A stretch of DNA of 64,000 nucleotides from Callipepla californica brunnescens. Its lineage: Eukaryota > Chordata > Aves > Galliformes > Odontophoridae. Positions 1 through 64,000 of the stretch are shown here, piece by piece. Under the pieces are notes generated by a model that did not search any database, was not told the DNA's origin, and saw nothing but the letters and a program-made list of their open reading frames with translations. Within the stretch, counting starts at the first letter, position 1; each line of letters opens with the position of its first letter. Location of the stretch: positions 372,001 through 436,000 of the forward strand of contig JALIRH010000147.1 of NCBI GenBank assembly GCA_023055505.1. Reading direction: 5' to 3'. A program made the translations under genes and the position numbers.

Positions 1-3000
1 GGCTGACTAGCGTCTTTCTTCAGCGGCAAAAGCAGCAGGAGCCGCGACTGGTGCGATTGAATCGGAATCCGCGGCTAAGCACGGTTCGAGCATCAAATTC
101 TCTGCCGCCTTTTCTCTGCTTCTAAAGGGGGCTATTCCGATGCTCCGGTGACAAGGTTTTTTGGGGAACCCTTAAAAGCGGTGGAATCACACACGCCTTT
201 GGGAGAGGAATTATCTTTCCGTACTTAACGTCTGTCCATTGCTTCCATAGTTCTGAAAAACATACCTTTTTGAGAGAGAATGAGAAAGATCCGCCGGTAT
301 TGTAAGAAAATTCAAGTGAGTGTATTAGATTAAGGAAGTAAAAAGGATAACAGCACTGGTCAGAGAAAAGAATGAAAACGTGCTCGCAGATGAATGAACG
401 ATTCAGACGTACGTTGCATACAGTAACAGAGCAGAATAAGAATTAAAACTTTCACTCCTATTAAAACTGGGATCCAGCACACATTCTCTTCCAACTCCTG
501 AAACCGAGTCACTTTCACGTGTAAACCGCGAATTGTTGGAGAAGAACCGCTACCGGCTGATTTTTGAAAAGCCGCGATTCAGTGCACTGCTGCCGCCTGA
601 CTGGCGTATTTCTTCAGCGGCAAAAGCAGCAGTAGCCGCGATTGATGCGATTCGAGCCTGAGACGCGGTTCTTCGCGGTTCGAACATTAACACGCTGCCG
701 GTTTGCTATGTTTGTTAAAAGTGGCTTTTGCAACGCTCCACTGACAGTGTTTTTGGGGAACACTTCGAAGAGGTGGAATCAAACATACATTTGGTAGAAG
801 AAAAAGTTTAACGTACTTAACGCTACTATTTGACTTTTTAGCTCTGAATACCATACCGTTCCAAAAGAAAAAGGGAATGAATTGTTTGTTTGGCAAGAAA
901 AACTTGTGTGACGATATTAAAAAGAGGTAGGAAAAGGAATAACAAGACTGGTCAGAGAAAGGAATGAAAACGTGCTCGTAGATGAATGAACGATGCAGAC
1001 GTACGTTGCATTCAGTAGTAGAGCAGAATGAGAATCAAAACTTTCCCTCCCACTAACATTGGGATGCAGCATACATACACTTACAAATCCTGAAACGGAG
1101 TCACTTTCACGTGTAAACCGCGATTTGTTGGAGAAGAACCGCTACCGGCTGATTACTGAAGCCGCGATTCAGTGCACTTTTACCGGCTGACTGGCGTCTT
1201 TCTTCAGCGGCAAAAGCAGCAGGAGCCGCGATTGATGCGAGTGAATGGGAATCCGCGGCTAAGCGCGGTTCGAGCATCAAACTCTCGGCCGCTTTGCACT
1301 GCTTCTTAAAGGGGGCTATTCCGATGCTCCGGTGACAAGGTTTTCTGGGGAACCCTTAGAAGCGCTGGAATCACACACGCCTTTGGGAGAGGAACCAGCT
1401 TTCCGTACTTAACGCCTCTCCATTGCTTCCATAGTTCTGAAAAACATACCTTTTTGAGAGAGAATGAGAAAGATCCGCGGGTATTGTAAGAAAATTGAAG
1501 TGAATGTGTTAGATTGAGGAAGTAAAACGGAAACAGCACTGGTCAGAGAAAAGAAGGGAAACGTGCTCGCAGATGAATGAACGATGCAGACATACGTTGC
1601 ATTCAGTAGCAGAGCAGAATGAGAATCAAAACTTTCCTTCCCATTAAAACTGGGATCCAGCATACATTCACTTCCAACTTCTGAAACCGAGTAACTTTCA
1701 CGTGTAAACCGCGAATTGTTGGAGAAGAACCGCTACCGGCTGATTTTTGAAAAGCCGCGATTCAGTGCACTGCTGCCGCCTGACTGGCGTCTTTCTTCAG
1801 CGGCAAAAGCAGCAGTAGCCGCGATTGATGAGATTCGATCGGAATCCGAGGTTCTGAGCGGTTCGAATATTAACACTCTACCGGTTTGCTCTGCTTGTTA
1901 AAGAAGGCTTTTGCAGAGCTCCGATGATAGTGTTTTTGGGGAACACTTAGAAGAGGTGGAATCAAACATACATTTGGTAGAAGAAAAAGTTTAACGTACT
2001 TAACGCTACTATTTGACTTTTTAGTTCTGAATACCATACCGTTCCAAAAGAAAAAGGGAATGAATTGTTTGTTTGGCAAGAAAAACTTGTGTGACGATAT
2101 TAACTAGAGGTAGGAAAAGGAATAACAAGACTGGTCAGAGAAAAGAATGAAAACGTGCTCGTAGATTTATGAATGATGCAGACTTACGTTGTTTTCAGTA
2201 GTAGAGCAGAATGAGAATCAAAACTTTCCGTCCCACTAACATTGGGATGCAACATACATACACTTACAACACCACAATTGGAGTCACTTTCAGGTTTCAA
2301 CCGCGATTTGTTGGAATAGAAACGCTGCCGGCTGATTACTGAAGATGCAATTCAGTGCACGTCTTTCAACTGACTGGCTTCTTTCTTCAGCGGCAAAAGC
2401 AGCAGGAGCCGCGATTGATGCGATTCGAACATGATTCACGGTTTTCCGCGGTTCGAAGATTAACTCGCTGCCGGTTTGCTATGTTTGTTAAAAGGAGCTT
2501 TTGCAATGCTCAGATGACAGTGTTTCTGGGGAACACTTATAAGCGGTGGAATCACACATCCATTTGGTAGAGGAAACAGTTTTCCGTAATAAACGTTTCT
2601 CTTTTGCTTCTTTATCTCTGAATACCATACTTTTGCAAAAGATTATCGAAAGATACTTGTGTTCGACAAGAAAAAGTTTTTCCATGTATTAAGTAGAAGT
2701 ACGAAAAAGAATAACAACACTGGTCAGAGTAAAGAATGAAAACGTGCTCGTAGATGAATGAACGATGCAGACATACGTTGCATTCAGTAGTAGAGCAGAA
2801 TGAGAATCAAAACTTTCCCTCCCACTAACATTGGGATGCAGCATACATACACTTACAACTCCTGAAACGGAGTCACTTTCACGTGTAAACCCCGATTTGT
2901 TAAAGAAGAACCGCTACCGGCTGATTACTGAAGCCGCGATTCCGTGCACTTTTGCCGGCTGACTGGCGTCTTTCTTCAGCGGCAAAAGCAGCAGGAGCCG

Positions 3001-5030
3001 CGACTGGTGCGATTGAATCGGAATCCGCGGCTAAGCGCGGTTCGAGCATCAAATTCTCTGCCGCTTTTTCTCTGCTTCTAAAGGGGTCTATTCCGATGCT
3101 CCGGTGACAAGGTTTTAAGGGGAACCCTTAGAAGCGGTGGAATCACACACACCTTTGGGAGAGGAATTATCTTTCCGTACTTAACGTCTCTCCATTGCTT
3201 TCATAGTTCTGAAAAACATACCTTTTTGAGAGAGAATGAGAAAGATCCGCGGGTATTGTAAGAAAATTGAAGTGAATGTGTTAGATTAAGGAAGTAAAAC
3301 GGATAACAGCACTGGTCAGAGAAAAGAATGAAAACGTGCTCGCAGATGAATGAACGATTCAGACATACGTTGCACTCAGTAACAGAGCAGAATGAGAATC
3401 TAAACTTTCCTTCCCGTTAAAACTGGGATCCAGCACACATTCACTTCCAACTCCTGAAACCGAGTCACTTTCACGTGTAAACCGCGAATTGTTGGAATAG
3501 GACCGCTACCGGCTGATTTTTGAAAAGCCGCGATTCAGTGCACTGCTGCTGTCTGACTGGTGTCTTTTTAAGCGGCAAGAGCAGCAGTAGCCGCGATTGA
3601 TGCGATTCGAGCGGAATCCTAGGTTCTTCGCGATTCGAATATTAACACTCTGCCGGTTTGCTCTGCTTGTTAAAGAAGGCTTTTGCAACGCTCCGATGAT
3701 AGTGTTTTTGGGGAACACTTCGAAGAGGTGGAATCAAACATACATTTGGTAGAAGAAACAGCTTGACGTACTTAACGCTTCTATTTCACTTCCTCAGCTC
3801 TGAATATCATACCGTTGCAAATGACAATCTGAATTGTCCGTTTGTTTGACAAGAAAAACTTGTGTGACTAGAGGTGCTAAAAAAGGTAACAAGACTGCTC
3901 AGAGAAAAGAATGAAAACTTGCTCGGAGATGTTTGAATGATGCAGACATACGTTGCATTCTGTAGCAGAGCAGAATGAGAATCAAAACTTTCTCTCCTAT
4001 TGACACTGGGATCCAGCACACATTCTCTTACAACTCCAGAAACGGAGTCACTTTCACGTGTAAACCGCGATTTGCTGGATTAGGACCGCTACCGGCTGAT
4101 TTTTGAAAAGCCGCGATTCAGTGCAACGCTGCTGTCTGACTGTCGTCTTTCTTCAGCGGCAAGAGCAGCAGGAGCCGCGATTGATGCGATTTAATGGGAA
4201 TCCGCGGCTAAGCGCGGTTCGAGTTTCTAACTCTCGGCCGCTTTGCTCTGCTTCTTAAAGGGAGCCATTACGAAGCTCCGGTGACAAGGTTTTATGAGGA
4301 ACATTTAGAAGCGGTAGAATCACACACGAGAATCAAATCTTTCCCTCCCACTAAGTTTGGGATCCAGCATGCATTCTCCTACAACTCCTGAAACGGAGTC
4401 ACTTTCACGTGTTAGACGCGATTGGATGAAATTTGACCGCAACCGCCAATTATTGATGCCGCTATTCAGTGCACGTCTGTCGTTTTATTGGCGTCTTTCT
4501 TCAGCGGCAAAAGCAGCAATAGCCGCGATTGATGCGATTCGAGCCTGATACGCAGTTCTTCTCGTTTCAAATAGAAAGCTCGCAGCCGTTTTGCTCTGCT
4601 TTTTAAAGAAGGCTTTTGCAATGCTCCGATGACAGTGTTTTTGGGGAACATTTCGAAGCGGTTGAATCACACAATGCATTTGGTAGAAAAAACAGCTTGA
4701 CGTATTCAACGCTACTATTTGACTTCTTTAGCTCTGAATATCATACCGTTCCAAATGAACATCGGAATGATCCGTTTCTTCGACATGAAAACTAGTGTGT
4801 CGGTATTATCTAGAGGTACTAAAAAGGAGAAGAACACTGCTCAGAGAAAAAGAATGAAAACGTGCTCGCAGATGAATGAATGATGCAGACATACGTTGTA
4901 TACAGTTGCAGAGCAGAATGAGAATCCAAACTTACCCTCCCATTAATATTAGGATTCAGCTTCCATTCACTTCCAACTCCTGAAACGGAGTCACTTTCAC
5001 ATGGAAACCGCGATTTGCTTGATTAGGACC
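1..5030. repeat. ~590-bp tandem satellite, dimeric A/B order
   Basis: The motif CCGCTACCGGCTGAT or a close variant recurs near 548, 1139, 1725, 2327, 2912, 3506 and 4087, with a degraded copy near 4436, so the period is about 580-600 bp. Two monomer types are visible after the shared CTTCAGCGGCAAAAGCAGCA core. Type A continues with a CGGAATCCGCGGCTAAG-like segment and AAGGGGGCTATTCC. Type B continues with a TTAACACTCTGCCGGTTTGCT-like segment and AAAGAAGGCTTTTGC. The order is A-B-A-B-B'-A-B-A-B. The A copy near 4150 has lost about 240 bp at 4327, which explains the short 349-bp spacing. Most monomers carry a CACGTG palindrome in a TTTCACGTG context. One half of the monomer is CpG-rich and the other AT-rich. 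I cannot match it to a named avian satellite. Confidence 0.9.
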
Positions 5031-5040
5031 TAACCCTTTC
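5017..5040. other. Satellite to telomere-type repeat junction
   Basis: The satellite copy is collinear up to GATTAGGACC (ends 5030), where other monomers continue with GCTACCGG. Here TAACCC begins at 5031. The terminal CC can belong to either side, so the join shows minimal microhomology, as in end joining or telomere-type healing. From here C-rich telomere-like sequence is on the + strand. Confidence 0.75.
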
Positions 5041-7167
5041 CTAACCCCTATTCCTAACCCTTACCCTAACCGTATCACAATCCCTATCCTAACTTTTACC
5101 ATAACCCAAACCCTAACCTAACCCTAATTCTAACCCTATCCCTAGCCCCTACCCTAACCCTACCCTACCCTAACCTTAACTCTACCCTAACCGTATCCCT
5201 ACCCTAACCCTAACCCTAATCCTAGCCCTTACTCTAACTTTATTCCTAACCCTACCCCTGATCCAAACACTAACCCTAACCTTAATGTAACCCTAACCCT
5301 ATTCCTAACCCTTACCCTAACTGTATCCCATTCCCTATCCTAACTCTTACCATAACCCTAACCCTGATGCTAATGCTAACCCTAACCCTGAATCTAACCC
5401 TTACCCTAACCCTATCCCTTACCCAGAAGCTAACACTTAGCGTTGTACAATACCTAACCGTACCCTAACCCTATCCCTAAACCTAAAAGGAACCCAAACT
5501 CTAACCCTAAATCTGTCCCTGAGCCTAACCTTCAACCTTACCCTAACCTTAACCCTAACCCTGTTCCATTCTCTAAACATATCTGTAAGCATTACCTTCA
5601 TCCTAACTCGAACTCTACCCTAACCCTATCCCTTTGACCCCAACACAAAACCCAGATTGAGCCTGACCCTAACCTAGGTAGCATCAAGTGTATGTAGGGT
5701 GAATTTGAGTTTTAGGGTCAAAGTTAAATTGTTAGTTTTAGGGTTAGGGTGAAGGATTGCTTTAGTTCTAGTATTAGGGTGTTTGGGGTTAGGGTTAGGG
5801 TAAGGATTTTGGAGTGGATTAGGTTTAGGGTCAGGTTTGGGGGAGTTTTGGGGTTAGGGTTAGATTTAGGATTAGGGTTAGCAAAAAAGTTGTTTTAGTT
5901 TTAGTTTAGGTTAGTGCTAGGATTAGGTTGAGTGTTCTTGTGAAGTTTAGGTTTAGGGTTAGGTTTAGGTTTAGATTGAGGTTTAGGGTAAGGAGTAGGG
6001 TTCATTTGACTTTTAGGGTCAGAGTAGAGTTAAGTCGTGTTAGGGTTAAGGTTAAGAACAGGATTCAGATTCCAATTAGGTTTTGGGTTCCTACTAGGGA
6101 TAGGCCTCAAATTAGTGTTAAGGTTAGGGTTAGGGTTAGGTATAGGGAAAGGGTTAGTGTTAAGGCCAGGGCAAGTGTATGGTTTAGGGTAAAGATTGGA
6201 TTTAGGGTTAGGTTTAGATGTAGGTTTGGTTTGATCGTTAGGGTGTGAGAAGGCACCGGCCTTGGATTTCATTTGGAGATTGGGTAAGGTTTAGGAATAG
6301 GAATAACATTGGTGTTTAAAAGATGATTAGTGTTAGTATTAGGGATAGGGTTACGGTTAGAGTTTAGTTAGGGTTGTTAGTTTTAGAGTGAGGGATAGGG
6401 GTATGGTTTGGTCTAGTACTTGGGTTAGGGTTTGGGATAGTCCTAGCATTAGTGTTAGTGTTAGGGTTCCGTTAGGGTTGTGGTAATCTGATGCTAGGTG
6501 TCGGGATTAGGGTTGTGCTTAAATGTGGGATGGTTTGAGGGTCAGAGTTAGGGTTAGGGTAGAGTTAGAATTAGGGTAAGAGTTAGGATTAGGTTTAGGA
6601 TTAGGATAAAGATTAGGTTAGGATTAGTGTTGGCTTTAGGGTTGTGTCTGGGAGAAGGGTTAGTGTTAGGGATAGACTTAGGGTAAGAGTAAGTGTTAGG
6701 AATAGGCATAGGTTTTGGGAAAGTTTCAGAGTTTGGACTGGATTTATGATTAGGGTTAGGGACAAAGATTTTTTGAGATTTGTGATTAGATTTAGGGAGA
6801 AAAGTAGGCTGACTTGTGGTGTTAGCAGTAGGTTTAGGTTTAGGTTTAGGTTTAGGATTCCATTTGTATTTATTGATCGAGGTTGGGTTAGTTGGAGTGT
6901 AAAGGTCAGAGTAGGGTTAGGCCTTGGGATAGGGTTAAGGTTTGGAATAGGATTAGGATTCAAATGATGTTACGGGTTGGTGTTAGGGTTAGGGAAAGGT
7001 TAGGATCAGGGTTGAGGTCAGGGTTAGGTATAGGAAAAGGGTTAGTGTTAGGGCTAGGGCAATTGGAAGGGTTAGGCTTAGGCTTAGATATTAGGGTTAG
7101 GTTTAGGCGGAGGTTTGGTTCGAGTGTCAGGGTGAGAGAAGGGGTAGGCCTGGGGTTTGGTTTTGGG

Positions 7168-7358
7168 TTACATCATACAAATCATCCCATACATTAGCTG
7201 GGGTGGGAGGTGCAAGGAACAGCCAGCAAAGTGCTGAGTTCATTCCAATCAGAGGACCTGAAGATCGGGTAGCTACTATCAAACCGTTTGTGTTGCCAAT
7301 TCCGATGATATTTATGGGGCCCTGATGTTATGGTTCAGTGGGGAGTCACTATCAAGTC
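7168..7358 (+). pseudogene. pro: Retroviral protease C-terminal fragment in unit 1
   Basis: This is the only clearly non-telomeric part of the unit. In the frame of 7194 it reads LAGVGGARNSQQSAEF and then IKPFVLPIP before a TGA at 7323-7325. A GVGG segment followed by a KPFVLPIP-type strand is what the C-terminal half of a retroviral aspartic protease looks like. In a second frame the end reads WGPDVMVQWGVTIKSDF, the expected last strand and helix and the start of the pro-pol linker, so a frameshift lies near 7310. The N-terminal half with the catalytic Asp-Thr/Ser-Gly is absent. The left boundary is a direct join to G-rich telomere-like sequence at 7167/7168. The fragment cannot be functional. 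The assignment rests on motif order and on unit 7, where the same bases run straight into reverse transcriptase. Confidence 0.8.
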
Positions 7359-9159
7359 CAAACCCAATCCAAACCCCAAACCTACTCCTATTCCTAAACC
7401 TTATCTTAACCCTAAACCAAACCCAAACCCAAGGCCCTCCCCTTCTCTCAGCCTAACACTCAAACTAACCTAAACCCGAAACTAACCCTACATTTATCCT
7501 AATCTTATCCATATTCTAAGGCCTAACCCTACTCTGACCAGAAAGCTCATGTTGTCTAAAATCTACCCCTTACCTAAAACCTAAATCGACAAAAAAACCT
7601 AACCCGAAACCTCAACCTAACTCTTCTCCTAACTAGAACACCAGCACTTCACCTTACCCTAACTGGAAACCTAGGACTAAATCCTTACCTTGTCCAGAAC
7701 CCTATTCCTAACCCAAACCAGAATTCTAACCTCTACCCTAACCAAAACCCTTCCCCTAAACCTAAACCTAATGCTACCCTCAACCAAACCCTAGCCCTAA
7801 ATCCTACCCTAAAACCAACACCACGTTTAAGCTCAAACCTCAAGCCTCAAAGAAAGCATCAGATTACCGCAGATCTCACCTAACACTAACCCCAATCCAA
7901 TCCCTACTACTAACCCCAAACCCAATCCAAACACCAAAACTATTCCTATTCCTAAACCTAACACTAAGCCAGAACCAAACCCAAGGCCTACCCCTTCTCT
8001 CAGCCTGACACTCAAACTAACCTAGACCTGAACGCAACGCTAAATCAAATACTAAAACTCACCCTTAGCCAAGGCCCTTTTAGGACCCTTCCCTGGTCCT
8101 AAAACTAAAGAGAACCCTACCCCTTCCACTAAACCTTCATCTACATCCCTAACCCTTACCCTAAACCTAAATCTACACCAAAACCTAACCCTAACCCTAA
8201 CATGTCTTCTAACTGTAAAACTAACGCTTCACCTAACCCGAACTGAAACCCCAGGACTAAACCTTACCTAACAAACACCTAGCTATATTCCTAACCCTAT
8301 CCTGAAACCTAACGTTAACCCTAACCCTAAAAACAACTTGGAACCAAACCCTAACCCTAACCTAACCCTTATCAGAACCCTAAATCTAATCCTAACCGTT
8401 ACCTCAATTGAACTCCAATTCTTCCTGAAATCTAAATGGGACCTTAAAACCAACCCCAGATTGAAGCCCAACCCTAAACCTAACACAAAGCATTAGATTA
8501 CCACAGCCATCACCTAACTCTAACCCCAGCCTTAACGCTAATACTATCCCAAACACTATTCCAATTCCTAAACCCAACACAAACCCAAAAACACAAAGCC
8601 TACAATTCTCACAGCCTAACACTGAAAGGAAACCTAAATCTTACCCTAACTCTAAAACTAATCCAAAGCATGACCACAATTTCAACTCTAAATCTACCTT
8701 CAAACTAAAGCTGACCCTAACACCAACCTCAAGCCCAACCCTAAGCCTAACACAAAGCATTAGATTACCACAACGCTCACCTAACTTCTAACCCCCACCC
8801 TAACACTAATACTAAAGCAATCAGATTCCAAATACTAACCCAATTCCTATTCTGAAACCCAAAACTATTCCAAAAACAAACCCAAGGCCTAACCTTTCTC
8901 TCACCCTAACAATCAAAGAAAACCTATTCCTAAACCTAATCCTAAATCTAGTCCTAACCCTAACCCTCACCCTTAATCTAACCCCAACCCCCACCCAGAA
9001 GCTAACACTTAGCATTGTACAATACCTAAACGTACCCCTAATCCTTATCACTAAACCTAAAAGGAACCTGAAACATAGTGCTAAATCCGAACCCTAACCC
9101 TGAAGACTAACGCTAACAATGAACCAATTCCTATACCTTTTCCTTCCTCCAAATTGATT

Positions 9160-9945
9160 CCTAGCACTAACCCTAACCCTACATTAACCCTATCCTAACC
9201 CTAACCCTAACCCTAGCCCTAAACTACATTAACCCTAACCCTAACCCTAACCCTAACCCTAGCCCTAACCTAACTCTAACCCTAACCCTAACCCTAAACC
9301 TAATGCTAACCCTTACCCTACCCTAACCCTAACCCTACCATACCCTAACCCTAACCTACCCTAACACTAACCCTAACCCTAACCCTAAACCTAAACCTAA
9401 ACCTAACCCTAACCCTAACCCTAACCCTAATTCCTAACCCTTACCTTAACTGTATCACAATCCCTATCCTAATTCTTACCCTAACCCTAACTCTTACCTA
9501 ACCCTAACCCTAACCCTAACCCTAACTCTAACCTTAACCCTAACCCTAACCCTAACCTAACCCTAACCCTAATCCTAACCCTAACCCTAACTCTAATTCC
9601 TAACCCTTACCTTAACTGTATCACAATCCCTATCCTAATTCTTACCCTAACCCTAACTCTTACCTAACCCTAACCCTAACCCTAACCCTAACCCTAACCC
9701 TAACCCTAACCCTAACCCTAACCCTACCCTAACCCTAACCCTAACCCTAACCCTAACCCTAACCCTAACCCTAACCCTAACCATAACCCTAACCCTAACC
9801 CTAACCCTACCCTAACCCTACCCTAACCCTAACCCTAACCCTAACCCTTACCCTAACCCTAGCCTAACCCAAACCCTAACCCTAACCCTACCCTAACCCT
9901 AACCCTAACCCTAACCCTAACCCTACCCCTAACCCTACTTTACCC
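9160..9945. repeat. Near-perfect CCCTAA tract, unit 1
   Basis: Several perfect (CCCTAA) runs of about ten copies occur, for example around 9665-9725. A block with TGTATCACAATCCC is present twice, starting near 9430 and 9596, giving a local 166-bp duplication. Units 2-5 carry this block once. Confidence 0.9.
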
Positions 9946-12227
9946 TAACCCTAATCCTAACACTAACTCTAACTTTATTCCTTACCCTAACACTAATCCA
10001 ATCCCGAACCCTAACCCTAATCCTAGCCCTAACTCTAACTTTATTCGTAACCCTACCCCTAATCCAAACAATAACCCTTACCCTAATCAAACCCTATCCC
10101 TATTCCTAACCCTTACCCTAACCGTATCACAATCCCTATCCTAACTCTTACCATAACCCAAACCCTAACCTAACCCTAACCCTAACCCTAACCCTATCCC
10201 TAACCCCTACCCTAACCCTAACCCTACCCTAACCTTAACTCTACCCTAACCGTATCCCTACCCTAACCCTAACCCTAATCCTAGCCCTTACTCTAACTTT
10301 ATTCCTAACCCTACCCCTGATCCAAACACTAACCCTAACCTTAATGTAACCCTAACCCTATTCCTAACCCTTACCCTAACTGTATCCCATTCCCTATCCT
10401 AACTCTTACCATAACCCTAACCCTGATGCTAATGCTAACCCTAACCCTGAATCTAACCCTTACCCTAACCCTATCCCTTACCCAGAAGCTAACACTTAGC
10501 GTTGTACAATACCTAACCGTACCCTAACCCTATCCCTAAACCTAAAAGGAACCCAAACTCTAACCCTAAATCTGTCCCTGAGCCTAACCTTCAACCTTAC
10601 CCTAACCTTAACCCTAACCCTGTTCCATTCTCTAAACATATCTGTAAGCATTACCTTCATCCTAACTCGAACTCTACCCTAACCCTATCCCTTTGACCCC
10701 AACACAAAACCCAGATTGAGCCTGACCCTAACCTAGGTAGCATCAAGTGTATGTAGGGTGAATTTGAGTTTTAGGGTCAAAGTTAAATTGTTAGTTTTAG
10801 GGTTAGGGTGAAGGATTGCTTTAGTTCTAGTATTAGGGTGTTTGGGGTTAGGGTTAGGGTAAGGATTTTGGAGTGGATTAGGTTTAGGGTCAGGTTTGGG
10901 GGAGTTTTGGGGTTAGGGTTAGATTTAGGATTAGGGTTAGCAAAAAAGTTGTTTTAGTTTTAGTTTAGGTTAGTGCTAGGATTAGGTTGAGTGTTCTTGT
11001 GAAGTTTAGGTTTAGGGTTAGGTTTAGGTTTAGATTGAGGTTTAGGGTAAGGAGTAGGGTTCATTTGACTTTTAGGGTCAGAGTAGAGTTAAGTCGTGTT
11101 AGGGTTAAGGTTAAGAACAGGATTCAGATTCCAATTAGGTTTTGGGTTCCTACTAGGGATAGGCCTCAAATTAGTGTTAAGGTTAGGGTTAGGGTTAGGT
11201 ATAGGGAAAGGGTTAGTGTTAAGGCCAGGGCAAGTGTATGGTTTAGGGTAAAGATTGGATTTAGGGTTAGGTTTAGATGTAGGTTTGGTTTGATCGTTAG
11301 GGTGTGAGAAGGCACCGGCCTTGGATTTCATTTGGAGATTGGGTAAGGTTTAGGAATAGGAATAACATTGGTGTTTAAAAGATGATTAGTGTTAGTATTA
11401 GGGATAGGGTTACGGTTAGAGTTTAGTTAGGGTTGTTAGTTTTAGAGTGAGGGATAGGGGTATGGTTTGGTCTAGTACTTGGGTTAGGGTTTGGGATAGT
11501 CCTAGCATTAGTGTTAGGGTTAGGGTTCCGTTAGGGTTGTGGTAATCTGATGCTAGGTGTCGGGATTAGGGTTGTGCTTAAATGTGGGTTTGGTTTGAGG
11601 GTCAGAGTTAGGGTTAGGGTAGAGTTAGAATTAGGGTAAGAGTTAGGATTAGGTTTAGGATTAGGATAAAGATTAGGTTAGGATTAGTGTTGGCTTTAGG
11701 GTTGTGTCTGGGAGAAGGGTTAGTGTTAGGGATAGACTTAGGGTAAGAGTAAGTGTTAGGAATAGGCATAGGTTTTGGGAAAGTTTCAGAGTTTGGACTG
11801 GATTTATGATTAGGGTTAGGGACAAAGATTTTTTGAGATTTATGATTAGATTTAGGGAGAAAAGTAGGCTGACTTGTGGTGTTAGCAGTAGGTTTAGGTT
11901 TAGGTTTAGGTTTAGGATTCCATTTGTATTTATTGATCGAGGTTGGGTTAGTTGGAGTGTAAAGGTCAGAGTAGGGTTAGGCCTTGGGATAGGGTTAAGG
12001 TTTGGAATAGGATTAGGATTCAAATGATGTTACGGGTTGGTGTTAGGGTTAGGGAAAGGTTAGGATCAGGGTTGAGGTCAGGGTTAGGTATAGGAAAAGG
12101 GTTAGTGTTAGGGCTAGGGCAATTGGAAGGGTTAGGCTTAGGCTTAGATATTAGGGTTAGGTTTAGGCGGAGGTTTGGTTCGAGTGTCAGGGTGAGAGAA
12201 GGGGTAGGCCTGGGGTTTGGTTTTGGG

Positions 12228-12418
12228 TTACATCATACAAATCATCCCATACATTAGCTGGGGTGGGAGGTGCAAGGAACAGCCAGCAAAGTGCTGAGTT
12301 CATTCCAATCAGAGGACCTGAAGATCGGGTAGCTACTATCAAACCGTTTGTGTTGCCAATTCCGATGATATTTATGGGGCCCTGATGTTATGGTTCAGTG
12401 GGGAGTCACTATCAAGTC
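12228..12418 (+). pseudogene. pro: Protease fragment, unit 2
   Basis: By eye it is identical to the unit 1 piece, including the frameshift and the TGA. The lesions therefore predate the amplification or were homogenised. It joins CAAACCCAATCC at 12419. Confidence 0.78.
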
Positions 12419-14221
12419 CAAACCCAATCCAAACCCCAAACCTACTCCTATTCCTAAACCTTATCTTAACCCTAAACCAAACCCAAACCCAAGGCCCTCC
12501 CCTTCTCTCAGCCTAACACTCAAACTAACCTAAACCCGAAACTAACCCTACATTTATCCTAATCTTATCCATATTCTAAGGCCTAACCCTACTCTGACCA
12601 GAAAGCTCATGTTGTCTAAAATCTACCCCTTACCTAAAACCTAAATCGACAAAAAAACCTAACCCGAAACCTCAACCTAACTCTTCTCCTAACTAGAACA
12701 CCAGCACTTCACCTTACCCTAACTGGAAACCTAGGACTAAATCCTTACCTTGTCCAGAACCCTATTCCTAACCCAAACCAGAATTCTAACCTCTACCCTA
12801 ACCAAAACCCTTCCCCTAAACCTAAACCTAATGCTACCCTCAACCAAACCCTAGCCCTAAATCCTACCCTAAAACCAACACCACGTTTAAGCTCAAACCT
12901 CAAGCCTCAAAGAAAGCATCAGATTACCGCAGATCTCACCTAACACTAACCCCAATCCAATCCCTACTACTAACCCCAAACCCAATCCAAACACCAAAAC
13001 TATTCCTATTCCTAAACCTAACACTAAGCCAGAACCAAACCCAAGGCCTACCCCTTCTCTCAGCCTGACACTCAAACTAACCTAGACCTGAACGCAACGC
13101 TAAATCAAATACTAAAACTCACCCTTAGCCAAGGCCCTTTTAGGACCCTTCCCTGGTCCTAAAACTAAAGAGAACCCTACCCCTTCCACTAAACCTTCAT
13201 CTACATCCCTAACCCTTACCCTAAACCTAAATCTACACCAAAACCTAACCCTAACCCTAACATGTCTTCTAACTGTAAAACTAACGCTTCACCTAACCCG
13301 AACTGAAACCCCAGGACTAAACCTTACCTAACACCTAGCTATATTCCTAACCCTATCCTGAAACCTAACGTTAACCCTAACCCTAAAAACAACTTGGAAC
13401 CAAACCCTAACCCTAACCTAACCCTTATCAGAACCCTAAATCTAATCCTAACCGTTACCTCAATTGAACTCCAATTCTTCCTGAAATCTAAATGGGACCT
13501 TAAAACCAACCCCAGATTGAAGCCCAACCCTAAACCTAACACAAAGCATTAGATTACCACAGCCATCACCTAACTCTAACCCCAGCCTTAACGCTAATAC
13601 TATCCCAAACACTATTCCAATTCCTAAACCCAACACAAACCCAAAAACACAAAGCCTACAATTCTCACAGCCTAACACTGAAAGGAAACCTAAATCTTAC
13701 CCTAACTCTAAAACTAATCCAAAGCATGACCACAATTTCAACTCTAAATCTACCTTCAAACTAAAGCTGACCCTAACACCAACCTCAAGTAAAAGCCCAA
13801 CCCTAAGCCTAACACAAAGCATTAGATTACCACAACGCTCACCTAACTTCTAACCCCCACCCTAACACTAATACTAAAGCAATCAGATTCCAAATACTAA
13901 CCCAATTCCTATTCTGAAACCCAAAACTATTCCAAAAACAAACCCAAGGCCTAACCTTTCTCTCACCCTAACAATCAAAGAAAACCTATTCCTAAACCTA
14001 ATCCTAAATCTAGTCCTAACCCTAACCCTCACCCTTAATCTAACCCCAACCCCCACCCAGAAGCTAACACTTAGCATTGTACAATACCTAAACGTACCCC
14101 TAATCCTTATCACTAAACCTAAAAGGAACCTGAAACATAGTGCTAAATCCGAACCCTAACCCTGAAGACTAACGCTAACAATGAACCAATTCCTATACCT
14201 TTTCCTTCCTCCAAATTGATT

Positions 14222-14815
14222 CCTAGCACTAACCCTAACCCTACATTAACCCTATCCTAACCCTAACCCTAACCCTAGCCCTAAACTACATTAACCCTAA
14301 CCCTAACCCTAACCCTAACCCTAGCCCTAACCTAACTCTAACCCTAACCCTAACCCTAAACCTAATGCTAACCCTTACCCTACCCTAACCCTAACCCTAC
14401 CATACCCTAAACCTAACCTACCCTAACACTAACCCTAACCCTAACCCTAAACCTAAACCTAAACCTAAACCTAACCCTAACCCTAACCCTAACTCTAACC
14501 TTAACCCTAACCCTAACCCTAACCTAACCCTAACCCTAATCCTAACCCTAACCCTAACTCTAATTCCTAACCCTTACCTTAACTGTATCACAATCCCTAT
14601 CCTAATTCTTACCCTAACCCTAACCCTTACCTAACCCTAACCCTAACCCTAACCCTAACCCTAACCCTAACCCTAACCCTAACCCTAACCCTAACCCTAA
14701 CCTCAACCCAAACCCTAACCCTAACCCTAACCCTAACCCTAACCCTAACCCTAAACCTAACCCTAACCCTAACCCTAACCCTAACCCTAACCCTACCCCT
14801 AACCCTACTTTACCC
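14222..14815. repeat. Near-perfect CCCTAA tract, unit 2
   Basis: A perfect run of about twelve repeats lies around 14630-14702. It has one TGTATCACAATCCC block near 14585 and four consecutive CCTAAA variants near 14449. Confidence 0.9.
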
Positions 14816-17082
14816 TAACCCTAATCCTAACACTAACTCTAACTTTATTCCTTACCCTAACACTAATCCAATCCCGAACCCTAACCCTAATCCTAGCCCT
14901 AACTCTAACTTTATTCGTAACCCTACCCCTAATCCAAACAATAACCCTTACCCTAATCAAACCCTATCCCTATTCCTAACCCTTACCCTAACCGTATCAC
15001 AATCCCTATCCTAACTCTTACCATAACCCAAACCCTAACCTAACCCTAACCCTAACCCTAACCCTATCCCTAACCCCTACCCTAACCCTAACCTTAACTC
15101 TACCCTAACCGTATTCCTACCCTAACCCTAACCCTAATCCTAGCCCTTACTCTAACTTTATTCCTAACCCTACCCCTGATCCAAACACTAACCCTAACCT
15201 TAATGTAACCCTAACCCTATTCCTAACCCTTACCCTAACTGTATCCCATTCCCTATCCTAACTCTTACCATAACCCTAACCCTGATGCTAATGCTAACCC
15301 TAACCCTGAATCTAACCCTTACCCTAACCCTATCCCTTACCCAGAAGCTAACACTTAGCGTTGTACAATACCTAACCGTACCCTAACCCTATCCCTAAAC
15401 CTAAAAGGAACCCAAACTCTAACCCTAAATCTGTCCCTGAGCCTAACCTTCAACCTTACCCTAACCTTAACCCTAACCCTGTTCCATTCTCTAAACATAT
15501 CTGTAAGCATTACCTTCATCCTAACTCGAACTCTACCCTAACCCTATCCCTTTGACCCCAACACAAAACCCAGATTGAGCCTGACCCTAACCTAGGTAGC
15601 ATCAAGTGTATGTAGGGTGAATTTGAGTTTTAGGGTCAAAGTTAAATTGTTAGTTTTAGGGTTAGGGTGAAGGATTGCTTTAGTTCTAGTATTAGGGTGT
15701 TTGGGGGTAGGGTTAGGGTAAGGATTTTGGAGTGGATTAGGTTTAGGGTCAGGTTTGGGGGAGTTTTGGGGTTAGGGTTAGATTTAGGATTAGGGTTAGC
15801 AAAAAAGTTGTTTTAGTTTTAGTTTAGGTTAGTGCTAGGATTAGGTTGAGTGTTCTTGTGAAGTTTAGGTTTAGGGTTAGGTTTAGGTTTAGATTGAGGT
15901 TTAGGGTAAGGAGTAGGGTTCATTTGACTTTTAGGGTCAGAGTAGAGTTAAGTCGTGTTAGGGTTAAGGTTAAGAACAGGATTCAGATTCCAATTAGGTT
16001 TTGGGTTCCTACTAGGGATAGGCCTCAAATTAGTGTTAAGGTTAGGGTTAGGGTTAGGTATAGGGAAAGGGTTAGTGTTAAGGCCAGGGCAAGTGTATGG
16101 TTTAGGGTAAAGATTGGATTTAGGGTTAGGTTTAGATGTAGGTTTGGTTTGATCGTTAGGGTGTGAGAAGGCACCGGCCTTGGATTTCATTTGGAGATTG
16201 GGTAAGGTTTAGGAATAGGAATAACATTGGTGTTTAAAAGATGATTAGTGTTAGTATTAGGGAGAGGGTTACGGTTAGAGTTTAGTTAGGGTTGTTAGTT
16301 TTAGAGTGAGGGATAGGGGTATGGTTTGGTCTAGTACTTGGGTTAGGGTTTGGGATAGTCCTAGCATTAGTGTTAGGGTTAGGGTTCCGTTAGGGTTGTG
16401 GTAATCTGATGCTAGGTGTCGGGATTAGGGTTGTGCTTAAATGTGGGTTTGGTTTGAGGGTCAGAGTTAGGGTTAGGGTAGAGTATTAGGGTAAGAGTTA
16501 GGATTAGGTTTAGGATTAGGATAAAGATTAGGTTAGGATTAGTGTTGGCTTTAGGGTTGTGTCTGGGAGAAGGGTTAGTGTTAGGGATAGACTTAGGGTA
16601 AGAGTAAGTGTTAGGAATAGGCATAGGTTTTGGGAAAGTTTCAGAGTTTGGACTGGATTTATGATTAGGGTTAGGGACAAAGATTTTTTGAGATTTATGA
16701 TTAGATTTAGGGAGAAAAGTAGGCTGACTTGTGGTGTTAGCAGTAGGTTTAGGTTTAGGTTTAGGTTTAGGATTCCATTTGTATTTATTGATCGAGGTTG
16801 GGTTAGTTGGAGTGTAAAGGTCAGAGTAGGGTTAGGCCTTGGGATAGGGTTAAGGTTTGGAATAGGATTAGGATTCAAATGATGTTACGGGTTGGTGTTA
16901 GGGTTAGGGAAAGGTTAGGATCAGGGTTGAGGTCAGGGTTAGGTATAGGAAAAGGGTTAGTGTTAGGGCTAGGGCAATTGGAAGGGTTAGGCTTAGGCTT
17001 AGATATTAGGGTTAGGTTTAGGCGGAGGTTTGGTTCGAGTGTCAGGGTGAGAGAAGGGGTAGGCCTGGGGTTTGGTTTTGGG

Positions 17083-17273
17083 TTACATCATACAAATCAT
17101 CCCATACATTAGCTGGGGTGGGAGGTGCAAGGAACAGCCAGCAAAGTGCTGAGTTCATTCCAATCAGAGGACCTGAAGATCGGGTAGCTACTATCAAACC
17201 GTTTGTGTTGCCAATTCCGATGATATTTATGGGGCCCTGATGTTATGGTTCAGTGGGGAGTCACTATCAAGTC
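17083..17273 (+). pseudogene. pro: Protease fragment, unit 3
   Basis: Same 191 bp with the same two junctions: G-rich sequence ending TTTTGGG on the left, CAAACCC on the right. I saw no private difference. Confidence 0.78.
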
Positions 17274-19071
17274 CAAACCCAATCCAAACCCCAAACCTAC
17301 TCCTATTCCTAAACCTTATCTTAACCCTAAACCAAACCCAAACCCAAGGCCCTCCCCTTCTCTCAGCCTAACACTCAAACTAACCTAAACCCGAAACTAA
17401 CCCTACATTTATCCTAATCTTATCCATATTCTAAGGCCTAACCCTACTCTGACCAGAAAGCTCATGTTGTCTAAAATCTACCCCTTACCTAAAACCTAAA
17501 TCGACAAAAAAACCTAACCCGAAACCTCAACCTAACTCTTCTCCTAACTAGAACACCAGCACTTCACCTTACCCTAACTGGAAACCTAGGACTAAATCCT
17601 TACCTTGTCCAGAACCCTATTCCTAACCCAAACCAGAATTCTAACCTCTACCCTAACCAAAACCCTTCCCCTAAACCTAAACCTAATGCTACCCTCAACC
17701 AAACCCTAGCCCTAAATCCTACCCTAAAACCAACACCACGTTTAAGCTCAAACCTCAAGCCTCAAAGAAAGCATCAGATTACCGCAGATCTCACCTAACA
17801 CTAACCCCAATCCAATCCCTACTACTAACCCCAAACCCAATCCAAACACCAAAACTATTCCTATTCCTAAACCTAACACTAAGCCAGAACCAAACCCAAG
17901 GCCTACCCCTTCTCTCAGCCTGACACTCAAACTAACCTAGACCTGAACGCAACGCTAAATCAAATACTAAAACTCACCCTTAGCCAAGGCCCTTTTAGGA
18001 CCCTTCCCTGGTCCTAAAACTAAAGAGAACCCTACCCCTTCCACTAAACCTTCATCTACATCCCTAACCCTTACCCTAAACCTAAATCTACACCAAAACC
18101 TAACCCTAACCCTAACATGTCTTCTAACTGTAAAACTAACGCTTCACCTAACCCGAACTGAAACCCCAGGACTAAACCTTACCTAACACCTAGCTATATT
18201 CCTAACCCTATCCTGAAACCTAACGTTAACCCTAACCCTAAAAACAACTTGGAACCAAACCCTAACCCTAACCTAACCCTTATCAGAACCCTAAATCTAA
18301 TCCTAACCGTTACCTCAATTGAACTCCAATTCTTCCTGAAATCTAAATGGGACCTTAAAACCAACCCCAGATTGAAGCCCAACCCTAAACCTAACACAAA
18401 GCATTAGATTACCACAGCCATCACCTAACTCTAACCCCAGCCTTAACGCTAATACTATCCCAAACACTATTCCAATTCCTAAACCCAACACAAACCCAAA
18501 AACACAAAGCCTACAATTCTCACAGCCTAACACTGAAAGGAAACCTAAATCTTACCCTAACTCTAAAACTAATCCAAAGCATGACCACAATTTCAACTCT
18601 AAATCTACCTTCAAACTAAAGCTGACCCTAACACCAACCTCAAGCCCAACCCTAAGCCTAACACAAAGCATTAGATTACCACAACGCTCACCTAACTTCT
18701 AACCCCCACCCTAACACTAATACTAAAGCAATCAGATTCCAAATACTAACCCAATTCCTATTCTGAAACCCAAAACTATTCCAAAAACAAACCCAAGGCC
18801 TAACCTTTCTCTCACCCTAACAATCAAAGAAAACCTATTCCTAAACCTAATCCTAAATCTAGTCCTAACCCTAACCCTCACCCTTAATCTAACCCCAACC
18901 CCCACCCAGAAGCTAACACTTAGCATTGTACAATACCTAAACGTACCCCTAATCCTTATCACTAAACCTAAAAGGAACCTGAAACATAGTGCTAAATCCG
19001 AACCCTAACCCTGAAGACTAACGCTAACAATGAACCAATTCCTATACCTTTTCCTTCCTCCAAATTGATTC

Positions 19072-19650
19072 CTAGCACTAACCCTAACCCTACATTAACC
19101 CTATCCTAACCCTAACCCTAACCCTAGCCCTAAACTACATTAACCCTAACCCTAACCCTAACCCTAACCCTAGCCCTAACCTAACTCTAACCCTAACCCT
19201 AACCCTAAACCTAATGCTAACCCTTACCCTACCCTAACCCTAACCCTACCATACCCTAAACCTAACCTACCCTAACACTAACCCTAACCCTAACCCTAAA
19301 CCTAAACCTAAACCTAAACCTAACCCTAACCCTAACCCTAACTCTAACCTTAACCCTAACCCTAACCCTAACCTAACCCTAACCCTAATCCTAACCCTAA
19401 CCCTAACTCTAATTCCTAACCCTTACCTTAACTGTATCACAATCCCTATCCTAATTCTTACCCTAACCCTAACCCTTACCTAACCCTAACCCTAACCCTA
19501 ACCCTAACCCTAACCCTAACCCTAACCCTAACCCTAACCTCAACCCAAACCCTAACCCTAACCCTAACCCTAACCCTAACCCTAACCCTAAACCTAACCC
19601 TAACCCTAACCCTAACCCTAACCCTAACCCTACCCCTAACCCTACTTTAC
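19072..19650. repeat. Near-perfect CCCTAA tract, unit 3
   Basis: Same layout as in unit 2 but with fewer perfect repeats in the central run. Length differences between units are concentrated in this kind of tract. Confidence 0.9.
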
Positions 19651-21919
19651 CCTAACCCTAATCCTAACACTAACTCTAACTTTATTCCTTACCCTAACAC
19701 TAATCCAATCCCGAACCCTAACCCTAATCCTAGCCCTAACTCTAACTTTATTCGTAACCCTACCCCTAATCCAAACAATAACCCTTACCCTAATCAAACC
19801 CTATCCCTATTCCTAACCCTTACCCTAACCGTATCACAATCCCTATCCTAACTCTTACCATAACCCAAACCCTAACCTAACCCTAACCCTAACCCTAACC
19901 CTATCCCTAACCCCTACCCTAACCCTAACCTTAACTCTACCCTAACCGTATTCCTACCCTAACCCTAACCCTAATCCTAGCCCTTACTCTAACTTTATTC
20001 CTAACCCTACCCCTGATCCAAACACTAACCCTAACCTTAATGTAACCCTAACCCTATTCCTAACCCTTACCCTAACTGTATCCCATTCCCTATCCTAACT
20101 CTTACCATAACCCTAACCCTGATGCTAATGCTAACCCTAACCCTGAATCTAACCCTTACCCTAACCCTATCCCTTACCCAGAAGCTAACACTTAGCGTTG
20201 TACAATACCTAACCGTACCCTAACCCTATCCCTAAACCTAAAAGGAACCCAAACTCTAACCCTAAATCTGTCCCTGAGCCTAACCTTCAACCTTACCCTA
20301 ACCTTAACCCTAACCCTGTTCCATTCTCTAAACATATCTGTAAGCATTACCTTCATCCTAACTCGAACTCTACCCTAACCCTATCCCTTTGACCCCAACA
20401 CAAAACCCAGATTGAGCCTGACCCTAACCTAGGTAGCATCAAGTGTATGTAGGGTGAATTTGAGTTTTAGGGTCAAAGTTAAATTGTTAGTTTTAGGGTT
20501 AGGGTGAAGGATTGCTTTAGTTCTAGTATTAGGGTGTTTGGGGGTAGGGTTAGGGTAAGGATTTTGGAGTGGATTAGGTTTAGGGTCAGGTTTGGGGGAG
20601 TTTTGGGGTTAGGGTTAGATTTAGGATTAGGGTTAGCAAAAAAGTTGTTTTAGTTTTAGTTTAGGTTAGTGCTAGGATTAGGTTGAGTGTTCTTGTGAAG
20701 TTTAGGTTTAGGGTTAGGTTTAGGTTTAGATTGAGGTTTAGGGTAAGGAGTAGGGTTCATTTGACTTTTAGGGTCAGAGTAGAGTTAAGTCGTGTTAGGG
20801 TTAAGGTTAAGAACAGGATTCAGATTCCAATTAGGTTTTGGGTTCCTACTAGGGATAGGCCTCAAATTAGTGTTAAGGTTAGGGTTAGGGTTAGGTATAG
20901 GGAAAGGGTTAGTGTTAAGGCCAGGGCAAGTGTATGGTTTAGGGTAAAGATTGGATTTAGGGTTAGGTTTAGATGTAGGTTTGGTTTGATCGTTAGGGTG
21001 TGAGAAGGCACCGGCCTTGGATTTCATTTGGAGATTGGGTAAGGTTTAGGAATAGGAATAACATTGGTGTTTAAAAGATGATTAGTGTTAGTATTAGGGA
21101 GAGGGTTACGGTTAGAGTTTAGTTAGGGTTGTTAGTTTTAGAGTGAGGGATAGGGGTATGGTTTGGTCTAGTACTTGGGTTAGGGTTTGGGATAGTCCTA
21201 GCATTAGTGTTAGGGTTAGGGTTCCGTTAGGGTTGTGGTAATCTGATGCTAGGTGTCGGGATTAGGGTTGTGCTTAAATGTGGGTTTGGTTTGAGGGTCA
21301 GAGTTAGGGTTAGGGTAGAGTATTAGGGTAAGAGTTAGGATTAGGTTTAGGATTAGGATAAAGATTAGGTTAGGATTAGTGTTGGCTTTAGGGTTGTGTC
21401 TGGGAGAAGGGTTAGTGTTAGGGATAGACTTAGGGTAAGAGTAAGTGTTAGGAATAGGCATAGGTTTTGGGAAAGTTTCAGAGTTTGGACTGGATTTATG
21501 ATTAGGGTTAGGGACAAAGATTTTTTTAGATTTATGATTAGATTTAGGGAGAAAAGTAGGCTGACTTGTGGTGTTAGCAGTAGGTTTAGGTTTAGGTTTA
21601 GGTTTAGGATTCCATTTGTATTTATTGATCGAGGTTGGGTTAGTTGGAGTGTAAAGGTCAGAGTAGGGTTAGGCCTTGGGATAGGGTTAAGGTTTGGAAT
21701 AGGATTAGGATTCAAATGATGTTACGGGTTGGTGTTAGGGTTAGGGAAAGGTTAGGATCAGGGTTGAGGTCAGGGTTAGGTATAGGAAAAGGGTTAGTGT
21801 TAGGGCTAGGGCAATTGGAAGGGTTAGGCTTAGGCTTAGATATTAGGGTTAGGTTTAGGCGGAGGTTTGGTTCGAGTGTCAGGGTGAGAGAAGGGGTAGG
21901 CCTGGGGTTTGGTTTTGGG

Positions 21920-22110
21920 TTACATCATACAAATCATCCCATACATTAGCTGGGGTGGGAGGTGCAAGGAACAGCCAGCAAAGTGCTGAGTTCATTCCAA
22001 TCAGAGGACCTGAAGATCGGGTAGCTACTATCAAACCGTTTGTGTTGCCAATTCCGATGATATTTATGGGGCCCTGATGTTATGGTTCAGTGGGGAGTCA
22101 CTATCAAGTC
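21920..22110 (+). pseudogene. pro: Protease fragment, unit 4
   Basis: Same 191 bp. The surrounding unit shares private variants with unit 3, but the fragment itself is invariant between them. Confidence 0.78.
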
Positions 22111-23911
22111 CAAACCCAATCCAAACCCCAAACCTACTCCTATTCCTAAACCTTATCTTAACCCTAAACCAAACCCAAACCCAAGGCCCTCCCCTTCTCT
22201 CAGCCTAACACTCAAACTAACCTAAACCCGAAACTAACCCTACATTTATCCTAATCTTATCCATATTCTAAGGCCTAACCCTACTCTGACCAGAAAGCTC
22301 ATGTTGTCTAAAATCTACCCCTTACCTAAAACCTAAATCGACAAAAAAACCTAACCCGAAACCTCAACCTAACTCTTCTCCTAACTAGAACACCAGCACT
22401 TCACCTTACCCTAACTGGAAACCTAGGACTAAATCCTTACCTTGTCCAGAACCCTATTCCTAACCCAAACCAGAATTCTAACCTCTACCCTAACCAAAAC
22501 CCTTCCCCTAAACCTAAACCTAATGCTACCCTCAACCAAACCCTAGCCCTAAATCCTACCCTAAAACCAACACCACGTTTAAGCTCAAACCTCAAGCCTC
22601 AAAGAAAGCATCAGATTACCGCAGATCTCACCTAACACTAACCCCAATCCAATCCCTACTACTAACCCCAAACCCAATCCAAACACCAAAACTATTCCTA
22701 TTCCTAAACCTAACACTAAGCCAGAACCAAACCCAAGGCCTACCCCTTCTCTCAGCCTGACACTCAAACTAACCTAGACCTGAACGCAACGCTAAATCAA
22801 ATACTAAAACTCACCCTTAGCCAAGGCCCTTTTAGGACCCTTCCCTGGTCCTAAAACTAAAGAGAACCCTACCCCTTCCACTAAACCTTCATCTACATCC
22901 CTAACCCTTACCCTAAACCTAAATCTACACCAAAACCTAACCCTAACCCTAACATGTCTTCTAACTGTAAAACTAACGCTTCACCTAACCCGAACTGAAA
23001 CCCCAGGACTAAACCTTACCTAACAAACACCTAGCTATATTCCTAACCCTATCCTGAAACCTAACGTTAACCCTAACCCTAAAAACAACTTGGAACCAAA
23101 CCCTAACCCTAACCTAACCCTTATCAGAACCCTAAATCTAATCCTAACCGTTACCTCAATTGAACTCCAATTCTTCCTGAAATCTAAATGGGACCTTAAA
23201 ACCAACCCCAGATTGAAGCCCAACCCTAAACCTAACACAAAGCATTAGATTACCACAGCCATCACCTAACTCTAACCCCAGCCTTAACGCTAATACTATC
23301 CCAAACACTATTCCAATTCCTAAACCCAACACAAACCCAAAAACACAAAGCCTACAATTCTCACAGCCTAACACTGAAAGGAAACCTAAATCTTACCCTA
23401 ACTCTAAAACTAATCCAAAGCATGACCACAATTTCAACTCTAAATCTACCTTCAAACTAAAGCTGACCCTAACACCAACCTCAAGCCCAACCCTAAGCCT
23501 AACACAAAGCATTAGATTACCACAACGCTCACCTAACTTCTAACCCCCACCCTAACACTAATACTAAAGCAATCAGATTCCAAATACTAACCCAATTCCT
23601 ATTCTGAAACCCAAAACTATTCCAAAAACAAACCCAAGGCCTAACCTTTCTCTCACCCTAACAATCAAAGAAAACCTATTCCTAAACCTAATCCTAAATC
23701 TAGTCCTAACCCTAACCCTCACCCTTAATCTAACCCCAACCCCCACCCAGAAGCTAACACTTAGCATTGTACAATACCTAAACGTACCCCTAATCCTTAT
23801 CACTAAACCTAAAAGGAACCTGAAACATAGTGCTAAATCCGAACCCTAACCCTGAAGACTAACGCTAACAATGAACCAATTCCTATACCTTTTCCTTCCT
23901 CCAAATTGATT

Positions 23912-24495
23912 CCTAGCACTAACCCTAACCCTACATTAACCCTATCCTAACCCTAACCCTAACCCTAGCCCTAAACTACATTAACCCTAACCCTAACCCT
24001 AACCCTAACCCTAGCCCTAACCTAACTCTAACCCTAACCCTAACCCTAAACCTAATGCTAACCCTTACCCTACCCTAACCCTAACCCTACCATACCCTAA
24101 ACCTAACCTACCCTAACACTAACCCTAACCCTAACCCTAAACCTAAACCTAAACCTAAACCTAACCCTAACCCTAACCCTAACTCTAACCTTAACCCTAA
24201 CCCTAACCCTAACCTAACCCTAACCCTAATCCTAACCCTAACCCTAACTCTAATTCCTAACCCTTACCTTAACTGTATCACAATCCCTATCCTAATTCTT
24301 ACCCTAACCCTAACCCTTACCTAACCCTAACCCTAACCCTAACCCTAACCCTAACCCTAACCCTAACCCTAACCCTAACCCTAACCTCAACCCAAACCCT
24401 AACCCTAACCCTAACCCTAACCCTAACCCTAACCCTAAACCTAACCCTAACCCTAACCCTAACCCTAACCCTAACCCTACCCCTAACCCTACTTT
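23912..24495. repeat. Near-perfect CCCTAA tract, unit 4
   Basis: Matches unit 3 in variant order, with about one extra repeat in the central run. Confidence 0.9.
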
Positions 24496-26770
24496 ACCCT
24501 AACCCTAATCCTAACACTAACTCTAACTTTATTCCTTACCCTAACACTAATCCAATCCCGAACCCTAACCCTAATCCTAGCCCTAACTCTAACTTTATTC
24601 GTAACCCTACCCCTAATCCAAACAATAACCCTTACCCTAATCAAACCCTATCCCTATTCCTAACCCTTACCCTAACCGTATCACAATCCCTATCCTAACT
24701 CTTACCATAACCCAAACCCTAACCTAACCCTAACCCTAACCCTAACCCTATCCCTAACCCCTACCCTAACCCTAACCTTAACTCTACCCTAACCGTATTC
24801 CTACCCTAACCCTAACCCTAATCCTAGCCCTTACTCTAACTTTATTCCTAACCCTACCCCTGATCCAAACACTAACCCTAACCTTAATGTAACCCTAACC
24901 CTATTCCTAACCCTTACCCTAACTGTATCCCATTCCCTATCCTAACTCTTACCATAACCCTAACCCTGATGCTAATGCTAACCCTAACCCTGAATCTAAC
25001 CCTTACCCTAACCCTATCCCTTACCCAGAAGCTAACACTTAGCGTTGTACAATACCTAACCGTACCCTAACCCTATCCCTAAACCTAAAAGGAACCCAAA
25101 CTCTAACCCTAAATCTGTCCCTGAGCCTAACCTTCAACCTTACCCTAACCTTAACCCTAACCCTGTTCCATTCTCTAAACATATCTGTAAGCATTACCTT
25201 CATCCTAACTCGAACTCTACCCTAACCCTATCCCTTTGACCCCAACACAAAACCCAGATTGAGCCTGACCCTAACCTAGGTAGCATCAAGTGTATGTAGG
25301 GTGAATTTGAGTTTTAGGGTCAAAGTTAAATTGTTAGTTTTAGGGTTAGGGTGAAGGATTGCTTTAGTTCTAGTATTAGGGTGTTTGGGGTTAGGGTTAG
25401 GGTAAGGATTTTGGAGTGGATTAGGTTTAGGGTCAGGTTTGGGGGAGTTTTGGGGTTAGGGTTAGATTTAGGATTAGGGTTAGCAAAAAAGTTGTTTTAG
25501 TTTTAGTTTAGGTTAGTGCTAGGATTAGGTTGAGTGTTCTTGTGAAGTTTAGGTTTAGGGTTAGGTTTAGGTTTAGATTGAGGTTTAGGGTAAGGAGTAG
25601 GGTTCATTTGACTTTTAGGGTCAGAGTAGAGTTAAGTCGTGTTAGGGTTAAGGTTAAGAACAGGATTCAGATTCCAATTAGGTTTTGGGTTCCTACTAGG
25701 GATAGGCCTCAAATTAGTGTTAAGGTTAGGGTTAGGGTTAGGTATAGGGAAAGGGTTAGTGTTAAGGCCAGGGCAAGTGTATGGTTTAGGGTAAAGATTG
25801 GATTTAGGGTTAGGTTTAGATGTAGGTTTGGTTTGATCGTTAGGGTGTGAGAAGGCACCGGCCTTGGATTTCATTTGGAGATTGGGTAAGGTTTAGGAAT
25901 AGGAATAACATTGGTGTTTAAAAGATGATTAGTGTTAGTATTAGGGATAGGGTTACGGTTAGAGTTTAGTTAGGGTTGTTAGTTTTAGAGTGAGGGATAG
26001 GGGTATGGTTTGGTCTAGTACTTGGGTTAGGGTTTGGGATAGTCCTAGCATTAGTGTTAGGGTTAGGGTTCCGTTAGGGTTGTGGTAATCTGATGCTAGG
26101 TGTCGGGATTAGGGTTGTGCTTAAATGTGGGTTTGGTTTGAGGGTCAGAGTTAGGGTTAGGGTAGAGTTAGAATTAGGGTAAGAGTTAGGATTAGGTTTA
26201 GGATTAGGATAAAGATTAGGTTAGGATTAGTGTTGGCTTTAGGGTTGTGTCTGGGAGAAGGGTTAGTGTTAGGGATAGACTTAGGGTAAGAGTAAGTGTT
26301 AGGAATAGGCATAGGTTTTGGGAAAGTTTCAGAGTTTGGACTGGATTTATGATTAGGGTTAGGGACAAAGATTTTTTGAGATTTATGATTAGATTTAGGG
26401 AGAAAAGTAGGCTGACTTGTGGTGTTAGCAGTAGGTTTAGGTTTAGGTTTAGGTTTAGGATTCCATTTGTATTTATTGATCGAGGTTGGGTTAGTTGGAG
26501 TGTAAAGGTCAGAGTAGGGTTAGGCCTTGGGATAGGGTTAAGGTTTGGAATAGGATTAGGATTCAAATGATGTTACGGGTTGGTGTTAGGGTTAGGGAAA
26601 GGTTAGGATCAGGGTTGAGGTCAGGGTTAGGTATAGGAAAAGGGTTAGTGTTAGGGCTAGGGCAATTGGAAGGGTTAGGCTTAGGCTTAGATATTAGGGT
26701 TAGGTTTAGGCGGAGGTTTGGTTCGAGTGTCAGGGTGAGAGAAGGGGTAGGCCTGGGGTTTGGTTTTGGG

Positions 26771-26961
26771 TTACATCATACAAATCATCCCATACATTAG
26801 CTGGGGTGGGAGGTGCAAGGAACAGCCAGCAAAGTGCTGAGTTCATTCCAATCAGAGGACCTGAAGATCGGGTAGCTACTATCAAACCGTTTGTGTTGCC
26901 AATTCCGATGATATTTATGGGGCCCTGATGTTATGGTTCAGTGGGGAGTCACTATCAAGTC
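26771..26961 (+). pseudogene. pro: Protease fragment, unit 5
   Basis: Same 191 bp and the same derived right-hand junction with C-rich telomere-type sequence. Confidence 0.78.
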
Positions 26962-28758
26962 CAAACCCAATCCAAACCCCAAACCTACTCCTATTCCTAA
27001 ACCTTATCTTAACCCTAAACCAAACCCAAACCCAAGGCCCTCCCCTTCTCTCAGCCTAACACTCAAACTAACCTAAACCCGAAACTAACCCTACATTTAT
27101 CCTAATCTTATCCATATTCTAAGGCCTAACCCTACTCTGACCAGAAAGCTCATGTTGTCTAAAATCTACCCCTTACCTAAAACCTAAATCGACAAAAAAA
27201 CCTAACCCGAAACCTCAACCTAACTCTTCTCCTAACTAGAACACCAGCACTTCACCTTACCCTAACTGGAAACCTAGGACTAAATCCTTACCTTGTCCAG
27301 AACCCTATTCCTAACCCAAACCAGAATTCTAACCTCTACCCTAACCAAAACCCTTCCCCTAAACCTAAACCTAATGCTACCCTCAACCAAACCCTAGCCC
27401 TAAATCCTACCCTAAAACCAACACCACGTTTAAGCTCAAACCTCAAGCCTCAAAGAAAGCATCAGATTACCGCAGATCTCACCTAACACTAACCCCAATC
27501 CAATCCCTACTACTAACCCCAAACCCAATCCAAACACCAAAACTATTCCTATTCCTAAACCTAGCACTAAGCCAGAACCAAACCCAAGGCCTACCCCTTC
27601 TCTCAGCCTGACACTCAAACTAACCTAGACCTGAACGCAACGCTAAATCAAATACTAAAACTCACCCTTAGCCAAGGCCCTTTTAGGACCCTTCCCTGGT
27701 CCTAAAACTAAAGAGAACCCTACCCCTTCCACTAAACCTTCATCTACATCCCTAACCCTTACCCTAAACCTAAATCTACACCAAAACCTAACCCTAACCC
27801 TAACATGTCTTCTAACTGTAAAACTAACGCTTCACCTAACCCGAACTGAAACCCCAGGACTAAACCTTACCTAACACCTAGCTATATTCCTAACCCTATC
27901 CTGAAACCTAACGTTAACCCTAACCCTAAAAACAACTTGGAACCAAACCCTAACCCTAACCTAACCCTTATCAGAACCCTAAATCTAATCCTAACCGTTA
28001 CCTCAATTGAACTCCAATTCTTCCTGAAATCTAAATGGGACCTTAAAACCAACCCCAGATTGAAGCCCAACCCTAAACCTAACACAAAGCATTAGATTAC
28101 CACAGCCATCACCTAACTCTAACCCCAGCCTTAACGCTAATACTATCCCAAACACTATTCCAATTCCTAAACCCAACACAAACCCAAAAACACAAAGCCT
28201 ACAATTCTCACAGCCTAACACTGAAAGGAAACCTAAATCTTACCCTAACTCTAAAACTAATCCAAAGCATGACCACAATTTCAACTCTAAATCTACCTTC
28301 AAACTAAAGCTGACCCTAACACCAACCTCAAGCCCAACCCTAAGCCTAACACAAAGCATTAGATTACCACAACGCTCACCTAACTTCTAACCCCCACCCT
28401 AACACTAATACTAAAGCAATCAGATTCCAAATACTAACCCAATTCCTATTCTGAAACCCAAAACTATTCCAAAAACAAACCCAAGGCCTAACCTTTCTCT
28501 CACCCTAACAATCAAAGAAAACCTATTCCTAAACCTAATCCTAAATCTAGTCCTAACCCTAACCCTCACCCTTAATCTAACCCCAACCCCCACCCAGAAG
28601 CTAACACTTAGCATTGTACAATACCTAAACGTACCCCTAATCCTTATCACTAAACCTAAAAGGAACCTGAAACATAGTGCTAAATCCGAACCCTAACCCT
28701 GAAGACTAACGCTAACAATGAACCAATTCCTATACCTTTTCCTTCCTCCAAATTGATT

Positions 28759-28956
28759 CCTAGCACTAACCCTAACCCTACATTAACCCTATCCTAACCC
28801 TAACCCTAACCCTAGCCCTAAACTACATTAACCCTAACCCTAACCCTAACCCTAACCCTAGCCCTAACCTAACTCTAACCCTAACCCTAACCCTAAACCT
28901 AATGCTAACCCTTACCCTACCCTAACCCTAACCCTACCATACCCTAAACCTAACCT

Positions 28957-28990
<34 letters not shown>

Positions 28991-29725
28991 TAAACCTAAA
29001 CCTAAACCTAACCCTAACCCTAACCCTAACTCTAACCTTAACCCTTACCTAACCCTAACCCTAAACCTAACCCTAATCCTAACCCTAACCCTAACTCTAA
29101 TTCCTAACCCTTACCTTAACTGTATCACAATCCCTATCCTAATTCTTACCCTAACCCTAACCCTTGCCTAACCCTAACCCTAACCCTAACCCTAACCGTA
29201 ACCCTAACCCTAACCCTAACCCTAACCCTAACCTCAACCCTAACCCTAACCCTAACCCTAACCCTAACCTCAACCCTAACCCTAACACTAACCCTAACCC
29301 TAATTTTACCCTAACCCTAAGCATACCCTAACCCTAACCCTAACCCTAACCCCAACCCTAACCTAACCCTAACCCTAACCCTAACCCTAACCCTACCCTA
29401 ACCCTAACCCTAACCCTAACCCTAACCCTAACCCTAACCCTAACAATAAATTTAACCTTAACCCTAAACCTAACCCTAACCCTAACCTAACCCTAACCCT
29501 AACCCTAACCCTAACCCTAACCCTAACCCTACCCTAACCCTAACCCTAACCCTAACCCTAACCCTAACCATAACCCTAACCCTAACCCTAACCCTAACCC
29601 TACCCTAACCCTAACCCTAACCCTAACCCTAACCCTTACCCTAACCCTAGCCTAACTCAAACCCTAACCCTAACCCTACCCTAACCCTAACCCTAACCCT
29701 AACCCTACCCCTAACCCTACTTTAC
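28759..29725. repeat. Expanded CCCTAA tract, unit 5
   Basis: The longest tract. It has additional degenerate spacers such as AATTTTACCC (about 29302), AAGCATACCC (about 29318) and AACAATAAATTTAACC (about 29443). These give the ~5.2-kb unit length. Confidence 0.9.
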
Positions 29726-32009
29726 CCTAACCCTAATCCTAACACTAACTCTAACTTTATTCCTTACCCTAACACTAATCCAATCCCGAACCCTAACCCT
29801 AATCCTAGCCCTAACTCTAACTTTATTCGTAACCCTACCCCTAATCCAAACAATAACCCTTACCCTAATCAAACCCTATCCCTATTCCTAACCCTTACCC
29901 TAACCGTATCACAATCCCTATCCTAACTCTTACCATAACCCAAACCCTAACCTAACCCTAACCCTAACCCTAACCCTATCCCTAACCCCTACCCTAACCC
30001 TAACCCTACCCTAACCTTAACTCTACCCTAACCGTATCCCTACCCTAACCCTAACCCTAATCCTAGCCCTTACTCTAACTTTATTCCTAACCCTACCCCT
30101 GATCCAAACACTAACCCTAACCTTAATGTAACCCTAACCCTATTCCTAACCCTTACCCTAACTGTATCCCATTCCCTATCCTAACTCTTTCCATAACCCT
30201 AACCCTGATGCTAATGCTAACCCTAACCCTGAATCTAACCCTTACCCTAACCCTATCCCTTACCCAGAAGCTAACACTTAGCGTTGTACAATACCTAACC
30301 GTACCCTAACCCTATCCCTAAACCTAAAAGGAACCCAAACTCTAACCCTAAATCTGTCCCTGAGCCTAACCTTCAACCTTACCCTAACCTTAACCCTAAC
30401 CCTGTTCCATTCTCTAAACATATCTGTAAGCATTACCTTCATCCTAACTCGAACTCTACCCTAACCCTATCCCTTTGACCCCAACACAAAACCCAGATTG
30501 AGCCTGACCCTAACCTAGGTAGCATCAAGTGTATGTAGGGTGAATTTGAGTTTTAGGGTCAAAGTTAAATTGTTAGTTTTAGGGTTAGGGTGAAGGATTG
30601 CTTTAGTTCTAGTATTAGGGTGTTTGGGGTTAGGGTTAGGGTAAGGATTTTGGAGTGGATTAGGTTTAGGGTCAGGTTTGGGGGAGTTTTGGGGTTAGGG
30701 TTAGATTTAGGATTAGGGTTAGCAAAAAAGTTGTTTTAGTTTTAGTTTAGGTTAGTGCTAGGATTAGGTTGAGTGTTCTTGTGAAGTTTAGGTTTAGGGT
30801 TAGGTTTAGGTTTAGATTGAGGTTTAGGGTAAGGAGTAGGGTTAATTTGACTTTTAGGGTCAGAGTAGAGTTAAGTCGTGTTAGGGTTAAGGTTAAGAAC
30901 AGGATTCAGATTCCAATTAGGTTTTGGGTTCCTACTAGGGATAGGCCTCAAATTAGTGTTAAGGTTAGGGTTAGGGTTAGGTATAGGGAAAGGGTTAGTG
31001 TTAAGGCCAGGGCAAGTGTATGGTTTAGGGTAAAGATTGGATTTAGGGTTAGGTTTAGATGTAGGTTTGGTTTGATCGTTAGGGTGTGAGAAGGCACCGG
31101 CCTTGGATTTCATTTGGAGATTGGGTAAGGTTTAGGAATAGGAATAACATTGGTGTTTAAAAGATGATTAGTGTTAGTATTAGGGATAGGGTTACGGTTA
31201 GAGTTTAGTTAGGGTTGTTAGTTTTAGAGTGAGGGATAGGGGTATGGTTTGGTCTAGTACTTGGGTTAGGGTTTGGGATAGTCATAGCATTAGTGTTAGG
31301 GTTAGGGTTCCGTTAGGGTTGTGGTAATCTGATGCTAGGTGTCGGGATTAGGGTTGTGCTTAAATGTGGGTTTGGTTTGAGGGTCAGAGTTAGGGTTAGG
31401 GTAGAGTTAGAATTAGGGTAAGAGTTAGGATTAGGTTTAGGATTAGGATAAAGATTAGGTTAGGATTAGTGTTGGCTTTAGGGTTGTGTCTGGGAGAAGG
31501 GTTAGTGTTAGGGATAGACTTAGGGTAAGAGTAAGTGTTAGGAATAGGCATAGGTTTTGGGAAAGTTTCAGAGTTTGGACTGGATTTATGATTAGGGTTA
31601 GGGACAAAGATTTTTTGAGATTTATGATTAGATTTAGGGAGAAAAGTAGGCTGACTTGTGGTGTTAGCAGTAGGTTTAGGTTTAGGTTTAGGTTTAGGAT
31701 TCCATTTGTATTTATTGATCGAGGTTGGGTTAGTTGGAGTGTAAAGGTCAGAGTAGGGTTAGGCCTTGGGATAGGGTTAAGGTTTGGAATAGGATTAGGA
31801 TTCAAATGATGTTACGGGTTGGTGTTAGGGTTAGGGAAAGGTTAGGATCAGGGTTGAGGTCAGGGTTAGGTATAGGAAAAGGGTTAGTGTTAGGGCTAGG
31901 GCAATTGGAAGGGTTAGGCTTAGGCTTAGATATTAGGGTTAGGTTTAGGCGGAGGTTTGGTTCGAGTGTCAGGGTGAGAGAAGGGGTAGGCCTGGGGTTT
32001 GGTTTTGGG

Positions 32010-32200
32010 TTACATCATACAAATCATCCCATACATTAGCTGGGGTGGGAGGTGCAAGGAACAGCCAGCAAAGTGCTGAGTTCATTCCAATCAGAGGACC
32101 TGAAGATCGGGTAGCTACTATCAAACCGTTTGTGTTGCCAATTCCGATGATATTTATGGGGCCCTGATGTTATGGTTCAGTGGGGAGTCACTATCAAGTC
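32010..32200 (+). pseudogene. pro: Protease fragment, unit 6
   Basis: Same 191 bp. This is the last unit carrying the derived junction before the founder-like unit 7. Confidence 0.78.
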
Positions 32201-34005
32201 CAAACCCAATCCAAACCCCAAACCTACTCCTATTCCTAAACCTTATCTTAACCCTAAACCAAACCCAAACCCAAGGCCCTCCCCTTCTCTCAGCCTAACA
32301 CTCAAACTAACCTAAACCCGAAACTAACCCTACATTTATCCTAATCTTATCCATATTCTAAGGCCTAACCCTACTCTGACCAGAAAGCTCATGTTGTCTA
32401 AAATCTACCCCTTACCTAAAACCTAAATCGACAAAAAAACCTAACCCGAAACCTCAACCTAACTCTTCTCCTAACTAGAACACCAGCACTTCACCTTACC
32501 CTAACTGGAAACCTAGGACTAAATCCTTACCTTGTCCAGAACCCTATTCCTAACCCAAACCAGAATTCTAACCTCTACCCTAACCAAAACCCTTCCCCTA
32601 AACCTAAACCTAATGCTACCCTCAACCAAACCCTAGCCCTAAATCCTACCCTAAAACCAACACCACGTTTAAGCTCAAACCTCAAGCCTCAAAGAAAGCA
32701 TCAGATTACCGCAGATCTCACCTAACACTAACCCCAATCCAATCCCTACTACTAACCCCAAACCCAATCCAAACACCAAAACTATTCCTATTCCTAAACC
32801 TAACACTAAGCCAGAACCAAACCCAAGGCCTACCCCTTCTCTCAGCCTGACACTCAAACTAACCTAGACCTGAACGCAACGCTAAATCAAATACTAAAAC
32901 TCACCCTTAGCCAAGGCCCTTTTAGGACCCTTCCCTGGTCCTAAAACTAAAGAGAACCCTACCCCTTCCACTAAACCTTCATCTACATCCCTAACCCTTA
33001 CCCTAAACCTAAATCTACACCAAAACCTAACCCTAACCCTAACATGTCTTCTAACTGTAAAACTAACGCTTCACCTAACCCGAACTGAAACCCCAGGACT
33101 AAACCTTACCTAACAAACACCTAGCTATATTCCTAACCCTATCCTGAAACCTAACGTTAACCCTAACCCTAAAAACAACTTGGAACCAAACCCTAACCCT
33201 AACCTAACCCTTATCAGAACCCTAAATCTAATCCTAACCGTTACCTCAATTGAACTCCAATTCTTCCTGAAATCTAAATGGGACCTTAAAACCAACCCCA
33301 GATTGAAGCCCAACCCTAAACCTAACACAAAGCATTAGATTACCACAGCCATCACCTAACTCTAACCCCAGCCTTAACGCTAATACTATCCCAAACACTA
33401 TTCCAATTCCTAAACCCAACACAAACCCAAAAACACAAAGCCTACAATTCTCACAGCCTAACACTGAAAGGAAACCTAAATCTTACCCTAACTCTAAAAC
33501 TAATCCAAAGCATGACCACAATTTCAACTCTAAATCTACCTTCAAACTAAAGCTGACCCTAACACCAACCTCAAGTAAAAGCCCAACCCTAAGCCTAACA
33601 CAAAGCATTAGATTACCACAACGCTCACCTAACTTCTAACCCCCACCCTAACACTAATACTAAAGCAATCAGATTCCAAATACTAACCCAATTCCTATTC
33701 TGAAACCCAAAACTATTCCAAAAACAAACCCAAGGCCTAACCTTTCTCTCACCCTAACAATCAAAGAAAACCTATTCCTAAACCTAATCCTAAATCTAGT
33801 CCTAACCCTAACCCTCACCCTTAATCTAACCCCAACCCCCACCCAGAAGCTAACACTTAGCATTGTACAATACCTAAACGTACCCCTAATCCTTATCACT
33901 AAACCTAAAAGGAACCTGAAAAATAGTGCTAAATCCGAACCCTAACCCTGAAGACTAACGCTAACAATGAACCAATTCCTATACCTTTTCCTTCCTCCAA
34001 ATTGA

Positions 34006-34515
34006 TTCCTAGCACTAACCCTAACCCTACATTAACCCTATCCTAACCCTAACCCTAACCCTAGCCCTAAACTACATTAACCCTAACCCTAACCCTAACC
34101 CTAACCCTAAACCTAAACCTAAACCTAACCCTAACCCTAACCCTAATTCCTAACCCTTACCTTACCTGTATCACAATCCCTATCCTAATTCTTACCCTAA
34201 CCCTAACCCTTACCTAACCCTAACCCTAACCCTAACCCTAACCCTAACCCTAACCCTAACCCTAACCCTAACTCTAACCTTAACCCTAACCCTAATCCTA
34301 ACCCTAACCCTAACCCTAATCCTAACCCTAACCCTAACCCTAACCCTAATTCCTAACCCTTACCTTAACTGTATCACAATCCCTATCCTAATTCTTATCC
34401 TAACCCTAACCCTAACCCTTGCCTAACCCTAACCCTAACCCTAACCCTAACCGTAACCCTAACCCTAACCCTAACCCTAACCCTAACCCTAACCCTACCC
34501 CTAACCCTACTTTAC
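34006..34515. repeat. Short CCCTAA tract, unit 6
   Basis: Compact tract with two TGTATCACAATCCC blocks, starting near 34146 and 34349 (203-bp spacing). This independently resembles the doubling in unit 1. Confidence 0.9.
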
Positions 34516-34673
34516 CCTAACCCTAATCCTAACACTAACTCTAACTTTATTCCTTACCCTAACACTAATCCAATCCCGAACCGTAACCCTAATCCTAGCC
34601 CTAACTCTAACTTTATTCGTAACCCTACCCCTAATCCAAACAATAACCCTTACCCTAATCAAACCCTATCCCT

Positions 34674-36996
34674 ATTCCTAACCCTTACCCGAACCGTATC
34701 ACAATCCCTATCCTAACTCTTACCATAACCCAAACCCTAACCTAACACTAACCCTAACCCTAACCCTATCCCTAACCCTTACCCTAACCCTAACCCTAAC
34801 CCTACCCTAACCTTAACTCTACCCTAACCGTATCCCTACCCTAACCCTAACCCTAATCCTAGCCCTTACTCTAACTTTATTCCTAACCCTACCCCTGATC
34901 CAAACACTAACCCTAACCTTAATGTAACCCTAACCCTATTCCTAACCCTTACCCTAACTGTATCCCATTCCCTATCCTAACTCTTACCATAACCCTAACC
35001 CTGATGCTAATGCTAACCCTAACCCTGAATCTAACCCTTACCCTAACCCTATCCCTTACCCAGAAGCTAACACTTAGCGTTGTACAATACCTAACCGTAC
35101 CCTAACCCTATCCCTAAACCTAAAAGGAACCCAAACTCTAACCCTAAATCTGTCCCTGAGCCTAACCTTCAACCTTACCCTAACCTTAACCCTAACCCTG
35201 TTCCATTCTCTAAACATATCTGTAAGCATTACCTTCATCCTAACTCGAACTCTACCCTAACCCTATCCCTTTGACCCCAACACAAAACCCAGATTGAGCC
35301 TGACCCTAACCTAGGTAGCATCAAGTGTATGTAGGGTGAATTTGAGTTTTAGGGTCAAAGTTAAATTGTTAGTTTTAGGGTTAGGGTGAAGGATTGCTTT
35401 AGTTCTAGTATTAGGGTGTTTGGGGTTAGGGTTAGGGTAAGGATTTTGGAGTGGATTAGGTTTAGGGTCAGGTTTGGGGGAGTTTTGGGGTTAGGGTTAG
35501 ATTTAGGATTAGGGTTAGCAAAAAAGTTGTTTTAGTTTTAGTTTAGGTTAGTGCTAGGATTAGGTTGAGTGTTCTTGTGAAGTTTAGGTTTAGGGTTAGG
35601 TTTAGGTTTAGATTGAGGTTTAGGGTAAGGAGTAGGGTTCATTTGACTTTTAGGGTCAGAGTAGAGTTAAGTCGTGTTAGGGTTAAGGTTAAGAACAGGA
35701 TTCAGATTCCAATTAGGTTTTGGGTTCCTACTAGGGATAGGCCTCAAATTAGTGTTAAGGTTAGGGTTAGGGTTAGGTATAGGGAAAGGGTTAGTGTTAA
35801 GGCCAGGGCAAGTGTATGGTTTAGGGTAAAGATTGGATTTAGGGTTAGGTTTAGATGTAGGTTTGGTTTGATCGTTAGGGTGTGAGAAGGCACCGGCCTT
35901 GGATTTCATTTGGAGATTGGGTAAGGTTTAGGAATAGGAATAACATTGGTGTTTAAAAGATGATTAGTGTTAGTATTAGGGATAGGGTTATGGTTAGAGT
36001 TTAGTTAGGGTTGTTAGTTTTAGAGTGAGGGATAGGGGTATGGTTTGGTCTAGTACTTGGGTTAGGGTTTGGGATAGTCCTAGCATTAGTGTTAGGGTTA
36101 GGGTTCCGTTAGGGTTGTGGTAATCTGATGCTAGGTGTCGGGATTAGGGTTGTGCTTAAATGTGGGTTTGGTTTGAGGGTCAGAGTTAGGGTTAGGGTAG
36201 AGTTAGAATTAGGGTAAGAGTTAGGATTAGGTTTAGGATTAGGATAAAGATTAGGTTAGGATTAGTGTTGGCTTTAGGGTTGTGTCTGGGAGAAGGGTTA
36301 GTGTTAGGGATAGACTTAGGGTAAGAGTAAGTGTTAGGAATAGGCATAGGTTTTGGGAAAGTTTCAGAGTTTGGACTGGATTTATGATTAGGGTTAGGGA
36401 CAAAGATTTTTTGAGATTTATGATTAGATTTAGGGAGAAAAGTAGGCTGACTTGTGGTGTTAGCAGTAGGTTTAGGTTTAGGTTTAGGTTTAGGATTCCA
36501 TTTGTATTTATTGATCGAGGTTGGGTTAGTTGGAGTGTAAAGGTCAGAGTAGGGTTAGGCCTTGGGATAGGGTTAAGGTTTGGAATAGGATTAGGATTCA
36601 AATGATGTTACGGGTTGGTGTTAGGGTTAGGGAAAGGTTAGGATCAGGGTTGAGGTCGGGGTTAGGTATAGGAAAAGGGTTAGTGTTAGGGCTAGGGCAA
36701 TTGGAAGGGTTAGGCTTAGGCTTAGATATTAGGGTTAGGTTTAGGCGGAGGTTTGGTTCGAGTGTCAGGGTGAGAGAAGGGGTAGGCCTGGGGTTTGGTT
36801 TTGGGTTACATCATACAAATCATCCCATACATTAGCTGGGGTGGGAGGTGCAAGGAACAGCCAGCAAAGTGCTGAGTTCATTCCAATCAGAGGACCTGAA
36901 GATCGGGTAGCTACTATCAAACCGTTTGTGTTGCCAATTCCGATGATATTTATGGGGCCCTGATGTTATGGTTCAGTGGGGAGTCACTATCAAGTC
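34674..36996. repeat. Telomere-derived macrosatellite, unit 7 (left part)
   Basis: This unit is collinear with the others from its anchor through the strand switch (35310-35315), the G-rich block and the 191-bp protease-derived piece. It then leaves the consensus at 36996/36997. Units 1-6 continue with CAAACCCAATCC. Unit 7 continues with AGATTTTCGGGAGG, which is retroviral pol. About 736 bp of consensus (equivalent to 7359-8094 of unit 1) are absent from this locus. Confidence 0.9.
36806..36996 (+). pseudogene. pro: Protease fragment continuous with pol, unit 7
   Basis: The left junction matches units 1-6, but on the right the retroviral sequence does not stop. The DVMVQWGVTIKSDF frame continues past 36996 into the pol linker and reverse transcriptase. 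This is the evidence that the 191-bp piece in the other units is a truncated retroviral fragment rather than unique host sequence. The protease N-terminal half, gag, primer-binding site and 5' LTR are all missing. Confidence 0.85.
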
Positions 36997-38734
36997 AGAT
37001 TTTCGGGAGGGGCCATTGAGAGGTGCGACGCCCTTAAGCTAATATGGAAAACAGATACCCCTAGATGGGTGGATCCATGGCCCCTTCCGCTAGAAAAACT
37101 TGGCGCCCTCCAAGACTTGGTAGCGGAACAATTAGCAAAAGGACATACTGTACCTCCACTAATCCTTGGAACTCACCTGGATTTGTCATTAAGAAACAAA
37201 CTGGTCAATGGCGCTTGTTCCATGACCTCAGAAAAATGAATGATGCTCTGGAAAATATGGGAGCCCTTCAACCAGGCCTCCTGTCACCCACTATGATTCC
37301 CCGAGACTGGCATTTGACTGGCACTGATCTTCAAGACTGCTTTTTTAATAGTCCATTACACCCTGAGGATGCCCCTCCATTTGCTTTTTCAGTTCCAAGC
37401 ATCAACATGCAAGCCCCGTTGCAGAGATACCAGTGGGTTGTGCTGCCACAAGGAATGAAAAATAGCCCCACCATTTGTCAGTGGTATGTAGCTAAAGTGC
37501 TTAGCCCCATTCCAGACACAATGCCAAATGTTTTATTGTATCATTAGATGGACGACATCTTAGTAACCGCGCAACATCACGAGATCATGGAGGAAGCAGT
37601 AGCCCTCCTTACAACTGCTGTTAATTCGGCAGGTTTCTGTATTGCGCCTGAAAAAATGCAGAAAATATCACCATGGAAATATTTAGGCTGGTGCATCAGA
37701 GCCCAGACTATCATTCCCTAGCCCTTACAAAGACAAACTGATGTGAAAAATTGACACGATGTACAAAAATGGTTGGGATCAATTAACTGGGTCTGAGCGC
37801 TCTTGGGTATCTCTAATGCAGACTTGTATCCTCTTTTGGAACTACTGAAAGGGGATTCTGATTTACACTCTCCCTGCCGTCTTGGCTCTGAAGTGGCTAG
37901 TGCCTTGCAAAAAGTTGCTGCAGCTAGCACTAACAGACAAGCTCATCGGTGTGCCCCGGAGTTACCTTTTTTTCTAATGATCCTCAACCCTGCTCGACAA
38001 CCTCATGCGCTAATTTTTCAGTGGGATTTTCAAAGGCCAGACCCACTATTCATTATTGAATGGATTTTTTTGCCAAACCAGTTGACAAAGACAATCCTGA
38101 CACAGCATGAGATGTTTGCTTCCCTGAGAATCAAAGCTAGGCAGCGCTTGCTGATGTTATCAGGGGTAGACTTTTCCTCTAGTTGTTTACCTGTGACAAA
38201 TGTGTATTTACAATGGCTTGATCAGCAAGCAGATGCCTTTAGCATGGCATTGGCAAGCTATACAGGCAGCCTTACTTCCCACGCACCGTCACACAAGCTA
38301 TTGAACCTCAATGTTCACTTCACATCCACACCAAAAAGAAGTGATCAGCTGCTGCAGGCCCTTACCAGATTACGGATGGGTCTGGAAGATCACACAAATC
38401 AGTTATTTGATGGTGGGATAATCAACAGAAGCAATGGGATTCGGATATTGAAATTGTTTCTGGTTCTCCACAAATAGTGGAACCAGCTGCTGTTGTCCGA
38501 GTTTTTTGGAAATGGTCCACACCTTTCAATCCTATTACCGACTCAGCTTCTGTTGCAGGAATTGTTCAGCGAGCAGAAGCATCCATATTACGCAATATTT
38601 CTCACTCTTCATTGTTTATTTTGTTCCAGGAACTTTTTTTTTTTTAGACTCCCGCACTCATCCTTATTTTGTAATGCACATCCGCTCACACAAATCTTTA
38701 CCTGGATTCACGGCAGAAGGGAATCTCAAGCTGA
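36997..38734 (+). pseudogene. pol: ERV pol: reverse transcriptase and RNase H, broken
   Basis: The N-terminal fingers read in one frame (WVDPWPLPLEKL, about 37068-37103). After a frameshift near 37150 the palm continues in the frame of 37065 with NPWNSP (37161-37178), the first catalytic Asp in TDLQDCFF (Asp codon 37326-37328) and LPQGM (37443-37457). The second active-site box is damaged: an in-frame TAG (37545-37547) lies directly before MDD. Further stops follow near 37720, 37750 and 37793. RNase H remnants are scattered over frames: VVRVFWKW, ITDSAS, HIRSHKSLPGF. An 11-T run at 38635-38645 sits beside a frame change. The normal role is copying viral RNA to DNA and degrading the template RNA. 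This copy is inactive. Confidence 0.88.
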
Positions 38735-39602
38735 TATGTCCGTGTTTTACCAGACCGAATAGCGCAAGCTAAACTTAGCCACTCCTTCTTTCATCAGAAT
38801 GCTGGAGGTCTTAAACGACAGTCTGGGCTTACCTCCCAACAAGCATCAAACATTACAGCGGTATGTCCCGACTGCCAGAGGCATTCTTTCCCATCAATAG
38901 CAGGGGGGGTTAACCCCAGAGATCTGCAGAGCCTCCAGCTATGGCAAATGGATGTCACACATTACCCATGGTTTGGTAAGCTGAAATATACACATTCCTC
39001 GATTGATACTTTTTCCGGAGCTTTATTTTCCTCTTGTCATACAGGAGAAAAGGCACGAGATGTTCGCAAGCGTTTGCTGCGTGCTTTTGCTACATTAGGT
39101 ATCCCTTCCCAATTAAAAACAGATCATGGTCCTGCATATACCTCTGCTGCGACAAAAGCCTTCCTGGATTCTTGGGGCATTATGCACATCACCGCGATCC
39201 CTCATTCCCCTCCAGGTCAATTGAGCGGTCACACCAATCTTTAAAGCGTCTATTAGCACAACAGAAAGGGGGAATGGGAGCTTCCCCTCCTGAGGAGCGA
39301 CTACATAAAGCTCTTTATGTTTTCACTTTTTGAATTCTTCTCTGCTAGATACCAATCCCCCGATAGTCCGACATTTTAGTTCGAATATCACATTGGAAAG
39401 AAGAATCAAGGCTCCGGTGTTGATTCGCCACCCAGAAACAGGTATGATAATGGGGCCATATCCTCTTGTCACATGGGGGAGAGGTTATGCTTGTGTCTCC
39501 ACAGGAAAAGGCCCCAGGTGGATTCCTGCGAAGAACGTGAAACCATACCGCGAGGAACAGACTTGGTCGACAACAGATGAAAACACAACCAAGGAAGGAT
39601 GA
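38735..39602 (+). pseudogene. pol: ERV integrase, broken before catalytic Glu
   Basis: The zinc-binding domain is visible as HSFFH and CPDC (about 38780-38870). The core has WQMD (first Asp codon 38951-38953) and KTDHG (second Asp codon 39122-39124). The Glu of the triad appears in SIERSHQSLK in another frame (GAG 39223-39225). The Asp-to-Glu distance is 101 bases, where a DD35E core needs 108, so about seven bases are missing. The C-terminal DNA-binding domain is open in 39330-39602, with PLVTWGRGYACVS and WIPAKNVKPY. Integrase normally inserts viral DNA into the host chromosome. Here the domains are separated by frameshifts and a stop at 39242-39244. Confidence 0.88.
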
Positions 39603-39625
39603 GACCAGCTACTGTATGGACTTGA

Positions 39626-40764
39626 CTTCTTGAAATTTCAGGACTCTCTACTGGTTTTATTACCCTCCCAAAAACGAATGTGTGGCTTACACTTGCTAAT
39701 ATTACTCATCAGGAAACACTTTGCTTAGCCACTGCAACTGCGCAAAATCCCTTCTCTACCCGCTTGGTGGGCTTTCCCATAGACGAGTGGCCAATCCCTG
39801 GTCCCTCACGAGCAATCTTTACTGGCACAAATTCGGTAGATAATTGGGATGGATGGGTTCCATATCTTCCGTCTGCCAAATTAGAGCCACAAGAAATAGA
39901 TTTCTTAGGATCTATAAAAATGGACTTCTGCCTGAGATTCCATTCTACTGGAAAAAATAAAACCAAACTATGGGATGTCAGTCCCGTAGACACAGCCATC
40001 AATAACCAAACTCTGTGGTGTAATTACACCTCACCCAGCCTTTCAAAATCAGTAAATGCTCCTTTACAGTTACCAGATGGAGTTTTCCGTAGTTGCGCTG
40101 ACCGGGCATGGCCTGCCATTCCTTCTTACATTAGAGGTGGGCCATGTAGTCTCGGGCGTTTAACCATCCTTACCCGAAATGAGACAACTGTCTTGCAATG
40201 GAGAAAGAAATATTCTCATCACCGTTTTAGGAGAATGACCCACACCTTCAGATCAGATTGTGATGATAACATGAAGTTTTGGAACAGGGAGACCATAGGA
40301 GCCGTTTCCTTTTTCACACCGCAGGTTGCTGTTGCTAAAGCTTTGGCAACACTGAACAAACTGGGTTCTTGCTTAGCAAAACAAGGAAATGCCACTAGTT
40401 TAGCTTTAACAGGTCTTTTACTTGATGCGGACAGTGTCAGACATGCTGCGCCACAAAATTGCGCTGCTACTGATTTCCTACTTCTGGCGCAAGGCCATGG
40501 CTGGGAGGATTTCGAAGGAATGTGCTGCATGAACCTGTCAGAACATTCCGTTTCAATTCAAGCAAGTATCAAGACCATACGGGATGGAGTGAAGAAACTG
40601 CAGGAACAGAGGGATTGGGACTGGTTGGACAAATTATTCTCGGGATGGGGGTCTCACCGGATGGCTCCACAGTATCTTAAAAATGATGTGCTACATTGCG
40701 ATGATCGTTGTAACGCTTTTGCTGTTACTTCCTTGCATTTTACAATGTGCGCAAAAAGATGATT
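39626..40764 (+). pseudogene. env: ERV env (SU plus TM), broken
   Basis: An open frame runs from 39626 (after a TGA at 39623-39625) to 40762. There is no convincing ATG or signal peptide, so the leader is missing or in another frame. Several N-X-S/T glycosylation sites are visible (NIT, NKT, NQT, NYT, NET, NAT, NLS). A basic RFRR patch lies near 40227. It is followed by a fusion-peptide-like segment near 40297, and then a heptad-like helix. The TM cysteine motif reads W-EDFEGM-CC: the first cysteine of a CX6CC arrangement is tryptophan here. The hydrophobic membrane anchor is not in the main frame. It appears in another frame at about 40653-40764, so a frameshift near 40650 separates it. The SU part is short compared with typical alpharetroviral SU. 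It is inactive. Confidence 0.83.
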
Positions 40765-40793
40765 GACAATGCTACAAAGAAAATATTCATAAC

Positions 40794-40808
40794 AGAAAGG
40801 GGGAGAAG
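40794..40808 (+). other. Polypurine tract of the ERV
   Basis: AGAAAGGGGGAGAAG lies directly before the TG that opens the LTR. This is the expected place for the plus-strand primer. Confidence 0.8.
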
Positions 40809-41175
40809 TGGGTGATGGCAAAAGTGGGAGTCAGACGGAACTGTTAGCTAAGCAGGAATCAGGCCATAAACCTTGGACGTAGGCTGTGTAAAGATAAGCT
40901 GATAAGCTTGAGACAACCATGTCTAAGGAGTGAAAAGAAACAGAAGACAGTAATGGATAGCAATAAGAAACTGTTTGTTTAGATGACTAGGAGTGTTTTA
41001 TATTCTTGACCTGTTAACACTGAGGAGTGTAAATTCCCTCAATTAGATCCTTGTAGCTTCCCCCAGTTAGACCCTAACACACACTGCTTCTCTGTCTATC
41101 TAAGCTTTGAGTTGTTGCTTAATAAATGGAACATTAGCTAGCATCAAGCTGAGTTCCCGACCCTTCATTGTAACA
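40809..41175 (+). mobile_element. 3' LTR of the ERV (367 bp)
   Basis: It starts TGGGTGATGG right after the polypurine tract and ends CATTGTAACA, directly before the 10-bp minisatellite. A TATA-like TTTTATATT lies at about 40996-41004 and an AATAAA polyadenylation signal at 41121-41126. The short length is like avian alpharetroviral LTRs. No second LTR exists for comparison. Confidence 0.78.
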
Positions 41176-41309
41176 GTCTGTGGGTCTCTCTGGGTCCCGC
41201 TATGGGTCCCAATATGGTTTGCTGTGGGTCACTGTGGGTCCTGCTATGGGTCGCTGTGGGTCTCTATATACCCCAGGAGATCCCTAAGGGGCTGCAGTTC
41301 CCCTCCACG

Positions 41310-41330
41310 CCACCAGGGGAGGGGGCGCTC
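41310..41330 (+). promoter_or_regulatory. CTCF-like core, interrupted copy
   Basis: Same block as the best copy, but extra bases split the G-run (CCACCAGGGGAGGGGGCGCT). This probably weakens any binding. Confidence 0.3.
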
Positions 41331-41621
41331 TCACGTGATGTCTCTGTGCCTTCCTATTGCTCTCTGAGGTTTTCTATGGGTCGCTGTGGGTCCCGGCATG
41401 GGTTGCTTTGGGTCAAGCTGTGGGTCACTGTGGGTCGCTGTGGGTCTCGCTATGGGTCACTGTGGGTTGCTGTGGTTTGCTATGAGTCTCTATGGGTTGC
41501 TGTGGGTCGCTGTGGGTCACGCTATGGGTCCCAATAGGGTTCGCTGTGGGTCGGTGTGGGTCCTGCTATGGGTCTCTACGTGCCCCAGGAGATCCCTAAG
41601 GGGCTGCAGTTCCCCTTCACG

Positions 41622-41636
41622 CCACCAGAGGGAGCT
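41622..41636 (+). promoter_or_regulatory. CTCF-like core, degraded copy
   Basis: CCACCAGAGGGAGCT keeps the left half and loses GGGCGC. The flanks match the other blocks. Confidence 0.3.
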
Positions 41637-41868
41637 CTCACATGATGTCGCTGTGTCTCTACGGCTTCCTATTGCTCTCTGTGTTTTCCTATTGGGCGCT
41701 ATGTGTCGCTATGGGTCCCAATATGCTTCGCTGTGGGTTACTGTGGGTCACTGTGGATCGCTATGGGTTGCTATGGATCGCTTTGGTTTGCTGTGGGTCC
41801 TGCTATGGGTCTCTGTGGGTCTCTAAGGTTCCCAATGGATCCCTAAGGGGCTGCAGTTCCCCTCCACG

Positions 41869-41882
41869 CCACCAGGGGGCGC
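41869..41882 (+). promoter_or_regulatory. CTCF-like core motif, best copy
   Basis: CCACCAGGGGGCGC is a full match to the commonly cited vertebrate CTCF core. It sits in a block repeated four times in the minisatellite. Binding is inferred only. Confidence 0.6.
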
Positions 41883-42655
41883 TCTCACGTAATGTCGCTG
41901 GGTCTCTAGGGCTCCTTATTGCTATCAGTGGTTTCCTATTGGGCGCTATGGGTCGCTGTGGGTCACTATGCGTCGCTATCGATCTCTGTGGGCTGCTACG
42001 TTTTGCTGCGGGTCTCTATGGGACGCTATGGGTCACTGTGGGTCTTGCTATGTGTATCCATGGGTCGCTATGGGTCGATGTGGATCGCTATAAGTCTCTA
42101 CATGTTGCTAAGGGTTGCAATGGGTCGCTGTGGGTCATGCTGTGGGTGTCTGTGGGTCCAGCTATGGGTCATTGTGGGTCGCAGAGAGTCGCTACGGGTC
42201 TCTTCGGGACGCTATGGGTCACTCTAGGTCCTGCTATGGGTCGCTGTGGGTCGCTTTGGGTCTCTATGGGTCTCAGTGGGTCTCTGTGGGTCACTGTGGG
42301 TTGCTATGGGTCGGTGTGGGTCGCTGTGTGTCGCGGTGGGTCGCTATCGGTCACTATTGGTTGTAATCGGTCTCTGTGGGTTGCTGTGAGTCGCTGTGGG
42401 CCCCCCTATAGGTTGCTGTGGGTCGGCTGGGTCGCTATGGGTTGCTGTGGATGGCTGTGTGTCGCTGTGCCTCTATGAGTCGCTATGGGTTGCAGTGCGT
42501 CGCAATGGGTCAATGTGGTCTGTTACGGGTCGCTGTGGGTTACGCTGTGGGTCCCAATATGGTTCGCTGTGGGTCAGTGTGGGTCCTGCTATGAGGCGCT
42601 GTTGGTCTCTATGTGCCCCAGGAGATTCCTAAGGAGCTGCAGTTCCCCCTCCACG

Positions 42656-42670
42656 ACACCAGGCGGCGCT
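42656..42670 (+). promoter_or_regulatory. CTCF-like core, variant copy
   Basis: ACACCAGGCGGCGCT has two changes from the best copy but keeps GGCGC. It is a plausible weak site. Confidence 0.35.
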
Positions 42671-43156
42671 CTCACGTGATGTCGCTGTGTCTCTGTGGCT
42701 CCCTCTTGCTCCCTGTGGTTTTCCATGGGTCGCTGTGGATCGCTATGGGTCCCAATGGGTCGCTGTGGTTCCTGGCATAGGTCGCTATGGGTCAAGCTGT
42801 GGGTCACTTTGGGTTGCTGTGGGTGTCTGTGGGTCCAGCTATAGGTCACTGTGGGTCTCAGTGAGTCGCTGTGGGTCTCTATAAGTCGCTGTGGGTAACT
42901 ATGAGTCTCTATGTGTTTCTATGGGTCGCTGTGGGTCTCTATGGGTCGCTGTGGGTCCCGCTGTGGGTCACTGTGGGTCGCTGTGTGAGCTATCGGTCTC
43001 TGTGGGTTGCTGTGGTTCCCCCTATAGGTTGCTGTGGGTCGGTTGGGTCGCTGTGGGTCCCGCTATGGGTCGCTGTGAGTCTCTATGGGTCGCTGTGGGT
43101 CTCTATGGGTCAGTGTGGGTCACTGTGGGTCAGTGTGGGTCGCTGTGGGTCCCGCA

Positions 43157-43350
43157 GAAGGCGGTGTGCCCAGAGCGAAGCCACGCCCAGCTATGGGGCG
43201 GATGTGGGGCAGCTACGGGGCAGCCATGGGTCACCATGGATCTCCATGGGGTCCCTACGGATCTCAATGGGGTCTCCACTGATCTCAGTGGATCTCAATG
43301 GGGTGGCTATGGGGCAGCTGTGGGGCAGCAATGGGGCACTGACCTATTCC
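43157..43350. repeat. Short GGGGCAGCTATG / ATCTCAATGGGG repeat stretch
   Basis: Irregular 11-12 bp repeats related to the array at the right end of the window. It leads into GACCTATTCCCCTCAG, a pattern like a 3' splice site, but I see no supported exon behind it. Confidence 0.7.
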
Positions 43351-44160
43351 CCTCAGAATGCCGCCACTGCATCTCCTCCACCTCCTGCGGGAGCACCTCT
43401 GTGGGGCAGAACTCTGCCCCACACCTTCACCCCAAACATCCACACCACAGCTCAGCCCCACAGCGCTGCCCCACATCCCACACATTTGCCCCACATCTCT
43501 GCCCCTCATCCCCTGGCCACACAGCTCAGCCCCACATCCCACAGCTCAGCCCCTCATCCCACACCTGGCCCCAGAGCTCAGCCCTGTGGCTCTGCCCCAC
43601 ACATCTGCCCCAAACCCCACACCTGGACCCACAGCTCAGCCCCACATCCCTCAGCTCTGCACCACAGCTCAGCCCCTCACCCCACACCTGGCCCCAGAGC
43701 TCAGCCCTGTGGCTCTGCCCCACACATCTGCCCCAAACCCCACACCTGGACCCACAGATCTGCCCCACATCCCTCAGCTCAGCCCCACGGCTCAACCCCA
43801 ATCTGCACATACCTGCCCCACATCCCACAGCTCTGCCCCACATACCTACCTGCCCCACAGATCAGCCCCACATTCCACAGCTCTGCCCCATGGATCAGCC
43901 TCACATCCCGCAGCTCAGCCCCGCATCTGAGCCCCACATCTGCTCATACCTGCACCACACCTCCGCCCCCCAACCGCCACAGCTCTGCCCCACAGATCCA
44001 CCCCACAGCTCAGCCCCGCATCCCACAGCTCTGCCCCAATCAGTGCACCTGGACCCACAACTCTGCCCCACAGCTCTGCCCCAAGCCTGGACCCCACACC
44101 CACGACCCCAGCCCCAAATCCCTGCCCCATAACCCCATAACCTGACCCCGGCCCCATAAC
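43351..44160. repeat. GCCCCACA / CAGCTCTG C-rich minisatellite
   Basis: Irregular units combining CCCCACA, TCCCACAGCTC and TGCCCCAC. It includes a 123-bp tandem duplication: ACACCTGGCCCCAGAGCTCA occurs at 43561 and 43684. Proline/histidine-rich frames here are translated repeat. Confidence 0.88.
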
Positions 44161-44480
44161 CGCCCCTCCCGCCCTGCCACTGACCACGTGCTCTGCTTCC
44201 AGCTCCGCTTCCACCATGCGGCCGCTTCCGGCCCCACGGCACAGCTCGGCCAATCACAGCACAGATCGGCAGCGGAAAGGGCGGGGTGTGGGGTAGCGAG
44301 GCGGAACAGTGCCACTGGAACGAGGCACGATGACCGGAAATAACTGAAACGTCTGGGAGCGCGGATTTCCGGCAGCGAGCGGGGCATTGTGGGTAAGGAG
44401 GCGGAAGCACGCCTGGAAGTGGGAAACCGGAAGCCAGTGGGAAGCGAGTGGGTGTGGCCAACGTTAAGCCTCGCATTCGA
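44161..44480. promoter_or_regulatory. CpG-island-like promoter segment
   Basis: Dense CpG with GC boxes (GGGCGGGG near 44280), a CCAAT box (GGCCAATCAC, about 44248), several ETS-type CGGAAG/CCGGAA sites and a GGCATTGTGGG element near 44383. The segment looks like a TATA-less housekeeping promoter. Direction is unclear: an ATG in good context exists on both strands near 44217-44220, and each leads into repeat after a short frame. It lies beyond the 3' end of the SGF29-like exon, so it would belong to another gene or be a displaced fragment. Confidence 0.55.
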
Positions 44481-44800
44481 GCCACGCCCCAACGTGCAAT
44501 GACCCGAAGTGACCCCGATGTGACGCAAAATGACCCCAAATATCCCAGATTACTTCCAACACTTCTTGGAAGCGCTGCGCCCCAAAGGGCCCCAAAATGA
44601 CCCCAAAGTGACCCCAAAACCCTATAACGACCCCATAAGGACCATATCAAATCCCCTATGGGGTCACTTCTTGGTGTCTCTGCAGGCCACGACGCAGCAC
44701 TGCACCCCAAAGTGCTCCAGAGTGACCCCAAAGTGACCGTAAATCGGCCCTAATGACCCCAAAAAACCTAAATCCTGGAACGGCCCCAAAACGGCCACAC
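44481..44800. repeat. TGACCCCAAA-type short repeat stretch
   Basis: Irregular ~10-bp repeats (ATGACCCCAAA, GTGACCCCAAA) between the CpG-rich segment and the SGF29-like exon. It contains the partial exon copy at 44664-44706. Confidence 0.65.
44664..44706 (-). pseudogene. Partial duplicate of the SGF29-like exon 3' end
   Basis: It reads CCVVACRDTKK followed by TGA (44664-44666) on the minus strand. It repeats only the last dozen or so codons and has one Lys fewer than the main fragment. This copy keeps a stop codon at the position expected for SGF29. Confidence 0.65.
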
Positions 44801-44804
44801 GGGG

Positions 44805-44921
44805 TCGCTTCTTCTTGGTGTCCCTGCAGGCCACAACGTAGCGCTGTGCGACGTTGAGTGGCGATGAATATCCGTCAGCGTACAACGTGTCCTCAAACAG
44901 CACCGAGGAATCATCCTGCGG
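44805..44921 (-). pseudogene. SGF29: SGF29-like terminal exon fragment
   Basis: On the minus strand the sequence after a splice-acceptor-like CTCTATAACAG (CT on + at 44922-44923) reads 38 codons: PQDDSSVLFEDTLYADG, then YSSPLNVAQRYVVACRD, then TKKK. This matches the very C-terminus of SGF29 (CCDC101), the last strands of the tandem Tudor domain that binds H3K4me3 in the SAGA and ATAC complexes. That family ends in VVAC...KKK. Here the next codon is CGA (44805-44807), where the partial copy at 44664 has TGA, so the normal stop appears lost by a TGA/CGA change. No upstream SGF29 exon is visible: minisatellite follows and then telomere-like sequence. I infer a gene fragment, not an active gene. 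An exon of a real gene cut by an assembly error is the alternative. Confidence 0.72.
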
Positions 44922-45501
44922 CTGTTATAGAGCAATTATGGGGTCAGGGGGAATTTATGGGGTCGGGAGGAAAGCAATGGGGTCAGGGGGAATTATGGGG
45001 TCAGGGGGAATTTAAAGGGTTGGGGGGGGAACAGGGGAACTAATAGGGTCAGAGGGGAAATTAATGGGGTCACGGGGGGAACAGGTGAATTATGGGGACG
45101 GGGGGAAAGTAATGGGGTTGGGCTGATGTGACCTCAAACAGCACCGAGGAATCGTCCTGCGGCTGTTCTAGGGCAATTATAGGGTCGGGGGGAATAGGGG
45201 AAGTAACAGGGTCAGGAGGTGAAGTAATGGGGTCACAGGGGGGAATTGATGGGGTTGGGGGGGAAATTATAGGGTCATGGGGGGGAATTATGGGGTCGGG
45301 GGAAAATTGTGGGGTCAGGGGGGAACTAATGGGATTTGGGGCTGACATTTGGGGGAAATAATCGGATTCTGGGGCTGATAATGGAGATTTTGGGGTGGAA
45401 TTGCAGGATTTTGGCGCTGAGTTTTGGGGTCAGATATCGACATTATAGGGCTGGGTTATGGGGTCCGTTCGTGCCCTTTTGGGGCCGGGTTCTGTGCTGT
45501 G
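44922..45501 (+). repeat. GGGGTCAGGGGGAATTAT minisatellite
   Basis: Units of about 18-22 bp, G-rich on the + strand. It flanks the SGF29-like exon copies where an intron would lie. It ends in GTGCTGTGGG just before the macrosatellite resumes. Confidence 0.85.
45132..45180 (-). pseudogene. Partial duplicate of the SGF29-like exon 5' end
   Basis: It repeats the acceptor region and the first codons (PQDDSSVLFE), then diverges. It shares the GCAATTAT flank with the main copy at 44932-44939, so the duplication included adjoining intron-like minisatellite. Confidence 0.65.
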
Positions 45502-47094
45502 GGTCCTAAAACTAAAGAGAACCCTACCCCTTCCACTAAACCTTCATCTACATCCCTAACCCTTACCCTAAACCTAAATCTACACCAAAACCTAACCCTA
45601 ACCCTAACATGTCTTCTAACTGTAAAACTAATGCTTCACCTAACCCGAACTGAAACCCTAGGATTAAACCTTACCTAACACCTAGCTATATTCCTAACCC
45701 TATCCTGAAACATAACGTTAACCCTAACCCTAAAAACAACTTGGAACCAAACCCTAACCCTAACCTAACCCTTATCAGAACCCTAAATCTAATCCTAACC
45801 GTTACCTTAATTTAACTCCAATTCTACCTGAAATCTAAATGGGACCTTAAAACCAACCCCAAATTTAAGCCCAACCCTAAGCCTAACACAAAGCATTAGA
45901 TTACCACAGCCATCACCTAACTTCTAACCCTGACCCTAACACTAATACTAAACCAAAACAGATTCCAAATACTAACCCAATTCCTATTCTGAAACCCAAA
46001 ACTATTCCAAAAACAAACCCAAGGCCTAACCTTTCTCTCACTCTAACAATCAAAGAAAACCTATTCCTAAACCTAATCCTAAATCTAGTCCTAATCCTAA
46101 CCCTCACCCTTAATCTAACCCTGTCAACGGTTTACCGGGCTGGATCGGCCCGGTTCCGTGACGATTGCTGCGGGGACCCACGGACCCACGCCCCAGGAAA
46201 GGGCAAGGAAAAAGGGAAAAGGGAAAAGGGAGATGGGCCTAGAAACAAAACAGCGGCAACGATCTGAGGAGGAAAGCTAATTTACTAAATAAGATATTAG
46301 AAAACAAAATAACACAATATAATACAATGTAATTGGAATTGAGGCTAATGAATCAAACAAAATGAGCAAGAGAGAGTGTCCGATAAACCGAAGGCCTTAC
46401 GCTAACGCTGAAGGCGATACGGCAGCGAGCACCCACTGCTGAGTCGATCCCGAAGGAAAGAGAGTGTCCCGTGACCGCTGAGGGTTTTTATCTGTTCCCT
46501 CTGAGCGGAAAACACGTAAAAATACAAAGCATCGCAAAGTCCTCTGGGGAATGTAGTGCTTCTTCTCTTCTCAGACAGGTATACCTGGAATTATCAATGA
46601 TCTATGGAGCTGGAGTATTAGCTCTTCAACTCCTAATGCAATACATGATGTTATGATGTGGAATACCAGTACCAAAAAATCATAAAACCATGACAAACCC
46701 CAACCCCCACCCAGAAGCTAACACTTAGCATTGTACAATACCTAAACGTACCCCTAATCCTTATCACTAAACCTAAAAGGAACCTGAAACATAGTGCTAA
46801 ATCTGACCCGAACCCTAACCCTAAACTTCATCCTATTCCCAAACCTCGCCCTATTCAGAACCCTATTCCTAACCCGAACACTAACCCTTACTCTATTACT
46901 AACTTGAAGACTAACCCTAACAATGAACCGATTCCTAAACCTTTTCCTTCCTCCAAATTGATTCCTAACACTAACCCTAACCCTAATCAAACCCGAACCC
47001 AATTCTTAACCCTAAATCTAACCGTATCCCAATCCCTAACTCTTACCATAACCCTAACCCTAAGTCTTACTCTATCACTAACCCTAACCCTACA
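45502..47094. repeat. Diverged macrosatellite unit 8 (partial)
   Basis: It resumes the unit consensus at GGTCCTAAAACTAAAGAG (position about 8095 of unit 1). It differs from units 1-6 in three ways. It lacks about 267 bp between two ATTAGATTACCAC repeats (near 45897). It has 83 extra bp at 46822-46904. It has roughly 105 extra bp before ACATTAACCC (about 46985-47088). The extra parts in unit 8 are flanked by short direct repeats, so the other units may have lost them. Scattered substitutions (for example CCTAGGATTAAACC) show it is older or less homogenised. It is split by a solo LTR at 46122-46695. Confidence 0.88.
46122..46695 (-). mobile_element. Solo LTR, 574 bp, with 5-bp target duplication
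   Basis: It begins TGTCAACGG and ends CCATGACA on the + strand, so both ends are TGTCA inverted repeats. AACCC is duplicated at 46117-46121 and 46696-46700. Units 1-6 give empty sites (in unit 1, AACCC at 8980-8984). On the minus strand it reads TGTCATGGTTTTATG and has a TATA-like GATAAAAACC (about 46490), so I favour minus orientation. TSD length and ends fit an avian ERVL-type LTR. No internal sequence remains. Confidence 0.88.
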
Positions 47095-50000
47095 TTAACC
47101 CTATCCTAACCCTAACCATAACCCTAACCTAAACCTAATCCCAATCCTAACCCTAACCCTACCCTAACCCCTAACACTAATCCCCTAAAACTTATCACAA
47201 CCCTAACCCTGAACCCTAACACTACCCTAACCCTGAACCTAACCCTAATCCTACCCTAACACCAACCCTCACCCTAACCCTAACCCTAACCCCTAACCCT
47301 AACACTAATCCCCTAACTCTAACCCCCTAACCCTAACCCTAACCTAACCCTTACCCCAACCCTAACCCCTAACCATACCCTAACCCTAACCCTAAACCCT
47401 AACACTACCCTAACCCTGAACCTAACCCTAATCCTACCCTAACACCAACCCTCACCCTAACCCTTACCCAAACCCTAAACGTACCCTAACCCTAACACTA
47501 ACCCTACCCTAACTCTAACCCTACCCTAACCCGACCCTAACTCTTACCCTATCCCTAACCCTAACCCCTAACCCTAATACTGACCCTAACCCCTAACCCT
47601 AACCCTTACCGTAAATTCTAATCCAACCCTAACCCTTACCCTAACCCCTAACCCTACCCTAACCCTACACTAACCCTCAAATCTAACCCTAATTCTACCC
47701 TAACCCTAACCCTACCCTTAACCCTGACCCTAACCATACCCTAACCCTTACCTAACCCTAACTCTACCCTAATCCTTAACCCTAAACCTACCCTAACATT
47801 TACCCTAACCCCTAACCCTTACCCTAACCCCTACCTAACCATAACTCTAACATTAACCCTAACCCTACCCTAACACCTAACCCTACCCTAACCCTGTGCT
47901 AACCCTAACCCTGACCCTGACTCAAACCCTACCCTTAACCCTGACCCTGACCCTAACCCTACCCTAACCCTTACCTACCCCTAAGCCATAACCCTAACCC
48001 TAACACTAACCCTAACCCAACCCTAACCCTACCCTAACATTTACCCTAACCCCTAACCCTTACCTAACCATAACCCTAACACTAACCCTAAACCTAACCT
48101 AACCCTACCCTAACCGTGACCCTAACCCCTATCCCCAACCCGTAAGCCCAAACCCTAACCCTGTCCCTAACCCCAACCCTACCCTAACCCTAACCCCAAC
48201 CCTACCCTAACCCTAACCCTGCCCCTAACCCTAACACTAACCCCTAACCCTACCCGAGCCCTAACCCCTAACCTTAAGCCTAACCCCTAACCCATACCCT
48301 ACCCTAACACTACCCTACCCTTACCATAAACCTACCCTAACTCTACCCTTACCCTAACCCTACCCTAACCCTAACTCTAACCCTACCCTAACTCTAACCC
48401 TATCCATAACCCTAACCCTACCATAACCCTATTGATGGACCCTAACCCTACCCTAACCCTAACCCCTTACCCTAACACCTAACCCTAACCCTAAACCCTA
48501 AACCTTGCCTAACCCTATTGATGGACCCTAACCATAACACTAACCCTACCCGTAATCCTACCCCTAACCCTTACCCAACCCTAACCCTAACCCTAATCCA
48601 ACCTAACCCTAACCCTAACCCTAACACTAACCCTACCCCTACACATACACCTAACCCTAACCCCTAACCCTAAACCCTAACCCTATTGATGGACCCTAAC
48701 CGTAACCGGAACCCTAACCCTAACTTTACCCTAACCCTACCCGTAACCCTACCCCTAACTCTTACCCTATTCTAACCCTAACCCTAACCCTAACCCTACC
48801 CTAACCCTAACTCCTAACACCTTAACCCTAATCCTAACCCCTAACCCTTACCCTACCCTAACCCTACCCCTACCCTACCCTAACACTAACCCCTAACCTT
48901 AACCCCTAACCCTAACCCTACACCCTAACCCTAACACAAACCCTACCCTAACCCTATCCTAACCCTACCCTAATCTAACCCTAACCCTATTGATCGACCC
49001 AAAACCTAACCCTAACCCTACCCTAACCCTAAAACCCTAACCCTGACTCACACCCTACCCGTAACCCTGACCCTAATACTTACCATAACCATTATCTAAC
49101 CCTAACCCTACCCCTTAAACCTAACCCTAACCCTACCCTAACCTTTACCCTAACCCTAACCCTTACTTAACCATAACCCTACCCTAACACTAACCCTAAC
49201 CCTACCGTAAACCCTAACCCTTACCCTACCCTAACCCTTACCCTTACCCTAACCCTACCCTAATCCTAACCCCTAACCCCAACCCCTAAGCCCTTATCCT
49301 GCCCCTAACCCTTACCCCACCCTAACCCTAAACCCAACCCTACCCTAGCCCTAAACCTACCCCAGCCCTAACCCCTAACCTTAACCCTAACCACTAACCC
49401 AAACCCTACCCTAACCCTAACCCTACCCTAACTCTAACCCTAACGCTTACCATAACCCTAACCCTAAACCTTACCCTAACACTAACCCTACCCTAACCCT
49501 AACCCTGACACTGACCCTAACCCCTAACCCTAACCCTTACCGTAACCTCTAATCCAAACCTAACCCTAACCCTACCCTTACCTTAACCCTACCCATACCC
49601 CTACCCTTACCCCTACCCCTACCCTAACCCCTAACCCTTACCCTAACCATACTATAAGCCTAACCCTGACCCTAACACTGACCCTAACCCTAACCCTTAC
49701 CCTAACACTTACCTTTCCCTAACTCTTACCCTAACCCTACCCTAACCCTTACCATAAACCTACCCTAACCCTTACCATAAACCTAATCCTAACCCCTACC
49801 CTAACATTAACCCTACACTAACCCTGACCCAAACACCTAACCCTAACCTAACACTAGCCCTACCCTAACCCTAACCCCAACCCTATCCTTAACCCTAACC
49901 CTAACCCTAACTCCTAACCCTACTCTAACCCTAAACCTTAACCTAACCGTAACCCCTGACCATACCCTAACCCCTAACCCTAACCCTACCCATACCCCTA

Positions 50001-53000
50001 CCCCTATACTAACCCAACCCCTAACCCTAGCCCTACCCTAACCCCTAAACCTAACCCTAACCCTAAACCTTAACCCTACCCTAACCCTACCCTAAACCTA
50101 ACCCTAACCTTAAACCCTAACCCTAACCCACCAGATCCCTAACCCTAACTCTAACCCTAACCCTACTGATTCCTTACCCTAACCCTACCCTAACTCTAAC
50201 CTAACCCTAACCCTATTCCTAACCCCAACTTTAACCCTACCCTAACCCTAACCCTTAACCCTACCCTAACCCTTATCCTAACCGTAACCCCTGACTCTAC
50301 CCTAACCCCTAACCCTAACCCTACCCTAATCCCAACCCAACCCTAACACTAACCCTACCCTAACCCTTACCCTAACATTGACCCTAACCCTGACCCTTAC
50401 CTATCCCTAACCCTTAACCTAACACTAACCCTAACCCTGCCCTAACCCTTACCATAACCCTAAACCTCACCCTAGCCCTACCCTAACCCCAACCCTATCC
50501 CTAACCCTACCCTTACCCTAACCTTAACCCTAACTCTGCCCTAACCCTTACCATAACCCTAACCCTAACCCTAGCCCTACCCTAACCCTACCCTAACCCT
50601 AACCCCAACCCTATCCCTAACCCTACCCTTACCCTAACCTTAACCCTAACCCCTAACCCTTATCCTAACCTTAACCCCTGACGCTACCCTAACCCCTAAC
50701 CCTAACCCTACCCTAACCCTAACCCAACCCTAACCCTACCCTAACCCTTACCCTAAACCAAACCCTACCCTAACTCTAACCCTAACCCTTACCCTGACCC
50801 TAACCCCTAACCCTAACCCTTACAGTAACCCCTAACCCTACCCTAACCCTAACCCCTAACCTTAACCCCTAACCCTAAACCCTAACCCTAACCCTACACT
50901 AACCCTAATCTAAACTAACCCTAACCCTATTGATGGACCCAAAACCTAACCCTAACCCTACACTAACCATAACACTTAACCTAACCGTACCCTAACCCTA
51001 ACCCTGACCCTAACCCTGACTCAAACCCTACCCTTAACCCTGACCCTAACCCTACCCTAACCCTTACCTAACCCTAACCCTACCCTAACCCTAACACTAC
51101 CCTAACATTTACCCTAACCCCTAACCCTTACCTAACCATAACCCTAACACTAAAACTAACCCTACTCTAACCCCTAACCCTACCCTAACCCTTACCCTAA
51201 CACTAACCCTAAACCTACCCTAACCGTGACCCTAACCCCTAACCCCAACCCCAAAGCCCTAACCCTAACCCTGCCCCTAACCCCAACCCAACCCTAACCC
51301 TAACCCCAACCCTACCCTAACCCTAACACTAACCCCTAACCCTACCCTAGCCCTAACTCCTAACCCCTAATTTTAACCCTAACACTAACCCTAGCCCTAC
51401 CATAACCCTAACCCTACCCCTTACACTAACCATACCCTAACCCTAAAACTGACCCTACACCATCCCTGACCCTAACCCTAACCCTTACCCTAACCCTTAC
51501 CTATCCCTAACCCTACTCTAACCCTTAACCCTAACCCTACCCTAACCCTTACCCATACCCCTACCCCTAACCCCTAAATCTAGCCCTACCCTAAGCCTAA
51601 CCCTACCCTATCCCTAACCCTTACCCTAACCATTACCTATCCCTAACCCTACCCTAACCCTAACCATACCCCTACCCCTAACCCCTACATCTAGCCCTAC
51701 CCTAACCCTAACCCTACCCTATCCCTAACCCTAACCCTTACCCTAACCCTTACCTATCCCTAACCCTACCCTAACCCTACCCCTAACCCTACCCTAACCC
51801 TGACTCAAACCCTACCCTTAACCGTGACCCTGACCCTAACCCTACCCTAACCCTTACCTACCCCTAACCCATAACCCTAACCCTAACCCTACCCTAACAT
51901 TTACCCTAACCCTTACCTAACCATAACACTAACACTAACCCTAAACCTAACCTAACCCTACCCTAACCGTGACCCTAACCCCTATCCCCAACCCGTAAGC
52001 CCAAACCCTAACCCTGTCCCTAACCCCAACCCTACCCTAACCCTAACCACAACCCTACCCTAACCCTAAACCTAACACTAACCCCTAACCCTACCCTAGC
52101 TCTAATCCCTAACCCATACCCTACCCTAACACTACCCTACCCTTACCCTAAACCTACTCTAACTCTACCCTTACCCTAACCCTACCCTAAACCTAACTAT
52201 AACCCTACCCTAACTCTAACCCTAACCCTAACTCTTACCCTATCCCTAACCCTAACCCCTAACCCTGACACTGACCCTAACCACTAAACCTAACCCTTAC
52301 CGTAAATTCTAATCCAACCCTAACCCTAACCCTACCCTAACCCTACCCATACCCCTACCCCTAACCCTAACCTAACCCTAACACTACCCTAACCCTAACC
52401 CCTAACCCTAACCCCTAACCGTAGCCCTACCCTAACCCTACCCCTCACCCTAACCCTAACACTACCCTAACCCTAACCCCTAACCCTAACCGTAGCCCTA
52501 CCCTAACCCTACCCCTCACCCTAACCCTATCCCTTACCCTAACCCTTACCTACCCCTAACCCTAACCCTAAACCTTAACCCTACCCTAACCCTACCCTAA
52601 ACCTAACCCTAACCTTAAACCCTAACCCCAACCCACCAGATCCCTAAAACTAACTCTAACCCTAACCCTACTGATTCCTTACCATAACCCTACCCTAACC
52701 CTAACCCTACCCTAAACTTAACCCCTAACCATAACCCTTACCCTAACCCTAACATTGACCCTATCCCTGACCCTAACCCCTAACCCTAACCCTTACCGTA
52801 ACCCCTAACCCTAAACCCTAACACTAACCCTACACTAACCCTAATCTAAACTAACCCTAACCCTAAACTAACCCTAATCTAAACTAACCCTAACCCTATT
52901 GATGGACCCAAAACCTAACCCTAACCCTACCCTAACCCTAACACTTACCCTAACCGTACCCTAACCCTAACATTTACCCTAACCCCTAACCCTTACCCTA

Positions 53001-56000
53001 ACCCTTACCTAACCATAACCCTAACACTAAAACTAACCCTACTCTAACCCCTAACCCTACCCTAACCCTTACCCTAACACTAACCCTAACCCTACCCTAA
53101 CCGTGACCCTAACCCCTAACCCCAACCCCTAAGCCCTAACCCTAACCCTGCCCTAACCCTAACCCCAACCCTACCCTAACCCTAACCCTGCCCATAACCC
53201 TAATACTAACCCCTAACCCTACCCTAGCCCTAACTTCTAACCCCTAATTTTAACCCTAACACTAACCCTAGCCCTACCCTAACCCTACCCCTTACACTAA
53301 CCATACCCTAACCCTAACACTGACCCTACCCCCATCCCTGACCCTAACCCTAACCCTTACCCTAACCCTTACCTATCCCTAACCCTACCCTAACCCTTAC
53401 CCATACCCCTACCCCTAACCCCTAAATCTAGCCCTACCCTAAGCCTAACCCTACCCTATCCCTGACCCTAACCCTAACCCTTACCTATCCCTAACCCTAC
53501 CCTAACACTAAACCTAACCCTGCCCTAACCCTTACCATAACCCTAACCCTAACCCTAGCCCTACCCTAACCCTACCCTTACCCTAACCTTAACCCTAACC
53601 CTGCCCTAACCCTTACCATAACCCTAACCCTAACCCTAGCCCTACCCTAACCCTACCCTAACCCCAACCCTATCCCTAACCCTAACCCCTAACCCTACCC
53701 TAACCCTTATCCTAACATTAACCCCTGACGCTACCCTAAACCGTTACCCTAACCCTACCCTAACCCTAACCCAACCCTAACCCTACCCTAACCCTTACCC
53801 TAAACCAAACCCTACCCTAACTCTAACCCTAACACTTACCCTGACCCTAACCCCTAACCCTAACCCTTAACGTAACCCCTAACCCTACCCTAACCCTAAC
53901 CCCTAATCTTAACCCCTAACCCTAAACCCTAACCCTAACACTAACCCTAACCCTATTGATGGACCCAAAACCTACCCCTAACCCTACCCTAACCATAACA
54001 CTTACCCTAACCGTACCCTAACCCTAACCCTACCCTAACCCTCACCCTAACACTACCCTAACACTACCCTAACATTTACCCTAACCCCTAACCCTTACCC
54101 TAACCCTTACCTGACCATAACCCTAACACTAAACCTAACCCTAACCCTAACCCTTAACCCCAACCCCTAAGCCCTAACCCCACCCTAACCCTAACCCTGC
54201 CCCTAACACCTAACCCTACCCTAGCCCTAACCCCTAATTTTAACCCTAACCCCTAACCCTAACCCTACCCTAACCCTAACCCTGCCCCTTACCCTAACCA
54301 TACCCTAACCCTAACACTGACCCTACCCCTATCCCTGACCCTAACCCTTACTCTAACCCTTACCTATCCCTAACCCTACCCTAACCCTTAACCCGAACCC
54401 TACCCTAACCCTTACCCTAACCCCTAACCCTAACCCTACACTAACCCTCAAATCTAACCCTAATTCTACCCTAACCCTAACCCCTAACCCTACCCTAACC
54501 CTAACCCTGACTCAAACCCTACCCTTAACCCCGACCCTAACCCTACCCTAACCCTTACCCTAACACTACCCTAACATTTACCCTAACCTTTAAACCTTAC
54601 CTAACCATAACACTAATACTAAAACTAACCCTACCCTAACCCCTAACCCTACCCTAACCCTTTCCCTAACACTAACCCTAACCCTGCACTAACCGTGACC
54701 CTAACCCCCAACCCCAACCCCTAAGCCCTAACCCTAACCCTGCCCCTAACCCCAACCCTACCCTAACCCTAACCCTGCCCCTAACCCTAACACTAACCCC
54801 TAACCCTACCCTAGCCCTAACCCCTAACCCCTAATTTTAACCCTAACCATTAACCCTAGCCCTACCCTAACCCTGCCCTAACCCTAACCATACCCTAACC
54901 CTAACACTGACCCTAACCCTATCCCTGACCCTAACCCTTACCTATCCCTAACCCTACCCTAACCCTTAACCCTAACCCTACTCTAACACTTACCCTAACC
55001 CCTAACCCTAACCCTATCCCTTACCTAACCCTATCCCTACACTAACCCTCAAATCTAACCCTAATTCTACCCTAACCCTAACCCCACCCTAAACCTAACC
55101 CTGACTCAAACCCTACCCTTAACCCTGACCCTAACCCTACCCTAACCCTTACCTAACCCTAACCCTACCCTAACCCTAACACTACCCTAAAATTTACCCT
55201 AACCCCTAACCCTTACCTAACCATAACACTAACACTAAAACTAACCCTACCCTAACCCCTAACCCTACCCTAACACTAACCCTAACCCTGCACTAACCGT
55301 GACCCTAACCCCTAACCCCAACCCCTAAGCCCTAACCCTAACCCTGCCCCTAACCCCAACCCTACCCTAACCCTAACACTGCCCCAAACCCTCACACTAA
55401 CCCCTAACCCTACCCTAGCCCTAACCCCTAACCCCTAATTTTAACCCTAACACTAACCCTAGCCCTACCCTAACCTTGCCCTAACCCTAACCATACCCTA
55501 ACCCTAACACTGACCCTAACACTATCCCTGACCCTAACCCTTACCTATCCCTAACCCTACCCTAACCCTACCCTAACACCTAACCCTAACCCTATCCCTT
55601 ACCTAACCCTAACCCTACACTACCCCTCAAATCTAACCCTAATTCTACCCTAACACTAACCCCTAACCCTACCCTAACCCTAACCCTACCCTACCCCTGA
55701 CTCAAACCCTACCCTTAACCCTCCTTAACCCTACCCTAACCCTTACCTAACCCTAACCCTACCCTAACCCTTAACCCTAACCCTACCCTAACATTTACCC
55801 TAACCCCTAACCATAACCCTAACACTAACCCTAACCCTAACCTTACCCTACCCTAACCGTGACCCTAACCCCTAACCCCAACCCATAAGCCCTAACCCCA
55901 AACCCTTACCTAACCCAAACCCTACCCTAATCCTAACCCTAACCCTGCCCCTAACCCTAACACAAACCCCTAACCCTACCCTAGCCCTACCCTAGACCTA

Positions 56001-56977
56001 ACCCTACCCTAGCCCTAACCCCTAACCCCTAACCCAAACCCTATCCTTACCCTAAACCTACCCTAACCCTACCCTTACCCTAACTCTAACCCTAACACTA
56101 ACCCTACCCTAACTCTTACCCTATCCCTAACGCTAAGCCCTAACCCTGACACTGACCCTAACTCCTAACCCTAACCCTTACCGAAAATTCTAATCCAACC
56201 CTAACCCTAACCCTACCCTAACCCTACCCATACCCCTACCCCTACACTAACCCTTACCCTAACCCTTACCTATCCCTAACCCTAGCCCTACCCTAACCCT
56301 AACCCTTACCCTATCCCTAACCCTAACCCTTACCCTAACCCTTACCTATCTCTAACCCTACCCTAACCCTTAACCCTAACCCTTAACCCTAACCCTACCC
56401 TAACCCTCCAATCTAACCCTAATTCTACTCTAACCCTAACCCTACCCTAACCCTAAACCCTAACCCTACCATAACCCTATTGATGGACCCTAGTTCTACC
56501 CTAACCCTAACCCCTAACCCTAACACCTAACCCTAACCCCTAACCCTAACACCTAACCCTAACACCTAACCCTATTGATGGACCCTAACTGTAACACTAA
56601 CCCTACCCGTAATCCTACCCCTAACCCTTACCCAACCCTAACCCTAACCCTTACCCTACCCTAACCCTAACCCTTACCCTAAACCTAGCCCTACCCTAAT
56701 TCTAACCCTAACCCTGACCCTATCCCTAAACCTAACCCCTGACCCTAACCCCTAACCTTAACCCCTAACCCTAACCCTACCCTTACCCTAACCCTACACC
56801 CTAACCCTAAACCCTACCCTAACCTAACCCTAACCCTACCCTAACCCTAAAACCCTAACCCTACCTCACACCCTACCCTTAACCCTGACCCTAATACTTA
56901 CCCTAACCATTATCTAACCCTAACCCTACCCCATCCCTACCCTACCCCTTAAACCTAACCCTAACCCTACCCTAACG
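47095..56977. repeat. Irregular telomere-type array (CCCTAA, CCCCTAA, CCCTAC variants)
   Basis: Almost 9.9 kb of C-rich sequence in mixed 5-, 6-, 7- and 8-bp registers, far more degenerate than the tracts in units 1-6. A marker, ATTGATGGACCC or ATTGATCGACCC, recurs at 48431, 48517, 48685, 48989, 50929, 52898, 53955, 56479 and 56574. Phrases such as CCCCTAATTTTAACCC recur with the same neighbours near 51365, 53243, 54230, 54830 and 55432. Larger segmental duplications are therefore nested in the array. No gene is seen. Confidence 0.93.
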
Positions 56978-57954
56978 GTGTCAGAATGTGACAGTCACAA
57001 TATCAAAGTATCACAATGTCAGAACGTCAGTGTCACAAGGTTAGAATTTCACAATGCCAAAATATCACAATGTGAGAATCTAAAAATGTCACAGTGTCAG
57101 AATGTCACAATGCAAAAATGAAAGACTGTCACAATACCAGAAGGTAAAAATTTCACAGTCAGAATATTACAGTGTCACAATGTCAGAAGGTCGCATTTTC
57201 AGAATGTCAGTACGTGAGGATGTCAGAACGTCACAATGTCACAAAGTGAGAATATGAGAATGTCAGAATAACAGAATGTCAGAATGTGAGAACGAAATGA
57301 TGTCAGAATGTGATTATGTGAGAATGTCCGAATTTCAGAATGTCAGAATGTCACAACGTCAGAATGCAAGAATATCAGAATGTCCTAAGTTGAGAATGTC
57401 ACAATGTATCTGAATAGAAGAATGTAACATTGGCACAATCTCAGAATGTAACAAAGACATCACATCATAATGTCAGAATGTCAGAATTTCACAACTTCAC
57501 AATGTCACAATGAGAGAATTTCAGAACGCAGCAATGTAACAATCTGAGAATGTCACAATATCAGATTGTCAGAATGTCAGAATGACAAAATGTGAGAATA
57601 TCACAATATCACTATGCCAGATTCCCAAAATGCCACGATGTCACAATCTCAGAATGTCAGAATCACAGAATTTGACACTGCGAGAATATCACAAAGTCAC
57701 AAAGCCACAATGTCATAATATCACAATATCACAATGTCAGAATGTCACTATGGCAGATTGTCAGAATGCCAGAACATCAGAAGGTGAGAATATAAGAATG
57801 TCAGAATGTCACAATGTCACAATGAGAGAATATTAGAATGTCACAATGTCAACATGTCAGAATGTGAGAAAGGGAGAATGTCATGATGTCAGAATGTCTT
57901 AATGTCAGAATGTCAAATCGTCACAACCTCCCAATTAAAATTCAGGGAATATGA
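56978..57954. repeat. Octamer minisatellite TCAGAATG/TCACAATG, block 1
   Basis: An 8-bp period with frequent single-base changes. Frames stay open because few units form stops, giving peptides rich in Met, Ser, Gln, Asn and Cys that are not genes. Confidence 0.92.
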
Positions 57955-57959
57955 CTGTG

Positions 57960-58882
57960 TGTGAAAGACAGCAACTGTTTTTGACTTTTGTTGTCTCAAA
58001 GCTTGCTTCATGAGGTCTTTCTGGCTAGAAGACTCTAATTGACAACTGCTTGGAGAAGCTGATCATCACAAAGGACAATAATACTTGTATGGCACCGAAA
58101 GTACTACTCCTGTTGATTTATCTGTTGGGCCAGATGTGTTGGGTGGGCACAAATCAAACTAATGCCAGAACACGGAGGCAGCTAAAGAAAGCAGGATAGA
58201 CACCCTGTTGTCCCTACAAGACAAGCCTCTCTTAAAACAAAACACCCACATGAATGGTGAGGAGCTTTCCTCCTTCAAGGTTTGAAAATTTAAAGCAAAA
58301 CTGACCTTTAGGTTTAATCCCCTCGATAACCAGAGTCTGGAACGTGATGAATATGCATGTGCTATACCTTTAAATAGCTATTCATTTCTCTCTTACGTGC
58401 GCATGTTTGGTGAAGCAATCCCCCATGTACCCAGCGCGCCGCTTGACAGAACTCATTGGTGTGTCGAGTTGCTCAGTTGGTTTTCTCGACACCACTAAAC
58501 CAAAGACTTTGAAGAAGAGACTTTCCTGAGGGAAAAACCTCTTTGGAAGAACCCCCCTGCACAGCGCCTGCTTGCTGCAAAACTTCCCGGCTTTCTCTCA
58601 TCCCCCGCGGAGACCAGACGAATTCCTGAGACCAACGGACTACGGACCTCGCCAGATCCACGGTGCTGATGCTCTCTCTTTCTCTTTCTTGCTTTCTGCC
58701 AAGTCTCTTCGCTTTTCATCTCTTTTCTATCACCCATCTTCCCTTCCCCATATCCCTAAAAAACTACTTATTGTAATAAACTGGTTGGGCTAAAATTTGA
58801 ACCATTGCCTTTTAATCTCACCATCGGGTATACACATACATATAAAGAACCTCATCTCCCTCCTTTATTTTGGAGCGTGACA
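57960..58882 (+). mobile_element. Solo LTR, 923 bp, with 5-bp target duplication
   Basis: It runs from TGTGAAAGACAG to GGAGCGTGACA and is flanked by CTGTG at 57955-57959 and 58883-58887. Paralogous empty sites in the same minisatellite (GAATATGACTGTGTCA near 59830 and 60667) confirm precise insertion. A TATA-like TTTAAATAG lies at 58370-58378 and AATAAA at 58775-58780, both consistent with + orientation. No internal retroviral sequence is left. It is a long avian ERV LTR; I cannot name the family. Confidence 0.87.
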
Positions 58883-58887
58883 CTGTG

Positions 58888-60058
58888 TCAAAACGTCACA
58901 ATGAGAGAATATGAAAAAGTGAGAACATCACAATGACCGAATGTCAGAATGTCGCAATTAGAAAATCGGGGAATATCAAAATGTCACAACGTCACAATGA
59001 GAGATAATAACACCAAGTGAATGACAATGTCACAGTGTCACAATGAGAGGATCTCAGAATGTCAGAACTTCAAAATGTCAAAATGTCACAAAGTCCAAAT
59101 ATCACAAGGACAGAATGTCAGAATGACAGATTCCCACAGTTTCAGAATGTCAGAATGTGGTAATGAGAGAAAGTCAAAATATCGGAATGTCAGAATGTCA
59201 CAAGGAGAGAATGTCAGAGTGTCACAATGCTATAATGTCAAAATGTCAGAACATCAGAAGGTCAGAATATCACAATGTCACAACGAGAGAACCTCAAAAT
59301 GTCACCAAGAGAGACTGTCAAACTATCAGAATGTGAGAATGAGTGAATGTCACAATGAGAGATGGCCACAATTTTAGAATGCCAGATTGTGAGAATGTCA
59401 GAATGTGAAAACGCCAGAATGGGAGTGAGTGAATGTCACAACATCAAAATGTCATAACGTCAGAATGTCAGAATGAACCAATGTGAGAGTGCCTGAATGT
59501 CACAGTATGAGAACGTCACAATATCACAAATCTCAGAATTTCAGTGTCAGAATGAGAGAATGTCACAATGCCACAATGAGAGAATGTCGCAATTACAGAT
59601 TATTGATAGATCAGAATGTCAGAATACGAGAAAGTGAGAATGTCCCAATGTCAGAATATCAGAATGAGGGAAAGAGAGAATGTCATGATGCCAGAATGTC
59701 AAATTGTCACAAAGTCACAATATCACAATGAGAGAATATCAGAAAGTGAGAATATGCCAGTGAATGAATGACACATTGTGAGAATGTCAGAATGTCAGAA
59801 CGTCAGAATATCAGAATTACAAAATCAGGGAATATGACTGTGTCACAATGTCACAAAGAGAGAATATGAAAAAGTGAGAATATCACAACGACCGAATGTC
59901 AGAACGTGACAATGTCACAATGTCAGAATGAGGGAAAGAGAGAATGTCATGAAGTCAGAATGTCAACTTGTCACAATGCCACAATAGCACAGTAAGAGAA
60001 TATCAGAAAGTGAGAATTATGACAGTGACTGAATGTCACGATGTGAGAAAGTCAGAAT
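58888..60058. repeat. Octamer minisatellite, block 2
   Basis: Continuation of block 1 after the LTR. The sequence GAGAATATGAAAAAGTGAGAA occurs at both 58904 and 59861, marking a higher-order repeat of roughly 0.9-1 kb. Confidence 0.9.
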
Positions 60059-60063
60059 ATTAG

Positions 60064-60396
60064 TATAGGGCAAATAACCCCCAAAAAAGCACTCCATGGA
60101 AATTGTGCGAAAGGCGGTATATTTTAGGTAGGCTTAAGAAAATGGTATACAAACAAGAAGAAAAGAGAGGAGCTCACCTTGATGATGGTCGAGGCTCGCT
60201 AATAACTCCAAAAGGGAGGGATCTCTAACAAGAGAACCTTCCCTGCTGGAGGTCAGCCCTTAAATGGGGTCTTGGCAGAGGTGGAGTCAAACTCCACCCC
60301 TTCCAATCACACTCACTTGTGCCCCTGCAGCTGACTCAGGGCTTGCCTCAGGTGATCAATCAGTGGTTCAGGCCATGATTCAACAGTTCCCATACA
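60064..60396 (-). mobile_element. LTR-like insertion, 333 bp, with 5-bp target duplication
   Basis: ATTAG is duplicated at 60059-60063 and 60397-60401. On the minus strand the element starts TGTATGGGAACTG and ends GCCCTATA, so the outermost bases are an imperfect TG...CA pair. A TTTAAG TATA-like site lies on the minus strand (about 60257-60265). Size and ends fit a short avian LTR. No polyadenylation signal is obvious, so a non-autonomous element is possible. Confidence 0.68.
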
Positions 60397-60401
60397 ATTA
60401 G

Positions 60402-62867
60402 AATGTCAGAATGTCACCATGAGAGTATCTCAGAATGTCACAATGTCAGAATGTCACAATGATAGAATGTCAAAATGGCAGCATGTGTCTGTGAGAGAAT
60501 GCCACAATGACAGAATAGAAATATGTCAGAATATAGCAATGAGAGAATGTTAGAATGCAACAATGTCAACATGTCAGAATGGGAGAAAGTGAGAATGTCA
60601 TGATGTCAGAGTGTCTTAATGTCAGAATGTCAAACCTTCACTGTGTCACAACTACAAGATTAGGGAATATGACTGTGTCAGAAAGTCACAATAAGAGGAG
60701 ATGAAAAAGAGAGAATATCACAATGACCGAGTGTCACAATGTAAGAAAGTGAGAATGTGAGAATGTCAAAATGTCAGAATGACAGAATATCACTATGTCA
60801 CAATGTCGCAATGTCTCAAGGTCAGAATATCAATATGTAACAGTGTAAGAACGTCACAAATACCACAATGGGAGAATGACAGATTGTCACGATTACAGAA
60901 TTTCAGAATGTGAAAATATCAGAATGTCACAATGTCAGATTCTGAGAATGTCACAATGACAGAATGTCAGAATGAAAGATTTTCCAAATTCCAGAATGTC
61001 ACTATGTCACAACGTCAGAATGACGCATTGTCAAAATGCTAGAATGTCACAATGTCACAAGGTGAGAACATCACAATGGCAGATTGTCATAATGCCAGAA
61101 CATCAGAAGGTGAGAATATTAGAATGCCACAATGTCACAATGTCACCATGAGAGTATCTCAGAATGTCACAATGTCAAAATGTCAGAATGAGGGAAAGAG
61201 AGAATGTCATGATGTCAGAATGTCTTAACGTCAGAATGTCAAATTGTCACAACGTCACAATATCACAATGAGAGAATATCAGAAAGTGAGAATATGACAA
61301 TGACCGAATGACACATTGTGAGAATGTCAGAATGCCAGAATGTCAGAATGTCAAAATGTGTGAATGTCTGAATGTCACCATGAGAGAGAGTCAGAGTTTT
61401 ACAATGTCACAATGTGAGAATGTCTGAACGTCAGAATGAGGGAGAGTTAGAATTTCAGAATGTCACAGTGTCACAATGTCATCATGTCACAATATCAGAA
61501 TGTTGCATTGTCACAATGTGAGAATGACAGGTTGTCACAATTCCAGAATTTCAGAATGTCAACATGTCTGAATGTCACAATGTCACAATTTCACTATGTC
61601 ACAACGCTAGAATGTCATAATATCAGAAAGTGAGAATATCACAATGGCAGATCGTCATAATGCCAGAACTTCAGAAGGTGAGAATATTAGAATGTCACAA
61701 TGTCACAATGTTACAATGTGAGTATCTCAGAATGTCACAATGCCAGAATATCAGAATGGCAGAATATGAGAAAGTGAGAATGTCACAATGTCAAAATGTC
61801 AGAATGAGAGAAAGAGAGAATCTCATGATGTCGGAATGTCTTAATGTCAGAATGTCAAATTGTCACAACGTCACGATATCACAATGAGAGAATATCAGAA
61901 AGTGAGAATATGACAATGACCGAATGACACAATGTGAGAACGTTAGAATGTGAGAATGTCAGAATTGGAGAATGTCACAGAGTCACAATGACAGATTGCC
62001 GCAATTTCAGAATGTCAGTGTATCACAACGTCACGATATCACAATGAGAGAATATCAGAAAGTGAGAATATGACAATGACCGAATGACACAATGTGAGAA
62101 CGTTAGAATGTGAGAATGTCAGAATTGGAGAATGTCACAGAGTCACAATGACAGATTGCCGCAATTTCAGAATGTCAGTGTATCACAATGCCACAAAGTC
62201 ACAATATCAGTATGTCATGAAGATAGAATGTCACAATGACAACATATGACTGTGACAGAACGTCACAATGTCAGATGATAAATATGGCCGAAAATCACAA
62301 TGAGAGAATGTTAGAATGTCACAATGTTAACATGTCAGAATGTGAGAAAGTGAGAATGCCACAATGCCACGATGTGAGAATCTCACAATGTCACAATGAG
62401 AGAGAGTCAGAATTTCACAGTATCAGAATTTTGCATTGTCACAATGTGAGAATGACAGATTGTCACATTTCCAGAATTTCAGAATGTCACAATTCCAGAA
62501 TTTCAGAATGTCCAAATATCTGAATGTCACAATAGCAGAATGTGAGAGTATCACAATGACAGAATGTCAGAATGACAGGTTGTCACAATTCCAGAATGTC
62601 ACTATGTCACAATGCTAGAATGTCAGAATGTCAGAATGTGAAAATAGCACAAGGGCAGGTTGTCATAATGCCAGAACTTCAGAATGTGAGAATATTAGAA
62701 TGTCATAATGTCAGAATGGGAGAATGTCACAACGGCAGGTTGTCATAATTCCAGAAGTTCAGAATGGGAGAATATTAGTATGTAACAATGTTGCAATGTG
62801 ACAATGAGAGTATCTCAGAATGTCACAATGTCAGAATGTCAGAATGCCAGAATAAGAGAAAAGAAAG
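60402..62867. repeat. Octamer minisatellite, block 3
   Basis: The marker GTCTTAATGTCAGAATGTC or a close variant recurs near 60612, 61221 and 61838 (and near 57896 in block 1), showing higher-order structure of about 610 bp here. A 160-bp segment is perfectly duplicated at about 61863-62182. Confidence 0.92.
61863..62182. repeat. Perfect 160-bp tandem duplication
   Basis: TCACGATATCACAATGAGAG starts at 61871 and 62031, and the two copies are identical by eye over about 160 bp. This is a recent event in an otherwise degenerate array. Confidence 0.85.
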
Positions 62868-64000
62868 GTATGAGGAGGCTATGGGGAAGCTATGGGGCAG
62901 CTATTGGGCAGCAGTGGGGCAGCTATGGGGCAGTAGTAGGGCAGCTATAAGGCAGCTATGGGGCAGCAGTGGGGCAGCTATGGGGCGGCTATGAGGAAGC
63001 CATTGGGCAGCTATGGGGCAGAAGTGAGGCAGCAATCAGGCAGCAGTGAGGCAGCTATGAGGAGGCTATGGGGCAGCTATGGGTCAGCTATCGAGAGGCT
63101 ATGGGGCAGCTATGGGGCGGCGATGAGGCAGACATGGGGCAGCTATGGGGGAGCAGTGAGGCAGCTATGGGGAGGCTATGGGGCAGCAGTGTGGGCAACT
63201 ATGAGGAGACTATGGGGAGGCTATGAGGCAGCTATGGGGCAGTAGTCGGGCAGCTATTGGACGGCTATGAGGCAGCCATGGGGCAGCTATGGGGCAGCAG
63301 TGAGACAGCTATGGGGCAAGTATGAGGAGGCTATGGGGCAGCGACGGGGTGGCTATGGGGCAGTAGTGGGGCAGCTATGGTGAGGTTATGAGGCAGCCAT
63401 GGGGTAGGTATGAAAAACCAGTGAGGCAGCTATGGGGCAGTAGTGGAGCAGCTATGAGGCAGCAGTGGGTCAGCTATGGGGTGGCTATGAGGCAGCAGTG
63501 GGTCAGCTATGGGGTGGCTATGAGGCAGCCATGGGGCAGCTATGGGACAGCAGTGGGGCAGCTATGAGGTAGCCATGGGGCACCTATGGGGAAGCAGCGA
63601 GGGAGCTATGGGGTAGCAGGGAGGCAGCTATGAGGAAGCTATGGGGAGGCTATGGGGAGGCTATGGGGCAGATATGTAACGGCTATGAGGCAGCCACGGT
63701 GCAGTTATGGGGCAGCCACGGTGCAGCTATGGGGCAGCAGTAAGGAAGCTACGAGAAGGCTATGGAGGCAGCTATCGGGTGGCTATGAGACAGCTATGGG
63801 GCAACTAGGAGGCAGCCGTAGGGCAGCTATGGTGCAGCAGTGAGGCAGCAATTAGGCAGAAGTTGGGCAGATATGGGGCAGCAGTGAGGCAGCTATGAGG
63901 AGGCTATGGGGCAGCTATGGGGCAGCAGAGAGGCAGCTATGGGGCACGAGTGAGGCAGCTATGGGTTAGCTATGAGGAGGCCTTGAGGAGGCTATGGGGC
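62868..64000. repeat. 11-bp minisatellite GCAGCTATGGG, runs off the window
   Basis: Undecamers with GCAGCAGTGGG, GCTATGAG and GAGGCTATGGG variants. The join to the octamer array is near 62868 (AGAAAGGTATGAGGAGG). It is related in core (GCTATGGG) to the 10-bp array at 41176-43156. Confidence 0.92.

Follow-up and report, generated by a model that had tools for sequence, protein, structure and literature searches.

A segmental tandem duplication with near-blunt breakpoints leaves one novel joint and keeps both native flanks. The array analyzed here resembles such a duplication in having one novel joint, with a 1-bp overlap, and retained native flanks, and differs from an ordinary one in that its copies number in the thousands and it repeats at two levels. 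Its head-to-tail units, 4.8 to 5.2 kb in the window, make it a macrosatellite. It is also a composite repeat, in the wider definition of a tandem composite repeat, as each unit joins telomere-like DNA and a protease piece of an endogenous retrovirus (ERV), which belong to different repeat classes. Tandem composite repeats have been described in complete ape assemblies (PMC11168930). As presented in the parts of that report considered here, they share with our array a kilobase-scale unit, transposon-derived and other repeat parts, and tandem amplification; ours differs in belonging to a bird, in being nested in larger repeated blocks, and in having the single-unit source arrangement present. 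Chicken CNM higher-order repeats carry embedded TTAGGG and an ERV, and on chromosome 32 three full-length Kronos_I copies form the centromere core, with higher-order units of CNM (PMC9974502). The likeness to the portions of that account considered here, drawn by description only, lies in the proximity of an ERV to telomere sequence and to a ~41-bp satellite on bird chromosomes, and in heterochromatic amplicons that expand; the difference is that in our array the retroviral part is a 191-bp protease scrap, carried by a telomere-like unit of ~5 kb. We recognized no published description of this array among titles and abstract openings of the open-licence literature, which is no proof of absence.

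The window, the whole stretch of 64,000 nucleotides from Callipepla californica brunnescens that was analyzed, carries seven units; all features given below are on the + strand. Self-comparison placed ~590-bp tandem repeats and a tail at 1 to 5028, the left neighbor of the inner array. Unit 1 (5029 to 7358) is truncated at the left: little of the native left flank remains, the C-rich part is absent, and more than half of the CTAACC tract is gone. Its match to the tract begins at position 740 of 1252 (window position 5046), and only 53 bp of a 760-bp native-flank query matched in this region, at 4750 to 4802. Five complete tandem units (7359 to 32200) consist of C-rich DNA, the CTAACC tract, G-rich DNA, and the 191-bp piece last. 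Pairwise identity among them is 99.6 to 100% in five of six alignment segments; the CTAACC segment is 97.2 to 100% identical and also varies in length. Unit 7, the last (32201 to 36996), ends with its own 191-bp piece and is, by segment, 96.2 to 100% identical to the five complete units. With 63 to 76% matches, the seven CTAACC/CCTAAC tracts are not canonical interstitial telomeric repeats.

The 191-bp piece is present in seven copies, each identical at 191 of 191 positions when the copies were aligned. Copy 1 lies at 7168 to 7358, and the others start at 12228, 17083, 21920, 26771, 32010, and 36806, giving successive spacings of 5060, 4855, 4837, 4851, 5239, and 4796 bp. All seven share the left joint TTTTGGG/TTACATC (a slash marks each joint). 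The right joint is CAAGTC/CAAACCC in six of the seven and CAAGTC/AGATTT in the seventh. A first-pass annotation of this DNA had the piece at the same place in all seven units, with units 1 to 6 going from CAAGTC into C-rich DNA, and both statements hold. It had also read the piece as the carboxy-terminal half of a protease, with a second peptide in another frame; the quoted peptides were found in the stated frames. The first copy and the last (36806 to 36996) matched residues 51 to 89 of the betaretroviral, M-PMV-type proteases 1nso, 3sqf, and 6s1v in the PDB (E of 0.002) and positions 42 to 89 of the 101-position Pfam RVP profile (E of 0.036), the latter at 14.8 bits, below the curated cut-off of 20.7. 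The protease match is weak taken alone and is backed by the adjoining reverse transcriptase (RT), so the protease identity is drawn from the PDB match and the adjacency to RT, not from the RVP score.

The last copy is continuous with pol. An open reading frame across its right joint (36964 to 37239) matched the amino end of RT (residues 30 to 86 of 7sr6, E of 1.2e-9), and no Pfam RT profile matched this frame. We take the 7sr6 polymerase to be that of HERV-K. Since the frame matches the amino end of RT and the piece matches protease, the joint has native retroviral order. This coding continuity bears out the earlier claims that unit 7 runs unbroken from the 191 bp into RT and that its joint, with pro then pol, is the original one. 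Broken pol pieces (37065 to 39602), searched separately, yielded Pfam matches to RT (RVT_1, E of 5.6e-20 and 3e-7), to the thumb (RVT_thumb, E of 1.3e-5, below cut-off), and to the zinc-binding, core, and carboxy-terminal domains of integrase (Integrase_Zn, 4.4e-9; rve, 3.1e-20; IN_DBD_C, 3e-8). They are followed by an env piece of the avian gp85 type (39626 to 40762; Avian_gp85, E of 1.2e-9) and by the putative 3′ LTR region of a 5′-truncated provirus (40771 to 41176, both boundaries set by eye). The protease half, RT, integrase, and env pieces thus stand in the pro-pol-env order of a class II, betaretrovirus-like ERV, whose closest solved relatives are the M-PMV-type protease and the 7sr6 polymerase. 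It is not a complete provirus with gag and two LTRs: the putative LTR region occurs once in the window and once in each of three single-unit loci (94.9 to 98.3% identity), and no second copy was found among the 41 sequences compared. On its left, the retroviral piece meets telomere-like DNA directly at 36806. On the right of the provirus lie a TGGGTC-type satellite (41177 to 43141, periods of 10 to 42 bp) and, at 45502 to 46091, sequence that repeats a portion of the C-rich segment of the unit in diverged form (89% over 590 bp to 13155 to 13720). The TGGGTC repeats may resemble the CNM or PO41 avian satellites.

Genome counts were made from exact patterns; a similarity search with the whole 191 bp returned no match, presumably as over-common words were skipped. 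A 32-mer of the piece had 2693 exact matches and its reversed control none, so its occurrence is not due to chance. Genome-wide there were 2220 unit/unit joints, 579 native pol joints, and 429 native left-flank joints, each with a reversed control of 0; the left and pol joints were counted under different mismatch limits. Left joints are fewer than pol joints; some first units are truncated, as are unit 1 of the window and one of four cluster starts examined on contig C47. The 191 bp in units and never beside pol, an arrangement that would speak against the first-pass annotation, is the opposite of what this bird's own genome holds. The annotation's statement that the last unit preserves the source stands in part: the source order is kept there, but with 579 pol joints unit 7 is not unique. 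On contigs C47 and C49, grouping at 12 kb gave 20 clusters of 1 to 16 units each. Among the zero-mismatch matches listed, all 18 pol joints lay at a cluster's terminal unit, and 65 of the 66 unit/unit joints lay at a listed non-terminal unit and none at a terminal one. The 10 left joints among the matches listed all had a cluster's first unit nearest downstream, 3.7 to 10.6 kb off. At least 10 of the 20 clusters have a left joint, and at least 18 a pol joint, among the zero-mismatch matches listed. Of the two terminal units without a pol joint among the matches listed, one (L004) has pol by alignment; one non-terminal C49 unit showed neither joint among them. Repeats like the ~590-bp ones of the window also lie left of three of the four C47 cluster starts examined. 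Units across two contigs are 99.4 to 99.9% identical to unit 7 over 1400 bp. The inner array sits within outer blocks of tens of kilobases, by extrapolation perhaps ~4% of the assembly.

Three contigs with one exact match each (C6, C20, and C28) hold single-unit loci; the C6 unit is partly N and is counted as a single unit because it is ~5 kb long. In all three, the left side holds repeats like the window's ~590-bp ones, the C-rich start, and the native left joint ...GCTAACCC/CAAACCC, and G-rich DNA, the 191 bp, and pol run on uninterrupted, so that the order is 590-bp repeats, then telomere-like DNA, then the 191 bp, and after it pol, env, and the LTR. Since these loci are already in native order, the 191 bp is a part of the ERV inside a duplicated segment.

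Direct observation covers the joints, the order in which they occur, and the single-unit loci, and a ~5-kb tandem duplication with its right edge inside the provirus remnant very probably explains how the 191-bp piece came to be present in thousands of copies. The ancestral order would have been ~590-bp repeats, degenerate C-rich and then G-rich telomere-like DNA, a 5′-truncated provirus with late protease, pol, env, and one putative LTR, and the TGGGTC satellite. A duplication of ~5 kb would have broken on the left in telomere-like DNA (...GCTAACCC/CAAACCC...) and on the right 191 bp into the provirus (...ATCAAGTC/AGATTT...). The single new joint, ATCAAGTC/CAAACCC, would be its scar, where the old sequences share one base (C), and both native flanks would have been left at the array ends, the right one kept by unit 7. 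Copy number would then have been altered, most likely by unequal exchange, and the whole block of tens of kilobases would itself have been repeated and spread to many contigs, the joint presumably having arisen once before these outer blocks multiplied. We regard it as unlikely that the inner array is re-amplified in place, in each outer block separately, through a process that its opposed C-rich and G-rich telomere-like halves would drive, such as recombination-based copying or the re-insertion of circles.

The single-unit loci might be collapsed and dispersed arrays and not ancestral, a reading that is compatible with the duplication and affects nothing but how these loci are classed. This is a serious possibility, if the less probable one. 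Five of the 20 clusters on C47 and C49 are one-unit clusters within arrays, and the pol flanks of C6 and C28 stay inside the range that array blocks cover (98.25 to 99.25%), no more distant than some blocks are from each other; divergence is therefore no proof that C6 and C28 predate amplification. The pol flank of C20, however, is clearly outside the array range (95.6 to 96.5%), and both native flanks are present there. In an alignment of 1417 columns, just one gap-free column tells all three single units apart from all 24 array units, and a tree of 27 sequences (the 7 units of the window, 17 loci of C47, and the 3 single units) has near-zero internal branches and leaves the array unrooted.

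The duplication reading also departs from the first-pass interpretation, in which trimming reduced an ERV remnant to 191 bp, these were captured beside C-rich telomere-like DNA, and the resulting unit was amplified, with the last unit as the source. Pol is indeed kept in the last unit, but the C-rich start is joined to a native left flank of its own in all three single-unit loci and at three of the four C47 cluster starts examined, and one tandem duplication accounts for the joints without a separate capture. The step of being "cut down, captured" is not needed, as the single-unit loci already show the native order, and we consider this history very unlikely. The protease-fragment observation itself is confirmed, and the earlier interpretation is partly supported. 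Slightly less probable still is an array that read 191/C-rich throughout and gained pol at its end by exchange with an independent provirus. Identity over 191 bp could support homologous exchange, but the same telomere/191 joint occurs together with pol in the three single-unit loci, pol flanks stand at the ends of at least 18 of the 20 C47 and C49 clusters, and these flanks are 98.25 to 100% alike in eight array blocks, as common descent predicts. Two further candidates were rejected: derivation of the C-rich start by deletion from C-rich DNA right of the provirus, where the best match begins only at unit position 737 (89%) and elsewhere the unit start adjoins a native left flank, and the healing of a broken ERV by de novo telomere addition, for which the G-rich strand, running into the ERV, would have the wrong orientation for a healed end.

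The array is thus of a known kind, a macrosatellite or composite tandem repeat, with an unusually legible origin. The origins of satellites are usually erased by homogenization. In this genome the joint that founded the array is preserved along with its two native flanks and with single-unit loci, which makes it possible to follow at single-base resolution how a macrosatellite arose and to measure how it was homogenized afterward. Nothing observed here indicates a function for the retroviral piece, which is a passenger, and a retroviral coding fragment can evidently reach thousands of copies in this way without transposing. If in-place re-amplification were true, the array would be a two-level, self-renewing repeat engine, forming ~4% of the genome and marking particular chromosomes.

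The first-pass annotation had described the same 191-bp protease fragment in each of the seven ~5-kb tandem units of the window, and all seven copies were present where it had placed them and are identical. Their left joints are identical as well (7/7), as are six of the seven right joints; the seventh, in the last unit, differs. Window positions 36808-36960 matched M-PMV-type protease chains at residues 51-89 (E 0.002; 0.0024 for a longer, 72-aa frame), and the match of the piece to the Pfam protease profile was under the cut-off (E 0.036). Taken alone, these sequence matches are suggestive of a protease. The identity is settled by the neighboring reading frame, which starts inside the piece at 36964, crosses the joint and matches reverse transcriptase (RT) residues 30-86 of the polymerase 7sr6 (E 1.2e-9), the match beginning within the final six bases of the piece. 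Together, the protease and 7sr6 matches bear out the reading of unit 7 as the C-terminal half of a protease running into RT. Further downstream lie RT, thumb, integrase and avian-type env pieces, each searched separately. The piece lacks the protease's active-site half, and only a single copy of the LTR region was found; the provirus is therefore a 5′-truncated remnant. Mixed ancestry is suggested for the remnant at 36806-40762, whose protease and RT are betaretrovirus-like and whose env is of the avian gp85 type. This env match, along with the TGGGTC satellites, gives the genome a bird-like character.

One tandem duplication explains the joints, with the left break before CAAACCC, the right break after CAAGTC and one base shared. 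The joint between the 191-bp piece and the C-rich start of the next unit would be the scar of this event, and the native flanks would be expected on the left at the start of the array and on the right at its end. Both were found in those places. Because of retroviral gene order, the joint with pol is the ancestral one, so the native pro-pol joint at the last unit, as previously proposed, stands. The capture step of that proposal is not required, since a single tandem duplication accounts for the joints; we regard secondary acquisition of pol at the array end as highly improbable and tandem duplication, as a whole, as very probably correct.

Searches across the assembly (1.085 Gb in 321 contigs, of which C147, with the window at bases 372001-436000, has 678,690 bases) gave 2693 exact matches to a 32-mer of the piece, 2220 unit-unit joints and 579 native pol joints (≤1 mismatch each) and 429 native left joints (≤2 mismatches), with 0 matches for every reversed control. 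The unit-unit and pol joints sum to 2799, near the 32-mer count, from which they may differ somewhat because the mismatch limits differ. Since the first 100 places, all with zero mismatches, were listed for each joint search, statements on position rest on two contigs, C47 and C49, with 34 and 52 exact 32-mer matches, respectively, in 10 clusters each (grouped at 12 kb). Among the places listed there, all 18 pol joints fell on the last unit of a cluster. Of 66 unit-unit joints, 65 were at a listed nonterminal unit and none at a terminal one; the remaining joint belongs to a unit that lacks an exact 32-mer. Two terminal units had no listed pol joint, and one of them (L004) has pol by alignment. 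For all 10 left joints listed, the nearest downstream unit, 3.7 to 10.6 kb away, was the first of its cluster; the other 10 clusters had no left joint among the places listed. Three of four cluster starts read on C47 run unbroken from 590-bp repeats through the native flank into the C-rich start; the fourth does not. In unit 1 of the window, the C-rich part is missing, together with most of the flank and more than half of the CTAACC tract. Pol was present in 7 of the 17 C47 loci compared and absent from 10. On another contig, C40, three native pol joints were among the places listed, with no exact 32-mer and no listed unit-unit joint; these are possibly further single-unit or diverged blocks.

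Three contigs (C6, C20 and C28) carry one exact 32-mer match each. All three loci share the order 590-bp repeats, C-rich start, G-rich part, 191 bp, pol, env, LTR region and TGGGTC satellite, with an identical native left joint at base level (3/3) and a provirus about 94 to 99% identical to that of the window. The C20 locus lacks a stretch of pol, and its TGGGTC satellite matched over the first 315 bp only. The C6 locus lies ~77 kb from the end of its contig, and its single-unit state rests on its ~5-kb length because part of the unit reads as N. One gap-free column separates all single units from all array units. The pol sequences of C6 and C28 fall within the distances between array blocks, C20 alone lying clearly outside, and these two loci could be collapsed arrays. 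Sequence divergence thus adds less to the polarity than hoped. For the tandem duplication, subsequent unequal exchange and homogenization within arrays would fit the cluster sizes of 1 to 16 units (C47 and C49), the near identity of units to unit 7 (99.4 to 99.9% over 1400 bp) and the somewhat more varied pol flanks among eight blocks (98.25 to 100% over 800 bp).

In kind, the array corresponds to what is termed a macrosatellite or tandem composite repeat (PMC11168930). The nearest bird account found is that of the complete chicken genome (PMC9974502). It describes higher-order repeats of CNM, centromere cores that contain TTAGGG and, on chromosome 32, three Kronos_I ERVs in tandem; nothing resembling the present ~5-kb unit was found in the portions consulted. 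PO41 repeats are the subject of PMC4301066.

To the right of the provirus, at window positions 45502-46091, part of the C-rich segment of the unit recurs as a diverged copy (89%). In C6 and C28 the corresponding stretch reaches about 96% identity to the unit, which hints at an older, longer duplication around the provirus. The ~10 kb at positions 46700-56900 consist of degenerate telomere-like DNA that is rich in C and has hardly any G on the plus strand, and 57900-63700 hold degenerate short repeats, first of AATGTCAGAATGTCACAATG type and then of TATGGGGCAGC type. In the outer block to the right of the window (L034, L035 and L036), other retrovirus-like reading frames were seen by eye on both strands.

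The 590-bp repeats around the window restart 93.7 kb apart, at C147:367230 and C147:460972 (L033 and L036), with near-identical reading frames upstream of both array starts; the window is therefore smaller than one outer block. The spacing of cluster ends ranges from 48 to 102 kb on C47, where it averages about 80 kb, and from 16 to 145 kb on C49. Listed pol joints switch strand within three contigs (C53, C57 and C82), so the outer blocks do not all run head to tail. At the ~80-kb mean of C47, the 579 blocks would by extrapolation occupy ~46 Mb, or roughly 4% of the assembly.
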